A DNA stretch of 64,000 nt. It comes from Fischerella sp. PCC 9431. GTDB taxonomy: Bacteria; Cyanobacteriota; Cyanobacteriia; Cyanobacteriales; Nostocaceae. Below are positions 1 to 64,000 of this stretch, one piece after another. Position 1 is the first letter of the stretch. The number at the start of each line of letters is the position of its first letter. Both the position numbers and the translations under genes were made by a program. Location: contig NZ_KE650771.1 in the NCBI RefSeq assembly GCF_000447295.1, forward strand, positions 188,184 through 252,183. The letters are read 5' to 3'. The notes below the pieces were generated by a model that was not told the origin of the DNA, made no database searches, and worked only from the letters and a program-made list of their open reading frames with translations.

Positions 1-225
1 AAATTCGTAAGCAGAGTTAGCGACATATTTATTCGTCAAGTCCTTACTGATTACAGAGCCATAAAGACCTGAAGACATTGTCTTGCTAAGATTAAAATTT
101 TGGAACTCAAAATTAGTGTTGTCATACTCAAAAAGATCTACGAGTTGACCACCACCAGATGTAATTTCTTGCTGATATTCGGCTACTTCGCTAAACAAAT
201 TAGATACAAAAATTTCGTGAGACAT
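1..225 (-). CDS. Bacteriocin-like precursor with double-glycine leader (partial, runs off left edge)
   Basis: The reading frame stays open for 75 codons from an ATG at 225 to the window edge. An AAGGAG ribosome binding site lies about 12 nt upstream of that ATG, which makes the start convincing. The first 25 residues look like a cyanobacterial bacteriocin leader: an acidic, Gln-rich stretch (SEVAEYQQEITS) ending in Gly-Gly-Gly at residues 24-26, the type cut by peptidase-C39 ABC transporters. What follows is an uncharged-to-acidic core rich in Asn, Phe, Ser and Tyr. Peptides of this kind are usually encoded near their exporter or in tandem copies, but everything to the left is outside the window. 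The leader assignment is by pattern only, and a non-bacteriocin function such as a small secreted signal is possible. Confidence 0.55.
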   Translation of the reverse strand, partial: MSHEIFVSNLFSEVAEYQQEITSGGGQLVDLFEYDNTNFEFQNFNLSKTMSSGLYGSVISKDLTNKYVANSAYEF

Positions 226-536
226 AGTTGCAAAACTCCTTGCTTGTAGTGTTGTTGTACTTGATTGAGAGAATTGAAGTTGATTAGCTTTTTATTAGCT
301 GAACTTCTTGTTTATTACGATATACGCCTGCTAACATGTCAGTCACTTACACTTTCTGTAAACTTATTTACCTGCTTGAGAAGCATGAATAGCAGAATTA
401 TACGAGCGCGATTTCTGAAAAGTACATACCGATCAATCAAAGCAAAAACCCAGTTTATGGAAAAACTGGGTTCATTAGAATTAAAAACATTGAAATAAAT
501 TGGAAAATATTTAAACTAAATCAACTCATTCAAAAA
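226..536. other. Intergenic: promoter region of the leader-peptide gene and a terminator
   Basis: AT-rich spacer between two leftward genes. The part next to 225 must carry the promoter of the leader-peptide gene, but no clear -10/-35 pair could be assigned. A plus-strand open frame at 265-498 has no ribosome binding site and an unremarkable composition, so it is not called as a gene. Confidence 0.5.
440..472 (-). terminator. Rho-independent terminator downstream of the 537-977 gene
   Basis: A perfect 10-bp stem (AACCCAGTTT at 447-456 pairing with 463-472, 6-nt loop) is followed on the minus strand by TTTTTGCTTT. It lies 65 bp past the stop of the leftward gene ending at 537 and separates it from the leader-peptide gene. 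Confidence 0.75.
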
Positions 537-977
537 TTAACTATTAGAATGATGAGAAAGTTCATTCGTTTTTGCAATGCGATCGCGAATTCCTTTTAAC
601 TGTACCTGACTGTTAACAGGATCTCTGGGAAGAGGAACTTCTGTATTGGGCCAGCCAGATAGATCATTGCATGGACAGGAATCAGCAGGCATACCCATAT
701 TTCGCACAGGTATGGGCATTGTACAGCGTGAACAGGGATACATTTCCCAAGCGGATGTTAGCAGTTCACCAATAGTTTCATTTGTACCTTCAAGATAGCA
801 ATCACCTGCTTCTTCAGAAATAATTTTCTGCCAGCATTCTTCAAACTCATCACTATAGCGATCGCCTGTAATCACAGACTTGGGTAACAAAGTTTCTTCG
901 CCATTATTGATAATGACTTTTTTGCCTAACTGAAGCCAGTAAGCTAGATATTTTTTAACTTCATTTTGAGATGCCAT
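537..977 (-). CDS. Conserved-type hypothetical protein with CxxC/CxC metal-binding cysteines
   Basis: A 146-residue soluble protein that I do not recognise by name. The N-terminal half is mixed charged sequence. Residues about 82-105 carry CSRC followed about 16 residues later by CPC, an arrangement typical of a structural zinc site. There is no signal peptide or membrane segment. It starts at ATG 977 and is transcribed alone, with a strong terminator 65 bp downstream. The next gene upstream, cobU, ends about 110 bp away beyond a palindromic repeat, so the two are probably separate units. Function unknown. Confidence 0.7.
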   Translation of the reverse strand: MASQNEVKKYLAYWLQLGKKVIINNGEETLLPKSVITGDRYSDEFEECWQKIISEEAGDCYLEGTNETIGELLTSAWEMYPCSRCTMPIPVRNMGMPADSCPCNDLSGWPNTEVPLPRDPVNSQVQLKGIRDRIAKTNELSHHSNS

Positions 978-1036
978 ACTTTAATTTTATTGAAATTTTT
1001 GATACTCAATTTGGAATAAATTCTTAAGAAGAGTCA

Positions 1037-1066
1037 TTAGAGACGCGATTCATCGCGTCTGTACAA
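1037..1066. repeat. Palindromic REP-like repeat, family A copy 1
   Basis: The perfect 9-bp palindrome AGACGCGAT/ATCGCGTCT (1041-1060) is followed by GTACAA. The same element occurs inverted at 5130-5159 and in expanded form at 28406-28467, so it is a dispersed repeat family. Confidence 0.8.
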
Positions 1067-1083
1067 TGGTGATTGGTGATTGG

Positions 1084-1677
1084 TCATTGGTCATCGTAGT
1101 TATTTCCCTTTCCCCTTTCCCCTTTCCCCAATCCCCGATCTACAGACAACGGGGAACCAAGCAAACTAAGGTTGAGAACATGACCACCAGTAACTAGATA
1201 AACAGGTTCACAGATTGTGCCTAAGTGTCGCACTAATCTACCTAAGCGATCGCGAAAAGTTCGACCCATTGGATAAGCAGGTATCACACCCCATCCCGTT
1301 TCTTCAGCGACAAAAATCATATCGGCTGCTACTAGTTGCACCGTCTCTAAAAACTCTTCCACAGTCTTTTCCCACATTGCTTCTTCCTCAGAGAGTAGAT
1401 TAGCTACCCAAGTTCCCAGAGAATCAACTAAAACGCAGGTATTTGGTGGCATTTGGGCAAGAGTATCAGACAATTGCTCTGATACTTCCAATGTCACCCA
1501 ATCTGGGGGGCGTCGTTGCTGATGTTGTTGAATACGTTGTAACCACTCTTGATCAGCAGGATCGCGACTTGCAGTTGCTATATAAACTACTAATTTGTCT
1601 GATTGTATTGCTAAAGCTTCTGCCCACTCACTTTTACCAGAACGCGCAGGTCCAGTCACCAGAACGATTTGATTCAT
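1084..1677 (-). CDS. cobU: Bifunctional adenosylcobinamide kinase / cobinamide-phosphate guanylyltransferase
   Basis: Catalyses the last steps of nucleotide-loop assembly in cobalamin synthesis: phosphorylation of adenosylcobinamide, then transfer of GMP. The P-loop GPARSGKS lies at the N-terminus and VDSLGTW and EETGWGVIP are typical CobU motifs further in. I place the start at ATG 1677 (MNQIVLVTG), because an upstream in-frame ATG at 1719 only adds 14 residues unlike the family. The C-terminal residues after about HVLNLSLLG are family-like, but the final 20 or so (GLGKGERGKG...) are translated from a heptanucleotide repeat array, so the stop codon seems to have been replaced by repeat sequence. 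No cobalamin riboswitch was seen upstream. Other cob genes are not in the window. Confidence 0.9.
   Translation of the reverse strand: MNQIVLVTGPARSGKSEWAEALAIQSDKLVVYIATASRDPADQEWLQRIQQHQQRRPPDWVTLEVSEQLSDTLAQMPPNTCVLVDSLGTWVANLLSEEEAMWEKTVEEFLETVQLVAADMIFVAEETGWGVIPAYPMGRTFRDRLGRLVRHLGTICEPVYLVTGGHVLNLSLLGSPLSVDRGLGKGERGKGNNYDDQ
1104..1140. repeat. Short heptanucleotide repeat array inside the cobU 3' end
   Basis: Five heptamers of the CCCCTTT/CCCCRAT type. This is the same class of short tandem repeat as the arrays at 21602, 28042 and 32191. Here it is translated as the frayed tail of CobU. Confidence 0.75.
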
Positions 1678-1808
1678 TTTTAGCTCAATAAACCCAAATA
1701 TAAAAATCTCATAACACAAGGTTAAAAATAAAATGAGAAAAGGGGAATTATAAATTAAAACAGAAAAATAACCATTGCCCTTACCTCATAACTGATCCCC
1801 AATTCTCT

Positions 1809-1982
1809 ATGCTCAATGATCTCAAATGCTACAAGGAGGAAAACCCTGCAAAACCTAGCTTCCGAATACTCGTAATTATTGGCTTTATTCTCAGCCGTTT
1901 CCTGAATATCTGGAAGAAGCTAGGAATTGAACCCTTTACCATAATTTTTCACTTTGGGGATGAGATTGTTGACCCCAAATAA
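1809..1982 (+). CDS. Small hypothetical ORF, possible acyltransferase N-terminal fragment
   Basis: A 57-codon frame from ATG 1809 to TAA 1982. The product has a basic, hydrophobic middle (FRILVIIGFILSRFLNIW) that could be a membrane-associated helix. The beginning (DLKCYKEENPAK) resembles the start of cyanobacterial hexapeptide-type sugar or serine acetyltransferases, after which the similarity would stop. An AAGGAGG at 1834-1840 lies inside the frame and cannot serve this start. It could be a decayed gene fragment left near the polysaccharide genes downstream, or noncoding. No function is claimed. Confidence 0.3.
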   Translation: MLNDLKCYKEENPAKPSFRILVIIGFILSRFLNIWKKLGIEPFTIIFHFGDEIVDPK

Positions 1983-2020
1983 CTTTTAAGAGATAAAATT
2001 AACACTCAGCATCTTTATTG

Positions 2021-2878
2021 ATGTCGCTATTGGGGAACACTCAAAAATCCCAACTATCAATTCAGCACCATCGACAATCACAAGTCACAGAAAAGTTAGA
2101 GATACCCATTATGAAAGCAGGTTTAAAGCGTATTGAGGCGACTCTACACGATTTAGTAAATCGCGACACCGCCACTTCTGAGCCATCAGAAGACAATAAA
2201 CAGTCTTTATCCTTTCGGATTAGTGTTGGTGAAGTAGAAAAGTCAGAAAATGGTGATATTCAATCCGAAAATGAATATAATGAGCAATCACAAGAGTATT
2301 CCCAGTATCATCACAACTGTGTCCAAACATTCCAAGTAGAAGAAAACGGTTACAAAACACCAAGCCTACCCAAATTTAAAACTCCTAGCTTTACTAACCA
2401 TCGCAATGCAGCCAACCCAGCATTGGCAATGAATCTGTTGCAAGATATACAAGAAATTGTTGGCGCTTGGCAAACAGAACTGCAAAAAATCGTGCGACAA
2501 ATCCAAGACGTTTATCTAGAAGGGCCAATAGTTAATGGTTGGTTAGAGTCGCACACAGACAATGAACCCAAAGGAAGCGCGATGCTACGTCATGCAGAAG
2601 TTAATCGCTTGATGGACTACGTAGAAGAAATTTGCGCGCAACAAGCGAAAATTTCTTCTCAATCATCCTCTGCTGGCTATCGTTTGTGTGGTTTAGATGC
2701 TTCCGGTACAGTGTGGACACGTCCCTGTCCTCCCGATCAGGTTGCAAGTGTGAGTATGGCGATCGCTCGTTACCAAAAGTTACGTCAACTATTAGGACGT
2801 AAGCAATACTTAGAAACTCGTCTAGCACAACTAGCTGAAACGCTGGTGGTATTACATGGTCACATTCAATGTCAGTAA
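2021..2878 (+). CDS. Conserved-type hypothetical protein
   Basis: A 285-residue protein; the start is placed at ATG 2021 rather than the in-frame TTG just before it. Residues 1-130 are polar, rich in Gln, Ser and Glu and probably disordered. The C-terminal 150 residues are helical and contain three conserved-looking cysteines and a motif around GYRLCGLDASGTVWTRPCP. The last 40 residues (KLRQLLGRKQYLETRLAQLAE) look like a coiled coil. There is no signal peptide, transmembrane segment or recognisable catalytic motif. It precedes the glycosyltransferases on the same strand by 256 bp, which is not close enough to claim an operon. Function unknown. Confidence 0.7.
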   Translation: MSLLGNTQKSQLSIQHHRQSQVTEKLEIPIMKAGLKRIEATLHDLVNRDTATSEPSEDNKQSLSFRISVGEVEKSENGDIQSENEYNEQSQEYSQYHHNCVQTFQVEENGYKTPSLPKFKTPSFTNHRNAANPALAMNLLQDIQEIVGAWQTELQKIVRQIQDVYLEGPIVNGWLESHTDNEPKGSAMLRHAEVNRLMDYVEEICAQQAKISSQSSSAGYRLCGLDASGTVWTRPCPPDQVASVSMAIARYQKLRQLLGRKQYLETRLAQLAETLVVLHGHIQCQ

Positions 2879-3134
2879 AGGTAAGTAACAGGCAATTAAG
2901 AATCAAGCCTCAAAACTCTTAATTTGCGGTGATAGCAAATTTAATTATGAGCATCTTACGAGAAGATATCAGGGTGATTTCCGAAAAAACTCGGTTGGTG
3001 AGTCAGGATTTTTTGGTATAGATTAGCTCCAGAACAGGCTAGATTGAAATTTTTTATGGTTAGTACTTAGTGGTTATTAAAACAACCAACAACTCATAAA
3101 AACTCGATCACCAATTTCAAACCAAGAACTTCCT

Positions 3135-4070
3135 ATGCCAGATACGCCAATCTCTGCCATTATCTGTACTCACAATCGAGATAATTATTTAGGCGCTGCT
3201 ATAGATAGCCTCCTCGCGCAGGATTTTGCTGATGGCTTTGAAGTCATAATAGTGGATAATGGTTCTTGCGATCGCACCAGTTCTGTTGTAGAACAAAGAG
3301 CAAATCATCCTCACCTGAAGTATGTTTTTGAACCTGTTGTTGGTCTATCTGTAGCCCGGAATACGGCTGCTGAAGTTGCAAGTGGTGAAATTCTGGCATA
3401 CCTTGATGATGATGCTGTAGCAAGCCAAGGTTGGTTGCAAGTTTTATATAACGCTTATAAAAATAACCCAAAATTAGTGATCGCTGGTGGTAAAGTCAGC
3501 TTGTTATGGTCAGAGGAAATGCAAGCACCACGGTGGCTATCTCAAGGATTAGCCGCTAATTTAGGAGCATACGATCTGGGTGACAAGATAATCTACATAG
3601 ACAAGCCTGGTTTAACCCCCAGAGGTTTAAATTACTCAATACGTCGTAGTTTTTTAGAAGAAATAGGCGGCTTTGATCCTCAGCTTGGCCGCATAGGTAA
3701 AAATTTATTATCCAACGAAGAACTGCAAATGACCGAACTTGCCCTCCAAAGAGGTTGGCAAGTGATGTACTTACCGCAAGCCCACGTATTTCACAATGTA
3801 GCCCCCGAACGTCTGAAACGTTCTTGGTTTTTAAATCGCGGTTGGTGGCAAGGTATTAGCGAGTGTTATCGAGAACAACTCGCAGGCAAAGCAGGTTTCG
3901 GTCAGTTACAACGTGGTAGCGAACGTTTTTCACGTGGTTTATATAAAGCAGTTAAATATTTTGCTGATCCAGCAGAACGATTTGACAAACTTGTTTACGC
4001 CTATGGTCAGATTGGTTATTTAAATGCTGCGATCGCAGGCTTGTTATCAAAAAGAGTCAATAGTCAATAG
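3135..4070 (+). CDS. Family 2 glycosyltransferase
   Basis: A 311-residue GT-A fold sugar transferase. The N-terminus ISAIICTHNRDNYLG is the nucleotide-sugar strand of family 2. EVIIVDNGSCD follows at about residue 38, and the metal/UDP-binding acidic motif is YLDDDA at about residue 92. NEELQMTELALQRGW (about 195) supplies the ED-type catalytic region. No transmembrane segment is evident, so it probably acts at the cytoplasmic face of the membrane. It is followed 101 bp later by a second family 2 enzyme and then an acetyltransferase on the same strand, which together look like a small surface or exopolysaccharide set. Donor and acceptor cannot be read from the sequence. Confidence 0.88.
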   Translation: MPDTPISAIICTHNRDNYLGAAIDSLLAQDFADGFEVIIVDNGSCDRTSSVVEQRANHPHLKYVFEPVVGLSVARNTAAEVASGEILAYLDDDAVASQGWLQVLYNAYKNNPKLVIAGGKVSLLWSEEMQAPRWLSQGLAANLGAYDLGDKIIYIDKPGLTPRGLNYSIRRSFLEEIGGFDPQLGRIGKNLLSNEELQMTELALQRGWQVMYLPQAHVFHNVAPERLKRSWFLNRGWWQGISECYREQLAGKAGFGQLQRGSERFSRGLYKAVKYFADPAERFDKLVYAYGQIGYLNAAIAGLLSKRVNSQ

Positions 4071-4171
4071 TTATTTGTCGTTTACCAATAGTCATTTGTT
4101 ATTAACAAATGTACGAATGCATATTTGTGCAATTAAATCAACTACTAAGTACTAACTAATAATAAAATATT

Positions 4172-5119
4172 ATGTCATCTTCTAAAATATCAGTTTCTGT
4201 ACTAATTCCAGCTAAAAATGAAGAAGCAAACTTGCCGGCTTGTCTTGCTAGTGTGCAAAGGGCAGATGAAATTTTTATAGTCGATTCGCAAAGTAGTGAT
4301 CAAAGTGCCGAAGTTGCGAAAAATTATGGTGCAAAGATCATACAATTTTATTTCAATGGACACTGGCCTAAAAAGAAAAATTGGTCTTTAGAAAACCTAA
4401 GTTTTCGCAACGAATGGGTTTTAATTGTAGATTGCGATGAGCGTATCACCCCTGAGTTGTGGGAAGAAATTAGCCAAGCAATTCAAAATCCAGAATATAG
4501 TGGCTACTATCTGAATCGCCGTGTATTTTTCTTAGGTAGATGGATTCGCCACGGTGGTAAATATCCAGATTGGAATTTGCGTTTATTCAAGCATCAAAAA
4601 GGGCGTTACGAAAACCTTCATACAGAAGATATTCCTAATACAGGTGATAACGAAGTTCACGAACACGTCATTTTAGATGGCAAAGTCGGATATCTCAAAA
4701 ACGATATGATTCACGAAGATTTTCGTGATCTTTTCCATTGGCTAGAACGCCATAACCGTTATTCTAACTGGGAAGCTCGTGTTTACTATAATTTGCTTAC
4801 AGGTAATCGCGATCGCGATACTATCGGCGCAAAATTATTTGGTGACGCCGTACAGCGTAAACGCTTTTTAAAAAGAATTTGGGTGCGACTACCATTTAAA
4901 CCATTTTTGCGATTTGTGTTGTTCTATTTTATCCAGCGTGGTTTTTTAGATGGTAGGGCTGGATATATTTACGCAAGACTATTAAGCCAATATGAATACC
5001 AAATAGGCGTTAAACTCCACGAACTACGCCACTGTGGTGGCAAACTCAATACTAAATCTAACTCAGAGGGAGCGGGAATCAGGGATTGGGGATTGGGGAA
5101 AATAGCTAAAGACCATTGA
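4172..5119 (+). CDS. Family 2 glycosyltransferase, WaaE/KdtX-like
   Basis: A 315-residue glycosyltransferase starting VSVLIPAKNEEANLPACL, with FIVDSQSSD and the acidic motif IVDCDERI at about residue 90. The layout RWIRHGGKYPDWNLRLFKH and HEHVILDG is typical of the WaaE-like branch, whose members add glucose or heptose to lipopolysaccharide cores. The last 20 residues (EGAGIRDWGLGKIAKDH) are encoded by short heptamer repeats and do not look like part of the enzyme fold, so the original stop was probably lost to repeat insertion. It sits between another glycosyltransferase and an acetyltransferase. The exact sugar is unknown. Confidence 0.85.
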   Translation: MSSSKISVSVLIPAKNEEANLPACLASVQRADEIFIVDSQSSDQSAEVAKNYGAKIIQFYFNGHWPKKKNWSLENLSFRNEWVLIVDCDERITPELWEEISQAIQNPEYSGYYLNRRVFFLGRWIRHGGKYPDWNLRLFKHQKGRYENLHTEDIPNTGDNEVHEHVILDGKVGYLKNDMIHEDFRDLFHWLERHNRYSNWEARVYYNLLTGNRDRDTIGAKLFGDAVQRKRFLKRIWVRLPFKPFLRFVLFYFIQRGFLDGRAGYIYARLLSQYEYQIGVKLHELRHCGGKLNTKSNSEGAGIRDWGLGKIAKDH

Positions 5120-5129
5120 CAAATGACAA

Positions 5130-5159
5130 TTGTACAGACGCGATGAATCGCGTCTCTAA
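5130..5159. repeat. Palindromic REP-like repeat, family A copy 2
   Basis: Reads TTGTACAGACGCGAT then ATCGCGTCTCTAA, the reverse complement of the copy at 1037-1066. It fills the gap between the glycosyltransferase and the acetyltransferase gene, and the acetyltransferase start codon lies 6 nt past its end. Confidence 0.8.
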
Positions 5160-5165
5160 TGACCA

Positions 5166-5735
5166 ATGACAAATGACCAAGCATTTATAGATTTACGCAA
5201 ATATGACCAATCTTGGTTTGACCGTGGGCGTCCCAGTTGGTATGTTCTGCTGTGGTGGTTTGTGCAGGCGATCGCTTTTCCTCTAACTCCCCACCCGTTA
5301 AATGGTCTGCGTTGTGCTTTATTACGTCTGTTTGGCGCTCATGTTGGTGTAGGGGTATTAATTAGACCTACTGCTCGTTTCACCTATCCTTGGAAAATCA
5401 CAATCGGTGACTATAGTTGGATCGGGGATGATGTAGTTTTATACAGTCTAGATTACATACATATCGGTGAACATTGCGTAATATCTCAGAAAAGCTACCT
5501 GTGTACTGGTAGTCATGATCTGTACGATCCAGGATTCGGGTTAAAAACAGCGAGTATCTGCATCGGTAATGGGGTATGGTTAGCAGCAGATTGCTTTGTT
5601 GGAGCCGGGGTTAAAATTGGTGCAAACGCAGTTATTGGCGCTCGTAGCAGTGTTTTTACTGATATCCCACCTGCACAAGTTTGTTGGGGAACACCATGTC
5701 GTCCTCGTTATCCCAGATTCCAAGAACAGACTTAA
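5166..5735 (+). CDS. WcaF-like hexapeptide-repeat O-acetyltransferase
   Basis: A 189-residue left-handed beta-helix acetyltransferase of the colanic-acid (WcaF) type. It begins with the typical LRKYDQSWFDRGRPSW segment and one hydrophobic helix. It then runs into hexapeptide repeats (ITIGDYSWIGDDVVLYS, IHIGEHCVISQKSYLCTGSHD, ICIGNGVWLAADCFVGAGVKIGANAVIGARS). The histidine in TGSHD is the usual catalytic base. It probably O-acetylates the polysaccharide made by the two preceding glycosyltransferases. The ATG at 5166 lies inside a repeated TGACCAATGACAAATGACC sequence, so its translation start context has been altered by a repeat. Confidence 0.88.
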   Translation: MTNDQAFIDLRKYDQSWFDRGRPSWYVLLWWFVQAIAFPLTPHPLNGLRCALLRLFGAHVGVGVLIRPTARFTYPWKITIGDYSWIGDDVVLYSLDYIHIGEHCVISQKSYLCTGSHDLYDPGFGLKTASICIGNGVWLAADCFVGAGVKIGANAVIGARSSVFTDIPPAQVCWGTPCRPRYPRFQEQT

Positions 5736-5762
5736 ATTTTAAGACTTATTCACTGAAAAGGA

Positions 5763-5776
5763 CGCACAGCTGTGCG
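5763..5776. repeat. Palindrome between convergent genes
   Basis: CGCACAGCTGTGCG is a perfect 14-bp palindrome flanked by GGA and CCCCTAC, in the short gap between the acetyltransferase gene and hemH. No T-tract follows on either strand, so it is not called a terminator. Confidence 0.5.
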
Positions 5777-5807
5777 CCCCTACTAGATTTATAGCCTGAT
5801 TTAAAAA

Positions 5808-6971
5808 CTACAAAATTCCAATCATATGCAATAAACCGCGTCCGGTAATTAATTCAATCATCAAGGCAATAAAGCCCAGCATGGCAATGCGACCATTCCA
5901 GACTTCTGCACTCGTAGTAATACCCCATTCCCAAGCTTCTGGTGGGTACATTTTTACATTCTTTTTCATTTGGTAAACTTGCGACAGCTTGACACTAGGA
6001 GCTGTCAGAGCATCAACGACCAAGTCTGCTAAAGCTCTAATAAATACTGGATGGGTATTGAGAGCAGGTACACGGCGGAAGTTATGAATCCCTGCTTCTT
6101 CTGCTAATTCGCGATACTCAAGATCTATTTCTTCTAATGTTTCGATGTGTTCGGAAACAAAACTAATCGGTACGACTACTAGGTCTTTAACACCATTTGT
6201 TGCTAGTTCCGGGATAGCATCTTCAGTGTAAGGTTGTAGCCATTCTACCGGACCAACACGACTTTGGTAAGCCAATGTATGGGCATTGGGCCGATCCAGT
6301 GTCCGCATGATTAAATAGGTGCATTCCTCAATCTCTTGCTGATAGGGATCACCTGCTTCTTCTACATAACTTTTGGGAACACCATGAGCGCTAAAGAAAA
6401 CATGAGCTTCTTCTTTGTCGGGTACTTGGTCAATTTCTTGGGCAATTAATTCTGCCATCGCCTGAAGATAACCTGATTGTTTGTACCAAGAAGGAATAAC
6501 GGTGTATTCTATCTGCTGGAGTCTGGGGTCTTCTTGCCAAAGTTTTTCTAAAAGCCGGAAGCTGGAACCACTCGTGCTGATAGAAAATTGCGGATACAGA
6601 GGCAATATAACTAGTTTTTCTATGCCATCTTGGATAATTCGAGCGATCGCTTCTTCGGTGTAAGGATGCCAGTAACGCATACCGATGTAGATTTTTACAT
6701 CTTGTCCCAAGGCTTGCAATTGTTCTTTGAGCGCATCTGCTTGGGCTTCGGTAATCCGCCGCAGTGGAGAACCACCACCAATTTTGCGGTAGTTTTCTTG
6801 AGATTTTTTCGTACGCCGTGAAGCAATAAACCAGGCTAGGGGTTTTTGCAACCAGGGAAAAGGTAGGCGAATAATTTCCGGATCGGAAAACAGATTAAAA
6901 AGAAATGGTCCTACATCTTCTAACTTCTCCGGACCACCGAGATTGAGTAGTAATACGCCTACACGACCCAT
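5808..6971 (-). CDS. hemH: Ferrochelatase with C-terminal chlorophyll-binding-like helix
   Basis: Inserts ferrous iron into protoporphyrin IX, the last step of haem synthesis. It starts [14 protein letters not shown], carries the catalytic FSAHGVP around residue 195 and the [14 protein letters not shown] metal-site segment around residue 272. At 387 residues it has the long cyanobacterial and plastid form. After a linker the last 45 residues hold [20 protein letters not shown], a light-harvesting-type transmembrane helix known to bind pigment and to influence the enzyme in cyanobacteria. It is transcribed alone, divergent from the methyltransferase gene at 7066. Confidence 0.97.
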
Positions 6972-7065
6972 AGCAGTAACAATCCCCCAATCTTTTCAGC
7001 TTTTTCACTAATGTTAACAATATATCTTTATTAAATATATAAGTTAACGACTAAGGATAGAGGCA

Positions 7066-7704
7066 GTGGCTACAATTTTACGAGATTGGAGTTATCGTTA
7101 CCAGTGGCTGTACGATGGTATATCCCGTTTGGCAGCTATAAGTGTTGGTGGTGAACAACGTTTTCGACAATTAGCGTTGCAAGGGTTAACTATTCACTCA
7201 GATACCAAAGTTCTTGATTTGTGCTGCGGAAGTGGACAAGCAACACAATTTCTCGTGAAATTGTCACAAAATGTAACAGGATTAGATGCTTCACCATTAT
7301 CTCTGCAACGGGCAAAACAGAATGTCCCACAAGCAGAATATGTGGAAGCTTTTGCTGAAGAGATACCCTTTGCAGATAATCAATTTGATCTAGTACATAC
7401 AAGTGTTGCTTTACACGAAATGCAACCAAAGCAATTGCGAAAAATTTTTCAAGAAGTATACCGTGTACTCAAGCCTGGTGGAGTATTTACTTTTATAGAT
7501 TTTCACAACCCTAATAATCCTTTATTGTTGCCATCTATATGGCTATTTTTGTGGTTATTTGAAACGGAGACTGCTTGGCAGTTGTTAAAGACTGATTTAC
7601 CTGGATTATTAATGGAAATGGGGTTTAGTATCAACAAGCAAAGTTTATATGCAGGTGGAAGTTTACAAGTGATACACGCGAGTAAGGGATGTCTGTCCTC
7701 CTGA
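7066..7704 (+). CDS. Class I SAM-dependent methyltransferase
   Basis: A 212-residue methyltransferase of the UbiE/type-11 fold. SAM-binding motif I is VLDLCCGSGQAT at about residue 49, motif II VTGLDASPLSL follows, then FDLVHTSVALHEM and VLKPGGVFTFIDFH. The start is GTG at 7066, preceded by GATAGAGG. It is divergent from hemH with a 94-bp shared promoter region. The C-terminal part contains a hydrophobic stretch (PLLLPSIWLFLWLF) that may hold a lipid-like substrate. The substrate is unknown. Confidence 0.85.
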   Translation: MATILRDWSYRYQWLYDGISRLAAISVGGEQRFRQLALQGLTIHSDTKVLDLCCGSGQATQFLVKLSQNVTGLDASPLSLQRAKQNVPQAEYVEAFAEEIPFADNQFDLVHTSVALHEMQPKQLRKIFQEVYRVLKPGGVFTFIDFHNPNNPLLLPSIWLFLWLFETETAWQLLKTDLPGLLMEMGFSINKQSLYAGGSLQVIHASKGCLSS

Positions 7705-7708
7705 TGTA

Positions 7709-7763
7709 GTTCGTAGTAAGGACTTGAGTCATTTTTTTAAGCACTAAAGTGCTTACTACAAAC
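7709..7763. repeat. Dispersed hairpin repeat, family B copy 1
   Basis: GTTCGTAGTAAGGACTT at the left pairs loosely with AAGTGCTTACTACAAAC at the right, giving a 55-bp imperfect inverted repeat. The same outer ends recur at 22768, 37037, 42598 and 50307, with a half copy at 26885. It has no coding capacity, so it resembles a MITE-type or REP-type element. Confidence 0.75.
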
Positions 7764-7765
7764 TC

Positions 7766-8569
7766 TTAATTCAAAATTGACAAACTACCGCTTTCTTTTT
7801 TAACTTCTCCCACAATAGGTTTTGATGCTAAATCTGCTAAATCAACAGACCCTAACAAATTTTTCCAATCCTTGATCAGGATAGGATTTTTTGCTTCATT
7901 CAGGCGGAGTTTAGCCAACTCAGACAAAGCTGAATACCAAATTCCATTTTCAGCATAAATTGCGACGCGTTGTCGTGGTTTATTAGTTGATTTCAAAAGA
8001 TCTTTTAAGCTTGGTTGGATTGCTATTTTTTGCATCCATCCACGTGCAAATATTGGGTTTTGTAGTCTTTGGCGAGAACAATAAAGTTTGAAGTACCATT
8101 GATAATCTTTGTTAAGTTCTAAGGGTACTGTAGATGGCAGTGTGACGCTGACAACACCTGGTGTATTGGGCAAAGTAAAATTAGTCTGATAGATTTCTTC
8201 ATCTGCTTCATTCTGTAATACAAATTTTCCAATGGGTATGTCTTTTGATTCATACGGCACAAAAAACCAAAAGCTAGGATTCTCATCAACCGTCAAACCG
8301 ATTTTTTTTTCTGGGATCAATGCAGTTGTTGGTACATCTACTACTGATGCACAAGTACCACGACTTCCAGTTCCTACCCTATTAGTAGGTCTACCCCGCC
8401 TTGATCCATCTGGTTCTTTTTGTTGAAAGTGAATTTCTATATTCTGGGAATTTTTATAATTAGAATTGTGATTTACTGGTAGATTGGATTGGGCTATTTC
8501 TGGTACAAAATAGCTCATCCAGACAAGCAACATGCAAGCGATCGCCAATGCCCATTTTGATTTAGTCAT
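7766..8569 (-). CDS. DUF928 family exported protein
   Basis: A 267-residue protein with a signal peptide (hydrophobic residues 6-24). It carries the hallmark of the cyanobacterial DUF928 family: a Gly/Arg-rich segment GRPTNRVGTGSRG followed by a cysteine, then PSFWFFVPY, a segment of beta strands and a second cysteine (LYCSRQRL). These proteins are often found near CHAT and filamentous-haemagglutinin-type genes, and here the CHAT-CHASE2 operon lies 254 bp upstream on the same strand. Predicted to be periplasmic or outer-membrane associated. The molecular role is not known. Confidence 0.8.
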   Translation of the reverse strand: MTKSKWALAIACMLLVWMSYFVPEIAQSNLPVNHNSNYKNSQNIEIHFQQKEPDGSRRGRPTNRVGTGSRGTCASVVDVPTTALIPEKKIGLTVDENPSFWFFVPYESKDIPIGKFVLQNEADEEIYQTNFTLPNTPGVVSVTLPSTVPLELNKDYQWYFKLYCSRQRLQNPIFARGWMQKIAIQPSLKDLLKSTNKPRQRVAIYAENGIWYSALSELAKLRLNEAKNPILIKDWKNLLGSVDLADLASKPIVGEVKKESGSLSILN

Positions 8570-8823
8570 TTGTCATTATTTTTGGCTGAACTACAGTACA
8601 GTTTGTTTATAAAAGGCCAAACCTATAAAACACAGTACTTGTGAATGTGTGAATGTGTAAGTTCCGCGTAGTAGTACTAGCCTTTATATTATTTTTGTTG
8701 GTGTAATTAGATAAAGATTATGCACTCAGGGACTAGTGTAAAAACATAAGAATTTTTTATGCTAAACAATGATAATTTTTTGCACAATTTAGTTCAAAAT
8801 ATGCATATTTATTATTCTTTTTG

Positions 8824-11187
8824 TTATTCTTCGCTTTGAGATGAAGTCAAAGTAGCCACTGTTGCTCCACTTGTTAATAGGACTAATGCTGATGGAAGCA
8901 GTGGTATCCATAATCCTTGGATTAATAAGAGCAAACAAGCCAGATATAAAATGCCGATCGCACCGATTAAGGCAATGATCAGGCGTAAGCGCGATTGCAA
9001 CTGCCAAGCCAGTACACCTCCCGCCACACACCAAACCCAAATCCACAGGTTTTCACCCCACTTTGGTAGAACCCATAATAGCGGTCGCCCGTCCAGCACA
9101 GCACTGAGAATATGACTAACCATATGTGCTTGGACAACAACTCCTGGCATTTCCTTATGGGGCCACGTTAAGCTACTGTAGGGAGTAGACCAGTAATCAT
9201 GAAAACTTTCGGCAGTTGTACCAATTAGAACTATGCGATCGCGAACTGATTCGGCAGTGAGTTGATTGTCAAGAACTTCTTTGAGAGTAACTGTTTGGGC
9301 TACGGGGTCGGCAGCACGCCAATTTAACAAAACTTGATAACCGAGATTATCAACATCAGTGTATCCACCAATATTTTGTTTATTTATAGTTTTAAATATT
9401 GCTTTGCCAAACTGCCAATTATTTTCAGGTGTCAGTTGAGGTTGAATACCTTGGTTTTTTAAGTAACGACTAGCAAGGCGAAAGTTAAAAGATTTATCAG
9501 TTCCGCAGAGAGGCGCACCAGCCATAGACAAAATTTGACGACGGATGATGTTATCAGGATCAGCAATAACATCACTAAAACCTTGACGTTGGATATCCTT
9601 AGAAACTTCTGGGGGTGGTGGAACACCGGGATTTGTTTCGTCTTCACTAGCTCTGCATATGGCAATAAAGCGATCGCTTGTTTGCATCGTTTTGGCTAAA
9701 TCTCGATATTCTGGTTTGGTTGGGTTTTCGCGATAGATATCCAAACCAATCACACGAGGGTTGAAGCGTTCAATTTTTTTTACCGCTTCAGCCAATGCTT
9801 TGTCTGATAATGATGCTCCTCCTCTTTCTGTAGCAGCTTGAGCGAGAACATCAGCTTCTGTCACTTCTACTATCAGTATACGGGGGTCGGTTTGTTCAGG
9901 AGGGCGCGATCGCATCAATAAATCAAAGGCTGCGAGTTCCCCCAACTGCAATATCCCTAACGATCTGATACCAATAGTGAGGGTTGTTATTACTAAACTT
10001 GCTTTCAAGATAAGTGGGAGAATCCGTCGGCTGGGCAAAATTGGACGGCGATCGCTCACACGCTGTTTTGGCCAAACTAACGGTTGTGCGGCTGGGTTCT
10101 GACAAATTACTGGAAGCCAACTAGCACAAGGAAATTCATTTTCCAAACCCTGTAATTTATCCTGTGCTTCCCGCACCGCCAAATAGAAAGATTCCCCATA
10201 AGCAAAAGCTTCTAGAAAGTGCTTTAAAAATTCCTGGGCGACAAAATCGGGGACTGGTTCTCGCATCACAATCATTTGCGGAATTTGCAGAGAACCCAAT
10301 TCCCGCGCTAATTCTAAACCTTCGCAGGAGTTAAAAATGACTAAATTTAAACCCCGTGCGATCGCTGCTTTGAGAGCGTTTTTTAGTTGGGCGATCGTCA
10401 AAGTCTCTGTTTGATTAAGATGAATTTGACCATTTTCTTTTTCAACATCGGTTGAACCATGACCTGCGAAAAACAGCATATCCCAGCCTCGTTTATCCCA
10501 AAGCCACCGATCCAACTCTTGTCTTTGTGGTTCGACTAAAAAAATAATTTCCGCGCCTGGTAATTGCTCTAAAATTCTCCGATCTTCTTGGACATCGATT
10601 CCTTGGCTATTACCCAGAACTGCTAATATCCTAATTTTTCGTCTAGGATTTTTACGTAACGGCTTAACTTGCTCAACCTCCAAAATGCTTGAACATGCCA
10701 CCGCTTTTTGGTAATCTTCAAAAAAATCCCACAGATGCCAAGGTAGACGCCTTACTTGGTTATCTTCTGTTGCTAAAATTAAGCGTATTTCATCATCTGG
10801 GTTTAACTTTGTCCGTAATTTTTGGTCAATTTGACGAAATGGCTCAGATTTCAACCAGGAATTAATTTTTTTGTGTAAATCGTCGCATAAATTACTAAAA
10901 TCAATCGAGGAAACATTGGTGACATCTTCTTCGTCTATCTCGATATCTATATCCTCTAGATCATCTGTGTAATTGCGCCAATCAGAGCCAGGATAAAGAG
11001 CTTCATAAAGTAATTGATAAAGCAGTTGCCAACGTTTGTAGAGTGACCAAAGTTCTGGTGCAGCTGGTAGGCTACCCGTAAATTGCATGACGATTTGATT
11101 ATCATCTTCCCACAGTGCAGCAGTAACAGAAGGAAAGCCTTGCTTTAAATTACCTTTTCCCAGGTTTAATACAACCAGTTTACTCAT
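8824..11187 (-). CDS. CHAT protease domain fused to a CHASE2 sensor with membrane segments
   Basis: A 787-residue protein with two parts. Residues about 1-375 form a CHAT domain, a caspase-like cysteine protease fold. The catalytic histidine is H243 in FFAGHGS and the cysteine is C288 in IFNSCEG. After a linker there is one transmembrane helix (about 390-410), an extracytoplasmic CHASE2 sensor (about 420-710, with RPPEQTDPRILIVEV and VIGLDIYRENP), and three hydrophobic C-terminal segments. It probably senses something outside the cell and switches a cytoplasmic protease. It is the last gene of a three-gene operon: the DUF1822 gene ends 5 bp upstream and a sigma-like gene precedes that. The ligand and the protease target are unknown. 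Confidence 0.88.
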   Translation of the reverse strand: MSKLVVLNLGKGNLKQGFPSVTAALWEDDNQIVMQFTGSLPAAPELWSLYKRWQLLYQLLYEALYPGSDWRNYTDDLEDIDIEIDEEDVTNVSSIDFSNLCDDLHKKINSWLKSEPFRQIDQKLRTKLNPDDEIRLILATEDNQVRRLPWHLWDFFEDYQKAVACSSILEVEQVKPLRKNPRRKIRILAVLGNSQGIDVQEDRRILEQLPGAEIIFLVEPQRQELDRWLWDKRGWDMLFFAGHGSTDVEKENGQIHLNQTETLTIAQLKNALKAAIARGLNLVIFNSCEGLELARELGSLQIPQMIVMREPVPDFVAQEFLKHFLEAFAYGESFYLAVREAQDKLQGLENEFPCASWLPVICQNPAAQPLVWPKQRVSDRRPILPSRRILPLILKASLVITTLTIGIRSLGILQLGELAAFDLLMRSRPPEQTDPRILIVEVTEADVLAQAATERGGASLSDKALAEAVKKIERFNPRVIGLDIYRENPTKPEYRDLAKTMQTSDRFIAICRASEDETNPGVPPPPEVSKDIQRQGFSDVIADPDNIIRRQILSMAGAPLCGTDKSFNFRLASRYLKNQGIQPQLTPENNWQFGKAIFKTINKQNIGGYTDVDNLGYQVLLNWRAADPVAQTVTLKEVLDNQLTAESVRDRIVLIGTTAESFHDYWSTPYSSLTWPHKEMPGVVVQAHMVSHILSAVLDGRPLLWVLPKWGENLWIWVWCVAGGVLAWQLQSRLRLIIALIGAIGILYLACLLLLIQGLWIPLLPSALVLLTSGATVATLTSSQSEE

Positions 11188-11192
11188 GGCTC

Positions 11193-12440
11193 TTAGCCAA
11201 CAAGCTTCTCAAGCATAAAGTTTTCTTTAATACTGATATCACCTAAAGCGACCTGTAAACAAAAACTTTTTCCTGGGGGAGATTTAAATTTTTTGAGTTG
11301 AATGAAATGGTCGTGACTTCTAGATTGTACTTCCTGAATAATGTTTCCTGAACCCGAAAGCAAAAGTAATTTCAGATCTGGTGGTAAATACATCTCTTCA
11401 TTGGCTGGATGTAGCTGGACACGGATACTGACTTTGTCATCGATTTCTGATGTTAGACCAATCAGCATGACAACAGCAGTATCTCTCAATTGCATCCCCA
11501 GATCAATTAACTTCGCTCCTTTAACCCGAACTTCATTTAAAGTAGCATCATGTCGGAATTGTACAGCTAAAGTATGTTGTTGCGAGCTACAGAAAGCGTC
11601 AAAAGAGTGCCAACCGGCTTCAAAAACATTTTGAAACCATTTACTCAAGTTATTTAGCAAAGAGTGGTTGTATTCAACGAGATTTCCTTGATGTTTTAAA
11701 AGCCTTTTTTGGTAAAGATCTTGCCTTTTTTCATCTCGTGCTAGTAAAGCCATCCATTCTTCATGAGTTATATTTTCGGGCAAATCAGAAGTCCAGTGAT
11801 CCAGTTGCTTAAGTAGTTTATCTACTTGTATGCTTGACAATGTTGGCAAAGTTTTGACCTCTGGTTTTTGTACAGGACATATTTCTCGTGCTACCCACAT
11901 AATATTTATATCTGCAACTAAATCCTCTTCATCTAATACGTAAGTTCGATTTATTGAATCGTAATCAGCTTTCTTGCGAATTTGTTGGTGAGTTGTGTAC
12001 CCCCAAACTCCTAACCAATTTTCTTCTAGATTGATTTGCACAGCTAGATAATAATTAGCTACCCAGTTGGGAATATCAACCCATTCTTGAGGAATGCAAA
12101 ATTCTGTCAGATGACTTTTATCGGTGGGGATTAACACTAGCCGTATATCACCCAATGTTATACAAGTACCATTCACAAATTCCCAAAAACTAGGTAACTG
12201 ATTATAACTAGGCCACACATCTGGAATTGCACCCAAATCGGGATCGTCTTTCAACATATTTAAAAAACAATTCAAACATAATACATTTAGATAAGCATTC
12301 CAACGAGCAGCAGGGTTAGAGTAATAGCTTTGAGCAGATATTTGCCATGCAGATTGTTGTTCTTGAGATGATAACTCTAACCACGTTTTATCTGGATAAA
12401 GCGTTATTAAGTCATTAAATTCTAAGTTCATATAATTCAT
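11193..12440 (-). CDS. DUF1822 family protein
   Basis: A 415-residue protein of the cyanobacterial DUF1822 family. It begins with the family-typical segment LYPDKTWLELSSQEQQSAW and a Trp-rich N-terminal half, has a middle helical linker, and ends in a compact beta-rich domain (GMQLRDTAVVMLIGLTSE, VRVQLHPA). There is no signal peptide and no membrane segment, so it is cytoplasmic. The start ATG overlaps the preceding stop by 4 bp, so it is translationally coupled to the sigma-like gene, and the CHAT-CHASE2 gene follows after 5 bp. Its constant company suggests it links the sensor-protease to the regulator, but no activity is known. Confidence 0.85.
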   Translation of the reverse strand: MNYMNLEFNDLITLYPDKTWLELSSQEQQSAWQISAQSYYSNPAARWNAYLNVLCLNCFLNMLKDDPDLGAIPDVWPSYNQLPSFWEFVNGTCITLGDIRLVLIPTDKSHLTEFCIPQEWVDIPNWVANYYLAVQINLEENWLGVWGYTTHQQIRKKADYDSINRTYVLDEEDLVADINIMWVAREICPVQKPEVKTLPTLSSIQVDKLLKQLDHWTSDLPENITHEEWMALLARDEKRQDLYQKRLLKHQGNLVEYNHSLLNNLSKWFQNVFEAGWHSFDAFCSSQQHTLAVQFRHDATLNEVRVKGAKLIDLGMQLRDTAVVMLIGLTSEIDDKVSIRVQLHPANEEMYLPPDLKLLLLSGSGNIIQEVQSRSHDHFIQLKKFKSPPGKSFCLQVALGDISIKENFMLEKLVG

Positions 12441-14002
12441 CCCTGGTTGGCAATATAAAATTTAGTTTTTAACCATTCTTCAACAAAATCAGCTATTTTG
12501 TGATGTACTATTTCTAGGGAGTCTGATTCTAGATTCATACTCTGCTCTAGTTCGGTTTTTAAATATATAGTTATTTCTTTTTTGAGATGTGAGACTATCT
12601 TCGATGCTTCCGAAAGAAAAACAGTTATTTGCTGATAATTTGTTTGCTCTAAAAGATGAATCTGATTCATAAGCATTGATAGTTTTTCTTGTTCTGGAAA
12701 TTGTTCTCCTATTTTATCTAATGTCGAGTAAAAGATTTTCTGGCAATGAAAGCGCAAACATTCATTCATCGTATCCTTAATACTTTCCAGTTCCTTGTCA
12801 TCTTGAAAACAAATATCTGGATCAAACTTTTTCAATTCAAGAACTAAATTTTTTAAGATATTTCTAATATATCTAGATGATTGACGAGCTACTTGATATT
12901 GTTTTTGTAAGTCTGGATATTTATTTTTTAAAATTATTGCTATTTCAGTTTGAGTTAAATTTAGTCCTTGCCAAAGTTTTAATATTGTTTGACCAGCTTC
13001 TGGCACAGATACAAATAAATTTGAGACAATTGACTGGACTTGCTCCCATGCCTCTTTTTGTATGAGATTATCCCAAGGTGTAGGTATGGGATCAGAAATA
13101 TTTTCATATTCTTCTAAGGGTAAAAAACGTTTGGTGCGATAATCACGAGCTGCTCGCACACATATTGATAATATTTGTTGAACTTTTTCACTAGAAATTG
13201 TCGTTGTCGTAAAATCTAGTTTCTTGATTTTTTGATTATAGCAATCGGCAATTTCTTGCAAATTATGCTGATGCGGAGGTTCTAAACTACGTCCTCCTTG
13301 ACAACGTGCTGGCTGATAAATTTTATCGAAACATTGCCATACTAGACAGTAAGAATCAAGTTTTTTTTGACTGATTCCTTGATAAAGCAAAGCCTCTCGC
13401 AATTCTTTTGCGCTTACGTCTTTTAGTAATCCATAATCAGAAAATTTTCCTCTCTTTGCTTCTAGATCATGTTGATAAATGGTATTGCTGATCAGCCTAA
13501 TAATTGCTGTTTTAGCATATCCTTCGATATTCGTCAGTGGATGTTCAAAATTAAAATTTTTCAGGAGTTTACCTGCTGGATTAGCAGCTGCATTAGCAAT
13601 TTGAAAAAATTCTTCTAGTGGATATTTATGCTGGAGATATTTAAATCTTTGATAAGATTTTTGAGAAGCCCACAAACAAGCCTCTTGCAAATACGCAGAT
13701 AAATGTTTATCTGCGACCAAAGAAGAGGGGATGACACGGTCGTGTGGTGGTCTAGAGAAATTCCTCATTCCTTTTTGTCCACCTTGTATCTCCGTATCCT
13801 CTTGTGTTGATTTCTCCCTGATCACCTTTAGAAAATATTGCGCCCAAAATTCTTCATTAGCGCCTATTTCTGACTCTACTAAACTTCTCATACGGCGTTC
13901 TAGTTCTGGATCTGTTAGCCAAATAGGATTTCCATCACTACCGGGATTACCAAAACTGAGAAACGTTGAGAACTTTTTGATGATGTCTTCACGTTTTTTC
14001 AT
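12437..14002 (-). CDS. Sigma-70-like transcription regulator of the CHAT/DUF1822 operon
   Basis: A 521-residue protein starting at ATG 14002 (MKKREDIIKKF, with AGGA 8 nt upstream); an in-frame TTG at 14032 is less likely. The middle (about 160-250) resembles a sigma region 2-type helical core (HPLTNIEGYAKTAIIRLISNTIY). A helix-turn-helix like sigma region 4 lies around GLNLTQTEIAIILKNKYP (about 340-390). The C-terminal 120 residues are coiled-coil-like. Cyanobacteria carry divergent sigma-like proteins next to DUF1822 and CHAT-CHASE2 genes. The family call is from motif shape and context, and an alternative is a non-sigma DNA-binding adaptor. It is first in its operon. Confidence 0.6.
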   Translation of the reverse strand: MKKREDIIKKFSTFLSFGNPGSDGNPIWLTDPELERRMRSLVESEIGANEEFWAQYFLKVIREKSTQEDTEIQGGQKGMRNFSRPPHDRVIPSSLVADKHLSAYLQEACLWASQKSYQRFKYLQHKYPLEEFFQIANAAANPAGKLLKNFNFEHPLTNIEGYAKTAIIRLISNTIYQHDLEAKRGKFSDYGLLKDVSAKELREALLYQGISQKKLDSYCLVWQCFDKIYQPARCQGGRSLEPPHQHNLQEIADCYNQKIKKLDFTTTTISSEKVQQILSICVRAARDYRTKRFLPLEEYENISDPIPTPWDNLIQKEAWEQVQSIVSNLFVSVPEAGQTILKLWQGLNLTQTEIAIILKNKYPDLQKQYQVARQSSRYIRNILKNLVLELKKFDPDICFQDDKELESIKDTMNECLRFHCQKIFYSTLDKIGEQFPEQEKLSMLMNQIHLLEQTNYQQITVFLSEASKIVSHLKKEITIYLKTELEQSMNLESDSLEIVHHKIADFVEEWLKTKFYIANQG

Positions 14003-15180
14003 GAAGTGTCCTGTGCTTCGTGCTGAGGTCAACTGTTAATAAGTCAACCGAATATTGAGAATATCCAAGATGTTGCTATTTATGTATGGGAATTGTAAAC
14101 AGGAGATTATGCAGTAAATGTCGCGAAAAGACGGAAATTTTATGAAAATATTGGTTCAAACTATCTTGAAGCTTATTTTGCTGTTGTTCCATTGACTATC
14201 GCTTCGATTTCTGGTTAAAGGCAGTAGAGATAACAGTGAAAATGCAAGTTTAATCAAAAAAATTTGGGTAGCGATCGCTATTTACTCAATTTCCAACTTC
14301 TATCCTTCGAGAGAGGATATATTAATTGTGACACTTTAGTAGCTGCCAACTACATAGTTAATTCTTAGTTGAGTCTATGCTATAGAAATAAAACCAGAAA
14401 TTTGATAGAAAAAAATCAATGACCATAAAAACCCAAAAATCTGACCTTTTTCAGCCTCTTGCAGACAAATCAGACCTAAATGATCAAATCGCTAGGGGAA
14501 AGCAAGTCAAAACTAATGTTGGTACAGGACTTAATATAGAGTCATCCAAGTGGGCTAGAACTGAAAAGACGATGAGTCCACGTTATCGTTTCACATCCGC
14601 CAAGGAGCAAGTTTCTTATATCAAGAAAATTTGGTACATTTTCCCTTTTACTCTGTAAATTTATTCAAAAGACGTGGTTTTTTAAATCTTCTACTGATTA
14701 CTTATAAATTGTTGGGTATTGTTAAACTAATTTGCTGAAACTAAAGAATAATCCTCGAATTTGAATCGGCGAATGGTTTTACTTCCAATCTGCTGCGTAG
14801 CACTTACGCACCTTGCTGATTCGTGATTTCATCCTTTTGGTAGGCTGATCATCAAAGCAACACGACCATAGAAAGAGGATACAATACTCCCTAATTTTTA
14901 AGATAGTTTTATCAGAGCAATTATTTTTAAATAATATTTAAACACTCAATAGGCATTTGTGTTTATGCTCAATAGCCCTACCAGCCCTATCTCCAACACA
15001 GGGTTGAGTTTGCGTATGAAAACTTTTTAGCAACCTCTCACTAATATATTTTTACGACAAGTAGATCAAGATGTCTAAAAGCTAGTGCAAATACAGATAA
15101 CTATTCCAAGAAGGTATGCACTAATTTTATTTTTAGATTTTCTAGTATACCACATACAACAATTATCAAGCAAACTAAAG
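14003..15180. other. Long AT-rich intergenic region
   Basis: About 1.2 kb between the divergent sigma-like gene and the SDR gene. It must contain the promoter of the leftward CHAT operon. It holds one doubtful 79-codon frame (14419-14658), a HIP1 octamer near 14270, and nothing else I can assign. A GTG at 15085 would extend the SDR by 32 residues but is not favoured. Confidence 0.5.
14419..14658 (+). CDS. Doubtful small hypothetical protein
   Basis: A 79-codon frame from ATG to TAA. The product is polar and basic with no membrane helix, and its C-terminus is hydrophobic (IKKIWYIFPFTL). There is no clear ribosome binding site and no recognised family. It is listed because it is the only open frame in a 1.2-kb gap, and may well be noncoding. 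Confidence 0.22.
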   Translation: MTIKTQKSDLFQPLADKSDLNDQIARGKQVKTNVGTGLNIESSKWARTEKTMSPRYRFTSAKEQVSYIKKIWYIFPFTL

Positions 15181-16218
15181 ATGAATATGAACTTTCCAAA
15201 CAATCAACATTTACTTATTGTGGCTGTAATTGCTATAACTGCATTATTTGTCATCCAATTGATTGTGCAATGGTGGCGAGAACAGCAATATAGTCTCAAA
15301 GGTAAAACAGTTCTGGTTACAGGTGGATCACGGGGACTAGGCTTGGTAATGGCACGTCAGTTAGTACAGCAAGAAGCAAATTTGGCGATTTGTGCGCGTG
15401 ATTCCACAGAATTAGAAAAAGCGCGTATCGATTTAGAACAACGGGGTGGAGAAGTACTAGCTGTACCTTGTGATCTCACAGATGAACTTGAAGTTAAACA
15501 GATGATTCGACTTGTGAGCGATCGCTTTGGTCAGATTGATGTACTAATTAATAATGCAGGTACTATCCAAGTAGGGCCGATACAAGAGATGACTCTTGAC
15601 GATTATGAAGAAGCGATCAAAATTCATTTTTGGGCGCCACTATATACTACTTTGGCTGTTCTACCTGATATGCGCCAGCGACATGAAGGACGAATCGTCA
15701 ATATTTCCTCTATTGGCGGTAAGGTGAGCGTACCACATCTGTTGCCTTACAGTGCGAGCAAGTTTGCTTTGGTTGGACTTTCGGAAGGAATGCACTCAGA
15801 ATTAGCAAAAGACGGAATTGTTGTAACTACCGTTTGTCCCGGTTTGATGCGTACGGGTAGCCCATATAATGCTTATTTCAAAGGTAAGCACCGCGAAGAA
15901 TACGCTTGGTTTAGCATTAGTGATTCTCTACCCATACTCTCTATCAGTGCTGAAAGTGCAGCTAAACAAATTATTGCTGCTTTGAGACGAGGAGACGCTG
16001 AAGTCATACTCTCAATTCCAGCACAGATCGGCGATAAATTTCACGCCCTATTTCCCGGTTTCACCTCTGTAGTTCTGAGTTGGGTAAACAGATTTTTGCC
16101 AGAAGCAGATGGTATTGGAAGCGATCGCGTCCAAGGTAAAGACAGCAAATCTTCTATTTCATCATCTGTTTTAACAAGCTTAACCGACCAAGCAGCACAG
16201 CAGAATAATCAATATTGA
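15181..16218 (+). CDS. Membrane-anchored short-chain dehydrogenase/reductase
   Basis: A classical SDR of about 345 residues. One N-terminal transmembrane helix (LLIVAVIAITALFVIQLIV) is followed by the NAD(P)-binding motif TGGSRGLG, then the structural NNAG and the catalytic pair in YSASK, with SSIGG supplying the serine. An arginine after the glycine motif (CARDS) suggests NADP preference. The start is placed at ATG 15181, because the GTG at 15085 adds a second odd hydrophobic segment. The C-terminal 50 residues are Ser/Gln-rich. It is followed 66 bp later by chaB. The substrate is unknown, possibly a membrane lipid or sterol-like alcohol. Confidence 0.85.
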   Translation: MNMNFPNNQHLLIVAVIAITALFVIQLIVQWWREQQYSLKGKTVLVTGGSRGLGLVMARQLVQQEANLAICARDSTELEKARIDLEQRGGEVLAVPCDLTDELEVKQMIRLVSDRFGQIDVLINNAGTIQVGPIQEMTLDDYEEAIKIHFWAPLYTTLAVLPDMRQRHEGRIVNISSIGGKVSVPHLLPYSASKFALVGLSEGMHSELAKDGIVVTTVCPGLMRTGSPYNAYFKGKHREEYAWFSISDSLPILSISAESAAKQIIAALRRGDAEVILSIPAQIGDKFHALFPGFTSVVLSWVNRFLPEADGIGSDRVQGKDSKSSISSSVLTSLTDQAAQQNNQY

Positions 16219-16284
16219 AGGGAACTCTTAACAGGGAAACAATCTAAATTCCGTTTTAGTAGTTCAATAAAAAGGTGTGGTTGT

Positions 16285-16488
16285 ATGCCTTACCAAGAAA
16301 TAGCCGATTTACCGGACTCTGTGAAAAACCATCTACCTAAACACGCAGCTGAGATCTTTGTTGCAGCTTTTAATAATGCTGAGAAAGAATATCAAGAAGA
16401 AGAAAGGGCTTTTCGTGTAGCTTGGGCTGCTGTGAAGCGAGATTATGAAAAAGGTGAAGATGGTAACTGGCGTAAAAAATCAGAGTAA
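16285..16488 (+). CDS. chaB: ChaB family protein
   Basis: A 67-residue protein with the full ChaB pattern: LPDSVKNHLPKHAAEIFVAAFNNA, then a helix with AFRVAWAAVKRDYEK and a basic end. ChaB was named as a regulator of the ChaA cation antiporter, but its biochemical role is poorly defined. In cyanobacteria it occurs as a stand-alone stress-related small protein. It lies 66 bp after the SDR gene, possibly co-transcribed, and a long tandem repeat begins 23 bp after its stop. Confidence 0.85.
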   Translation: MPYQEIADLPDSVKNHLPKHAAEIFVAAFNNAEKEYQEEERAFRVAWAAVKRDYEKGEDGNWRKKSE

Positions 16489-16510
16489 TTGACAAGTCTC
16501 TGTCCTAGAA

Positions 16511-16809
16511 GTGCTTTTGTGATTCGTAAAGTAGCTTTTGTAACTGGCAAACGAAGCTTTTGTGATTCGTAAAGTAGCTTTTGTAACTCGCACACGAAGC
16601 TTTTGTGAATTGTAAACTAGCTTTTGTAACTCGCAAACTAGCTTTTGCAACTCGCAAACGAAGCTTTTGTGACTTGTAAACTAGCTTTTGCAACTCGTAA
16701 ACGAAGCTTTTGTGACTTGTAAACTAGCTTTTGTGACTCGCAAACGAAGCTTTTGTGACTTGTAAACTAGCTTTTGTGACTCGTAAACGAAGCTTTTGTG
16801 ACTCACTAA
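16511..16809. repeat. Tandem repeat, 14 copies of a 21/22-bp unit
   Basis: The unit is AGCTTTTGTRACTYGYAAAC plus T or GA. Copies alternate between 21 bp and 22 bp, so the higher-order period is 43 bp. Alternation changes the reading frame every copy, so the array is not a peptide repeat even though a minus-strand frame stays open over part of it. Later copies (8-13) are nearly identical pairs, which points to recent expansion by 43-bp steps. Confidence 0.9.
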
Positions 16810-17222
16810 TTAACGCCAGTTCGGGCTAAGGCTATGTTTCTTTTTCTTGCTTCTACGAAATAATAGGGGTTGTAGCTAACGATATAATCAGGGTTTCAGC
16901 TTTTCCTAACTCAGGTTAATTAGCTTTACAAGTCGTCAAACAAGTTTTTAGCTCAAAAATCAGGCTTGTAACTTGAAAATATTCTATTTGCATCAAATTT
17001 CACTATTATAAGTTCTAATATTCCTTCGATAAGACAAATCTATTGACATTTAAATACCGTAGAAATAAATGTGCCAATAGTGCTGTAGCACATGCTTTTG
17101 CTAAGACACGTCTCTACAAAAGTTATGAGTAGATCAATTATCTTATCCGAAGCCTATTGAGATACTACTGACTGTTTAATATAGTCTATGTAAATTGATA
17201 CGCAAATCTTGGAGTCAGTGTT
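16810..17222. other. Intergenic region before the Nudix gene
   Basis: About 410 bp with no coding frame. It contains the promoter region for the Nudix gene (a TATAGT-like -10 near 17180) and a GGAG ribosome binding site 8 nt before the ATG. A scattered AGCTTTT word near 16900 may be a decayed outlier of the tandem repeat. Confidence 0.4.
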
Positions 17223-17762
17223 ATGGAAGCTGATCAAATCATTTTCAGCAGTCAGTGGGTTACAGTCAAGAAAACACAAAGAGGATTTTACTATTTAGAA
17301 AGAAAAGGTAGAGACTCTATAGCAGTATTTCTACTGAGGAAAATTGAGGCCAACATAAAAGAATATGAGGTTTTAATTAGACAGCAACCTCTTTGTATTG
17401 ATAATACAGAAATTGATGGAATGCTGAAGCTTTTCTCTTGCCCCATTACTGGTGCATTAGATAAAGGTGAATCACCAGAACAAGCAGCAGTTAGAGAAGT
17501 GTATGAAGAATCTGGTTTTTCAGTTCAGGTTTTACCACTAGGTAAGTATATTGTTGGTACTCAGACAAATGAAATTTGCTATATGTATTATGCAGATGTC
17601 ACAGGAATAGAACCAGATGTTGCCCAGCAAGATGGTTCATATCATGAATCGATCAGTAAAAATGAATGGCATCCTTTTGATTATTTAAAACATTGTGATT
17701 ATTCAGCTTGTCAAATAGGTTACTTTAAATTACAAAATATTCTTGACTTAAGAAAGATATGA
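17223..17762 (+). CDS. Nudix hydrolase
   Basis: A 179-residue Nudix protein. The Nudix box is complete: G77, five residues, E83, seven residues, then REVYEESGF (91-99), providing the Mg-binding glutamates. Such enzymes hydrolyse nucleoside diphosphates linked to another moiety, for example ADP-ribose, NADH or damaged nucleotides. The insertion before the box (EYEVLIRQQPLCID) fits the ADP-ribose-type branch loosely. A two-transmembrane protein follows 130 bp downstream on the same strand. The substrate cannot be assigned from sequence alone. Confidence 0.88.
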   Translation: MEADQIIFSSQWVTVKKTQRGFYYLERKGRDSIAVFLLRKIEANIKEYEVLIRQQPLCIDNTEIDGMLKLFSCPITGALDKGESPEQAAVREVYEESGFSVQVLPLGKYIVGTQTNEICYMYYADVTGIEPDVAQQDGSYHESISKNEWHPFDYLKHCDYSACQIGYFKLQNILDLRKI

Positions 17763-17892
17763 ATAATAATTTAGAATTGCCATACCATAAATTATGATGA
17801 CCATTAATTGATGACAATAAATTTAACTTTTTCACATAAAAACTATGACAACAGAAAATCAAAACCCAATTAAATAAAATCGAGAGTATCTT

Positions 17893-18315
17893 GTGAAACA
17901 AAGCGAAATGCTGCAAGCAGTTATTACTCGTATGGCTAGCAATTCTTTAGCCGTAAAGCAGCTAGGCTTCAGTATCTGGACAGCATTAGTAGGATTTGGT
18001 TTTACCAATAAAACTCCATCTTTATTTGTTCTAGCAATTATTTCTTTAATATTACTCGCGTTGCTGGATATGTATTACCTATTTTTAGAAAGACGTTTTA
18101 GAAATAACTTTAATCGTTTGACAGAATTATTGTGTGGTTTTGATGATCATGGATTAGAAAATATGCAGCGATTAAAGGGGAATTTTCTAAAACTAGAATA
18201 TATTCCTGCGGGAAAAGAATTTCAGATGTATATGAGTACTTTTGTTACTCCAGAGCAATCAAATTTTCGATATGCTACTTTATTATTTTGTGATTATTAT
18301 CGCTTTAGTAAATAG
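17893..18315 (+). CDS. Two-transmembrane protein with cytoplasmic tail, effector-like
   Basis: A 140-residue protein starting at GTG 17893. An amphipathic N-terminus (MLQAVITRMASNSLAVKQ) leads into two transmembrane helices (about 25-37 and 43-65). Directly after the second comes LDMYYLFLERRFRNNFNRL, then a soluble C-terminal region. The order RMA-NS, two helices and LD-YYL-ER recurs in small bacterial membrane proteins found next to nucleotide-signalling or TIR/Nudix genes and thought to be membrane effectors. The neighbouring Nudix gene fits this, but the assignment is an inference. Function otherwise unknown. Confidence 0.6.
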   Translation: MKQSEMLQAVITRMASNSLAVKQLGFSIWTALVGFGFTNKTPSLFVLAIISLILLALLDMYYLFLERRFRNNFNRLTELLCGFDDHGLENMQRLKGNFLKLEYIPAGKEFQMYMSTFVTPEQSNFRYATLLFCDYYRFSK

Positions 18316-18360
18316 TACTCATTTTCCCTTTAAATCAAAAATATCTAAAAAGTACTAGAA

Positions 18361-18402
18361 TACTACTAAAAACATTACCCTTCTTCGATAGTGAAGAAGG
18401 GT
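18361..18402 (-). terminator. Hairpin terminator between convergent genes
   Basis: A perfect 10-bp stem ACCCTTCTTC (18377-18386) pairs with 18393-18402 around a 6-nt loop. On the minus strand it is followed by AATGTTTTTAG, so it probably ends the leftward gene at 18457. No T-tract follows on the plus strand. Confidence 0.55.
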
Positions 18403-18456
18403 GTAGAGGCAATATTTTGCGTGAGATACAATGTCAGCAAGCGCACATGATAAAAA

Positions 18457-18825
18457 TTAAAGCCAATCTCGATACGCCGAAATTTCATTGACGCTTATTT
18501 CAAATGGTGTTCCTTTACCCATAGGAGGATAAACGCGGATTTTGGCGTTACTGCTATATTTTTCTAGCTTACTTCCTAGCTGAGGAATATTGTTGACGAT
18601 GTGCCAATAAGTTACTATGTCTGGGCTGTCAATGATTAATTTGAGAGTACCGTCTTTGGTTGTGAGATACCACTGACAAGTAGACAATAACATTTGTGTG
18701 ATGCGATCGCACGCTTGAAAAAAGCACGCACCAAGTGAATGTTCTAGTTCCAGATACAGCATTTTATCCTGTGGCGTCACCTCATTGGGTGGCATGTCAT
18801 CTGGAGGTAAGAAGGGTTTGTTCAT
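18457..18825 (-). CDS. Conserved-type hypothetical cyanobacterial protein
   Basis: A 122-residue soluble protein I cannot name. It starts with a Pro-rich polar segment, then has a helix with two cysteines (LGACFFQACDRI), a central beta-like region (WYLTTKDGTLKLIIDS) and a conserved-looking end (IRVYPPMGKGTPFEISVNE). An AGG-rich region upstream and a terminator-like hairpin downstream suggest an independent transcript. It is the first of five small unnamed genes on the minus strand between 18.4 and 20.8 kb. Confidence 0.6.
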   Translation of the reverse strand: MNKPFLPPDDMPPNEVTPQDKMLYLELEHSLGACFFQACDRITQMLLSTCQWYLTTKDGTLKLIIDSPDIVTYWHIVNNIPQLGSKLEKYSSNAKIRVYPPMGKGTPFEISVNEISAYRDWL

Positions 18826-19004
18826 TATGTTAGCCCTTGATTCAAGATTTGTTGATTGTTAATTGGTGTTTTGTGTTTACCCAAGCAACAATCAACAACC
18901 AACTTCTGGAAAGGTTTGTGAAAGATCGTTATGCGATCGCGCTGGATATTATTGATGATTGTTTTCGTAATAGCAGAAAATTCCAATTTTCATTGCGATC
19001 GCTA

Positions 19005-19346
19005 TTATTCAGACATTGCTACCCAATGCAAATCTAACCACAAGCGCGGGTCTGCTTGCTTGATTTTCGACATTGGATCGCGTAATAGTCGTGAAGCATT
19101 CAGGAAAACTACTTGAACTAACCCCATATTTTCTGCTAAATCTCGGAGTATGTCTTTGTGAACTTGCACAAGAGGCATCATTTCATCTGAACAATAAATC
19201 CCAATATAGCGCAAGCGTTTTGGAGGGCGTCCCCAATAATTGGTGATGACTTTCACATAACAGTCATCTAACAATTCTCCGATTTTGGGGTAGTATTTTT
19301 TGACGATTCTCAGGTATTCTTTGGATAATATGTCTTCTCTAATCAT
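19005..19346 (-). CDS. Conserved-type hypothetical protein
   Basis: A 113-residue cytoplasmic protein of unknown family. It is helical at the N-terminus (KEYLRIVKKYYPKIGELLDDCYVKVI), then has a beta-like middle (LRYIGIYCSDEMMPLVQVHKD) and an end rich in Trp and Leu. There is no catalytic motif, signal peptide or membrane segment. It starts at ATG 19346. Read leftward, it precedes the 18457-18825 gene by 179 bp. Function unknown. Confidence 0.55.
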   Translation of the reverse strand: MIREDILSKEYLRIVKKYYPKIGELLDDCYVKVITNYWGRPPKRLRYIGIYCSDEMMPLVQVHKDILRDLAENMGLVQVVFLNASRLLRDPMSKIKQADPRLWLDLHWVAMSE

Positions 19347-19720
19347 GACAAAACCTATTGCAAGAAGGCAAAAGGCATAATTAAGCCTAAAAAATCAAGG
19401 ATGAAAATTAGTCCTTGTATTTTTCATTCTTAATACGCTTTCAAATCAATAGTTTTTTAGCCACCATGCTCTATTTGTGTAAGCTTTATCACAATATTAA
19501 TATAACATGATTTTGTCATATTTACATGACTAAATCAGAGAAAAAAAGGAAAATATTTTAACTTTGTAAGACTAAAATAACAGATTTTATTAATCAAGTA
19601 AATACAAATAAATACAAATAAAGCCAAAAAAAGAAAAGTTTGTGACAAGTAAAAAATTTCGTCACAAACAGAACAACACACAAGCAATATCTAAAAAATT
19701 TTATTTTTGATTTCTACTGA
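19347..19720. other. AT-rich intergenic region
   Basis: About 370 bp with no coding frame. It contains the direct repeat AAATACAAAT near 19600 and long A/T runs that may hold the promoter of the leftward gene at 19346. No hairpin with a T-tract was found. Confidence 0.4.
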
Positions 19721-20032
19721 TTAGCGAAAATGACGTTCTGACACTAATACCTCAGCTACCAATCTTGGTAAATCTGTCAGATCAGCGTATCCTTCTGAAC
19801 CGCGAATCGGAGAAATAAATGTATAGTCTGGGTCACATTCTCCAGTGTCATAAACTTGTATATACCACCGATCAGGAAATCCCTCTATGGCTATTTCTAC
19901 AATGTACCAACTCATGCCAATCAGACGAGAATTAACAATGACAAACCAGTCTCTATCAGCTTCTAAAACATTCCACTCAGCCATCAGAAACTCTAAAGCG
20001 ATTTGTCCTGCATCAGTTGTAGTCAATAACAT
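19721..20032 (-). CDS. Hypothetical protein, third of a three-gene operon
   Basis: A 103-residue acidic soluble protein. It reads as an alternating beta-strand/helix domain: AEWNVLEADRDWFVIVNSRLIG, then SWYIVEIAIEGFPDRWYIQVYDTGE. The overall shape resembles small immunity-type or ligand-binding domains, but no family is recognised. It starts at ATG 20032, 2 bp after the stop of the 88-residue gene upstream, so the two are translationally coupled. Function unknown. Confidence 0.6.
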   Translation of the reverse strand: MLLTTTDAGQIALEFLMAEWNVLEADRDWFVIVNSRLIGMSWYIVEIAIEGFPDRWYIQVYDTGECDPDYTFISPIRGSEGYADLTDLPRLVAEVLVSERHFR

Positions 20033-20034
20033 TT

Positions 20035-20301
20035 TTACTCCTTAGCTGGTACTTCAGGAATTTCAGGATATAACCCTAGTTGTTTTGATAATTCACGCGC
20101 AACATGAATTAAAAACTTTGCTCCCTCATCATTACCTTGATGGGCAAATACAGCAGCAACTTGTAGTATTGTTTGTATAAAACCAGCATCAAGTAGTTCT
20201 GGATGAGTTTCTAAAATTTCTGGTTCTTGACCATTAGGACAACTAAGTAACTGATCAATCAAATCAAAGTATAGATTTTGGCGTTCTTCTGTAATTGTCA
20301 T
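20035..20301 (-). CDS. Stand-alone helical domain otherwise seen at the start of cyanobacterial TPR/CHAT proteins
   Basis: An 88-residue all-helical protein. The pattern LIDQLLSCPNGQEPEIL, LLDAGFIQTILQVA and FLIHVARELSKQLG closely matches the N-terminal segment found in many cyanobacterial TPR and CHAT proteins, here occurring without any partner domain. It lies between a membrane protein gene (18 bp upstream) and the 103-residue gene (2 bp downstream). It may be an adaptor that recruits a domain elsewhere in the genome. The domain resemblance is from memory and was not tested. Confidence 0.6.
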   Translation of the reverse strand: MTITEERQNLYFDLIDQLLSCPNGQEPEILETHPELLDAGFIQTILQVAAVFAHQGNDEGAKFLIHVARELSKQLGLYPEIPEVPAKE

Positions 20302-20319
20302 GTTTTTATTGTACGTTCC

Positions 20320-20775
20320 TTATTGTTCGATGCTTTCTTGCCATAACCTTTCTAGCTTATCTACTTGTTGTTGAAAAACTGTAGCGCGATAAACAAGATA
20401 TCTGTCATATAAAAAAAAGAATATTCCTAAACCTATAGGAAATAACAAAAAGAACCATTTCAAGCAATCAACAACTTTATATAGTCGAGTAGGAGTGAGC
20501 AAGATATGCAGAAAATTGGCACCAAAAAAGTTAACGGTAGCTGCATCTTGAGCAAAATTTTGACATTCTTGTTCAAGAGTTAATAAATTAGTATTTTGGC
20601 TACCAATAATACTAAATACACCTGCTTGCATTTGCTCGATTTTACAACTTAAATGCTGTATTTCTACCAGTTGCATATGCTGCTCCCAAACCACACCCAA
20701 CACTACTAGCTCAGGTGAAAGCACTATTAAAGTTACTAAACAAACTATGAGAAACTGAGAAATTTGTAGTCTCAT
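20320..20775 (-). CDS. Two-transmembrane hypothetical protein
   Basis: A 151-residue membrane protein. The first hydrophobic helix spans about 7-28 (FLIVCLVTLIVLSPELVVLG) and a second about 103-122 (WFFLLFPIGLGIFFFLY). The 75 residues between them hold two cysteines and would lie outside the cytoplasm. A short C-terminal coiled coil (FQQQVDKLERLWQESI) follows. It is first in a three-gene leftward operon with the 88- and 103-residue proteins. No family recognised. Confidence 0.6.
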   Translation of the reverse strand: MRLQISQFLIVCLVTLIVLSPELVVLGVVWEQHMQLVEIQHLSCKIEQMQAGVFSIIGSQNTNLLTLEQECQNFAQDAATVNFFGANFLHILLTPTRLYKVVDCLKWFFLLFPIGLGIFFFLYDRYLVYRATVFQQQVDKLERLWQESIEQ

Positions 20776-21601
20776 TTTGGCTCTCCCTCGCTAGGCAGTA
20801 TGCACCCCGTGAGACGGTACTTTTTTGTCTTGATTTACCCTGGATTATAATTAAGGTATGAACACCCAAAAGTTAAGCCCTATCAGTTCTCAGTTACCAG
20901 TTATCAGTTATCAATGAATATACAAATGTGAAAACTGATAATTAGCAGAAATTAAATAGTAGCTAATAGACAAAGCTGAATATTTGTCAGAGAACTTACA
21001 CATTCAAAGCCGCTCATATCTTAGTTCATCTTGCTTAAAGCTGTGAGGGCTTAAGAAGTCCCCCCCTTTGCAGGGGGGGGTAGAGGGGAATCTCTGCGTA
21101 AATCCTATAGTTTTTATAGCAGCTGGCTTAATCGAGCAGATTTGTTTGCAGCCGGATCAAGATTATTAAATTAATTAAGTTTGTACTCAAAGCTGAGAAT
21201 TCCCATCGCAGCAGTATTTAAAAAATTTTTTGGAGTATGGGTACTAGTATTTTGAGGTATGGGGACTCGCATTTTTCAGCTAAGGTGCTGGAATTGATGT
21301 ACTCAATCAATATTTATGAAAATCAAAGCTCAAGAGTCAAAAATCAAAAGCCAAAAATCTGAATTGAGTTTTGATGGCTAGTACTCACCCTCAAGCTATT
21401 GAAAACTAGGCAAAAATTTAGTAAGAAAAAAAGTCATAATTTCAAGAAAATATTATTGAGTAAATATACATTGAGCTAACATTAAAAATACAGAAACATC
21501 ATATAATCTTATTTTTAAGAATTTTGACACAAAAAATTGAAACTATCATTAAAAATTACAGAAATAAACTAAATTTACTTTTAAGATTTTGGTCATTGGA
21601 T
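20776..21601. other. Intergenic region with a G/C-tract hairpin
   Basis: About 825 bp without genes. At 21060-21080 seven C and eight G residues flank TTTGCA, forming a very stable hairpin that resembles a widespread cyanobacterial C-tract/G-tract repeat. The rest is AT-rich, with repeated TCAGTTATCAGTTATCA words near 20890. The region carries the promoter of the leftward operon at 20775. Confidence 0.45.
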
Positions 21602-21749
21602 AGGGAACAGGGAACAGGGAACGGGGAACGCGGACAAGGGAGCAGGGAGAATAAGTAATACACAATCCCCGATCCCGATCCCCAATCCCCAATCCCCATC
21701 CCCATTCCTCAATCCCCAATCCCCGATCCCCGATCCCCGATCCCCAATC
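21602..21749. repeat. Heptanucleotide repeat array upstream of cysK
   Basis: The left part is made of GGGAACR-type heptamers and the right part of CCCCRAT heptamers, so the two halves face each other as inverted classes. The array ends 13 bp before the cysK start codon, with the AGGAG ribosome binding site directly after it. The promoter of cysK must lie to the left of or within it. Confidence 0.88.
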
Positions 21750-21762
21750 AGGAGCTTTATTC

Positions 21763-22698
21763 ATGCGAATTGCTGGTGATGTTACTGAATTAATTGGACG
21801 TACTCCATTAGTTCAATTGAATAAAATCCCCCAAACAGAGGGATGTGTGGGCAGAATTGTGATTAAATTGGAAGGAATGAATCCGGCTGCTTCTGTGAAA
21901 GACCGGATTGCTGTAAGTATGATTACAGCAGCAGAAATTGCTGGATTGATTGAACCAGGAAAAAGTATTTTAGTAGAGCCAACATCTGGAAACACGGGAA
22001 TTGGACTGGCGATGGTGGCGGCGGCGCGTGGTTATGGTTTAATTTTGACTATGCCTGAAACTATGAGTATAGAACGACGGGCGATGTTAAAAGCTTATGG
22101 TGCGTCTGTGGAGTTGACGTCAGGAACCGAAGGAATGGGGGGAGCAATTCGCAAAGCCGAAGAAATTGTGGCTAATACTCCCAATGCTTATATGCTGCAA
22201 CAATTTCGCAACCCAGCCAACCCCAAAATTCACCGCGAAACCACCGCCGAAGAAATTTGGACAGATACAGATGGACAAGTAGATATTGTCGTTGCTGGGG
22301 TGGGTACTGGCGGCACAATTACGGGTATTGCTGAAGTGATGAAAGCGCGTAAATCGAGTTTTCAAGCGATCGCAGTCGAACCAAAAAATAGTCCGGTCAT
22401 TTCCGGTGGTGAACCAGGACCACATAAAATTCAAGGTATTGGCGCGGGTTTTATTCCTGAAGTTCTCCGCACAGATTTAATAGACGAAGCGATCGCAGTT
22501 AGTGATCAAGAAGCGATCGTATTCGGGCGACGTTTGGCGAGAGAAGAAGGTTTATTATCAGGTATTTCTTCAGGTGCAAACTTGTGTGCAGCAATACAAG
22601 TAGCCAAACGACAGGAAAATGCAGGGAAATTAATTGTGGTGATTCAACCTTCTTTTGGAGAGCGTTATTTGAGTACGCCGATGTTTCAAGATTTATAA
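21763..22698 (+). CDS. cysK: Cysteine synthase A (O-acetylserine sulfhydrylase)
   Basis: Makes cysteine from O-acetylserine and sulfide using pyridoxal phosphate. The Schiff-base lysine is in NPAASVKDR (about residue 46) and the substrate loop is TSGNTG (about 74). [10 protein letters not shown] binds the PLP phosphate and GISSGAN lies near the C-terminus. Length 311 is normal for the family. AGGAG is placed 8 nt before the ATG, directly after the heptamer array. It is transcribed alone. The family also contains cystathionine synthases, but the motif set fits CysK best. Confidence 0.95.
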
Positions 22699-22767
22699 TC
22701 GCAGTCCCCAAGCAGAAGATATTATACACATTAACTATAGGAATTACGCAACTAGTATATTATTTAA

Positions 22768-22822
22768 GTTCGTAGTAAGGACTTTAGTCCTCAAAATAAG
22801 GGCTAAAGCCCTTACTACAAGC
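22768..22822. repeat. Dispersed hairpin repeat, family B copy 2
   Basis: GTTCGTAGTAAGGACTTTAGTCC, 9 bp of spacer, then GGGCTAAAGCCCTTACTACAAGC. It is enclosed by a second imperfect inverted pair (AATTACGCAACTAG near 22742 and TTGCGTAAGTCCCG near 22850), so the whole unit may be a larger palindromic element of about 130 bp. Confidence 0.75.
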
Positions 22823-22905
22823 AAAAAAATTTTTATTTGTTGTGACACTTGCGTAAGTCCCGTAACTAGTTGGACAAAATTAAATTTGAATTTAATTTTT
22901 GCTAA

Positions 22906-23250
22906 TTATGAATCATTTTTAAATTCCTTCAGTTTTTCCCGAATCATCTCTAAGTAAAGTTCAACAGCTTCAACGTGTGTTCTTGCAGCTTTTACATGTG
23001 CTTCTAAACTAAAGCAGTATATTGTGGTTGATCCAGAATATACGTTTAGTAAATGTGCATAGTTTAATGATTCCTGCGCGTATTGCTGTATGAGCATTCC
23101 ATGTTCTTCAAGTACTTTTGCTGTCTCTAAATGTTTACCATCCTTCTTGTTCCATGCTCTAGCAATAGACGCTACTGATTTACCATGTTGTTCTGCTTGT
23201 AGTGCGTGCTGGTGTGCTAAATAAGCACTACGGTTTGAGATTTGATGCAT
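22906..23250 (-). CDS. Hypothetical helical protein
   Basis: A 114-residue protein predicted to be almost entirely helical, His- and Ala-rich, with four helices of 20-25 residues (for example HQHALQAEQHGKSVASIAR and AAHVKAARTHVEAVELYLEMI-like segments). There is no signal peptide. The fold suggests a small four-helix bundle, but no active-site pattern is evident. It starts at ATG 23250 and faces cysK convergently across a repeat. Function unknown. Confidence 0.55.
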   Translation of the reverse strand: MHQISNRSAYLAHQHALQAEQHGKSVASIARAWNKKDGKHLETAKVLEEHGMLIQQYAQESLNYAHLLNVYSGSTTIYCFSLEAHVKAARTHVEAVELYLEMIREKLKEFKNDS

Positions 23251-23951
23251 GGGATCGCTTTTTTATTGGGAGTTACTGGGATTAAGTAGTTGCACAAAAT
23301 ACATTTATTCGTGGAGTTAGGGAATAGGGAACTCTTAATAGGGAGCAGGAAAAGAATGTGTGTAATTCATTCTATGTAAATACTTAGTAAAGTAAGAATT
23401 CTAGCCGATTATGATTTATAAGTGAGAGTTATTCGCGCTAACTCTGTTTATTTACTAAACATTATAATACAGTGATATTGACACCATAGAACTCTTATTT
23501 AATTTTTAGAAGCTAGATACACTCTCTATTTCGCCTTTTCTGGCTCCAATAATAAATTTATCAACCAAACTGGATTCCTATATTCTATATTATTTGAACT
23601 GCAATACTTTATAAAGTATAGTATCAAGATTTTTGCTTCTATCTTTTGATATAGTTGTTGTCAAAAAAAACTCAATTGCCACTCCCAGTAAGGTTAACCC
23701 TGCTTTACTTGCAGAAATCTATTGTTACATTAGAATAGCATTAATGATTTAAATTAGAAAGCCTAAGAGTTTGAAAACATTGATAAACATCAAATAAACA
23801 TCAAATATCAAATGAACATTTGATATCTGATATTCATCACTAATGATTCATAAATTTAGGATTTATGAATCTTCTTCAGCCTGCTTTGTCAAAACAGAAG
23901 AGGGCTTTTGATTGAAAAGTAGTCTGGTTACTTATAAAAGTAATTGGAACT
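23251..23951. other. Intergenic region upstream of the GDSL gene
   Basis: About 700 bp of AT-rich sequence with no coding frame. Its right third is unusually rich in dyads (see the entry at 23807-23871). A plain promoter could not be identified. Confidence 0.4.
23807..23871. promoter_or_regulatory. Pair of perfect dyads upstream of the GDSL hydrolase
   Basis: ATCAAAT-GAAC-ATTTGAT (23807-23824) and GATTCATAAAT-TTAGG-ATTTATGAATC (23845-23871) are perfect inverted repeats 20 bp apart, 80 bp before the GTG start. The second has no T-tract, so it is more likely an operator or a 5'UTR hairpin than a terminator. Confidence 0.4.
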
Positions 23952-24836
23952 GTGAAAAAACAAATTTTAGTAGTGCTTGCTTTTTTATTTGTTCTTATGG
24001 TTGCATTTACAACTTCAATCTCAAATTTTCATACAATCATCAATGAACTTTATGTTTTTGGTGATAGTCTTTCTGATATTGGCAATGTCTTTAATGCCAC
24101 GGGAGGGTTTCGTCCATCTAGTCCTCCCTATTTTCAAGGACGTTATTCTAATGGTCTAGTTTGGGTCGAATATCTTGCTTCTGAGCTAGCATTAAACCAT
24201 AAGCAAAATACTAATTTTGCTTATGGTGGTGCAACTACAGGAAGTGGTCATATCAATGGAATACCAGATTTATTGACACAAGTTGATAGCTTTCTTAAAG
24301 TTCATGGACAGATTGATTCAAATGCGCTTTATATCCTATGGGCTGGGGCTAATGATTATCTTAACGGCCTAAATAATCCTTCATTATCAATCGGTAATGT
24401 CTCTCAAGCCATCGAATCCCTGTCAAAAGCTGGGGCGAAAAAATTTATGGTTGCTAACTTACCTGATTTAGGGAATATTCCAGTCACACGCAATACAAGC
24501 TATTCTAATATTCTTAGTTCTGCAACGATCGCACACAATCTTGGTTTGGCTAAGTCCCTGAATATTCTGAAACAGAAATTGGGACATGACATCCAGGTGA
24601 TCGAGCTTGATGTTCATTTTCTCTATCGAGAAGCGATCGCCAATCCAGCTAAATTTGGTTTTACAAATGTGACTGAAGCTTGTCTGAAAAATTTTGCTAA
24701 TTTTGACAATCCAGACGATTTTTTATTCTGGGACAGTATTCATCCAACCACTGCTGTTCATAAACTATTAGCAAAAGCAGCTCTCAAAGAGTTAAAAACA
24801 AAATATTCATTTCCTCCTCTTCCAGAATATTTGTAA
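23952..24836 (+). CDS. Secreted GDSL/SGNH-family lipase or esterase
   Basis: A 294-residue SGNH hydrolase with an N-terminal signal peptide (KKQILVVLAFLFVLMVAFTTS). Block I is FGDSLSDIGN with catalytic Ser39. The block III-type motif is WAGANDY (about 135-141) and block V is WDSIHPT (about 260), supplying the Asp-His pair. The start is GTG 23952. Members hydrolyse lipids or acyl/acetyl esters outside the cytoplasm. It stands alone on the plus strand with elaborate dyads upstream and an 11-bp hairpin downstream. The natural substrate is unknown. Confidence 0.88.
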   Translation: MKKQILVVLAFLFVLMVAFTTSISNFHTIINELYVFGDSLSDIGNVFNATGGFRPSSPPYFQGRYSNGLVWVEYLASELALNHKQNTNFAYGGATTGSGHINGIPDLLTQVDSFLKVHGQIDSNALYILWAGANDYLNGLNNPSLSIGNVSQAIESLSKAGAKKFMVANLPDLGNIPVTRNTSYSNILSSATIAHNLGLAKSLNILKQKLGHDIQVIELDVHFLYREAIANPAKFGFTNVTEACLKNFANFDNPDDFLFWDSIHPTTAVHKLLAKAALKELKTKYSFPPLPEYL

Positions 24837-25511
24837 TAATCTTCTGACTAGCTTGATTTAAACAGGCAATCTTCGAGAAGTCGGGGATACAAGCTCTGCG
24901 ATTATTACAAATTATATAGGATTTCTATATAAGCATTGAACTTAGGTTCAATGCTTAATTTCAGCTTTGTAAATTATGTTTTTGTGATCATAATTACAAA
25001 TTCATAAATATAAAGGTTATTTCTTTTGGTATAGGTGATCTGTCTGAGTTGATTCTTAGGATAGAAGTTAGAAATAAATATTAATAGTTAGAGTATTTGT
25101 TAAGTTCAAATTGTGAGCAATTAACAAATAATTTCAAATTTGTACCGCTCTCAAAATGGCGGTTATTTTTTGTAAACTTAAACTTTTTACTCAATTTAAC
25201 AAAGTATTTAGGCGGAATTTTGTGCATCTTGGTAGCCATGAGCAAAAATTTCCACAAGGAATTACTCATTATTGATATTAAAAACCAGTGTATTCCAAAT
25301 ACTGATAATCTAGATATATATCTGATCAATGTTTTTTGTTTTATAACTTTTACGACTAAATTCATAGTCGTACACGCATATGCTGGAACATTTGTAAAGT
25401 CAAATTCCAACCAAAATCTGACTTTTATGTTCTAAGTATCGATAACTATAGACAATTCTTATTTTTATAATCAGGGTTTCTATTCGATTTTTGTAAATAG
25501 CTAACTAAAAA
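24837..25511. other. Intergenic region with hairpin and overlapping doubtful frames
   Basis: A perfect 11-bp hairpin (AAGCATTGAAC, loop TTAG, 24931-24956) lies 95 bp past the GDSL stop and may stabilise or end its mRNA, though no T-tract follows. Between 25081 and 25435 open frames of about 110 codons exist on both strands over the same DNA. Neither has a ribosome binding site or family resemblance. Confidence 0.4.
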
Positions 25512-26702
25512 ATGGTTGTGGATACTATCAATAAATCAAAAATAGACAAATTTGCTCAGAAAACACGGGCTATGGACAAGCGTATAACCAAATTGTACGA
25601 AAATTTTGTCGTCAACCTGCCTGTGTTACCCCATTCAGTGCCACAAGTTTTGTTTGAGCTTGGTAGCGCTTCACAGACATTACACTATGCAGTAGAAGAA
25701 CTGTATCAGCAGAATGAACAACTGGAGAAAGTACAAGAAGTTTTAGCAGCAGAACTGTACCGTTATCAGGAATTATTTGAGGAAGCACCAGACGGGTATT
25801 GCATAACTGATGTACATGGCAAAATTCAACTAGCTAACCGTAAATTTGCTAGATTACTCAATATTGAACAGCATTATCTTATAGGTAAATTAATTGTTAA
25901 TTTTGTTGCTTTGGAAGAACGAAAGTGCTTTCGCAATTTCCTCAGTCAACTAATTGAATCAGGTAGAAGCCAAAAATTAGTAATATGCTTACAACAACGT
26001 AGTGGTGGGTTATTTGAGGTAGCATTCACTGTGTCAGTGAGCTATGATAGCCAAGGCAAACCTCAAAACCTGCGCTGGTTACTACGACCTAATACTGAAA
26101 GAAGAAGTTCAGAATTAACACAAATCAAAAAAGGCTTTGATTTTAGCGATCGCCCCATACATAAATGTTCCAAAGGCGAAACTATCCTTCTAGACCAACA
26201 AACAATTTGGTATGTTTATCAAGGTGTAGTGAAATTAACCACGCTTTGTGAAAGCAATGAAGAAACGCTAGTAGGTTTGGCAGATCAAGGAATGATTTTC
26301 GGTTCTTACATGACTTCTCTCAACATCTACCAAGCTACAGCCATGTCCGAGGTGAAGTTAGTAGCAATTCATGTATCAGAAATCACAGCTTCTCCAAATT
26401 TAAGCTATTTCCTATTACCAAAATTCAATCAACGCCTACGTCAAACAGAAGCTTTTTTAGCTGTGTCTGGTTTCCGACGAGTAGAAGATCGCCTATATTA
26501 TCTTTTGCGGCTTTTGAAACAGGAGATTGGCGAAAATTTCGGTAATGACACTCGTATTCCCATTCGCTTTATTCATGAAGATTTTGCTAGCGCCTGCTGC
26601 ACTACTAGAGTCACCATTACACGATTATTGTGTAAGTTAAAACATCAAGGAAAAATTACTTTTGATGCTAAAAGACATATTATTGTGAAAAATATAGAGT
26701 AA
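25512..26702 (+). CDS. PAS-CRP/FNR family transcription regulator
   Basis: A 396-residue regulator. A coiled coil (about 55-85) is followed by a PAS domain (about 86-200, YQELFEEAPDGYCITDVHGKIQLANRKFARLL). Then comes a degenerate cyclic-nucleotide-type beta barrel (about 215-310) and a CRP-type winged helix at the C-terminus (CTTRVTITRLLCKLKHQGKI). The barrel lacks the RXSS-type cAMP contact, so it probably senses something through the PAS domain rather than a cyclic nucleotide. Transcribed alone. Targets are not evident from the flanking genes. Confidence 0.82.
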   Translation: MVVDTINKSKIDKFAQKTRAMDKRITKLYENFVVNLPVLPHSVPQVLFELGSASQTLHYAVEELYQQNEQLEKVQEVLAAELYRYQELFEEAPDGYCITDVHGKIQLANRKFARLLNIEQHYLIGKLIVNFVALEERKCFRNFLSQLIESGRSQKLVICLQQRSGGLFEVAFTVSVSYDSQGKPQNLRWLLRPNTERRSSELTQIKKGFDFSDRPIHKCSKGETILLDQQTIWYVYQGVVKLTTLCESNEETLVGLADQGMIFGSYMTSLNIYQATAMSEVKLVAIHVSEITASPNLSYFLLPKFNQRLRQTEAFLAVSGFRRVEDRLYYLLRLLKQEIGENFGNDTRIPIRFIHEDFASACCTTRVTITRLLCKLKHQGKITFDAKRHIIVKNIE

Positions 26703-26756
26703 TATCATGTTCGCTTAAACACTTATATAGGATTCATATTTGATTTTTGAACAAAT

Positions 26757-26834
26757 ACGTAGGGTGTGTTGTCGCGCAACGCACCAAAGCACAGAATACA
26801 GTGCGTTACACTTTGTGAGTAATCCACCCTACAT
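26757..26834. repeat. Dispersed repeat, family C copy 1
   Basis: Starts GTAGGGTGTGTTGTCGCGCAAC and ends near CCACCCTAC, so the ends are inverted. The core GTTGTCGCG...AACGCACC also occurs at 34809-34843 and, degenerate, at 36771-36802. No coding capacity. Confidence 0.6.
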
Positions 26835-26884
26835 ATACTTAGATTCTTTTATAAAGAGAATCAGATTCCTATATAAAACTTATG

Positions 26885-26912
26885 TAATGAGGACTAAAGT
26901 CCTCACTACAAA
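26885..26912. repeat. Dispersed hairpin repeat, family B half copy
   Basis: TAATGAGGACTAAAGTCCTCACTACAAAC carries only the right-hand end of the family B repeat, with its own 8-bp palindrome GAGGACT/AGTCCTC. Confidence 0.6.
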
Positions 26913-27053
26913 CTTTTTGCTTATCTTAATCTCAATATAAGTGAAATTTGGCGATAGATGTTGCATGAAAGTTGCATATACCTTTAAAAAATCCTGATTT
27001 TCTGGAATTCTTATTTATAGCTCAGCGAACCTTGTGCTCTTGGATTCATTCCC

Positions 27054-27085
27054 GCCAGTGCTATTTTTCACACTGGCTTTTTTTT
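27054..27085 (+). terminator. Strong plus-strand terminator with no adjacent plus-strand gene
   Basis: GCCAGTG (27054-27060) pairs with CACTGGC (27071-27077) and eight T residues follow. The nearest plus-strand gene ends 350 bp upstream, beyond two repeats, so this may end either its long 3'UTR or a separate small RNA. Confidence 0.75.
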
Positions 27086-27130
27086 ATCGAAAAATTTGGG
27101 TTTAAAGCTTAATTCCTGATCCCCGTTCCC

Positions 27131-28030
27131 TCACACCGTTAACCGGGATTTTTTCAACAACCAACTGGCGATCGCCACAGCTGCAATCAATAATAAAAAT
27201 GTCACGACTACCAGCGCCGCTCCATAACCGAAATCTAAATAGCGCATGATTGTTGAGTATATATATAAAGATACAACTTCTGTTGCACCACCAGGGCCAC
27301 CGCCCGTCATCACAGCAATTAAATCAAAAATCCCGAAAGCTTGGGCAAAGCGAAACAACATCGCGATCAAAATTTGTGGCATCAACAGTGGTAAAGTAAT
27401 TTGATAAAAACTTTGCCAAGGTTTAGCCCCATCAATTGCATGGGCTTCGTATAAATCTGAGGAAATTGACTGCAAACCAGCCAGCAACAAAATACTAATA
27501 AATGGCGTAGTCTTCCACACATCTGCAAACACAACTGCAACCATTGCTAGAGTTGGTTCTCCTAGCCAATTTATTCCAGTTTGAATTACACCCAACCTCA
27601 GCAAGATATCATTTACTACCCCAAATTGATCATTAAAAATCCACGCCCACGCCAAACCAATCAAAGCAGTAGGCAAAGCCCAAGGTATGATGGCGATCGT
27701 TCGTACTGCACCTCGTCCAAAAAATCTTTGATTGAGAACCAAAGCAATCCCCAACCCTAATAGCAACTCAAAAATCACCGATGCAGTTGTAAATACAGAT
27801 GAAATCCAGAAACTTTGCCAAAAACGCCCATCTCCAGCCATCCGCACATAATTATCCAAACCAGCAAAATTAGCCTCTAGCTGGGTTCCTAAATTCTGAG
27901 CAAACAAACTCAACCAAAAAGCCCGCAGAATCGGATAACCAAATACTAACAACAACAACAACAGCGCAGGCAACAAAAAAAGCCAAGCTGTTCTCTGTTC
28001 TCGAATACGGATTTTACTTAAATTGGTCAT
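27131..28030 (-). CDS. Sugar ABC transporter permease, MalF/UgpA type
   Basis: A 299-residue inner-membrane permease with six hydrophobic segments. The family's cytoplasmic EAA loop is clear: EAHAIDGAKPWQSFYQITLPLL at about residue 195. It would pair with the extracytoplasmic binding protein encoded upstream (28472-29755) to import a sugar, polyol or compatible solute such as glucosylglycerol. A second permease and the ATPase are not in the window on either side, so the transporter is incomplete here. A 336-bp heptamer array separates it from the binding-protein gene. Confidence 0.9.
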   Translation of the reverse strand: MTNLSKIRIREQRTAWLFLLPALLLLLLVFGYPILRAFWLSLFAQNLGTQLEANFAGLDNYVRMAGDGRFWQSFWISSVFTTASVIFELLLGLGIALVLNQRFFGRGAVRTIAIIPWALPTALIGLAWAWIFNDQFGVVNDILLRLGVIQTGINWLGEPTLAMVAVVFADVWKTTPFISILLLAGLQSISSDLYEAHAIDGAKPWQSFYQITLPLLMPQILIAMLFRFAQAFGIFDLIAVMTGGGPGGATEVVSLYIYSTIMRYLDFGYGAALVVVTFLLLIAAVAIASWLLKKSRLTV

Positions 28031-28041
28031 TTGTTAATAGA

Positions 28042-28377
28042 GGGAACGGGGAACGGGGAACAGGGAACGGGGAACAGGGAACGGGGAACAGGGAACGGGG
28101 AACAGGGAACGGGGAACGGGGAATAGGGAACGGGGAATAGGGAACAGGGAACGGGGAACAGGGAACGGGGAATAGGGAACGGGGAATAGGGAACAGGGAA
28201 CAGGGAACGGGGAACGGGGAATAGGGAACGGGGAACGGGGAATAGGGAATAGGGAACAGGGAACGGGGAACGGGGAACGGGGAACGGGGAACGGGGAACG
28301 GGGAACGGGGAACGGGGAACAGGGAAAGGGGAACGGGGAACGGGGAACGGGGAACGGGGAAAGGGGAGCGGGGAACA
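28042..28377. repeat. 48-copy heptanucleotide array between two transporter genes
   Basis: About 336 bp built of GGGAACG, GGGAACA and GGGAATA heptamers (336/7 = 48 units). The G-rich strand is the plus strand, so leftward transcripts across it are C-rich. It is the longest of the arrays in the window and has no interruptions longer than a few bases. Confidence 0.92.
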
Positions 28378-28405
28378 GTGAGTAATAGAATTTGATAATT
28401 GATAA

Positions 28406-28467
28406 TTGTACAGACGCGTAGACGCTCGTAAGAGCGGCTTCTCGTAAGAGTATTATCGCGTCTCTAA
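28406..28467. repeat. REP-like repeat, family A copy 3 with internal insertion
   Basis: Begins TTGTACAGACGCG and ends ATCGCGTCTCTAA as in the copy at 5130-5159, but about 32 bp (TAGACGCTCGTAAGAGCGGCTTCTCGTAAGAG) is inserted in the middle. The insert itself forms a CTCGTAAGAG-containing hairpin. Confidence 0.75.
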
Positions 28468-28471
28468 CGAA

Positions 28472-29755
28472 TCACACATCCCCTAACAACCGCCTCGTCT
28501 CCTGTGCTGCTGCTTTCATCGCTGCTTCTGGTGACATGCGGTTTGTTAATGCTGCACTTAGGTAACGTTGCAAAATATCTGATGTTTGGGCATATTGGGC
28601 GATGGGTGGACGCAAAACGGCTTTTTCTACAACTTCTAATAATTGGGGATAGTAGGGATAGGTGGCGACGATTTGCGGGTCTGTGAATAGTGAACGTCTG
28701 CTGGGTACAAAACCTGCTTTGAGAACAAATCGACGCTGCGCTTCTTCACTGGTAAAGTATTGAATTGCTTTCCAAGCTTCTTTGGGATGTTTGGTGGTTT
28801 TAGAAATTCCTAAACCCCATCCACCTAAGCAAGCTCCTGAACTTTCACCAGAAGCGCTAACCATTGGTTTGATCGCTATCTTACCTTTAATCGGGGAATC
28901 CTTAGCATTAGCTAAAGGCCAAACATAAGGCCAGCTACGCAAAAAAGCCGCTTGTCCACTTTGAAAAATGCGCCTGGTTTCTTCTTCTTGGTATGTGGTG
29001 ACGCCAGGTGGAGAAATCCCTGTTTGAATTGTTTCTTTGAGAAAAGCGATCGCTTGTAAGGTTTCCGGTCTATCTAATCCTACTTCTAAGGTGTTAGGAT
29101 TCACCCAAAATCCGCCGAAACCTTCGAGAACTTCGACAAACATCGCCGCTAATCCTTCATATTGGCGACCTTGCCAAAGATATCCCCAATTGATCTCGTC
29201 TTGCTGTTTTAAAGTTTCGGAAATCTTGATTAAATCCGTAAAAGTTTCTGGTGGATTAAACCCCGCTTGCTTGAGTAAATCTTCCCGGTAGTAAAGCATT
29301 CCCACATCACTACGCATGGGAATTCTATACAATTTACCTTTATAACGTCCTCCTTCTACATCTTTGGGTGAAAATGCTGTTAATTCTGATTGTGTAACCT
29401 TATCTGTTAAATCTAACAGCCATCCCGCCGCCGCAAATTTAGGTGTCCAAATTACATCCATATTGATGAGGTCGTATGGAGAATCACCTAAAATAAAAGC
29501 TGATGTATACAGGTCTTCAAGTAAATTAGTGGCGTTTGGTCCTTCAATAATATTGATGCGAATACCAGGATTTTTACTCTCAAAATCTTTGATGATTCCC
29601 TCTTTCCAAGGTTGAGCATCAGGAGCTGTCATCAACAAATTGAGGATTACTGTCTGTTGGGTTTTAGCTGAAGGAACAGATATAAACAGAACACCCAATA
29701 ATACCAAAACAAAAATAACTGTTAACCATTTAAACTTTGTGAGAACTTTTACCAT
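28472..29755 (-). CDS. ABC transporter sugar-binding protein, family 1
   Basis: A 427-residue solute-binding protein. It has a signal peptide at residues 10-30 (WLTVIFVLVLLGVLFISVPSA) and a mature domain typical of family 1: EGIIKDFESKNPGIRINIIEG near the N-terminus, DLINMDVIWTPKFAAAGWL, and KTTKHPKEAWKAIQYFTSEEAQ towards the C-terminus. It would deliver a sugar or compatible solute to the permease encoded at 27131-28030. The C-terminus keeps a regular ending and is not affected by the nearby repeats. The substrate cannot be deduced. Confidence 0.9.
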   Translation of the reverse strand: MVKVLTKFKWLTVIFVLVLLGVLFISVPSAKTQQTVILNLLMTAPDAQPWKEGIIKDFESKNPGIRINIIEGPNATNLLEDLYTSAFILGDSPYDLINMDVIWTPKFAAAGWLLDLTDKVTQSELTAFSPKDVEGGRYKGKLYRIPMRSDVGMLYYREDLLKQAGFNPPETFTDLIKISETLKQQDEINWGYLWQGRQYEGLAAMFVEVLEGFGGFWVNPNTLEVGLDRPETLQAIAFLKETIQTGISPPGVTTYQEEETRRIFQSGQAAFLRSWPYVWPLANAKDSPIKGKIAIKPMVSASGESSGACLGGWGLGISKTTKHPKEAWKAIQYFTSEEAQRRFVLKAGFVPSRRSLFTDPQIVATYPYYPQLLEVVEKAVLRPPIAQYAQTSDILQRYLSAALTNRMSPEAAMKAAAQETRRLLGDV

Positions 29756-29926
29756 TAGCTATACTGGCTGACGGTCAGATATCTACTTTAATCTTAACAA
29801 GCAGGCAATTTGATTGAATGTTAAGTGCTTAGGAGATAATGATCAAAAAATGTAATTTTATTTATTATTTATTTAATTATAGTCAAGCTCCCCGACTTTT
29901 TCAAGGAAGTAGAGAAGTGTCAAAAT

Positions 29927-31225
29927 TTAATCTGTAAAATTTTTCTCAAAAACAATATAATTGCCCTTACCTTTTCCCTTAGCGCGATACATTGCAATAT
30001 CTGCATCCCGCAATAGATTTGTCGGTTCTTCGTAACCATTGCTACTTAAAGCAATCCCGATGCTAGCGGTTGTAGATATTTCATGTCCATTGAGGTGAAG
30101 AGGTAAGATTAAAGTCTCTTGAATGCGTTTAGCTACATTGATAGCGTCGCTAACGTCTTTTATATCCTCTAACAAGACTGCAAATTCATCGCCGCCAAAT
30201 CTAGCAACGGTGTCACCACTACGCAAACATGATTCCAAACGCCGAGCGATCGCTACTAATAAATCATCACCCATCCCATGCCCAAAGCGATCGTTAATGC
30301 TTTTGAAGCTATCTAAATCTAAAAACAAAACGGCAAAATGATAATTCTGGTGTCTTTTACAACGTTCTGACGCTTGTTTGAGCCTATCCAAAAATAATAC
30401 TCGGTTAGGTAGCGCTGTCAATCCATCATAGAAAGCATTGCGAACTAGTTGGGCTTCTTTTTGCTTGCGTTCAGTAATATCTTGAAAAACTATCACAGCA
30501 CCTGTAATCACGCCCATATCATCGCGAATCGGCGACACAGTATCCCCAACCGGAATTTCTCTTCCGTCCCTTGTTATGACAATACTATTTTCTGGGAGTT
30601 GCAAAACTACACCTGCTTTCATTGCTTGTGTTGCGATATGAACAATATTTTCTCCGGTGTCTTTGTCAATTAAATTTAAAACATCTCCCAAATTTTTCCC
30701 AAATGCTGTTTGTTCCTCCCAACCAGTAAGTATTTCTGCTACCGGATTCATCATTTGGATGCAAGCATTTATATCTGTCATCACTACTGCACAGCCCATA
30801 CTATTAATCACTGTCAGTAGTCTTTGATTTTCACGTTGCAACTGTTTTTGAATCTTATCTTTATAAAGAGCCATTTCAACTGCATTCTGCAAATATTTTT
30901 CAGTAAAATGTTTAGTAATATAGCTAAAATGAACTTGTAACTTATTTTTATTTAAGATTCCTGAATCTAAACAATCTGTTAGATAAATAACTGGCATTTT
31001 AAAAATATTTTGAATCATATCTACTACTTTTATACTATTAATCTCTCCTGCTAAACAGATATCAATTAATACTATATTTGGCTTAATATCTACTAGCTTT
31101 TGTATAGCTTCTTCAACCGAATTAACGATTTTATAAGCCTCATATCCTAGCTTATTTAAACTATTAATAATATTTACAGCAAAGGTTTCTTTGTCCTCAA
31201 CAACTAGGATTTTTGGAGCGTTCAT
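29927..31225 (-). CDS. Response-regulator diguanylate cyclase (REC-PAS-GGDEF)
   Basis: A 432-residue signalling protein in three parts. The receiver domain (about 5-120) has the phospho-acceptor Asp in IVLIDICLAG. The PAS domain (about 135-255) ends in the typical FQDITERKQKE. The diguanylate cyclase (about 265-425) has an intact active site FGGDEFAV and an RSGD product-inhibition site five residues before it. It should make cyclic di-GMP and be feedback-inhibited. No histidine kinase or other partner gene lies next to it. Confidence 0.93.
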   Translation of the reverse strand: MNAPKILVVEDKETFAVNIINSLNKLGYEAYKIVNSVEEAIQKLVDIKPNIVLIDICLAGEINSIKVVDMIQNIFKMPVIYLTDCLDSGILNKNKLQVHFSYITKHFTEKYLQNAVEMALYKDKIQKQLQRENQRLLTVINSMGCAVVMTDINACIQMMNPVAEILTGWEEQTAFGKNLGDVLNLIDKDTGENIVHIATQAMKAGVVLQLPENSIVITRDGREIPVGDTVSPIRDDMGVITGAVIVFQDITERKQKEAQLVRNAFYDGLTALPNRVLFLDRLKQASERCKRHQNYHFAVLFLDLDSFKSINDRFGHGMGDDLLVAIARRLESCLRSGDTVARFGGDEFAVLLEDIKDVSDAINVAKRIQETLILPLHLNGHEISTTASIGIALSSNGYEEPTNLLRDADIAMYRAKGKGKGNYIVFEKNFTD

Positions 31226-31754
31226 GCTATTACCAGTTCTATAAGAACGAAATTATGATCGATGTTAGGTAAGCTTGGAAGACCGCAATCCTATCATAAT
31301 AAATCCCCTATCTTACTGTGTCGTAATTAACTATTTTAGTTAAAATTGTTTTTCTAAATGTATAAAATTACGATTGTCCTAACTTTTAATTAACCAGAAC
31401 TAACAAGTGTACGTATCTAATATCAAGCTAAAAAAATGTTATTTGATGATTGGAAATTAAGATTTACGAGTATTAGTAGTATACAGCACAATACGGTTCA
31501 GTTAAGCCGAAAATTAGGCTTTTAGCTCTAGCTGAACCGTATTGGTATATAGCAATCCTATTTAATTTAATCTATGAAATTTTCAACTTACAAATCTCCA
31601 ATATTAAGAAATTGGGGATTTGTATTAACTCTTATATTTTGCACCTAGCCGATATCCCGCCAAAAAATAAATTTTAACGGCTTTTAGCTACAGTCAGATT
31701 TATCTGACTAGAAAAGTGTTTGAGTCCGTTGTCACCCGTCCTCTTTGTCCCTAA
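31226..31754. other. Intergenic region containing a 56-bp palindromic element
   Basis: About 530 bp between two leftward genes. Apart from the element at 31489-31544 it is AT-rich, with a TCAGATTTATCTGA palindrome near 31690. It must carry the promoter of the REC-PAS-GGDEF gene. Confidence 0.45.
31489..31544. repeat. 56-bp element with perfect 13-bp terminal inverted repeats
   Basis: CAATACGGTTCAG at the left is exactly matched by CTGAACCGTATTG at the right. An inner AAGCC/GGCTT pair would extend the hairpin. It has the shape of a miniature inverted-repeat element or a transposon end remnant. No second copy was noticed in the window. Confidence 0.7.
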
Positions 31755-32114
31755 CTACCTGCTTCTAGTCACACAGATGCTAATTTTGCCACCAAAATCT
31801 GGGATGGGTGCAGCAGGTTTACTGAGAATGACTTGAACTTGCGTCAGGCGATCGCACTCTTGCAAAATAGAATCTGCAATCACAGCTACCAATTTTTCAA
31901 TCAAAGCAAACTTTGAGGTCTTAATCAGATGTTGAACCAAATTAATCACTTGACGGTAGTCTACAGTATCTGCGATCGCATCACTTTTGGCTGCTGAGGT
32001 GAGATCCAACCATAACTTCACATCCACCTCAAACCATTGTCCTAGCACCTGTTCCTCTGCTAGATACCCAGTGTAGCCATAGGCACGAATTCCCGTAACA
32101 TCAATACAGTCCAT
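31755..32114 (-). CDS. folB: Dihydroneopterin aldolase
   Basis: Cleaves dihydroneopterin to the hydroxymethyl pterin used for folate synthesis. At 119 residues it has the family's normal size. YGYTGYLAEEQVLGQWFEVDV contains the conserved Glu region near residue 20, YRQVINLV lies in the middle, and the catalytic Lys is in ILSKPAAPIPDF (about residue 98). It starts at ATG 32114, divergent from menD with a heptamer array between them. Single gene, no other folate genes nearby. Confidence 0.93.
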   Translation of the reverse strand: MDCIDVTGIRAYGYTGYLAEEQVLGQWFEVDVKLWLDLTSAAKSDAIADTVDYRQVINLVQHLIKTSKFALIEKLVAVIADSILQECDRLTQVQVILSKPAAPIPDFGGKISICVTRSR

Positions 32115-32190
32115 ACAAAAATAAAAAAGCGAATTTTGCCTTTAGGATTGTAAAGCAAGTTATATATTGTTGGTCATTGGTCAATGGATA

Positions 32191-32355
32191 GGGAACAGGG
32201 AACGGGGAACAGGGAACAGAGAACGGGGAGAATAACCAACGCACAATCCCCAATCCCCTTTCCCCAATCCCCAATCCCCTTTCCCCAATCCCCAATCCCC
32301 AATCCCCTTTCCCCGATCCCCAATCCCCAATCCCCTTTCCCCGATCCCCAATCCC
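32191..32355. repeat. Heptanucleotide repeat array upstream of menD
   Basis: The left quarter consists of GGGAACR units and the remainder of CCCCTTT and CCCCRAT units, the same inverted organisation as before cysK. It ends 3 bp before the menD ATG, so no conventional ribosome binding site is visible for that gene. Confidence 0.88.
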
Positions 32356-32358
32356 ATC

Positions 32359-34122
32359 ATGCTAATTGGTTTTAGAAATACAAATGAACTTTGGGCTACC
32401 GTATTAACACAGACTTTGCAGCATCTGGGGTTAACAACTGCTGTTATTTGTCCTGGTTCCCGTTCTACACCATTAGCAGTTGCTTTTGCCCAACAAGCAC
32501 CAGGAATTGATGTCATTTCGATTCTCGATGAACGTTCCGCAGCTTTTTTTGCCTTGGGAAGGGCGAAAGCAACAGGATTACCCACAGCGATCATTTGTAC
32601 CTCTGGAACTGCGGGGGCGAATTTTTATCCAGCAGTGATTGAAGCGAAACAAACTCGTGTACCACTGCTAATTTTAACCGCCGATAGACCGCCAGAATTG
32701 CGAGATTGTCACTCTGGACAAACTATAGACCAGTTAAAATTATATGGCAATTACCCGAACTGGCAAACTGAATTAGCAGTACCCGTACCAGAGATGGGGA
32801 TGCTAGCTTATTTACGGCAAACAATGATTTATGCTTGGGAGCGATCGCTTTACCCTGTTCCTGGCCCGGTACACTTAAATATACCGTTTCGCGACCCCCT
32901 CGCACCTATTCCTGACACCATTGACTTAACTAATTTACAATCACAATTTCACCCAGAAGAATTTTTTGCCAACATCACAAAATTCTCTTCACCAACCCAT
33001 TTCCCGATTATCTCATCTCTTCCCCTAGATGATTGGCAAAACTGTGAGCGAGGCATAATTATAGCGGGAGTTGCCCAACCACAGCAACAACAGGAATATT
33101 GTCAAGCGATCGCCCAACTTGCCCAAACCTTACAATTTCCAGTTTTAGCCGAAGGGTTATCACCTGTCAGAAATCATGCAAATATTAATCCTCAAATTAT
33201 TTCTACTTATGACCTGATCTTGCGAAATCAGGAATTAGCAAAACAGCTAGCACCAGAAATCGTCATTCAGATTGGCGAAATTCCCACTAGTCCAGTACTG
33301 CGTAATTGGCTAAAAACCATTGCTGCTAGACATTGGCTGATAGACTCCAGTGACCAAAATCTTGATCCTCTCCACGCTCGGACAGTTCATCTACGTCTGA
33401 GTGTGGAACAACTAAATGAAGTATTTCACTCATTTTCCGTGTCACCGCGTCCCCACGTTTGTGTATCCTCTTATCTCGAATTATGGACTCAATTCGAGGT
33501 AAAAGTGAGAACAACAGTTGATCATACTTTTAAAAATATAGACGATTTATTAGAAAGTAAAATTGCTTGGTTACTTTCCCAAACTTTACCGCCAGAAACA
33601 CCTTTATTTATTGCCAATAGTATGCCTGTGCGAGATGTAGAATATTTCTGGCAACCCAATCAATTTGGTATACGACCCTTTTTTAACCGGGGTGCAAATG
33701 GCATAGATGGGACATTATCTACTGCTTTAGGAATTGCCCATCGTCATCAAAGCAGCGTTATGTTAACTGGAGATTTGGCATTATTACACGATACAAATGC
33801 CTTTTTAATCAGAAATAAATTTGTGGGGCATTTAACAATTGTATTAGTAAACAATAACGGTGGTGGCATTTTTGAAATGTTACCTATTGCCAAATTTGAA
33901 CCACCATTTGAAGAATTTTTTGCCACACCCCAAGATATTGATTTTGCTCAATTATGTGCTACCTATGGTGTGGAACATGAATTGATTACTAACTGGCAAC
34001 AATTGCAAACAAAATTAAACCCTCTACCTACTAGTGGCATTAGAGTGTTAGAGTTACGCACAAATCGCAAACTAGACGCTCAGTGGCGACAGGAAAATTT
34101 AGGTAAGTTTGCCAAATTTTAA
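32359..34122 (+). CDS. menD: SEPHCHC synthase (menaquinone/phylloquinone pathway)
   Basis: A thiamine diphosphate enzyme that adds 2-oxoglutarate-derived succinic semialdehyde to isochorismate, in the route to phylloquinone for photosystem I. The N-terminus ICPGSRSTPLAVAF is diagnostic, followed by LDERSAAFFALGRAKATG and TSGTAGANFYPAVIEA. The C-terminal cofactor motif is TGDLALLHDTN...VNNNGGGIFEMLP. Length 587 is normal. The start ATG lies directly after a heptamer array without an obvious ribosome binding site. Confidence 0.96.
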   Translation: MLIGFRNTNELWATVLTQTLQHLGLTTAVICPGSRSTPLAVAFAQQAPGIDVISILDERSAAFFALGRAKATGLPTAIICTSGTAGANFYPAVIEAKQTRVPLLILTADRPPELRDCHSGQTIDQLKLYGNYPNWQTELAVPVPEMGMLAYLRQTMIYAWERSLYPVPGPVHLNIPFRDPLAPIPDTIDLTNLQSQFHPEEFFANITKFSSPTHFPIISSLPLDDWQNCERGIIIAGVAQPQQQQEYCQAIAQLAQTLQFPVLAEGLSPVRNHANINPQIISTYDLILRNQELAKQLAPEIVIQIGEIPTSPVLRNWLKTIAARHWLIDSSDQNLDPLHARTVHLRLSVEQLNEVFHSFSVSPRPHVCVSSYLELWTQFEVKVRTTVDHTFKNIDDLLESKIAWLLSQTLPPETPLFIANSMPVRDVEYFWQPNQFGIRPFFNRGANGIDGTLSTALGIAHRHQSSVMLTGDLALLHDTNAFLIRNKFVGHLTIVLVNNNGGGIFEMLPIAKFEPPFEEFFATPQDIDFAQLCATYGVEHELITNWQQLQTKLNPLPTSGIRVLELRTNRKLDAQWRQENLGKFAKF

Positions 34123-34224
34123 AACACTTCAAAATCAAAATTAGTAGGGCGCGATCGCACCACAACTAAAATCTGTGACAAAATAATCTTGTTGTCCTAC
34201 AACTGATGCGATCGCCTACGACCT

Positions 34225-34794
34225 ATGATTTCTACCATCAAGCGCCGCTACACCTTGGATGAATATCGCACGCTCGAAGAAAAAGCAGAAGGACGCAGCG
34301 AATATCGAGATGGAGAAATTGTACCAATGCCCGGAGGAACGCTGAAACACAGCCGCATCAGTGGTAATATTTTTGCCTTTCTTAAGTTTCTGCTGCGCGA
34401 TACTCAATTCGAGCCAATTAACAGCGATTTGCGGCTGTGGATTCCCGAATATCGACGCGGAGTATATCCAGACGTGATGGTTTTTGATGGTGAACCGCAA
34501 CTGAATGGCGATCGCTTGGATGAAGTCTTGAATCCTATCTTGATTGTTGAAGTACTATCTCCTTCCACCGCAGATTATGACCGACAAAGTAAATTTCGGA
34601 TGTATCGATCAATTCCGAGTTTTAGTGAATATTTATTAGTCGAGCAGGATGAATCTTTTGTTGAACGCTACAGCAAGCAAACTCAAGGTTGGTTACTTAG
34701 TGATTTTAACAGTTTGGAAGGAGCTATTTCTCTAGAGTCAGTTGGAGTTGAATTACCAATGACGGAAATTTATCGGGGCGTTGTTTTTGAGTAG
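34225..34794 (+). CDS. Uma2 family (DUF820) putative nuclease
   Basis: A 189-residue member of the very expanded cyanobacterial Uma2 family with a restriction-endonuclease-like fold. The family pattern is clear: RYTLDEYRTLEE, RSEYRDGEIVPMPGGTLKHSRI, the putative catalytic Asp in RRGVYPDVMVFDG, and ILIVEVLSPSTADYDRQSKF. Despite the fold no biological activity is established for most members. It stands alone after menD. Confidence 0.9.
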   Translation: MISTIKRRYTLDEYRTLEEKAEGRSEYRDGEIVPMPGGTLKHSRISGNIFAFLKFLLRDTQFEPINSDLRLWIPEYRRGVYPDVMVFDGEPQLNGDRLDEVLNPILIVEVLSPSTADYDRQSKFRMYRSIPSFSEYLLVEQDESFVERYSKQTQGWLLSDFNSLEGAISLESVGVELPMTEIYRGVVFE

Positions 34795-34808
34795 TTGGTA
34801 GTAGCTGG

Positions 34809-34843
34809 TAGGATGCGTTGCGCTTCGCGACAACGCACCTTAC
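34809..34843. repeat. Dispersed repeat, family C copy 2
   Basis: TAGGATGCGTTGCGCTTCGCGACAACGCACCTTAC, an imperfect palindrome (GCGTTG/CAACGC) 15 bp after the Uma2 stop. Confidence 0.65.
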
Positions 34844-35081
34844 AAAAGGGATGCGATCGCACTGATGCATATGGCAGAGTGATCGCTTCCCGGTGCGTGT
34901 GAGTTTCTATTTTTGCTCCACCTCGCAGGATAACACAGTCCTCACTTTACGATGCCCTTAAAATTGTTCGTTTATTTTGAGTGTTTTTTGCATAGATGGG
35001 CGATCACTCTACCTACAAGCTAGGATTTATGCTACTACTCAAAATTTTTAAAGTAGAAATCTGGCGATCATCCATAGTTAT

Positions 35082-36725
35082 ATGTCAATTGAAGTAGTTA
35101 AAATCACCTCTGAACAGTTAAATCAGATACTTTTAAGTGAAGAAAGCCATTTTCTTGATTTTAAGTCGGTAGATGTACAGCCTAGCAAATTATGTAAGTT
35201 TATTTCTGGATTTGCCAATGCAGATGGCGGAGAACTTTTCATTGGTATTGATGAAGATACTGTAGAAGGAAAAAAAACAAGATATTGGCGAGGTTTTGTA
35301 GATCAGGAATCCGCAAATGGCCATTTACAAATTTTTGAACAACTTTTTCCTCTTGGAGATGGTTATTCATATACATTTCTTGTTGCCGAAGGTTTTCCTG
35401 GTTTGGTTCTGCAAGTGACAATCCTTAAATCACGAGGAGTAGTAGAGGCTTCAGATGCTGTTCCATATTTAAGACGTGGAGCACAAACTCTACCTATTAA
35501 AACTCAACAAGCTCTGGAAAGATTAAGGCTTGACAAAGGCATCGAGTCATTTGAGAGAAGAACTATAGACGTAGAGCTTGAGATAATTACAACCTCACAA
35601 GTAATATTCCAATTTATTAGCGTTGTAGTTCCAACTACTGAGGCTGAGTTGTGGCTCAGAAAACAACAATTAATTCAAAAGAATAAACCAACAATTGCAG
35701 CTATTCTATTGTTTAGTGATGAGCCTCAAGCCATTTTGCCGAAGCATTGCGGAGTCAAAATTTATCGATATAGAACAAAAGATATAGAAGGAACAAGAGA
35801 GACTCTTGCCTTTGCTCCAATAACTATTGAAGGTTGTTTATACGAGCAAATTCAGCAATCAATAGCTAAAACAATAGAATTTGTTGAAGAAATTCCAAAA
35901 GTAGGAGATAAAGGATTAGAATCAATCAGCTATCCAGAAGAAGCTATTCATGAAATTATAACAAATGCTCTACTACATAGAGATTATAGTATAGCTTCTG
36001 ATACTCATATTCGCATTTTCGACAACAGAATCGAAATTGAAAATCCAGGAAAATTACCGGGTCACATTACGGTAAAAAATATTCTTAAAGAGCAGTACGC
36101 ACGAAACGGAGCTATTGTTCGTATAATCAACAAGTTTCCTAATCCGCCTAATAAAGATGTTGGAGAAGGTTTAAATACTGCTTTCCAGGCAATGGCTAAA
36201 TTAAGGCTGCAACCTCCTGAGATATATGAAACTGAAACTTCTGTAGTTGTACATATTAAACACGAGCCTCTAGCTTCAGTGGAAGCAACAATAATGTCAT
36301 ATCTAGACAAAAACAAAGAGATTACTAATAAAATTGCTCGAAAGGAAACCGGAATTCGTTCAGAAGGAACTATCAAGCAGGCATTTTATAGATTAAGAGA
36401 TAGAGGACTTATTGAGTCTGTTCCTGGAAAAGCAAAAAGTAATGCGGCATGGCGTAAAGTTGGAACTATAGACATAGATTCAGAAGATGCAATATCAATA
36501 TATGAAATGTATCCAAAGTATGAGCAATTAGTCATGAACTATCTTGTAGATAATGAAGAAATAACTAATCGTATTGCTCGAGAATTGACTGGAATTAACT
36601 CAGGTGCAGAAATGAAAAATATTTTTTATAGGCTGCGGAACAAAGGACTAATAGAATTAGTGCCAGAAAGATCGAAGATTAATGCCGTATGGCGTAAAGT
36701 TTTAACTATTACTGCTAATAGCTAG
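35082..36725 (+). CDS. AlbA_2/Schlafen-type ATP-binding protein with duplicated winged-helix end
   Basis: A 547-residue protein. An AlbA_2 domain occupies about 10-130 (ESHFLDFKSVDVQPSKLCKFI, FANADGGELFIGIDED). A HATPase_c_4-type region lies at about 280-375 (YPEEAIHEIITNALLHRDYS, HIRIFDNRIEIENPGKLP). The C-terminus holds two successive copies of a winged-helix unit, about 392-452 and 468-530, which share EITN-IAR-TGI, then FYRLR and GLIE-VP and end in AWRKV or VWRKV. Such proteins are annotated as transcription regulators and several are found in defence-rich regions. No partner gene is evident. Confidence 0.85.
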   Translation: MSIEVVKITSEQLNQILLSEESHFLDFKSVDVQPSKLCKFISGFANADGGELFIGIDEDTVEGKKTRYWRGFVDQESANGHLQIFEQLFPLGDGYSYTFLVAEGFPGLVLQVTILKSRGVVEASDAVPYLRRGAQTLPIKTQQALERLRLDKGIESFERRTIDVELEIITTSQVIFQFISVVVPTTEAELWLRKQQLIQKNKPTIAAILLFSDEPQAILPKHCGVKIYRYRTKDIEGTRETLAFAPITIEGCLYEQIQQSIAKTIEFVEEIPKVGDKGLESISYPEEAIHEIITNALLHRDYSIASDTHIRIFDNRIEIENPGKLPGHITVKNILKEQYARNGAIVRIINKFPNPPNKDVGEGLNTAFQAMAKLRLQPPEIYETETSVVVHIKHEPLASVEATIMSYLDKNKEITNKIARKETGIRSEGTIKQAFYRLRDRGLIESVPGKAKSNAAWRKVGTIDIDSEDAISIYEMYPKYEQLVMNYLVDNEEITNRIARELTGINSGAEMKNIFYRLRNKGLIELVPERSKINAVWRKVLTITANS

Positions 36726-36770
36726 TAGGGATGTGATTGCACTACTGTACTTCTTAGATTTAGAGATTTT

Positions 36771-36802
36771 GGTGCATTGTCGCAAAGCACAACGCAGCAT
36801 AC
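36771..36802. repeat. Dispersed repeat, family C degenerate copy
   Basis: GGTGCATTGTCGCAAAGCACAACGCAGCATAC resembles the other family C copies, inverted relative to the one at 34809. Confidence 0.45.
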
Positions 36803-36882
36803 GTGAGAATTTTGAATCAAATTACTGTTGACTCAACCGATGACTCCAGAGAGTTTACTGTTTGATTTACCACCGGGCGTGG

Positions 36883-37035
36883 TTAGCGTCGGTTTGACTT
36901 GCGTGTTCCACCAGCCATTTCATACTCATAACTATTTTTGCCATAGCGATACGACTCAGAAACCAAAGTTTGCTGGGTCAAAGGTATACTGATGATGCTT
37001 GTCGCCAAATCAGGGTTAGCATTGCGACAAAGGGA
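36883..37035 (-). pseudogene. Possible 3' remnant of a gene cut off by a repeat
   Basis: The minus strand holds an open frame of about 50 codons ending at TAA 36883. Its last part (LVSESYRYGKNSYEYEMAGG, then TRKSNRR) has the even codon use and composition of a real C-terminus. No start codon or ribosome binding site precedes it, and the frame runs directly into the family B repeat at 37037. It could be the tail of a lost exported protein. No family recognised. Confidence 0.3.
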
Positions 37036-37036
37036 A

Positions 37037-37092
37037 TTCGTAGTCAGCACTTCAGTGCATCAAACTGAGCGATAAATCGCTCACTACAAACC
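37037..37092. repeat. Dispersed hairpin repeat, family B copy 4
   Basis: TTCGTAGTCAGCACTTCAGTGC at the left, GAGCGATAAATCGCTCACTACAAACC at the right. The inner hairpins differ from the other copies, but the outer ends are the same. Confidence 0.7.
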
Positions 37093-37125
37093 TTGCAACT
37101 ACTAACTACTAAATTTTTTTTTCCA

Positions 37126-38073
37126 ATGCGAGAACTTTATCCACCCATTGAGCCTTATAAAGAAGGTAAATTACAAGTATCAGATATTCATACTATTTAT
37201 TTTGAAGAGTCTGGTAATCCCCAAGGTAAACCGATAGTTTTACTACATGGTGGCCCTGGTGGGGGTTGTCCACCATTTTATCGCCAATACTTCCATCCAG
37301 AAAAATGGCGATTGATTATGTTTGATCAACGTGGTTGTGGGAAAAGTACACCCCATGCTGAATTGCGAGAAAATACCACATGGGATTTAGTTAATGATAT
37401 TGAAAAACTACGAGAACATTTAGGTATTGAAAAATGGGCTGTTTTTGGTGGTAGCTGGGGAAGTACTCTCTCGTTAGCCTACAGTGAAACTCATCCAGAA
37501 CGCTGTTCTGGGCTAATTTTGCGGGGCATTTTTATGCTACGACAAAAAGAATTACACTGGTTTTATCAAGAAGGAGCAAGTTACATTTTTCCTGATGCTT
37601 GGGAAGAATATCTTAAACCCATTCCTGTAGCAGAACGTGACGATTTGCTAACAGCATATTATCAACGTTTGACAAGTCCTGATATGCAAATTAGGCTGGA
37701 AGCTGCCCGTGCTTGGTCAATTTGGGAAGCAAGTACTAGTAGATTGTTTCCAGACCCAGAGTTGATGCAAAAGTTTGGTGAGAATGAATTTGCTGATGCT
37801 TTTGCACGAATTGAGTGTCATTATTTTATTCACAAAGGCTTTTTTGAGCCAGAAGATTATTTACTTTTAAATGTTGCACGCATTCGTCATATTCCAGCAG
37901 TAATTGTGCAAGGGCGTTATGATGTAGTTTGCCCAATGATATCAGCTTGGGAATTACATCGTGCTTGGCCAGAAGCAGAATTTATTGTTGTTCCTGATGC
38001 GGGACATTCAATGAGTGAACCAGGAATTACAAGTGCTTTGATTACCGCAACAGATAAGTTTGCTTCTTTGTAA
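37126..38073 (+). CDS. pip: Proline iminopeptidase
   Basis: An alpha/beta hydrolase that removes N-terminal proline from peptides. The oxyanion segment is LLHGGPGGGCPPFYRQYF, the nucleophile Ser is in FGGSWGSTLSLAY, and the Asp and His are in GRYDVVCP and PDAGHSMSEPG, the standard order for this family. The start is placed at ATG 37126 (MRELYPPIEPY), because the upstream TTG at 37093 adds residues the family lacks and lies at the edge of a repeat. Length 315 is normal. Transcribed alone. Confidence 0.93.
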   Translation: MRELYPPIEPYKEGKLQVSDIHTIYFEESGNPQGKPIVLLHGGPGGGCPPFYRQYFHPEKWRLIMFDQRGCGKSTPHAELRENTTWDLVNDIEKLREHLGIEKWAVFGGSWGSTLSLAYSETHPERCSGLILRGIFMLRQKELHWFYQEGASYIFPDAWEEYLKPIPVAERDDLLTAYYQRLTSPDMQIRLEAARAWSIWEASTSRLFPDPELMQKFGENEFADAFARIECHYFIHKGFFEPEDYLLLNVARIRHIPAVIVQGRYDVVCPMISAWELHRAWPEAEFIVVPDAGHSMSEPGITSALITATDKFASL

Positions 38074-38176
38074 ACAGAGGAAACGGGGAACGCCACAAGC
38101 TAGATCACAGGAGCGATCGCTCTGGTGCAAAAACGGCATACACTTTTGATGGTGAAGTTGACATCAAGAGGTTGCT

Positions 38177-38926
38177 GTGGCTGAATTTTTGTTTATAACT
38201 GATTTGGATCATACTCTGGTCGGCGATGATCAAGCGCTGTTGGTATTAAACGATCGCTTGCAAAAACACCGCCAAGAGCATGGTACAAAGATTGTTTATG
38301 CTACAGGGCGATCGCCTGTTTTGTACCGCGAACTTCAACAAGAAAAAAATCTTCTTGAACCAGATGCCTTGATTTTATCTGTGGGAACAGAAATATACTT
38401 GGATGGTAGCGATCGCCCAGACTCAACTTGGGCAACAATACTTTCACAGGGATGGGAAAGAGATTTAGTATTATCTAAAACTTCGTACTTTCCTGAGTTA
38501 AAACTACAGCCAGATTCTGAACAGCGTCCTTTTAAAGTCAGCTTTTTTCTAGAACAGGAGGCATCTGTAACTGTTTTACCAAAACTAGAGTCGGAGTTGC
38601 TCAAATCTAATTTAAATGTAAAGTTAATCTACAGCAGTGGTATAGACCTTGACATTGTGCCTCGCAAGAGCGATAAAGGTCAGGCAGTACAGTTTCTTCG
38701 CCAAAAATGGAAATTTGTAGCAGAACAAACTGTTGTCTGTGGTGATTCTGGTAATGATATTGCTTTATTCGCAGCAGGCAATGAACGTGGGATTATTGTT
38801 GGGAATGCTCGTAGTGAGTTACTCCAGTGGCACAATGAAAATCCCGCTAATCACCGCTATTTGGCACAAAATGCCTGTGCAGGTGGTATTATCGAAGGCT
38901 TAAGTTATTTTGGATTGATAAAATAA
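38177..38926 (+). CDS. spp: Sucrose-phosphate phosphatase
   Basis: A HAD-superfamily phosphatase that removes phosphate from sucrose-6-phosphate. Motif I is [12 protein letters not shown] (nucleophile Asp9, acid Asp11). YATGRSP lies at about residue 41, the conserved Lys is in [10 protein letters not shown] (about 165), and motif IV is [12 protein letters not shown]. At 249 residues it matches the short cyanobacterial enzyme. The start is GTG 38177 with AAGAGG upstream. ruvA starts 1 bp after its stop, so the two are co-transcribed without obvious functional relation. A general sugar or mannosyl-3-phosphoglycerate phosphatase is the alternative. Confidence 0.88.
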
Positions 38927-38927
38927 A

Positions 38928-39566
38928 ATGATTAGTTATCTCAAAGGCATCGTTGCTGGCATTCAAAAACATAGTGGAAATCGCCATATCTTGACTCTCG
39001 AAGTCAACGGTATTGGTTACGATTTACAAATCCCCGCCCGGTTAGCACAGCAGCTACCAGAATCCGGAGGTGAAGTACAAGTCTTTACCCATTACCAAGT
39101 TCGCGAGGAAGTACCGTTGTTGTACGGTTTTGGTTCTCCAGCAGAACGAGATGTATTTCGTCATTTGCTGAGTGTAAGTGGGATTGGTGCGGCTTTGGCG
39201 ATCGCTTTACTCGATACTTTGGAACTGCCAGAATTAGTCCAGACTATTATTAGTGCTAACGTACAATTGTTGATTCAAGCCCCTGGCGTCGGCAAAAAAA
39301 CCGCAGAACGCATTTGTTTGGAATTAAAAAGCAAATTAATCGAATGGCGCAAAACAGCAGGCTTTTTCGTCGCTACAGGCGGCCCAGCACCAGGAATTCT
39401 CGAAGAAGTGCAAATGACTCTCCTAGCTTTGGGTTACACTCCTAACGAAGTCAGCCACGCTTTACACGTAGTCAGCGAAGACATTGGACTACCAAAAGAT
39501 GCACTCTTAGAAGAATGGCTAAGACAAGCGATCGCTCATCTTAGTAGTAGTGAATGTAGTTATTAG
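38928..39566 (+). CDS. ruvA: Holliday junction helicase subunit RuvA
   Basis: The tetrameric DNA-binding subunit that loads RuvB on Holliday junctions. It starts [13 protein letters not shown] with the OB-fold segment [15 protein letters not shown]. Two helix-hairpin-helix motifs follow ([16 protein letters not shown] and [19 protein letters not shown]) and the flexible C-terminal domain ends in [12 protein letters not shown]. Length 212 is normal. It begins 1 bp after the spp stop. Confidence 0.96.
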
Positions 39567-39651
39567 TTATTGGTCAGTGGTCATTTGTCAATGATCAAGA
39601 ATTATTCTGAATTATTTATTATTAGTTATTAGTTCCCTAATTTTAAAATTT

Positions 39652-40218
39652 TTAACGTTCCAAATATTGGAAATTTTGCATACACCTTTTCTGCAATGCA
39701 CCAGGAAGGAATCTTTTGTAAATTTGCAAAATTTTTTCTTGGCTTTGATTTGTACGCGGTAGTTTACCATAATTAATGAAATTATATTTTTCATTAGGGT
39801 AAAAATCGACAATGTAATTGTGATTGATAGAGCTATCTCTCGTGTCTAAAGCATTAATTCTGACAGCACCATTATTCATCGCCTGCATGTGAAATTGATA
39901 AGTAAAGTCATGAGAATTTTTTTTCAGAAAATCTCCGACTTTGTCAGCAACTCCATCACCAAAACTTTCTCTATACAACTCCTGCAAAAGAAAGTTGTAA
40001 GGTGCCAAATTCCGTGTCTTGGAAAAGACGCATAACAGGCTTTTTTTATCACCAGTATTTGGTACATGGCTCTTCATTAAAGGCCATATCTTATCTTGAT
40101 AAACACTTTGGGCAACAATGTGTACTGTTTTATTGTTATCAACAGTATTTGCTGTGACAACTTGTGGAGCTAAGATTGACGTCGATAAGCTGACTAAAAG
40201 CCATTTGGGTATATTCAT
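39652..40218 (-). CDS. Hypothetical exported protein
   Basis: A 188-residue protein with a signal peptide (PKWLLVSLSTSILAPQVVTANT). The mature part has two cysteines (about 63 and 180) and a soluble helix/strand mix, without repeats or known catalytic motifs. It faces ruvA convergently. The family is not recognised. The presence of a clean signal peptide and an ATG at 40218 supports it as a real gene. Confidence 0.6.
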   Translation of the reverse strand: MNIPKWLLVSLSTSILAPQVVTANTVDNNKTVHIVAQSVYQDKIWPLMKSHVPNTGDKKSLLCVFSKTRNLAPYNFLLQELYRESFGDGVADKVGDFLKKNSHDFTYQFHMQAMNNGAVRINALDTRDSSINHNYIVDFYPNEKYNFINYGKLPRTNQSQEKILQIYKRFLPGALQKRCMQNFQYLER

Positions 40219-40482
40219 ATTTTTTAAAGATACCGTGTATCTAGTAAAAGAAGACAGTGCCGCTTAACGATTTATTATGCGGAAACTTTCTATATAACAT
40301 TCATATTCGGGTACTATAGGGGATTTTTACCTATAACTACCTTAAGTAAACTGAATCACATAAAATTTTTCCACATAACATCCTCAATTAGAATCTTTTG
40401 CGGAAAATTTTTAATAAAATACTTCTAAAGTCAGTAAATTTTATAATTGGCTTATCATGCAGCATTACATGTATTGTCCCCA

Positions 40483-41673
40483 ATGCCCGATCCCTACGCT
40501 TGGATAGAACAATCTCTGGCAACAATCCACCGTGCAGATTGGTATCGTTCTGTACAGACAATCAACGGTTGCGGTGGTGCGACGGTGTTATTGGAGGGAC
40601 AGGAAGTAATTAATTTTGCCAGCAATGACTACTTGGGATTGGCTAGTGATCAACGTTTAATTGCGGCGGCGACTGCTGCTATCCAAGAATTTGGTACAGG
40701 TAGTACTGGTTCGCGTTTACTCAGTGGACATAGAGAATTACACAGGGAATTAGAAAGAGCGATCGCATCTCTGAAGCAAACAGAAGACGCTATAGTTTTC
40801 AGTTCTGGATATCTAGCAAATTTAGGCGCAATTACAGCTTTAGTAGGGAAGCGGGATTTAATCTTAGCTGACCAGTATAATCACTCCAGCCTCAAAAATG
40901 GCGCTATTTTGAGTGGTGCAGCAATTTTTGAATATTCTCACTGTGATGTCGAAGCTGTTAAAAATGAATTGAAGCGATCGCGTCAAAATTATCGACGTTG
41001 TTTACTCGCGACAGATAGCGTCTTTAGTATGGATGGTGATTTGTGTCCTTTACCTGCACTGGTGAATCTGGCGGAAGAATTTAGCTGTATGCTACTAGTC
41101 GATGAAGCTCATGGTACTGGAGTTTTAGGAAAAACAGGTGCAGGGTGCGTTGAGTATTTCGACTGCACAGGTAAGCAATTAGTACAAATGGGAACATTAA
41201 GTAAAGCTTTGGGTAGCTTAGGCGGATATATTGCTGGAAGTGCAAGCTTAATTGACTATTTACAAAATCGCGCCTCCAGTTGGATCTATACTACTGCTCT
41301 TTCACCCGCAGATACAGCCGCAGCGTTAGCAGCTATTAATATAGTTAAACAAGAACCGCAACGCCGCGCTCAATTATGGAAAAATGTCGATTACTTAAAA
41401 CAGTTAATCCAACAACATTTAACTGATCTCAAATTACTTCCTTCAGAATCACCGATTATTTGCTTACAATTTGCTAGCGCCAAAGACGCACTCCAAGCAG
41501 CAAAGCAACTCAAATCTGCTGGTATATTTGCTCCCGCGATTCGTCCTCCTACAGTTCCTACAAGTCGCATACGAGTTTCTCTCATGGCTACTCATGATCA
41601 AAAACATATTGAAAAATTAGTAGAAGTACTAAAATATAGCTCAACAAGCTTCTCCTTCTTTCAGGAAGACTAA
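40483..41673 (+). CDS. bioF: 8-amino-7-oxononanoate synthase (biotin synthesis)
   Basis: A PLP enzyme that joins pimeloyl thioester and alanine in biotin synthesis. [16 protein letters not shown] near the N-terminus, [24 protein letters not shown], and the Schiff-base Lys in [14 protein letters not shown] are all present. The start is placed at ATG 40483 ([10 protein letters not shown]); the TTG at 40447 adds an unrelated 12 residues. Length about 396. The 3' end overlaps the convergent 41641-42321 gene by 33 bp. Other alpha-oxoamine synthases share the motifs, but a stand-alone cyanobacterial copy is most likely BioF. Confidence 0.88.
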
Positions 41674-42321
41674 CCGCCCTTCCTTATATGCTTGTCGTAA
41701 TGCGATCGCTTCTGACACAATTTTTTGAGCGGTTAATCCTTCAGAATCCATCATCTTTTGTAGAGTCACACCTGTGTGTTCATACTCAGAATGAATCGGA
41801 GGAATTTGACAGTAGCGTCCACCATTCTTTGTTCGTCGCCAGATACTCGGTTTTTCCGGTTTGGGTTGTCTAGGAGTGCGCCGTTGTTTAACTAAGGAAC
41901 GTACAGCTTCTTGGGTAATTGCAGTTATGTCTAACAAAGCATCTATGACTGGCTTGTATTTATTACTATTGTTTGCTAGCTGATAGACAGTCAATGGCTC
42001 GACTTGTGCTAAATCCTGGGGCGAAAACTTACTAAATACCGCCGCAATTTTCAGATATTTTTTTTCTTCACCTTTCCAGCCTTGGTCTACAAGTAGCTTT
42101 TTATACGCTTTGGCTGAAAGCTTCTGTTTTTGTTCAGCTAACCAAAAAGCATGATGCAAAATTGTTTGGGTGACATCCGCTAGCGAAAGCACTGGGAATT
42201 TGTCAGCATCAACGCTGTTGGGGTCATTTGCTTTTTCCTCAACGTATTTCTCAAACTCTGATAAAGCAATTACTTTTTCGTCAGCTTGCTCTGTAATTAC
42301 ATTATTTACTTGTGTCATCAT
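41641..42321 (-). CDS. Hypothetical protein
   Basis: A 226-residue hydrophilic protein starting at ATG 42321 (AAGG 8 nt upstream; the ATG at 42366 is less likely). The middle ([30 protein letters not shown]) is helical, and a basic segment ([19 protein letters not shown]) precedes a C-terminal helix. The composition suggests a nucleic-acid-associated protein, but no family is recognised. It overlaps bioF tail to tail. Confidence 0.6.
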
Positions 42322-42597
42322 AATATTAACCTTATAAAAACTTCCCGGTACGCACAACAAATCCATCGCCTTGAGTTACCAGAAAATTACGCAGGCGATC
42401 GCACTCATAAAGTGCTACTCAATTAATTAAGTAGTGGCTACGTGTACACGCGCCATCACCTCATGAAAAGTGAAAGTTTGAAAATAAATTTCTTAACTAG
42501 AACAATTGTACTACAAAAAACGCAAGAAAAAACCCCAGTAATACCCAAATTTTGGTCAAGGTGATGAAAAATTTATACACCAATACTCGAATCTGGG

Positions 42598-42651
42598 TTC
42601 GTAGTAAGCACTTCAGTGCTTAAATCAGGACTAAAGTCCTTACTACAAACC
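42598..42651. repeat. Dispersed hairpin repeat, family B copy 5
   Basis: GTTCGTAGTAAGCACTTCAGTGCTTAAATCAGG, then ACTAAAGTCCTTACTACAAACC. The ends match the other family B copies. Confidence 0.75.
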
Positions 42652-43068
42652 TAGTTTGAGTCAGTTTTAACTATTGATTAATCAAGGGGTTTCTAAGCCT
42701 GCCCGTTTTTTTGGGGACAATGCAAATGAGACTGCGATTTCAATCGCAGGCGGGTTCTTTGAACATTTGGGATGCTCCCTTAAATAAAATAACGAACACA
42801 AACAATAAAACCTGAGAAAAAGTAAATCTATAGTTAGTTAAATTATTGACAAAAATCTATGGTTTTATCAAACAAATTATTTGTTAATATCATAAATATT
42901 AAATACGTCAATATATATACATCAAAACATATTAATTTGTATATGTGGTCACAAAAATATTTGACATTAAATCATTGCCATATAAATCTATAGATAGATA
43001 CAAAGGTTTTTTAATCAAGTTAGTATTTGTCTTGGAAGAAGAGAAACATTTAAGTCATACCTCACTCT

Positions 43069-43101
43069 ACCCCTTGAGGATAAAATTAATCCTTTAGGGG
43101 T
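43069..43101. other. Stem-loop 40 bp downstream of psaJ
   Basis: ACCCCT pairs with AGGGGT and, inside a small mismatch, AGGAT pairs with ATCCT around AAAATTA. No T-tract follows leftward, so it may be a processing or stabilising structure for the psaJ transcript rather than a classical terminator. Confidence 0.45.
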
Positions 43102-43140
43102 ATTTATTGACAAAAATAAACAATCTTAATTGTGTTGAGT

Positions 43141-43290
43141 TTATGGCATTGGATGGAAGAGAAGATCAGGGAAAAAGAAGTTAAACACAGCCCAAGTCGA
43201 AAATGCAATTGATACTGCTAAAACAGCAAGAACTGGTGCTAGTGAAAGATATCGAAGGAAATAGCTTTTTTGCTCACTGGTATTTTGCAT
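43141..43290 (-). CDS. psaJ: Photosystem I subunit IX (PsaJ)
   Basis: A 49-residue protein on the minus strand. It has a polar N-terminus (MQNTSEQKSYFLRYLS), one transmembrane helix (LAPVLAVLAVSIAFSTWAVF) and the diagnostic PsaJ ending FFFPDLLFHPMP. The LAPV segment before the helix is also typical. GGAG lies about 9 nt before the ATG at 43290. PsaJ is a small PSI membrane subunit that contacts PsaF and binds chlorophyll and carotene. In most cyanobacteria psaJ follows psaF, but no psaF exists here, so this is an orphan copy and perhaps a paralogue expressed under special conditions. Confidence 0.9.
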   Translation of the reverse strand: MQNTSEQKSYFLRYLSLAPVLAVLAVSIAFSTWAVFNFFFPDLLFHPMP

Positions 43291-43863
43291 TGTTCATTCT
43301 CCAGAACAATTGAGTAAGTTGGTAAAAATTAACTTCCATAATCTTATTTATCTCTGTGATTGACAAAAATTCCCAAATAATCCTTTTGTAGGTTTGGGAA
43401 TTTAAATGACAACAAGATAAATAAATATGGGAGATTTAACCAATAAAGTAATTAATAATTATCCGCTAAGCTTCTAACTAAAGGAATAAGTTAGCTTGAA
43501 CATTTTCTATATTTTTAATAGTAATTTCTATCTATAAGTAGACGATAATATAATATTATTTTGATTCATTTTTATTTCATGAAAATATCCCCAAATCATG
43601 AAATAATGACTCTCATTCATAATACTTTTTGAGGAATATCTAAATATTTAAATGCGTTTTAAACGTAATTTAGCTATATATTAACCTTAGAATAATAGCA
43701 GGAACATGATTGATAGCAAATTGAAGAGTTTTTATATTGAGATGAAAGAAATATATTTGATTAATTTAATTTGCGATCGCAAACACAAATAACTTCAATT
43801 TGACTTTACATACGGAAGCTAATATGGGCTGATGGCGATCGCAGTACAGTCAAGCTCGACATT
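43291..43863. other. AT-rich intergenic region upstream of psaJ
   Basis: About 570 bp, very AT-rich, with the psaJ ribosome binding site at its left end. It has no open frame with a start signal and no psaF. It also receives the 3' end of the leftward DUF2141 gene, and no T-tract hairpin was found there. Confidence 0.45.
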
Positions 43864-44334
43864 TTATGGATCTAGCGAATATTTCATAGCAATCTTAATT
43901 GTTGCATTATTTCTCAGTGGGAAACTTGACTCTTTAAAATTTGGTATACCAGTTTTAACTGATATTGTTGGATTATTAGACACACCAAAACCCTCTTGTG
44001 GAATACCTAAAAAATCTCTGTTTAATTTGTAATCTCCATTTTGATCATCTACTACAGCGACAGCATAATTTCCAGGCTTTAATCCGTAGAATTGCTTTTT
44101 AATAGAACTTCCCTGAATCTGAACACAATCACTTTGCACTTCACTAGTATCACTCAGAGGAAATCCTTGTTCATTATTGTAAATTCTGAGGCAAACTTGC
44201 CCATTTTGATGACGGATTCCATTGACTAAAACAGTGAGATTGAGAGTGGAATTTTGATTTGCTTTTGCCAAGCCCAATATGACAAAATTAGAAACTAAAA
44301 ACAGATGAATTAGAGCAAGTCTATGTATGATCAT
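43864..44334 (-). CDS. DUF2141 exported protein
   Basis: About 156 residues, starting at ATG 44334 after discarding an in-frame TTG at 44343. A signal peptide (LALIHLFLVSNFVILGLAKA) is followed by the DUF2141 beta-sandwich: LNLTVLVNGIRHQNGQVCLRIYN, FYGLKPGNYAVAVVDDQNGDYKLN, and the ending FGVSNNP. Two cysteines may form a disulfide. Function is unknown; members are thought to be periplasmic or outer-membrane linked. It is the last of the co-directional genes of the polyketide region, 48 bp after the SDR gene, so it may or may not belong to the pathway. Confidence 0.82.
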   Translation of the reverse strand: MIIHRLALIHLFLVSNFVILGLAKANQNSTLNLTVLVNGIRHQNGQVCLRIYNNEQGFPLSDTSEVQSDCVQIQGSSIKKQFYGLKPGNYAVAVVDDQNGDYKLNRDFLGIPQEGFGVSNNPTISVKTGIPNFKESSFPLRNNATIKIAMKYSLDP

Positions 44335-44382
44335 ATTCAGCAAACCCTATTTAACAAGTTTCTCCCCAATACCCATTTCCTC

Positions 44383-45384
44383 TTACATTAATTTCTGAAT
44401 ATCTGTTATTTGCAACCATTCTTGAGTGTGTCGCATTCCCTGTTCTAAGTCAATTTTTGCCTCAAAATTTAAAAGCCTTTGAGCTTTGGAAATAGAATAA
44501 GCATAGGGACGAGAGAGAAAGTCTATAGTTTCTGGTAATAAATCAGCTTTTTTCCGAAAAAGTTTTTGTCCTTGTTCACGTACCCGCAGAAATAATTTGG
44601 CTTCATCTTTTGATAAAGAAAAAGGTACGGGTAAACCTGCTATTTCAGCTAAGTTTGTAAAATATTCTTTCCAAGAAGTATTTTTCCCATCAGTTATATT
44701 AAAAATCTCTCCGTATACTTCTTTTTCCATAGCCAGAAAAATGGCATCAATCAGGTTATCAATGTATAAATGGTTGATAACTCCTTGTCCATCGTTAATT
44801 AATGCGAATAAATTTCGCTGCATCATCACTATTGGTCGGACTATCCAGGGAATACTTCTCGGTCCATAAACATCACCTGGTCTAATGATAATGATCCCAA
44901 AATCTGGTGGAGTATTTAATTGTAAGAGTGCTGTTTCGGCTTCTATTTTTGTCTGACAGAAAGGATTATTCTCACCACGTAGTGGTCCCTCTTCCGTAAC
45001 ACCATCGGGATAGTTGAAACCGTAAACCATTGCACTTGAGAGATGAGTAAAAGTTTTGACACCAGCATTTTTCGCAGCTTTAGCCAGATTCACGGTTCCA
45101 CCCACATTGACCTCACGAAAATGCTTGAGTTGTCCAGTTTCTTGGACAATACCAGCTGTATGTAAAACAATGTCTACTCCCTGACAAGCCTTATGAGCAA
45201 TTGCAGAATCTGTGACACTACCAACCATTACTTCAGCACCTAGTTGTTGTGCTTTTTTGATTTTTTCTGCGGAACGTCCTAGTCCCCGGACTTTCATCCC
45301 TCGCGCTATGGCTAGTTCAGTAGTCCGCAAGCCAATAAATCCACCAATTCCTGAAATGAGGAGTGTTTGTCCGGAGAGGTTCAT
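44383..45384 (-). CDS. NAD-dependent epimerase/3-beta-HSD-type SDR with Phe in place of catalytic Tyr
   Basis: A 333-residue extended SDR. The cofactor motif is SGIGGFIG (11-18), TDS and HTAGIV follow, and SSAMVYGF gives the Ser region. At the position of the YxxxK pair the sequence reads F142-C-Q-T-K146. The codon is TTC, so the usual catalytic Tyr is replaced by Phe, while the Lys is kept. The rest (IIIRPGDVYGPRSIPW) is regular. It lies 54 bp after the PapA-like genes and 48 bp before the DUF2141 gene. It may reduce or oxidise a product of the cluster, act by an altered mechanism, or only bind NAD. Membership of the pathway is inferred from orientation and spacing. Confidence 0.82.
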   Translation of the reverse strand: MNLSGQTLLISGIGGFIGLRTTELAIARGMKVRGLGRSAEKIKKAQQLGAEVMVGSVTDSAIAHKACQGVDIVLHTAGIVQETGQLKHFREVNVGGTVNLAKAAKNAGVKTFTHLSSAMVYGFNYPDGVTEEGPLRGENNPFCQTKIEAETALLQLNTPPDFGIIIIRPGDVYGPRSIPWIVRPIVMMQRNLFALINDGQGVINHLYIDNLIDAIFLAMEKEVYGEIFNITDGKNTSWKEYFTNLAEIAGLPVPFSLSKDEAKLFLRVREQGQKLFRKKADLLPETIDFLSRPYAYSISKAQRLLNFEAKIDLEQGMRHTQEWLQITDIQKLM

Positions 45385-45438
45385 AAGAAAGTGGGTGTAG
45401 GAGTAATAAGAAGAATCTCTGTTTTTATCGGAACTGCT

Positions 45439-46827
45439 TTATGAATGACGGCGTCTAGGGATGCGACGAACGATACTCAAAGCAGGATACCGAGGAACCG
45501 CAATCATTTGATCAGCAAAAGTGAATTTTTTATTGTTACAAGCTTCAACAATACAAGCAAGAACGTTATCAGCGAGATTTTCTGCTGTTTCCTGACTGAT
45601 TGCAGGTTCAGAAAACATGAAATTCAAATACATTTTTTCTTCAAAAGTGAGAACCGCAACACATAGGCCTCTAAATGCTGCATTAGAAGTAACAAAGCTG
45701 ATTTCTTCAAGTTCAAATACACCATACTCTGAACGAATATTGACTCTACCTATATTTGTGACACCGACTGTGGAAAATACTTGATGAGGGTAAGCGAGAA
45801 GAAATTTAATCAATAGCTTGGTTAATAAGGGTAAACAGAAGACGCGATCGCTTTCTAAAGTCTTTTGCATTTGTTGTCTTCTGTTACGAGCTAAATTCCA
45901 GAAGCGAGTATTTGATTTTAAAGTATGACATGAGATATCACCAGAAACCAACACACCCAAATGTTCATCGCTGACTGGCGGTTTGAGTCGGTGACGCAGA
46001 TTGATTGGAGACCAACAGCTAACATTCAAATCTGTTTTTTGACCAGCACTGATTTTTCTACCTGTTGCAAACAACATCGCTGCACACAAAGCAGCGTGTA
46101 CTGTTGTTCTATTCTTTCTACAAATATTTATTAACTGTGTGGTTTGCTCCTCGTTGAGCTTTCTGTGAACAATACCAGTACGACGTGATGAAATTGGTGC
46201 GAATTTTTCAAAATTTAAGGTTTTTGGTCGGTAGCGAAGATCTCTGAACAAAAGTCTAAATATGCCTAAAAAGATATTAACTGCACCTTTCCATCCCTGC
46301 ATTGAGTCTGGTAAAAGTTTTTTAATCGGTGGTAATGCAGGTAAGCTGATAACTTCTATTGGTTCTAAAGAAATGAGTTTTTGGCAATATCTCAAAAGGT
46401 CTGAATGTAATTGCATACATGACAAACCGTCTGCGATCGCATGATGTATTGTTGTAATCACATAATTGACATTGCTCTCATTTTTCAGACGCACAAAGAC
46501 AACTCGCATCAAACTTTTGTCACTCTCTATTTTTTGATTGAGTTCTTCGTGAACGACTTCTTGCCACTGTTGCGCGTGCAGCTTTGTCACAACACGTAAA
46601 GGAATTTGGATGTCTCCAGTTTCAAAGCGTAAACTATTTAATCTACCGATAATCCGCGACTTAAGACGAGGATGACGTGCCTGTAACAACTCAAGAGCTT
46701 GTCTAACAATTTCTATGTTGAGGATTCCGTTAATTCGACAAATTGTAATTATATTGTATGTTGTAGCACGACGATTCAAAATCTCCATCGCTTGCTCGTA
46801 AGGAGAAAGTTTCCGATCATAGAGCAT
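45439..46827 (-). CDS. PapA-like acyltransferase (condensation-domain fold), copy 2
   Basis: A 462-residue BAHD/condensation-type acyltransferase resembling PapA5, which moves an acyl group from a carrier protein or CoA to an alcohol. The catalytic HHxxxDG is HHAIADG at residues 128-134. LNVSCWSPINLRHRL and FSTVGVTNIGRVNI (in place of the DFGWG-type signature) fit the stand-alone PapA group. It is a close tandem duplicate of the next gene upstream (46878-48284): 107 of the first 140 residues are identical without gaps by hand count. Placed in a polyketide cluster, it probably esterifies a hydroxyl of the product. Confidence 0.8.
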   Translation of the reverse strand: MLYDRKLSPYEQAMEILNRRATTYNIITICRINGILNIEIVRQALELLQARHPRLKSRIIGRLNSLRFETGDIQIPLRVVTKLHAQQWQEVVHEELNQKIESDKSLMRVVFVRLKNESNVNYVITTIHHAIADGLSCMQLHSDLLRYCQKLISLEPIEVISLPALPPIKKLLPDSMQGWKGAVNIFLGIFRLLFRDLRYRPKTLNFEKFAPISSRRTGIVHRKLNEEQTTQLINICRKNRTTVHAALCAAMLFATGRKISAGQKTDLNVSCWSPINLRHRLKPPVSDEHLGVLVSGDISCHTLKSNTRFWNLARNRRQQMQKTLESDRVFCLPLLTKLLIKFLLAYPHQVFSTVGVTNIGRVNIRSEYGVFELEEISFVTSNAAFRGLCVAVLTFEEKMYLNFMFSEPAISQETAENLADNVLACIVEACNNKKFTFADQMIAVPRYPALSIVRRIPRRRHS

Positions 46828-46877
46828 AATTACCTTTGTATTAAAAACTCATTAAAATTGGAAAATCAAAATAATGG

Positions 46878-48284
46878 CTATTGATAGCGTCCAGAGCCTC
46901 GACGAGCAACACTCAAAGCAGTAGGAGCAGTTGAGATTAGCTGATGTTGAGGAAATGCAACAATTTGATCGGAAAAAGTGAATTTTGCATTGTTGCAAGC
47001 TTCAACAATACAAGCAAGGACATGATCGGCGAGAAATTCTGCTGTTTCCTGACTAATTGCAGGCTCAGAAAACATGAAATTCAAAACCATTCTTTTTTCA
47101 AAAGTGAGAACTGCAACACACAAACCCCCAAATGCTCCCCATGCAGGAACGAAGCTAATTTCTTCTAGTTTAAATACGCCATAATCCGCAGGAATGTTGA
47201 CTCTTCCTATGTTTGTGATCCCCACTGTGGCAAACATTTGGCGAGGAAATGTGATCAGAAAATCGGTTAACGGTTCAATTAATAAAGCTGAACAAAAGAC
47301 TCGAGCGCCTTCTGTACTTGCTTCCATCTGTTGTCTTCTGTTGCGAGCTAAATCCCAAAAGTTTGTATTTATCTTTAAGGTATGACAGGAAATATCACCG
47401 GAAACCAACACACCTAAATGCTCATCACTAACTGGCGGCTTAAGTCGGTTACGCAGATTAATGCTTGACCAACAGCTAACACCCACATTTGTGTTTTTAC
47501 CAGCATTGATTTTTTTACCAGCTGCAAATAACATCGCTGCACACAAAGCAGCGTGTACTGTTGTTCTATTCTTTCTACAAATATTTATTAACTGTGTGGT
47601 TTGTTCCTCGTTCAGCTTTCGTTGGACAATACCAGTACGGCGTGATTCTATAGGTGCAAATTTTTCAAACTTTAAGGTTTTTGGTCGGTATCGAATATCT
47701 CTTACCACATGTCTGAAGATGGTCAAGAAAATATTTAACGCACCTTTCCATCCCTGCATTGATTCTGGTAAAAGTTTTCTAATCGGTGGTAGTGCAGGTA
47801 AGCTGACGACTTCTATTGGTTCAAAAGATATGATTTTCTGGCAATATTCCAAAAGTTCTGAATGCAGTTGTATACATGACAATCCGTCTGCGATCGCATG
47901 ATGTATTGTTGTAATCAAATAATTGACTTTGCTGTCATTTTTGAAATGAACAAGGACAACTCGCATTAAACTTTTGTCGCTCTCTATTTTTTGATTGAGT
48001 TCTTCCCAAACAACTTCCTGTGACTGTTGTGAGTGTAGCTTTTTAACTACACGTAAAGGAATCTCGATATCTCCAGTTTCAAAACGCAGACTATCTAGTT
48101 TATCAACAATTCGAGAGTTCAGTCGAGGATGACGTAGCTGTAATAATTCCAAAGCTTGTCTGATGGTTTCTTCGTCGAAAAGTCCGTTGATTCGACAAGT
48201 CGTGACTATATTGTAAGCGCTAGCACGACGATTCACAATTTCTATAACTTGCTCCAAAGGAGAAAGTTCTCTATCATATAGCAT
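46878..48284 (-). CDS. PapA-like acyltransferase (condensation-domain fold), copy 1
   Basis: A 468-residue paralogue of the 45439-46827 gene, transcribed just before it (50 bp gap). HHAIADG again lies at 128-134. The N-terminus MLYDRELSPLEQVIEIVNRR is typical of PapA/WES-like acyltransferases that begin by touching an acyl carrier. The two copies differ most in residues 30-40, 117-120 and the C-terminal tail, so they may prefer different acceptors or donors. The substrate is unknown; the free ACP at 50398-50697 is a possible donor carrier. Confidence 0.8.
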   Translation of the reverse strand: MLYDRELSPLEQVIEIVNRRASAYNIVTTCRINGLFDEETIRQALELLQLRHPRLNSRIVDKLDSLRFETGDIEIPLRVVKKLHSQQSQEVVWEELNQKIESDKSLMRVVLVHFKNDSKVNYLITTIHHAIADGLSCIQLHSELLEYCQKIISFEPIEVVSLPALPPIRKLLPESMQGWKGALNIFLTIFRHVVRDIRYRPKTLKFEKFAPIESRRTGIVQRKLNEEQTTQLINICRKNRTTVHAALCAAMLFAAGKKINAGKNTNVGVSCWSSINLRNRLKPPVSDEHLGVLVSGDISCHTLKINTNFWDLARNRRQQMEASTEGARVFCSALLIEPLTDFLITFPRQMFATVGITNIGRVNIPADYGVFKLEEISFVPAWGAFGGLCVAVLTFEKRMVLNFMFSEPAISQETAEFLADHVLACIVEACNNAKFTFSDQIVAFPQHQLISTAPTALSVARRGSGRYQ

Positions 48285-48337
48285 AAGTATTATGTAATGT
48301 ATTTCATGTTTGCTACTCAGTCTGATTTAATTCAGCT

Positions 48338-50209
48338 TTAGCGATCGCTAATTTTTGCCTTCAAAGAAGCAAAATGTTTTCCACCCAGTTCAATTTGACC
48401 TTGTTGACATCCAGCTTTTAATCTTTCTAATAAATACTCCAAATCATGAGCTATAAAATTTGTGCCATGATCTGGTTCTACCAAGCTTACTAGGGCTGTA
48501 TTTTCTACCTCTTGATTTGCCAAGCTAGAAATACCTAAAAAATTTAGTACTCCTGATTCATAAGTTCCACAAGGAACTGAAGGATTGTTTACTCCAACAC
48601 AATATTCATTTTCTTTAAACCAGTCAGATGCTGGATAGCCATGAAAATGAACGATTGGCGCACCATTTTTAATAATTTCTGGTGTATATAAGGCAGCAGA
48701 TAAACTAATAGCAAGCATGACATAGATATCATAGGAAGGTTTAATATCTACTAACTCTGGATGAATACCTTGTGGTAATTGCAAAAATAACTTTTCTTTC
48801 AAACCAATCCGAATAATATCACTTTCAAGATTTAAATCTGTTTTGTTTGAGCCTGAACGAGAACTGACAAGCCAAATATCTGGAATCTGTTTAAATGTAT
48901 ATTCACCTTTGATATTGGTTTTAATGTAATATCTACCTTCATCATTCTGACGAAATTCATCACTACTAAATCCTGCAACCGACACTAGATTTTGCCACTC
49001 ATTTTCAGTGATTTCTGGTTTACCAACATATTGTGGCGGTTCTGCATAAGCAACAAAACCATAAGAGACACCTGTTCTTCCATTCACAATGACATTGACA
49101 ATATCTCTATGAGATTTTCTTTTAATAACTTCACACAGTTTAAACCCTGGTGGAAATAAACCTGTTGGTGCCAGATCATTACCTAATTTCACCAGTTTTG
49201 CCGCATAGCTAGATTCATGAGGATTATACTGACCTAAAGTAAATCGACTCAGTAAAAGTGGATATATTGGCACAAAAACTTTAGGCACTAATGAGTTTAA
49301 AACAAAGTGTTCGATCTCATTTTTAGGAAACACCGAATCAGAAAGATTCATATTTAAAATGGAAATTTTTTCTTGAGATACTCCAATTACCATTTCTGAA
49401 AATGTTCTGATGAGAGTGTTTAAGCCAATATTGATTTTTTCTTGATAAGAAATTAAAGGATTTGTAAAATCCTTATCTATTTCTGTTAAGGTAATTACTT
49501 GAGTATTAGTTGGATCTTCCATATATTTTGCTACATGATCTTCAGCCCAACTACTCAATTTCGCTATCCTAGAAACAGAAATTTCGCGATTTTTCAAGAT
49601 AAAGCGAGAGTACATTTGATACAAAGTCTCTGCTGCCAATACACCCAACTTTCTGAGAAAGTTAGGAGATTTTTCCACATCAATAACTGCATCTATTTCC
49701 GATTTGACACTCCTGATTTTGAAGCTTTGATTGAATTTGCTTATTGGTAAACTAATTTCGTAACTTAATTCACTTGTTGCTTCTTCCCAAGGTAAAACTT
49801 TTACTCCATACTCCTTGAGTTTCAATGTCAATTCTTCTCGAAATTTAATAATTTCTAACTGTTTGTAACTTTTGGGTAACGGTCTAAATGTAATTGTTAG
49901 CTTTTGAGCCATAACTTGAGGATCAATCACTGGTGGCTTATATTCCATATTTGATTGTTCAATAAATCCTCCAATTAAACGACCAATTGTTTGTAAGCTG
50001 AGTCCTATATTTAATGGAATAGAAGCAACTTTGAGAGCAACATCTCTATCTCGGAGCAAAGTTAAAATTTCGGCTTTGTGAGCAGTTAATTCTGCCTGTA
50101 TTTCTGGCGTCATTACCCCCTTTGGAGAACGAACATTTAGTTTATTATTGTTAACCCACAACTCAATACCATTTTGAGTCAAAGTTTCTAATATTTCATG
50201 TACTTTCAT
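48338..50209 (-). CDS. Large protein of unknown function with an N-terminal TubC-type docking domain
   Basis: A 623-residue protein. Residues 1-52 form a TubC_N docking domain (VHEILETLTQNGIELWVNNN..., LTAHKAEILTLLR), a module that normally connects subunits of NRPS/PKS assembly lines. The remaining 570 residues match nothing I recognise. They are mixed alpha/beta, contain GRTGVSYGFVAYAEPPQY and a His-rich PIVHFHGYPASDWF (about 525) that could be catalytic or metal-binding, and have no membrane helix. It lies between the ACP gene (188 bp upstream) and the PapA-like genes (53 bp downstream). The docking domain implies it acts on a chain carried by a megasynthase subunit, possibly one encoded beyond the right edge. 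Confidence 0.75.
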   Translation of the reverse strand: MKVHEILETLTQNGIELWVNNNKLNVRSPKGVMTPEIQAELTAHKAEILTLLRDRDVALKVASIPLNIGLSLQTIGRLIGGFIEQSNMEYKPPVIDPQVMAQKLTITFRPLPKSYKQLEIIKFREELTLKLKEYGVKVLPWEEATSELSYEISLPISKFNQSFKIRSVKSEIDAVIDVEKSPNFLRKLGVLAAETLYQMYSRFILKNREISVSRIAKLSSWAEDHVAKYMEDPTNTQVITLTEIDKDFTNPLISYQEKINIGLNTLIRTFSEMVIGVSQEKISILNMNLSDSVFPKNEIEHFVLNSLVPKVFVPIYPLLLSRFTLGQYNPHESSYAAKLVKLGNDLAPTGLFPPGFKLCEVIKRKSHRDIVNVIVNGRTGVSYGFVAYAEPPQYVGKPEITENEWQNLVSVAGFSSDEFRQNDEGRYYIKTNIKGEYTFKQIPDIWLVSSRSGSNKTDLNLESDIIRIGLKEKLFLQLPQGIHPELVDIKPSYDIYVMLAISLSAALYTPEIIKNGAPIVHFHGYPASDWFKENEYCVGVNNPSVPCGTYESGVLNFLGISSLANQEVENTALVSLVEPDHGTNFIAHDLEYLLERLKAGCQQGQIELGGKHFASLKAKISDR

Positions 50210-50306
50210 GTTTGTTTATCTCTCAATAGGATTGTATCTCTGTGGTTTCAGTAAAAATTTTTCTAGTAAATAGTGAACCATTATTCCACCATATAAATTT
50301 TGATAG

Positions 50307-50348
50307 GTTTGTAGTAAGCACTTTAATGCTTTAATATTTCTACAAACC
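50307..50348. repeat. Dispersed hairpin repeat, family B copy 6 (short)
   Basis: GTTTGTAGTAAGCACTTTAATGCTTTAATATTTCTACAAACCC, in the gap between the ACP gene and the TubC-docking gene. It could form a hairpin in the transcript of the operon. Confidence 0.65.
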
Positions 50349-50397
50349 CATTACTCATCAAAATCAATGTGGTGAATTATTAGTAGACAAATTATTG

Positions 50398-50697
50398 TCA
50401 AATCTCAAATGATTCAGAATCTACCAATTCTTCTGCCAAACGCTTGCTTAAGGCTTCAATAGTAGGATAATGCCACAACAGAATCAGAGATATCTTAAAT
50501 CCAAACAATTTTTCTGCTCTGCTGGTAATAATCATCCCCTGTGCTGAATCTAAGCCGTAACTGTCTAAAGGTTCTCGGATATCTATCTCATCTGGTTCAA
50601 CTCCCAGCATCTCAGAAATGTTAGAGACTAGCCAGGCTTGTATTTCTTCTGCTGTGTAAGACTGTTTAGCACCTGAATTAATCACAGACTGACTCAT
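50398..50697 (-). CDS. Stand-alone acyl carrier protein
   Basis: A 99-residue carrier protein. The phosphopantetheine attachment site is [11 protein letters not shown], with the Ser in LDS at about residue 51, preceded by the typical [14 protein letters not shown]. The short length and Ala after DS are of the type I-associated kind found in hybrid PKS clusters. It sits between the flavin-dependent halogenase and the TubC-docking protein, and probably holds the acyl group used by the halogenases or the PapA-like enzymes. Confidence 0.9.
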
Positions 50698-50823
50698 GTT
50701 TATACTTGTGAAATCAAAGGAATTTGAACAATACTGAAAATAACGTTAATTGTGAGATCGGATTGTTCAAGTATGTAGTGTCTACACACCAATGTATATA
50801 GGATTAGATTGATAGAAATTTAG

Positions 50824-52302
50824 TCAAGTTTTTGACTGATCACCTGAAACCATCGATTGCTCTGGATGATTGAGGTCATGGGCTGGAGTAGTTGATACGA
50901 CTGGATTGCTAAAATTTTCACTTCTCAAGGATTCTATGGTTTTTGCGATCGCCTGTGGTGATTCTGAGTAGAATTCAGGGTGAGTGTTCCAAGCTGACAT
51001 ACCCAACAGCTTTTCACACACCCTGCCAATTCCAATCAGAAGAATGCAGAATACCCAAGAACAATAAAGTGCCAAGTGGAATTCCTCATAATACCCACTA
51101 CCCCAGGCAACCAAGCGCCTCAGTAGTAGACTGTCCCAATGGTTGCTATACTTGCCAGTTAGCTTCACAAAAACTTCCATGGAAGCCCGGTATTTCAGCA
51201 TTTTGTACATGAGTCCCATAGTTGTAGAAACATGAAAATGCTCCTTCTGACTCCACTTTTCGTACTGCTGGAAAGCTTTAGTGTCCCGATTGTTCTTCAA
51301 AAATCCATCAATAACATCTGCTGCTTTTTCTGCCGAACGAAAGGCGAGGTGTACCCCAGACGAGAAAAGAGGATCAACAAAAAAATTGGCATCTCCCACA
51401 AGAATCCAGCCATTCCCCACAGAGTGTTTTGAGGCGTAGGATAGATTGTGCAACATTCGGACTTTGGAAAATTGTTCGGCCTGCTCAAACCGCTCTTGGA
51501 TAAACTTATACTGCTTAATATAAGTCAGTAGAATTTCCTCTGGGCTTTTCTGCTTCCACCAACTTGTTCCCGGCTCGTTCATTACCACTCCAATACTCAT
51601 GATGTCTGATGCAAGCGGAATGAACCAGATCCACCCGTTTTCAATCACGTATCCGTTAAAGTAGCCTTGCCGAATACCAGAAGCGCGGGTGACATGCCTG
51701 AAGTGTCCAAATACAGCCGAGGTTTTGATCGTTTTGTTCGGAGTCAGGAATTTACGGCTTCTGCTGATCAAAGCGTGCCGCCCTGAGCAATCAGCAATGC
51801 ATTTGGCTTTGGTGATGTATTCAATATTGTCTTTGCTTTTCCAACGGATTCCAGTTGCTTCCTCACCTTCCCAAAGGACTTCTTTAACCACAGCCTCCTC
51901 AAAAATTGTGACTCCCTCTTTCCTAGCATGATTAAGTAGAAACAGGTCAAACTCACTTCGCTCTACTTGATATGCATAAGGGCGCTGTTGAAGCCTTTGC
52001 GTGGGAAATTTATAAAATTCTTGTCTGCTGTACTCGTATTCAGACTGCTGTGGATTCAGCCCAATCCGAATTTCTGTACCATATTTAAATGTGTTACCCA
52101 GATGCTGCAATGACTCAGCAATCCCTAGCTTTTCCCAAATTAACTGGGTTGCAGGCAAAAGAGACTCCCCTACATGAAAACGGGGAAATTTTTCGCGTTC
52201 GAGTACCAAAACCTGATATTTTTTCCGAACCAACAAGGTAGCTAAGGTGGAGCCAGCAGGACCTCCTCCAATAACAACAACATCATAATGGCTGTGATTC
52301 AT
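50824..52302 (-). CDS. Flavin-dependent halogenase-like oxidoreductase
   Basis: A 492-residue FAD enzyme. The dinucleotide motif is GGGPAGS (16-22, numbering from the in-frame TTG four codons before the ATG). The halogenase signature WxWxIP is W228-I-W-F-I-P233 and the conserved Lys of the chlorinating pocket is probably K77 in NTFKYG. LVGDANFFVDPLFSSGVHLA closes the FAD site. These motifs put it among halogenases acting on carrier-bound or free phenols rather than Trp. The C-terminus (about 415-450) contains a hydrophobic helix, unusual for the family, suggesting membrane contact. The start is ATG 52302. A plain monooxygenase or reductase cannot be excluded without alignment. Confidence 0.75.
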   Translation of the reverse strand: MNHSHYDVVVIGGGPAGSTLATLLVRKKYQVLVLEREKFPRFHVGESLLPATQLIWEKLGIAESLQHLGNTFKYGTEIRIGLNPQQSEYEYSRQEFYKFPTQRLQQRPYAYQVERSEFDLFLLNHARKEGVTIFEEAVVKEVLWEGEEATGIRWKSKDNIEYITKAKCIADCSGRHALISRSRKFLTPNKTIKTSAVFGHFRHVTRASGIRQGYFNGYVIENGWIWFIPLASDIMSIGVVMNEPGTSWWKQKSPEEILLTYIKQYKFIQERFEQAEQFSKVRMLHNLSYASKHSVGNGWILVGDANFFVDPLFSSGVHLAFRSAEKAADVIDGFLKNNRDTKAFQQYEKWSQKEHFHVSTTMGLMYKMLKYRASMEVFVKLTGKYSNHWDSLLLRRLVAWGSGYYEEFHLALYCSWVFCILLIGIGRVCEKLLGMSAWNTHPEFYSESPQAIAKTIESLRSENFSNPVVSTTPAHDLNHPEQSMVSGDQSKT

Positions 52303-52468
52303 GAAATTGACCAACTTAAATTTAATATCTAAATCTCATCAATCTATTAAATTCCTATTAAATTCCTATTCAATTTTTGTTGGCGTAGCCTACGCTTTGC
52401 CCTTAAAAACTCACTACACTCCCTATTTATTGTTAAGAGTTCACCGTATTCATGAGTAAGTTCATGAA

Positions 52469-53701
52469 TCAAATCGGATTACTATTCTCATAGGCAACAG
52501 ACTTGGAGAACTTATGAAAGAATTTAGTGTTATTTTGGACAGCTTTGCTAATCGAAGCTCCTGTAGCCATAACACGCATTTCACGATTGACAGGCCATGT
52601 GTAATCTAGTTTATCGAAAAACTTACATAGTTCTGAAATCAGACGTTGGTGATACTTCAAATTCAAATGTAAACCTTCGTGTTCGTGACAAAAGCATTTC
52701 TCTATCCAAAAGAGCGCTTCTTGGGTAGACATGCCAAATAGAGGAGATCTTAGTATCTTGTAGACCAAGGGTATAAGAAACAGTTGATCTGGAGAAAAGC
52801 TCGCAACTGCACCAGCAGAAAGCCCATTCAGAATGGTAAGTTGCATCATGTAGATTGAAAAATTTGCCATGAATTTCTCATAAGCTGTTGGCTTTGGGAA
52901 GTCCTTGTACAATTCTTGAGCGATCAACAGTGAAGTTGTAGTGTGAAAAGATTCATCCAAGAAATGGTAGTGGGAGACAGCTGTGGGAGATGGAATAAAC
53001 TCACCTTTCTTTTCTAACTCCCTGAAATACTGAGAACGACTGTGTTCTGTTAGTTTGAGCAGCATATTGGCAATGAAGCGCAAGGCATAGTACTGGGATG
53101 CCAAGAAAGGTGTACTTCCCCAGTTAAAGCCGAATAACTGCCGTATAGGTCCAGGCGACAAACGCCCAACCAAACCCTTCTGAATCACCTTGGACTCATT
53201 CCCTGTGAGAGGATTACCAAATATTACCTTACCTAGCAAAGCCATCTCTGTCATGTTACCAATTGTGCGAAAAGCATGAATGTGATGACGTTCCTGTGAA
53301 GTTTCTACATCTAGTTCATGACAAAGGGTTTCGTAACCACCTATGTTGTAAAAAACACTACCTGTTATTTGATTGTAAAGAGCTGTATTAGCTTCGCTAG
53401 CAGCAGTAAGATTGTAACCTCCAACCCAAAATAGATGATTAAGACCAATCTTTTGTGAGGAGGAAGCTGCATCGTAGAGTGGGGTGCCATAGAGAATTGA
53501 AAACTCAGGATCACTCCAATAATTATCTCTGTGGCTGTTGTAATCAAAATGTTGATCTAACTCTGTTATTTTCTCGGTATAGTTGGACTCTTGGTTACGC
53601 CGATAGTTGATCTCAGTGGTTTTTAAATGCTTCTTGACCTGTACATCAGATTTTATCTGGTGTTGTTTTTTTGTTTTTGACTCTTCAGTGTTATCTATCA
53701 T
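52469..53701 (-). CDS. CylC/AurF-like dimetal-carboxylate oxygenase or halogenase
   Basis: A 410-residue helical protein with the ligand pattern of a ferritin-like dimetal site: Glu103 (SEANTALYN), Glu137-x-x-His140 (SQERHHIHAF), Glu250-x-x-His253 (HFLDESFH), and Glu342-x-x-His345 with His339/341 (CHEHEGLH). The sequence around DPEFSILYGTPLYDAAS and YHFLDESFH resembles the cyanobacterial CylC group, which chlorinates unactivated alkyl carbons in cylindrocyclophane-type pathways. AurF-type N-oxygenases are the nearest alternative. The first 55 residues are polar and probably disordered. The gene lies 80 bp downstream of the CylK-like gene, the usual partner of CylC. Family call by motif and context, untested. 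Confidence 0.68.
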   Translation of the reverse strand: MIDNTEESKTKKQHQIKSDVQVKKHLKTTEINYRRNQESNYTEKITELDQHFDYNSHRDNYWSDPEFSILYGTPLYDAASSSQKIGLNHLFWVGGYNLTAASEANTALYNQITGSVFYNIGGYETLCHELDVETSQERHHIHAFRTIGNMTEMALLGKVIFGNPLTGNESKVIQKGLVGRLSPGPIRQLFGFNWGSTPFLASQYYALRFIANMLLKLTEHSRSQYFRELEKKGEFIPSPTAVSHYHFLDESFHTTTSLLIAQELYKDFPKPTAYEKFMANFSIYMMQLTILNGLSAGAVASFSPDQLFLIPLVYKILRSPLFGMSTQEALFWIEKCFCHEHEGLHLNLKYHQRLISELCKFFDKLDYTWPVNREMRVMATGASISKAVQNNTKFFHKFSKSVAYENSNPI

Positions 53702-53781
53702 ATGTCCCTGTTGATGGATTCTGTAAAATCAAGGATTTGATGTGTTATGAAGCTTTTACAACAACATCTAAATACCTGCTT

Positions 53782-55554
53782 TTAAGTACCACTAAAATTT
53801 TGTAAAGTACCTGACTCGGAATCGAGCTTGGCTATCCAGCTATCGACAGACCCAGCATTCATAGCCCCAAGGGAACCCTCAGTAGTTCCTGTGACATATA
53901 CATTACCAATCTTGTCTAATGTAATACTGGTGGCGATATCAGACTTGGATGTTCCAAACTGTTGAATCCACAATTGGTTGCCGTTACTGTCGTACTTAGC
54001 AACCCAGGTATCATTAGAGCCAAAATTGCTTCCTCCCAAGTTTTTGTCGGTATATCCCACTAGAAAAATATTGCCATTTGAATCGACCTTCATGCTCAAG
54101 GATGCATCATCACCGCTAGTACCAAACTGTTTTATCCATAGTCGATTACCATCACTATCATATTTGGCTATCCAAGCGTCATCAGATCCAGCATTTTTTC
54201 CTCCCAAATCACCCAAAGTCCATCCTGTCATGTAGACATTATGTTGACTATCTGTGTCAATCCCTTTAGGAAATTCAAAATCCTTAGTGCCAAACTGTTT
54301 AGTCCACTCCAACTGACCATTATTGTTGTCGTTCTTGGCAATCCAAACATCGTATTGCCCAGCATTCTTTCCTCCCAAATCCCCCAGAGTCCAGCCTGTA
54401 GAATAAACACTGCCATCATTACTGACAGTTACAGCGTAAGCCTCATCAAAAGCAGAACTGCCAAACTCTTGAAACCAAAGCTGGTTGCCATTGCTATCAT
54501 ATTTAGTTACCCAGACATCATCCGCGAAGACATCAGGCTGAAAAAATAATCCCTCCTGTTGTTGCTCAATGGTGAATCCTGTAAGGTAAACACTGCCATC
54601 GTCATCAACTTTCATGTTGAAGGAAGCATCAATCAGTTCAGTGCCAAACTGTTGAATCCACTGCTGATTACCATTGCTGTCATACTTACCTACCCAGACA
54701 TCATAATTTCCTTCTCCTTGATTGGCTCCCCCAAAATCGCCTTTCGATATTCCCGCTAGATAGAAGTTACCTTCGTTGTCAGCAACGATGCTAGTAGCTA
54801 AGTCAGAATAGGGAGTACCAAACTGTTGAAACCACCGCTGATTGCCATCGCCATCATACTTACTCACCAAGACATCATTAGACCCCGCATTATCTTTTGC
54901 CAACGAGCCGCTGGTTGCTCCTGCTACATATAAATTGCCAAAGGGATCTGTGGTTGAACTTGTAAGTGTGTCAAAATCAGCAGTTCCCAATTGCTGGATA
55001 TTCCCTTGTACTGGCCCAGGAGGTGGAGTATAACCCTCATACTGGAAGTAGTTTCCCTCAAGACTCAAATGATGAATCCCAGGTAAAACGGCTACAAGGT
55101 CAGGTACAATTCCCTGCTTCCAAAATATTGCTGTTCCTAGGGGAGATTCGACCAAATGATAGTCTTTTGAAGTGCCATGTAGCTGAATGACATCATGGCA
55201 GGGGTTGAAGTCTAAAATTGAAGCAAATTGCTTTAAACCAAAATCTAATCCTTTACCGTCGGTATAATATGGCTGTTTCCAATCACCAAGAACAAATCTG
55301 TCGTCCCAGTGAAGCTGACTACCCTGTAGCGCTGCCATTAAGTCTGCATCACCCAGGATAATATCAATTTGCGGTTGAGCGAAATGATCATCACCAGGTT
55401 TCAAACCCACAAAGGTATCTTTTCCAGAGCGACCCCACATGAGTTCACTGTTTTCGCTCCTGAAAAGTAAGTCGCTACCGGGTGTGCTTACATTTAATAT
55501 CCTGACAAAGTTGGCATTGATATCACTTTCCAATTTGCTCAATAGATTTTCCAT
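53782..55554 (-). CDS. CylK-like enzyme: calcium-type N-terminal domain plus seven-bladed beta-propeller
   Basis: A 590-residue protein. Residues 1-180 resemble a haemolysin-type calcium-binding region (NSELMWGRSGKDTFVGLKPG, IDIILGD, RFVLGDWKQPYY, FNPCHDVIQLHG). A PPPGP linker follows. Residues 187-586 contain exactly seven SBBP-type blades of 55-61 residues, each starting near QQFGT and ending in a KYDSNGNQ-W type segment. This matches the two-domain layout of CylK and BrtB, which use alkyl chlorides to alkylate a resorcinol carbon or to esterify a carboxylate. Its place next to a CylC-like gene and a DarA/DarB pair supports that role. A generic surface SBBP-repeat protein is the alternative. 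Confidence 0.75.
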   Translation of the reverse strand: MENLLSKLESDINANFVRILNVSTPGSDLLFRSENSELMWGRSGKDTFVGLKPGDDHFAQPQIDIILGDADLMAALQGSQLHWDDRFVLGDWKQPYYTDGKGLDFGLKQFASILDFNPCHDVIQLHGTSKDYHLVESPLGTAIFWKQGIVPDLVAVLPGIHHLSLEGNYFQYEGYTPPPGPVQGNIQQLGTADFDTLTSSTTDPFGNLYVAGATSGSLAKDNAGSNDVLVSKYDGDGNQRWFQQFGTPYSDLATSIVADNEGNFYLAGISKGDFGGANQGEGNYDVWVGKYDSNGNQQWIQQFGTELIDASFNMKVDDDGSVYLTGFTIEQQQEGLFFQPDVFADDVWVTKYDSNGNQLWFQEFGSSAFDEAYAVTVSNDGSVYSTGWTLGDLGGKNAGQYDVWIAKNDNNNGQLEWTKQFGTKDFEFPKGIDTDSQHNVYMTGWTLGDLGGKNAGSDDAWIAKYDSDGNRLWIKQFGTSGDDASLSMKVDSNGNIFLVGYTDKNLGGSNFGSNDTWVAKYDSNGNQLWIQQFGTSKSDIATSITLDKIGNVYVTGTTEGSLGAMNAGSVDSWIAKLDSESGTLQNFSGT

Positions 55555-55675
55555 ATGAATTAAATCTGGAGCATTACTTCAACTCGGTTTAAACATTCAC
55601 TGCGTCACTGCATCGGGTGCGTCTGTCTTCACCCATCAATGTTGCGTTGGTTGAGTAGTAGCTATACAGCACAAA

Positions 55676-56827
55676 TTAAACGGCTGTTAGGTGCATATAA
55701 GCATATGAAAACCTAGCACTCTCAGGAATAAAACAAAAGATTTTATCGCCTTGTTGAATTTTTCCTGATGCCATCAATTCCTCCAGGATAACAAAGATAG
55801 AGGCAGAGCCTGTATTACCCTTGTAGGTTAGGTTAGTAAACCATTTATCAAATGGAATTTCAAATCCAACTTTCACCAACTCATCGTAAAGTGGCTGCTT
55901 GAAATGTTCTGATGAGTAATGAGGCAAATACCAAGTGATATCATCTGCTTTTAAGTTATGTTTATCTCGCACTTGTGTAAAGCCTTTTTGAATCGCGTAG
56001 AAAACTATATTTTCCCCTAGCAGCTTTGCATCCTGTTTTAAGGCAAAATAACTCTCCTTCCATACTTCTTCTAGATTTTCGACTTCCCGCCACCCTTGTA
56101 AAGAACCATCGTCTTTCTTGATGCTTCCTGCATACATACAAGTCTCTAGTTCATTAGCAAAAGAGATAATATCAACCCAATCTATTCTGAGTGAAATACC
56201 ATTTTGACGAGGAGTATCCGTTATCAACACTGCTGCTGCGGCATCGGAAAGCATCCACCTTAAAAAATCCTTCTCAAAACCGATCATAGGTTTTGCTGCC
56301 AAATCTTGAATTTTTGCTTCTATTTCTGGTTGAAAGTAAACTCCCTTAAATGCAGTTGATGCAAGTTCTGATCCTGTTGTTACAGCATTTTTGCTTAAAC
56401 CAGAAAATACATTCATGTATCCATACTTAAATGCAGTCATCCCTGAGCAGCAAACACCGCTTGTGGCTACAACTTCACAGGGAGGGCATCCAAGCTCTCC
56501 ATGCACCATAAGAGCATGGTTAGGAATTATCTGATCTGGAGAAGATGTACCACAGACTAAACAGTCTATTTCTTCTAATAAAAGATTAGTGTTTCTTGTA
56601 AGAACACGTACTGCTTCGGCAGTTAATTGTGCATTGTTATGAGTTTGTTTACCAGTTTTAGGATCTATTGCATAATATCGAGATTTGATACCGTTGTTAT
56701 TGAGAATGCGATTTTTGGATCGAGATGGCTTTCCATTAATAAAGCCAAGAACTTTTTCGATCTCCTCATTATTCACTGGTTCATTAGGTAGAAAAACTCC
56801 TAAACCAGTAATGTATGCTGAAGCCAT
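55676..56827 (-). CDS. Ketosynthase III-type enzyme, DarB-like (dialkylresorcinol formation)
   Basis: A 383-residue thiolase-fold condensing enzyme. Catalytic residues: Cys in TSGVCCSGMTAF (second Cys, about residue 127), His in LPHYSSEHF, Asn in YKGNTGSAS. The long insert between Cys and His fits the DarB/BrtC type, which joins two beta-ketoacyl thioesters, rather than FabH. The start is ATG 56827 with GGAG 8 nt upstream; an in-frame TTG at 56839 overlaps that ribosome binding site and is rejected. It directly follows the DarA-like gene (75 bp). A 3-oxoacyl-ACP synthase of another specificity is possible. Confidence 0.82.
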   Translation of the reverse strand: MASAYITGLGVFLPNEPVNNEEIEKVLGFINGKPSRSKNRILNNNGIKSRYYAIDPKTGKQTHNNAQLTAEAVRVLTRNTNLLLEEIDCLVCGTSSPDQIIPNHALMVHGELGCPPCEVVATSGVCCSGMTAFKYGYMNVFSGLSKNAVTTGSELASTAFKGVYFQPEIEAKIQDLAAKPMIGFEKDFLRWMLSDAAAAVLITDTPRQNGISLRIDWVDIISFANELETCMYAGSIKKDDGSLQGWREVENLEEVWKESYFALKQDAKLLGENIVFYAIQKGFTQVRDKHNLKADDITWYLPHYSSEHFKQPLYDELVKVGFEIPFDKWFTNLTYKGNTGSASIFVILEELMASGKIQQGDKIFCFIPESARFSYAYMHLTAV

Positions 56828-56902
56828 AATTTTCTCCAATTAGATTCACAGGACTAACAAAAATACAGTAATTTTTGTCAGGTTTTCAGTTATTTTTAAT
56901 TT

Positions 56903-57820
56903 TTAAAAAATACCTGATGGTGATTTCAAATTCTCAACATAAGATGCTAATTTCCGATTAATTAAAAAGCTAAAAACAAATTGCACGAGTGTAGAAAATA
57001 GAAGAACAATAGGAATAGCAAATAGGAGTTGAATTACAAAGATACAGATAATCGGTATTCTGCTCCAACTTCCCTGTTTACCAAAAGAACGAGCTATCTT
57101 GGCCCACGGTCGATATAGTACCCGCCCAATTAATTCCGGAATCACATAACGTTGATTAACTTCAACAGCTCCAAGCCCTTGAAGCATTGGCTGATGAGAA
57201 TCATCACTTAACGCTTCAATATTGTCAGCTAAACGCTTGCCAAATCTTGATAGTGCATGGATATCTTCATCTTTAACCCCCGCAGCAGGTAATACTCCCA
57301 ATAATCTGTTTTTTTTCCCAGTAAGTAATAGTCGGGGAGTGGTAATGAAGGTAGCTAAAGGTGGCCCTTGGTGAGTCAAAACTACATTGTCGATATGAAT
57401 ACCTCCAACTTCAGCAATCATTCTCTTCATGATTTCTGAGGCGGAGTGCCACATATTCCGACAAACTACTAAAGTGATAACTTTGGTATTCTTCAAAACT
57501 TTTGCATACTTGGATTTTAAAAATCCTTGAATTGGTAAAGATGGTGCCAAAAACCAAACTTGATAAGCAAGAATAACTAAATCGAACTTCTCGTCTTGAC
57601 TAAATTTCGGTGGAGATATTTCCGGAGGCTCCTCGTTCACACATTCTGGAAAAACATCAAAAAACTTATACAATTTCCAAGGAGAAGGATAATTATCTCT
57701 TGGTTTAATACACTCCCAGGTAAGCTCTATTTCTGGAATATTGAGATATTTGGTAAAAGATTCAGCCGCACGAGTCACATCCCCCGATTGTGAGTAATAA
57801 ACTACCAGTACACGTTTCAT
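56903..57820 (-). CDS. DarA-like flavodoxin-fold protein (dialkylresorcinol condensing enzyme)
   Basis: A 305-residue protein starting VLVVYYSQSGDVTRAAESF, a flavodoxin-type nucleotide loop, with VILAYQVWFLAPSLPIQGFL typical of the flavodoxin-like fold. DarA proteins of this size partner DarB-type ketosynthases and complete the cyclisation and aromatisation to a dialkylresorcinol. Here a DarB-like gene follows 75 bp later. The C-terminus holds a hydrophobic helix pair (about 262-292), suggesting membrane attachment where long-chain products would accumulate. Classification by resemblance to the annotated DarA family, not tested. Confidence 0.75.
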   Translation of the reverse strand: MKRVLVVYYSQSGDVTRAAESFTKYLNIPEIELTWECIKPRDNYPSPWKLYKFFDVFPECVNEEPPEISPPKFSQDEKFDLVILAYQVWFLAPSLPIQGFLKSKYAKVLKNTKVITLVVCRNMWHSASEIMKRMIAEVGGIHIDNVVLTHQGPPLATFITTPRLLLTGKKNRLLGVLPAAGVKDEDIHALSRFGKRLADNIEALSDDSHQPMLQGLGAVEVNQRYVIPELIGRVLYRPWAKIARSFGKQGSWSRIPIICIFVIQLLFAIPIVLLFSTLVQFVFSFLINRKLASYVENLKSPSGIF

Positions 57821-57908
57821 AACTGTAGTTGGAAAAATGGTGAAGTAGGTCGGTAAAAATGAAGCTAACTAGCAAGGTTATTCATTAGTTATTAGTCATT
57901 AATAATTT

Positions 57909-59558
57909 CTATTTCGGCTGATACTGAATGTAGTTAGCTGGCATTTGTAATCCTTGGATTTGTAAACTCTGCATTCGGAATAAAAATGTAGTTCCTCTCA
58001 TAATATGGTTAGCAACATCAACCACTTGCCGATTATGTGGTTCAGCTAGATAAGTACCTTTTACCCAGTCATTAAAACTACCCATTGCTGGACCACACCA
58101 AATTTGATAATCAATTTCTCGACCTTTTTCTCCAGAGTTAGACCAGCGAGATGATAATCCAAGATACCAACGAAAAATTAGAGCCATCTTCAATTTAGAA
58201 TTGTTGGCAGCTTTGATTAATTTATCGGGATTTCTTTGGGATAAATAGGCTGCTGTTTCCTTCCAAATCACTTCCAATTGATTTCTAAAAACTTGTTTTT
58301 CTAGTTTTTCTTTTTCTTCAGATGGGATATCTTCAATTGAATCATATGTTTTGTATAAATCTAGTAATTTTTGCGCCCTGAGAGGAAAGAAAGTTCCTCT
58401 TTTTAAAACTTGAAGTTTTACTCCCATTTCAAACATATCTGCTGCTGGAGCCATCATCACATCAGCCATCTCGGCTTGAGCTAATAATTGTTTTGTATGT
58501 TGAGAAGTTCCAGCTTCCACACAAGACTGATTAATAGAACCAGTAACAACATAAGCAGCGCCCATCATAAAAGCAGCTAATGCCGATTGGGGAGTTGCAA
58601 TTCCTCCTGCTGCTCCAACTCGAACAGGTCTTTCGTAACAGTATTTGTTTTGAATTTCATCTCTCAATTCTATAATTGAAGATAAAAGGCAAACTAGAGG
58701 ACGATTATCTGTATGACCACCAGAATCAGCTTCTACAGTGATATCATCTGCCATTGGAACTTGTTCGGCTAGTTTTGCCTGAAATTCGCTGATCAAACCT
58801 TGTTCAACTAATTGCTTGAGAATTTTTGTAGGAGCAGGCTGAAGAAATTTGCTTGCAACTTCTCTGCGAGAAATCTTAGCAATGACTTTATTTTTAATTT
58901 CAATTTGATTAGCTGCATTTAAACTAAGTCCAGAAGCTCGATAGTAAACGATGTTGTCAGTTAAATCCAAAAAAGCAGAAGCTTCTATTGTTCTCACTTG
59001 ATATTTGAGATACAAATCAACAGCGCTACGTTCAATCGCAGGTTCGCTAGGACTGTGGAGTAAGTTAAAAACGTAAGGACCCTCTGGTAAAGCTTGTTGA
59101 ATGCGTTTAATAGCTGCTTCGACACGGGAAGGAGATAGTCCTCCTGCGCCAAATGAGCTTAAAATTCTTTCTTTTCCAAGAGCAATGACTAGTTCTTCAG
59201 AAGCAATACCATGAGCCATTGCACCAGTCATATAAGCATATTTAACATTGTAAAAATCTAAGAAATTGCGATCGCCTAACTGTTGAATAGCTAGGGGTGG
59301 AACAGCTAGGAGCATTTCCACTTTTCCTGTTTGTCCATTGGAATGGTACAAGTAACCTTCGTTGGTTACACCAATTTCATCATCTAATCTAATAATGTAA
59401 CAGGGTTTCTCTAAATTCAGTAGCTTAGTTTTTATACCTTCTTGATCAAAAGAAACAGAATCTAAAGAACCTTCCCAAACTTGATTTTGCTTGTGACAAA
59501 ACTCTGAAAATTTTAAGTTGTTTGGATTTTTAAGGATTATAGTATTTAAAATACTCAC
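57909..59558 (-). CDS. PfaD-type trans enoyl reductase (PUFA/polyketide synthase)
   Basis: A 549-residue TIM-barrel flavoenzyme of the PfaD family. Family signs are NVKYAYMTGAMAHGIASEELVIALG, FGAGGLSPSRVEAAI, ADSGGHTDNRPLVCLL and GAAGGIATPQSALAAFMMGA. It reduces enoyl intermediates in trans for PUFA-type synthases and related heterocyst-glycolipid-type systems. The start is GTG 59558. It lies 135 bp after the KS-AT gene and 88 bp before the DarA-like gene, so it belongs to the same unit. Confidence 0.92.
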   Translation of the reverse strand: MSILNTIILKNPNNLKFSEFCHKQNQVWEGSLDSVSFDQEGIKTKLLNLEKPCYIIRLDDEIGVTNEGYLYHSNGQTGKVEMLLAVPPLAIQQLGDRNFLDFYNVKYAYMTGAMAHGIASEELVIALGKERILSSFGAGGLSPSRVEAAIKRIQQALPEGPYVFNLLHSPSEPAIERSAVDLYLKYQVRTIEASAFLDLTDNIVYYRASGLSLNAANQIEIKNKVIAKISRREVASKFLQPAPTKILKQLVEQGLISEFQAKLAEQVPMADDITVEADSGGHTDNRPLVCLLSSIIELRDEIQNKYCYERPVRVGAAGGIATPQSALAAFMMGAAYVVTGSINQSCVEAGTSQHTKQLLAQAEMADVMMAPAADMFEMGVKLQVLKRGTFFPLRAQKLLDLYKTYDSIEDIPSEEKEKLEKQVFRNQLEVIWKETAAYLSQRNPDKLIKAANNSKLKMALIFRWYLGLSSRWSNSGEKGREIDYQIWCGPAMGSFNDWVKGTYLAEPHNRQVVDVANHIMRGTTFLFRMQSLQIQGLQMPANYIQYQPK

Positions 59559-59693
59559 GTTATTAGTCCTCTGTTTTTTTACGATTAGGAAGTAATTACC
59601 CTAAACTAGGTAATTTTTAAATTCAGGAATCAGCTAAAGCTAGCAATTTACACATCACTTATTATCTTTTCAGTTAAAATCATCATTTTTAGA

Positions 59694-62600
59694 TTATTTT
59701 TTCTGAAAAATATGCTGTAAACAATCTAGTTGAAGCTGAATAATAGCACTTATTTGAAGTAATGATTCTTGTCGAATCTCTAAAAAGTTACTGTGAGACT
59801 TAGTGATCCGAGAAGTATTTTCACTTAAATTTTGATATAACTGATTTCGGAAATTTGTCATATGCTCTTGATGAATGGAAATGTGAATTTTTGAAATAGA
59901 AGCAGAGACATATTGGGAACTTTCATTTTCTCTTGTATTAATATTTAATTTTTCTTCAGATTCCCAGAATTTTAAAGAGTTTTGCTGATAATAATTCTCA
60001 AGTCTTTCAAATTCATTGAGATCTAGTACTTTATATTGTTCTTTTTCATCACCTTTAATCGGAATATCTGAATCTGTAGCTTGGGAATTTTTTTTAGTTT
60101 TGTTGTTTAATGAAATGAAGTTCAAATCATTGCGGTTCCAAGCTATTGTTCTAACCTTGTGTTGGCTTTTTCTAATATTTTCCTGGACTTGAAAATATAG
60201 TGATGACAAGTCCATTTTTACTCTATGACTGAGGAGCTTTGCTAATGCTTTAACAATACAGCTATACTCATCTATCCCTCTCTTATTGAGAGAAACTATC
60301 ATATGTTCTTGTTGCGTGAGATTTCCGCTAATCCATCTCGAACAATTACTTCCAGCACCAACTTCAATAAATATTCTGGCACCGTCGTCCCAGACACGCT
60401 GAATTAGCCGAGGAAAATCAAGCTGTTGAACAAGCATTTTGGCAATGTTGTGTCCAATAGAATCACTGTTGAGGCTAATAGGTTTATATTCTGCGGCAGA
60501 ATAAAAAATGATATTTGGTACGTTTTGGGTAGGTAAGGTATTTAGTTTAACAAGTGCATCGTATTCAGAACGTATTGGCTCACAATGAATTACATGATTG
60601 AAAGGAGCAAGAAAAGCATCACAATTGAGAGTTTTTATCACTCTTTGACAGGCTTTTGTATCACCTGCGATCGCCACTTCTTCTGGAGTATTAATGATAG
60701 ATAAGTAGACATACTTCTCATGTTGAAGAACTTCTCGAACACGGGAAACTGGACACATGAGAACGTAGGTACTCCAAAAATTTTCACCTTCACTATCCTG
60801 TTGTTGGGGTAATTCCCAATATTTGCGAACTGCATTTTTAGGACCGGATAACTGGGTTTTAAACAGAGCATAGGAACTCAAGCCTTCACTACCTTCATGA
60901 AAACGTGTCCAGATACCCTGAGAAAGCATCATACTAGTTTCACCCAGGCTATAGCCAAAAGCATATTGGGGCTGTAGTTGGAAATAATTTCTCAGAACAG
61001 CAGTCAATAATCCAGCAACACCAACCTCAGATTCGAGCATTGCAACTGGATCATCTATGAATTGCTGTTCAAGTTTTTCTAATTGCCTTGTTGATAATTT
61101 GCTCAGGCTTCTGGGATAGAGAATTCTTTCTATATTGTTGACACGAGTGTAAACGCTTTTGATGATCGGATCTTCGTAAATTTTGGGAAACAAGCGGAAG
61201 AGATTGCGGGCGATACCGAGATAAGAACTGTAAGCGCCAGGATAAACGAAAGCAACATTACCTTTGTTACCCAATGGTTTTGGCGTAAAATAGCTACCGA
61301 CAGGTGTTTGCCATTCTTTACCTGTATTGAAAGCATCGGCAACACCTTTGATAGCACGCTGAATTTCTCGTGTCAATTCTTGTTGATTGCGTCCGAGAAT
61401 TGCAAGTGCGTAAGTAGGATTTTGACGCTGTTGAAAGGCTTTAAAAGTCAGGCTTGCAGCAGCAGATAGAGAAGAAGAATTAGCAATTGTTTCTTGTAGA
61501 GAACGGATCTGCTCTAGTAGCGTCGGACAATCGTCAGCTGTGATCGCAAACAAATAAAAGGGCATTTGCTCTAAATATCTGCTGCTACGCTGTATCTGAG
61601 TTGGTTCCTCCGACAAAATTAAATGTGCGTAACTGCCATCTATCTCCATACTGTTAATAGCTGCAATTCTTTTAGTGGCTCCTCTCTCTAAAAACCAGGG
61701 CTTTGATTCAGGAGCAACATAAAAGGGACTATTCTGCCAAATCTGCGGCATTTTGGGAGCAGACCAGTGGGGAACACCAGGAATGTAACGGTGATACAAA
61801 CAGAGTGCTGTTTTAATTAAACTGACTAGTCCTGATGCAGCATAAGTATGACCAATGTTGGCTTTGACACTACCAATCGCACAACTCAGATCAGCCTCAC
61901 AAGTCTGATAAGCTCGCATCAAACCTAGCATTTCTGACTCATCTTGCTGAGGAACTCCACTAGCAAAAACTTCGAGATAGCCGATGTCAGTGGGTTGAAT
62001 ACCTGCCAAATCAAAAGCAAGTTGACATACTTGCGTGACTGCTTTCGAGTCAGGGATTGTGTGAGAGGAAGAATTATCTTTCAAGATATTGAGAGCATCA
62101 ACTACCGCATAGATACAGTCATTGTCTTGTTGTGCTGTTGTGTGAAGCTTCAATACTACGGCGGCTGCACCCTCACCTAGCATCCAACCATTAACATTTT
62201 GATCATAACTTAAACTATTAACACCTGTATTGGATTTTGCCGTTTGATTTTGCACTAAAAGACTAAGGCTATTCTCAGCTAGCTCGACAGCACCGACAAC
62301 AACAGCGTCTACTTCTCCGATTGCAAGTAGCTTTTTTGCAACTTCCAAAGCTTTAAATATTGAATGTTGTTCGGCAACTAGTGTAAATAAAGGACCAGCA
62401 AAATTCCACAGATTGGAAATACTGTCTTTTCCTTCTGGTTTAAGAATACGAAGAGAAAGTTCGGTTGCAGCAACAATAATAACTGCTACCCTGCTTCCTT
62501 TGTTGAAATTTACATCTTTGATAGCATTGTCAGCTACCTGGAGCATCAATAGTTCTTGAGGTTTGAATTTGTCTTCCTCAGATGCTAATTTAAAATCCGA

Positions 62601-62846
62601 AAAATCTATTTCAAAATCTTTAATGTATGCTCCCAAGGGTGCGATATTAGTGTCAAAATTATTGTTGTTGAGTAAGTGTTCTTGGGTTGTAAATTCTTGC
62701 CATCTCTCATTAGGAAAAGTAGCAAAGTGTTGAGTTACTTCATAAATGCTACGTTCAAAAGCATCTAATCCTTGACAACCACCTAAAAAACAATCCATAC
62801 CAACAATTGCTACTTTAGGATTTTTAATTTGTTCATCTTTTTTCAT
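59694..62846 (-). CDS. PUFA-synthase-type KS(CLF)-AT subunit
   Basis: A 1050-residue protein. Residues about 10-415 form a ketosynthase fold in which the active-site Cys is replaced by Gln160 (VAEQHSIF, the spacing to the GE pair matching the normal motif) and the first catalytic His is Phe294 (EVFASG), while K328 and H333 (SVKANIGHTYAASG) remain. This is the chain-length-factor pattern. Residues about 525-860 form an acyltransferase with nucleophile Ser633 in GYSLGE. The last 170 residues are polar, Asn/Ser-rich and helical. HglC/PfaC-type subunits have similar layouts. It must work with a true KS on another protein, probably the one running off the right edge. Confidence 0.88.
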   Translation of the reverse strand: MKKDEQIKNPKVAIVGMDCFLGGCQGLDAFERSIYEVTQHFATFPNERWQEFTTQEHLLNNNNFDTNIAPLGAYIKDFEIDFSDFKLASEEDKFKPQELLMLQVADNAIKDVNFNKGSRVAVIIVAATELSLRILKPEGKDSISNLWNFAGPLFTLVAEQHSIFKALEVAKKLLAIGEVDAVVVGAVELAENSLSLLVQNQTAKSNTGVNSLSYDQNVNGWMLGEGAAAVVLKLHTTAQQDNDCIYAVVDALNILKDNSSSHTIPDSKAVTQVCQLAFDLAGIQPTDIGYLEVFASGVPQQDESEMLGLMRAYQTCEADLSCAIGSVKANIGHTYAASGLVSLIKTALCLYHRYIPGVPHWSAPKMPQIWQNSPFYVAPESKPWFLERGATKRIAAINSMEIDGSYAHLILSEEPTQIQRSSRYLEQMPFYLFAITADDCPTLLEQIRSLQETIANSSSLSAAASLTFKAFQQRQNPTYALAILGRNQQELTREIQRAIKGVADAFNTGKEWQTPVGSYFTPKPLGNKGNVAFVYPGAYSSYLGIARNLFRLFPKIYEDPIIKSVYTRVNNIERILYPRSLSKLSTRQLEKLEQQFIDDPVAMLESEVGVAGLLTAVLRNYFQLQPQYAFGYSLGETSMMLSQGIWTRFHEGSEGLSSYALFKTQLSGPKNAVRKYWELPQQQDSEGENFWSTYVLMCPVSRVREVLQHEKYVYLSIINTPEEVAIAGDTKACQRVIKTLNCDAFLAPFNHVIHCEPIRSEYDALVKLNTLPTQNVPNIIFYSAAEYKPISLNSDSIGHNIAKMLVQQLDFPRLIQRVWDDGARIFIEVGAGSNCSRWISGNLTQQEHMIVSLNKRGIDEYSCIVKALAKLLSHRVKMDLSSLYFQVQENIRKSQHKVRTIAWNRNDLNFISLNNKTKKNSQATDSDIPIKGDEKEQYKVLDLNEFERLENYYQQNSLKFWESEEKLNINTRENESSQYVSASISKIHISIHQEHMTNFRNQLYQNLSENTSRITKSHSNFLEIRQESLLQISAIIQLQLDCLQHIFQKK

Positions 62847-62958
62847 TACTTAATCTTTATCTCTCTAGCTATGTATATTTTGGTAAATAAATTAGAATTG
62901 AGAAAAGGATAGAGAGACAAAAGATTATCAATATCTCCTTGTCTCTTGTTTTATCCTT

Positions 62959-64000
62959 CTAATCTTTAAATCTTCTGGACAAAATAGTTCCCTTTGCTCC
63001 AATCATGCGATTATATATTTTACCTTCAATATCATGTGCAATCACATCAGCAGTCACAGATGATTCTGTCTTTGACTTTATTTCACAAGAAACGTAAAAA
63101 GGTTGATCAAATGGTATAGGTGCAAACTGCTCAAGAGTTTTAATTTCTGATGGTAAACATCCTTGTTGATGAAAATATTGCGTCCAAATCCACAGTGCAT
63201 GAATCTGAACATCTGCAATATAGGGATTAAAAGTTTTTACAGGAAATTGTCCTTGTTTTCTTTCCTCAAGATTTGGCAAAGCACATTCTATAGTTATTTT
63301 TTCAGGGCTAGCATTTAAGATAGTTTGTACACCCTGAAAACAAGAACCATGAAATAAGCTTGATGCCCCATTTTGATAAAGTGATTTACTAGAACCGAAA
63401 ATTATTTCTTCCTGTCTCAAATTCAGCAAACCATACTTAGGAAAAACTGGAATTTGCTGCTTAATGTTTAACTGACTGCTGAAATGGTAACGAGTTTTTC
63501 CTTCTGGATTCTTACTCCATATTTTAGCATCAAAATGAATCTCGTCAACATCATTTTTAGAAATTTCTTGCAAATCTAAAATGTATTCATTTGGCTGATT
63601 TTGCTCAAAAATAATTCCTTTTAAAACTTTGAAGTTTGAGCAACTAAATGATTTGTAGCCAGGATAAAGTTGTTCACAAGTATTGGCAATCCATGTGAGA
63701 GCGCAAGTGGCAGGTAAAACTGGACGACCAGCAATGACATGATCTTGTAAAAATGGATTGGCTGCTAAGATTAATCGGCGCTGGATACGATATTGTTTCA
63801 ACTCTGGGTTGGACGACTGAGGTATGTACACTAAGGGACTACCTATTACCACTTGCGTAGTTAGTTGATTCACTGGTGCTAGTTCATCAACTAACATTTG
63901 AGTTCCAACTTCTATAGGAATAGTCTCTATACTCCTTTCGGCAAAAGCTTTTTTCAACTCTGGTGTTACCATACCACTATCCCAAGGTCCCCAATTAATC
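62959..64000 (-). CDS. Polyketide synthase C-terminus: ketoreductase end and dehydratase domain (partial)
   Basis: The C-terminal part of a larger protein. The frame stays open through the right edge. Codons just upstream of the first in-frame ATG (63972) read NWGPWDSG, the conserved end of a KR domain, so that ATG is internal. The KR tail is followed by a dehydratase hot-dog domain: HVIAGRPVLP has the H-x3-G-x4-P motif (H78, P87 from the internal Met) and IADVQIHALW gives the catalytic Asp. It matches the KR-DH end of HglE/PfaA-type synthases. The rest, presumably KS, AT and ACP repeats, is outside the window. Confidence 0.88.
   Translation of the reverse strand, partial: INWGPWDSGMVTPELKKAFAERSIETIPIEVGTQMLVDELAPVNQLTTQVVIGSPLVYIPQSSNPELKQYRIQRRLILAANPFLQDHVIAGRPVLPATCALTWIANTCEQLYPGYKSFSCSNFKVLKGIIFEQNQPNEYILDLQEISKNDVDEIHFDAKIWSKNPEGKTRYHFSSQLNIKQQIPVFPKYGLLNLRQEEIIFGSSKSLYQNGASSLFHGSCFQGVQTILNASPEKITIECALPNLEERKQGQFPVKTFNPYIADVQIHALWIWTQYFHQQGCLPSEIKTLEQFAPIPFDQPFYVSCEIKSKTESSVTADVIAHDIEGKIYNRMIGAKGTILSRRFKD

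Follow-up and report, generated by a model that had tools for sequence, protein, structure and literature searches.

The bartoloside (brt) cluster of Synechocystis salina combines DarA and DarB with a halogenase of the CylC type and an enzyme of the CylK family (PMC7081238, PMC8916777), and in the nostochloroside (ngl) cluster of Nostoc punctiforme a PKS with KS, AT, KR, DH, ER and ACP domains is joined with CylC and CylK homologs (PMC10849952). The association of DarA/DarB with CylC is already a reported class in Nostocales (PMC8406957), so that this part of the gene set described below is not new. The cylindrocyclophane (cyl) cluster is the example for cryptic halogenation by CylC followed by CylK, and its monoalkylresorcinol is made by the type III PKS CylI. 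In the cyst phenolic lipids of Azotobacter vinelandii a PUFA-type synthase feeds its chain to a phenolic head group, which is made by a type III PKS; halogenation is not mentioned in that description (PMC13291983). Moreover, heterocystous cyanobacteria contain compact hgl-like islands with hgdB/hgdC (DevB/DevC) and PfaA/CLF-AT/PfaD-type genes, the product of which was left open (PMC11804610).

The locus of Fischerella sp. PCC 9431 lies at the right end of the 64,000-nucleotide stretch of DNA that was analyzed (the window) and consists of 14 co-directional minus-strand ORFs (43864-64000), which are all present in the order initially annotated. Their intergenic gaps are 39-188 bp, whereas a lower value of 48 bp had been given. 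The best reading of the locus is a compact hgl-like island (DevBCA, PfaA-CLF.AT-PfaD and ACP-TubC-like-PapA) in which PfaD and the ACP are separated by a DarA-DarB-CylK-CylC(-halogenase) cassette. Compared to the bartoloside cluster it thus adds a PUFA-type synthase, DevBCA, a PapA pair and a flavin halogenase. It also differs from the ngl cluster, which makes a gulose glycolipid from a palmitate starter and contains a FAAL, and whose main text has no mention of DarA, DarB or dialkylresorcinol in a word check (PMC10849952). A further difference is to the cyl cluster with its monoalkylresorcinol made by CylI.

The first gene (62959..64000) encodes the KR and DH domains at the C terminus of an iterative PKS of the PfaA (HglE) type (TIGR02813, 2251.8 bits). 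Both domains had been recognized before, but they are only the end of a protein of 2394 amino acids that leaves the window. Extending the contig to the right, as had been proposed, revealed the remainder (full gene L005:3143-10327, up to extended window coordinate 70143), followed by a divergent DevBCA exporter with DevB (TIGR02971), DevC (TIGR01185) and DevA (TIGR02982) all passing the cut-offs. The domain order of PfaA is KS-AT-2xACP-KR-DH, with the motifs DAACASSL (KS), GHSFG (AT), and LGIDAVK and LGIDSIK (ACP), the former of the two ACP motifs having Ala instead of Ser. Next to it are CLF-AT (PfaB/HglC-like, 59694..62846, TIGR02816 passed), whose ketosynthase-like domain lacks the Cys motif of the active site and is followed by an AT (GYSLG), and a PfaD-type enoyl reductase (57909..59558; TIGR02814, 660.8 bits, cut-off 449). 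DevB/DevC and the PfaA, PfaB and PfaD families therefore occur together here, which is the definition of an hgl-like island (PMC11804610). The initial annotation had correctly seen PUFA/HGL-type subunits without naming this context, and the exporter was outside its view. The island is an addition to a second hgl-type island of the same genome at C1:3.80 Mb, whose PfaD is 73% identical, and in the tree the PfaD of the window groups with the island copies, apart from the other hgl-type PfaD of this genome (95/92).

At the other end of the cluster are a free-standing acyl carrier protein with a GLDS motif (50398..50697, Pfam passed) and a protein with a TubC_N docking domain (Pfam passed) plus a conserved domain of about 570 amino acids (48338..50209); the latter protein also occurs in hgl-like islands and in several CylC/CylK clusters. 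A fold search on this protein was dropped, as AlphaFold2 from seven sequences gave a mean pLDDT of 47. Both PapA-like acyltransferases (46878..48284 and 45439..46827) pass the PapA_C and Condensation Pfam models and have the HHxxxDG motif as HHAIADG; the NCBIfam PapA5 models were matched with scores under the cut-offs. An NAD(P)-dependent extended SDR (44383..45384, Epimerase/3Beta_HSD) and a DUF2141 protein whose N terminus is hydrophobic (43864..44343, Pfam passed) complete the set. Among the 14 genes, family searches revealed neither an AMP-ligase able to load the ACP nor a recognizable glycosyltransferase.

Within the cassette, the DarB-family ketosynthase (55676..56839) passes NF005293 for StlD/DarB ketosynthases (572.2 bits, cut-off 450) and has the active-site Cys (CCSG), His (HYSS) and Asn (GNTG). 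Its 500.5 bits against the stricter NF053539 (DarB, dialkylresorcinol synthesis) are below the cut-off of 550. In the tree, the window protein is sister to bartoloside-type DarB, its nearest group, with 100/100 against 26 other cyanobacterial DarB, and it is placed with the DarB of genome G350 and of Dendronalium (91/97). The putative aromatase DarA (56903..57820, 305 amino acids) had no match in Pfam or NCBIfam. Adjacency to DarB and homology suggest its assignment, since it shares 51-52% identity with the DarA next to bartoloside-type DarB and about 30% with the DarB-adjacent proteins of all three matching Streptomyces plasmids.

The CylC-type protein (52469..53701, 410 amino acids) likewise has no Pfam or NCBIfam match, and its identification via PDB sequences was given up because these matched at chance level only. 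However, it contains the two diiron motifs ExxQExxH (133-140) and HxxDExxH (246-253; HFLDESFH), with QERHH at 136, and E133, Q136, E137, H140, H246, D249, E250 and H253 are invariant in all 16 aligned homologs. QExxH with HxxDExxH (PMC12101540) and ExxQExxH (PMC12871659) are motifs of CylC dimetal halogenases. Thus, the protein is a predicted dimetal (diiron) aliphatic halogenase, and nothing was found that places it outside CylC, although the tree joins it to bartoloside-type and PUFA-linked CylC with weak support (70/96).

The adjacent flavin-dependent halogenase (50824..52314) is CndH/PltA-like and has its best PDB match in 3e1t, which we take to be CndH. A Lys of 3e1t that looks conserved is replaced by Leu, but a mere oxygenase was rejected, since K77 aligns with the Lys of the PltA/3e1t KxG stretch, presumably the catalytic one of flavin halogenases. 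In addition, GxGxxG, WIWFIP and FFVDPLFSSG (Fx2Px2SxG) are present, the latter two corresponding to the flavin halogenase motifs WxWxI and Fx.Px.Sx.G (PMC12871659). The enzyme had been counted to the gene set, which is true for the window and for Fischerella muscicola SAG 1427-1. It is no fixed part, as the related G350 cluster lacks it, and the genomes of G350, Cyanomargarita and Dendronalium gave no match at E 1e-30.

Which bond is formed in this pathway would depend on the CylK/BrtB-family protein (53782..55554). It matches the PDB CylK with a best E of 2.3e-155 and 273 of 572 aligned residues identical (48%), in one stretch (phmmer, query 12-589 against CylK 75-662) that covers the N-terminal Ca2+-type domain and the C-terminal beta-propeller. 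The clustering with characterized members that had been suggested leaves it within the CylK/BrtB family, but in a clade of its own (100/99), outside the clade with the PDB CylK and not grouped with the bartoloside-type row, a long branch of unsure position. The halide-binding residues, which were tied to the partnership with CylC (PMC8916777), are kept as R42 (Arg105) and Y401 (Tyr473). They are invariant in all 21 rows of a first alignment and likewise in a second one. In contrast, the resorcinol-site residues Glu374 and Asp440 of the CylK from the cyl cluster are A310 and E371 in the window protein, which therefore differs from a CylK proper for resorcinol C-alkylation. In the second alignment both residues are kept only in L161, the tree sister of the PDB CylK. 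Glu at the Asp440 position is the state reported for the O-alkylating BrtB and NglO, the latter using an oxygen nucleophile with this Glu in its site (PMC10849952). It is also found in the CylK homolog of G078, which together with G036 looks bartoloside-like by its DarA, DarB, CylC and CylK genes and which has Arg at 374, as stated for BrtB; this Arg is missing in the window. However, all 21 homologs of the first alignment share the Glu, so it is no marker of O-alkylation by itself, and the idea that it proves this reaction was rejected.

These residues bear on the possibility that CylK forms C-C bonds and attaches the chlorinated chain of one dialkylresorcinol molecule to a free ring carbon (C-4 or C-6) of a second, leading to a cylindrocyclophane-like cyclophane or dimer. 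The kept chloride site, the neighboring resorcinol-forming DarA/DarB pair, the closer identity to CylK than to the bartoloside-type protein (about 32%), and the fact that Glu in place of Asp440 is still a carboxylate speak for it. Nevertheless, we regard it as unlikely. Both proposed resorcinol contacts are changed, the only homolog that retains them is sister to the PDB CylK, and the window clade is outside that group. Furthermore, C-2, the position attacked by CylK, is already alkylated in DarA/B products, as was argued for bartolosides (PMC7081238); together with the lost Glu374 this makes a Friedel-Crafts cyclophane less likely. Of the possibly cyclized or dimerized product proposed initially, both reactions via a ring carbon are thus disfavored, whereas ether-linked oligomers are kept in our model.

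The second question is whether island and cassette belong to one pathway. In F. muscicola SAG 1427-1 the same 14 genes occur in the same order with 80-96% protein identity, the remainder of PfaA and DevBCA being likewise found upstream, and therefore the single cluster proposed before is more than chance. DarA-DarB-CylK-CylC is found in six genomes (the window, G350, two F. muscicola, Cyanomargarita and Dendronalium), always with CylK between DarB and CylC and of the same clade. The cassette follows PfaD in G350 and in F. muscicola PCC 7414, where the contig ends after CylC; in Cyanomargarita it is within the island, where additional PKS genes separate PfaD from DarA. The union of a PUFA-type synthase with CylC and CylK is not in itself unique, because Moorena G042 has CylK and CylC beside a PUFA-type synthase, as the ngl cluster joins them with its PKS, and L167, also Moorena, has CylK there. 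Hence the build had been called unprecedented too broadly, but no characterized cluster with the same full gene set was found in the literature searched; each component is known already and the combination is uncharacterized.

One could assume two pathways in one operon, in which a long-chain lipid of its own comes from the island and DarAB-CylKC uses acyl chains of primary metabolism, as the bartolosides do (PMC7081238). Islands of the same frame without the cassette exist (G292 and G383; G315 also lacks DarA, DarB, CylK and CylC), and Dendronalium has the cassette on a 35.7-kb contig without recognized PUFA-type genes and its closest DevB match on a different contig, so that the cassette can be separate from an island. 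Moreover, DarB-CylK-CylC seems to have been exchanged as one unit, separately from the genes around it. Its nucleotide identity is 88-91% to G350 and 82-85% to SAG 1427-1, whereas the PfaA-DarA and FDH-DUF2141 segments have 90-94% to SAG 1427-1 and 82-86% to G350 where G350 aligns fully; however, a part of CylK around 54.3-54.8 kb has 91-93% to SAG 1427-1 and so almost reaches its 94% to G350. Accordingly, the window pairs with SAG 1427-1 in the PfaD and DevB trees (100/100 and 99/97) and with G350 in the CylK and CylC trees (100/99 and 100/95). Neither the PfaD nor the DevB tree unites the islands that carry the cassette (two changes each). Yet the cassette lies downstream of PfaD on the same strand in five genomes (the window, SAG 1427-1, PCC 7414, G350 and Cyanomargarita), which suggests one expression unit, and the island ACP and TubC-like genes follow it in all four whose contigs reach further. 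Two separate pathways therefore seem rather improbable to us.

The best explanation is that the 14 genes and the exporter form one biosynthetic and export locus, to which we assign, for the model as a whole, a probability of about 0.55. Points against it are the missing AMP-ligase match, the Ala in one PfaA ACP motif, the lack of a DarA profile match, the missing Arg of BrtB at 374, the separate cassette of Dendronalium and the scattered position of the cassette-bearing islands in the trees. We infer substrates, order of steps and product from the computed gene content, families, active-site residues, synteny and trees. PfaA, CLF-AT and PfaD would build a long acyl chain and reduce it in part, and CylC would chlorinate an unactivated carbon of an ACP-bound chain. 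DarB would then couple two acyl thioesters and DarA aromatize the ring to a 2,5-dialkylresorcinol, of which the electron-rich ring or the diketone precursor may be chlorinated by the flavin halogenase, where present. CylK would use the carboxylate of a fatty acid or a hydroxyl as oxygen nucleophile to displace the alkyl chloride, giving esters or ether-linked oligomers, before the PapA pair may acylate hydroxyl groups and DevBCA export the lipid. The product is thus probably a bartoloside-like chlorinated dialkylresorcinol lipid, O-alkylated by CylK via its C-Cl bond (ester/ether), acylated and exported. The enzyme assignments, for CylK and DarB by PDB or profile, for CylC by motifs and homology and for DarA by homology and position, support the chlorinated, O-modified dialkylresorcinol class predicted in the initial annotation. 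That CylK is unproductive on most molecules, leaving a simple dialkylresorcinol with alkyl chlorine (and aryl chlorine where the flavin halogenase acts) that is acylated by the PapA enzymes alone, is very improbable, as CylK is intact, its position between DarB and CylC is kept in six genomes and both alignments show no variation at the Arg and Tyr of its active site, even though bartolosides (PMC7081238) and nostochlorosides (PMC10849952) accumulate as chlorinated compounds.

The six-genome clade defines a new subfamily of CylK with a testable nucleophile, and the flavin halogenase, present in some relatives and absent in others, offers a natural comparison for its role. An hgl-like island with a halogen handle makes the product question (PMC11804610) accessible in a cultured strain by halide-depletion LC-MS (PMC10849952). 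As a tentative and rather unlikely extension, some hgl-like islands may make exported dialkylresorcinol envelope lipids. In this lineage the new CylK subfamily, working with a nucleophile of its own, would cross-link or oligomerize them via cryptic chlorination, and a second chlorine, in aryl position, would come from the flavin halogenase. If true, the product would be a halogen-dependent, cross-linked outer lipid and not a small diffusible metabolite, and the combination could reveal what orphan hgl-like lipid islands make.

The window covers C1:188184-252183 of the Fischerella sp. PCC 9431 genome (7.17 Mb, 8 contigs). When the minus-strand block at 43864-64000 was read gene by gene, the co-directional cluster and gene order of the initial annotation were confirmed: transcription starts with a PfaA-type PKS, which is truncated by the window edge, and proceeds through CLF-AT, PfaD, DarA-like, DarB-like, CylK-like and CylC-like genes, a flavin halogenase, an ACP, a TubC_N protein, two PapA-like genes, an SDR and a DUF2141 gene, with intergenic gaps of 39-188 bp. 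The rightward extension that had been proposed (L005) completed the truncated gene to a PfaA-type protein of 2394 aa with KS, AT, two ACP motifs, KR and DH (L005:3143-10327) and revealed, approximately 2.3 kb past the PfaA start, a divergent DevB-DevC-DevA exporter (L005:12628-15814), all three proteins of which pass the NCBIfam cut-offs. The tandem ACP motifs of PfaA read LGIDAVK (Ser->Ala) in one and LGIDSIK in the other.

The frame of this locus recurs in the genomes G292 and G383, where DevBCA is divergent from PfaA-CLF.AT-PfaD, followed by ACP, a TubC-like gene and one or two PapA-like genes, while DarA, DarB, CylK and CylC are all absent from these two islands. The island of G315 is similar, except that a PapA-like gene is missing and that its PfaA and CLF-AT are each divided among several open frames. 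The gene frame of the window, G292 and G383 fits the compact hgl-like islands (hgdCB and hglEAFGCA), which PMC11804610 describes as broadly distributed among heterocystous cyanobacteria and as having no known product. In the PfaD tree the window groups with hgl-like islands, apart from the other hgl-type island of its own genome (95/92). Together with the matching frame, this makes an hgl-like island, into which a DarA-DarB-CylK-CylC cassette was inserted between PfaD and ACP, the simplest account of the locus. In the PfaD and DevB trees the cassette-bearing islands are not one clade (two changes each), so that the cassette may have been gained once or repeatedly, or may have been lost; cassette-free G315 lands weakly among the cassette-bearing islands in the PfaD tree. 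The other hgl-type island (L007, C1:3799000-3818000) contains PfaA, CLF-AT, PfaD, ACP and SDR homologs. TubC-like proteins are present in 64 of 388 genomes (E up to 1e-15), and the TubC_N protein (window 48338-50209) has a conserved domain of approximately 570 aa that is common to hgl-like islands and several CylC/CylK clusters. Elsewhere in the genome, a second cluster (L078/L079, C1:6693000-6732999) harbors two further CylC homologs together with ACPs, PKS-like proteins and a pair of large proteins that in places resemble the TubC_N docking domain.

Of 388 genomes from the order to which the window belongs, 112 have CylC homologs (E up to 1e-20), 41 have DarB (E 1e-40) and 35 have CylK (E 1e-80), and at these thresholds CylC and DarB occur together in seven. 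They lie within approximately 10 kb of each other in four of the seven (G000, G350, G036, G078) and on different contigs in G091 and G098, as well as in G051 among the matches listed. The loci of G036 and G078, with a CylK homolog of about 32% identity, look bartoloside-like. A contig scan with the CylK alignment kept at least 79 loci; a CylK homolog with an alignment of 500 residues or more is present in at least 30 of the 79 listed, and at least four also contain DarA and DarB, namely those of F. muscicola SAG 1427-1, F. muscicola PCC 7414, Cyanomargarita calcarea and Dendronalium phyllosphericum. SAG 1427-1 has the full 14-gene set with 80-96% identity, preceded by DevBCA and the remainder of PfaA, and PCC 7414 has DevBCA, then PfaA (two open frames) through CylC, where the contig stops. 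G350 carries DevBCA and PfaA through TubC-like, at which its contig stops. In G350 the CylC and ACP genes lack an intervening flavin halogenase, which makes this enzyme an add-on to the cluster. The Cyanomargarita island (L153) reads DevBCA, PfaA, CLF-AT, PfaD, ACP, a PKS with thioesterase, a type III PKS-like protein, an ICMT-like protein, SDR, DarA, DarB, CylK, two adjacent CylC, an O-methyltransferase, ACP, TubC-like and DUF2141, so that a type III PKS-like protein stands alongside DarA/DarB. Dendronalium has the four-gene cassette and a glycosyltransferase-like protein on a 35.7-kb contig, on which no PUFA-type genes were recognized. A PUFA-type synthase also adjoins a CylK homolog in L237 (G042, with CylC too) and L167 (Moorena), with no DarA/DarB within the stretches read.

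The CylK-like protein is identified as a CylK homolog by its match to the cylindrocyclophane enzyme (PDB CylK), with which it aligns end to end (273 of 572 aligned positions identical). In the tree, CylK of the six cassette genomes forms a separate clade (100/99) apart from PDB CylK; Dendronalium has a second CylK that is not a member of this clade, and the bartoloside-type CylK sits on a long branch of unsure position. Arg105 and Tyr473 of CylK, needed for catalysis and tied to alkyl chloride binding (PMC8916777), are both present (R42 and Y401), and the nucleophile side is altered, with Asp440 replaced by Glu and Glu374 by Ala. Glu is reported at the Asp440 position in BrtB and NglO, as is Arg at position 374 in BrtB. 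In the first alignment of CylK homologs all 21 rows have Glu at 440, which is therefore the family default; in a second set L161, the tree neighbor of PDB CylK, retains Asp440 and Glu374, and L155_1, L162 and L168 have Asp440 without Glu374.

Both diiron motifs are present in the window CylC, and eight of their residues do not vary across 16/16 rows. CylC of the six cassette genomes is one clade (seven rows, 100/98), joined weakly with bartoloside-type and PUFA-linked CylC (70/96). DarB meets the StlD/DarB family cut-off, falls below that of the stricter DarB model, and groups together with its five relatives with bartoloside-type DarB (100/100) against 26 other cyanobacterial DarB. DarA gave no profile match and is a putative assignment from homology to DarA of other loci and its place beside DarB. 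In the flavin halogenase the motifs given in PMC12871659 are present, as is a Lys at the aligned position of the PltA Lys. Relatives of at least 64% identity occur in three of 43 genomes searched, inside the cluster in two and as two copies in the third, one directly before a CylK homolog (L162) and one on a 7.4-kb contig without recognized neighbor; this recurrence in a small number of cases is suggestive. The L162 pair (L162:3496-7240; halogenase 64% identical) includes a CylK homolog with Asp at 440, and the CylC match of that genome sits on a separate contig.

DarB and DarA form 2,5-dialkylresorcinols from two acyl thioesters, and the pair in the window would do likewise. CylC would chlorinate an ACP-bound chain, CylK would O-alkylate using the alkyl chloride, the PapA pair may acylate the product, the flavin halogenase could act on the electron-rich ring and DevBCA would export the product. 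For the CylC homolog NocO, the substrate in the assay was an ACP-bound chain (PMC12101540), and other CylC homologs are expected to use such chains too (PMC8406957). CylK has been argued to require a free C-2, which is absent in bartolosides; BrtB esterifies the alkyl chloride with fatty acids (PMC7081238), and NglO forms ethers (PMC10849952). As the blocked-C-2 argument holds here too and the nucleophile site is altered, O-alkylation is the favored reaction of the window CylK. The earlier interpretation is upheld in part: its enzyme families stand, a dialkylresorcinol is the probable type of product, and the cyclization or dimerization that it considered possible is less likely at a ring carbon.

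The DNA identities differ along the cluster. Window DarB, CylK and CylC are 88-91% identical to G350 and 82-85% to SAG 1427-1, whereas the identity to SAG 1427-1 is 90-94% both from PfaA (2.5 kb compared) to DarA and from the flavin halogenase to DUF2141; G350 has 82-86% in PfaA to DarA, ACP and TubC-like. The switch points near 56.8 and 52.4 kb delimit a G350-like block (window 52400-56800), with a near-equal patch within CylK at 54.3-54.8 kb (91-93% to SAG 1427-1, 94% to G350). The window pairs with SAG 1427-1 in the PfaD and DevB trees, with G350 in the CylK and CylC trees, and with G350 and Dendronalium in the DarB tree (91/97). These signals point to a recombination mosaic among the six carriers, DarB-CylK-CylC versus flanks, and the joint exchange of the three genes suggests that they work as a functional unit.

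Eight CylC clusters of the dialkylresorcinol type, part of them from Nostocales, are already recorded in PMC8406957, and therefore the present loci may be among them; the combination was not found described in the accessible parts of the open-licence literature searched. The individual parts are known, and what is new is the bartoloside/cyl/ngl-type combination on an hgl-like chassis.
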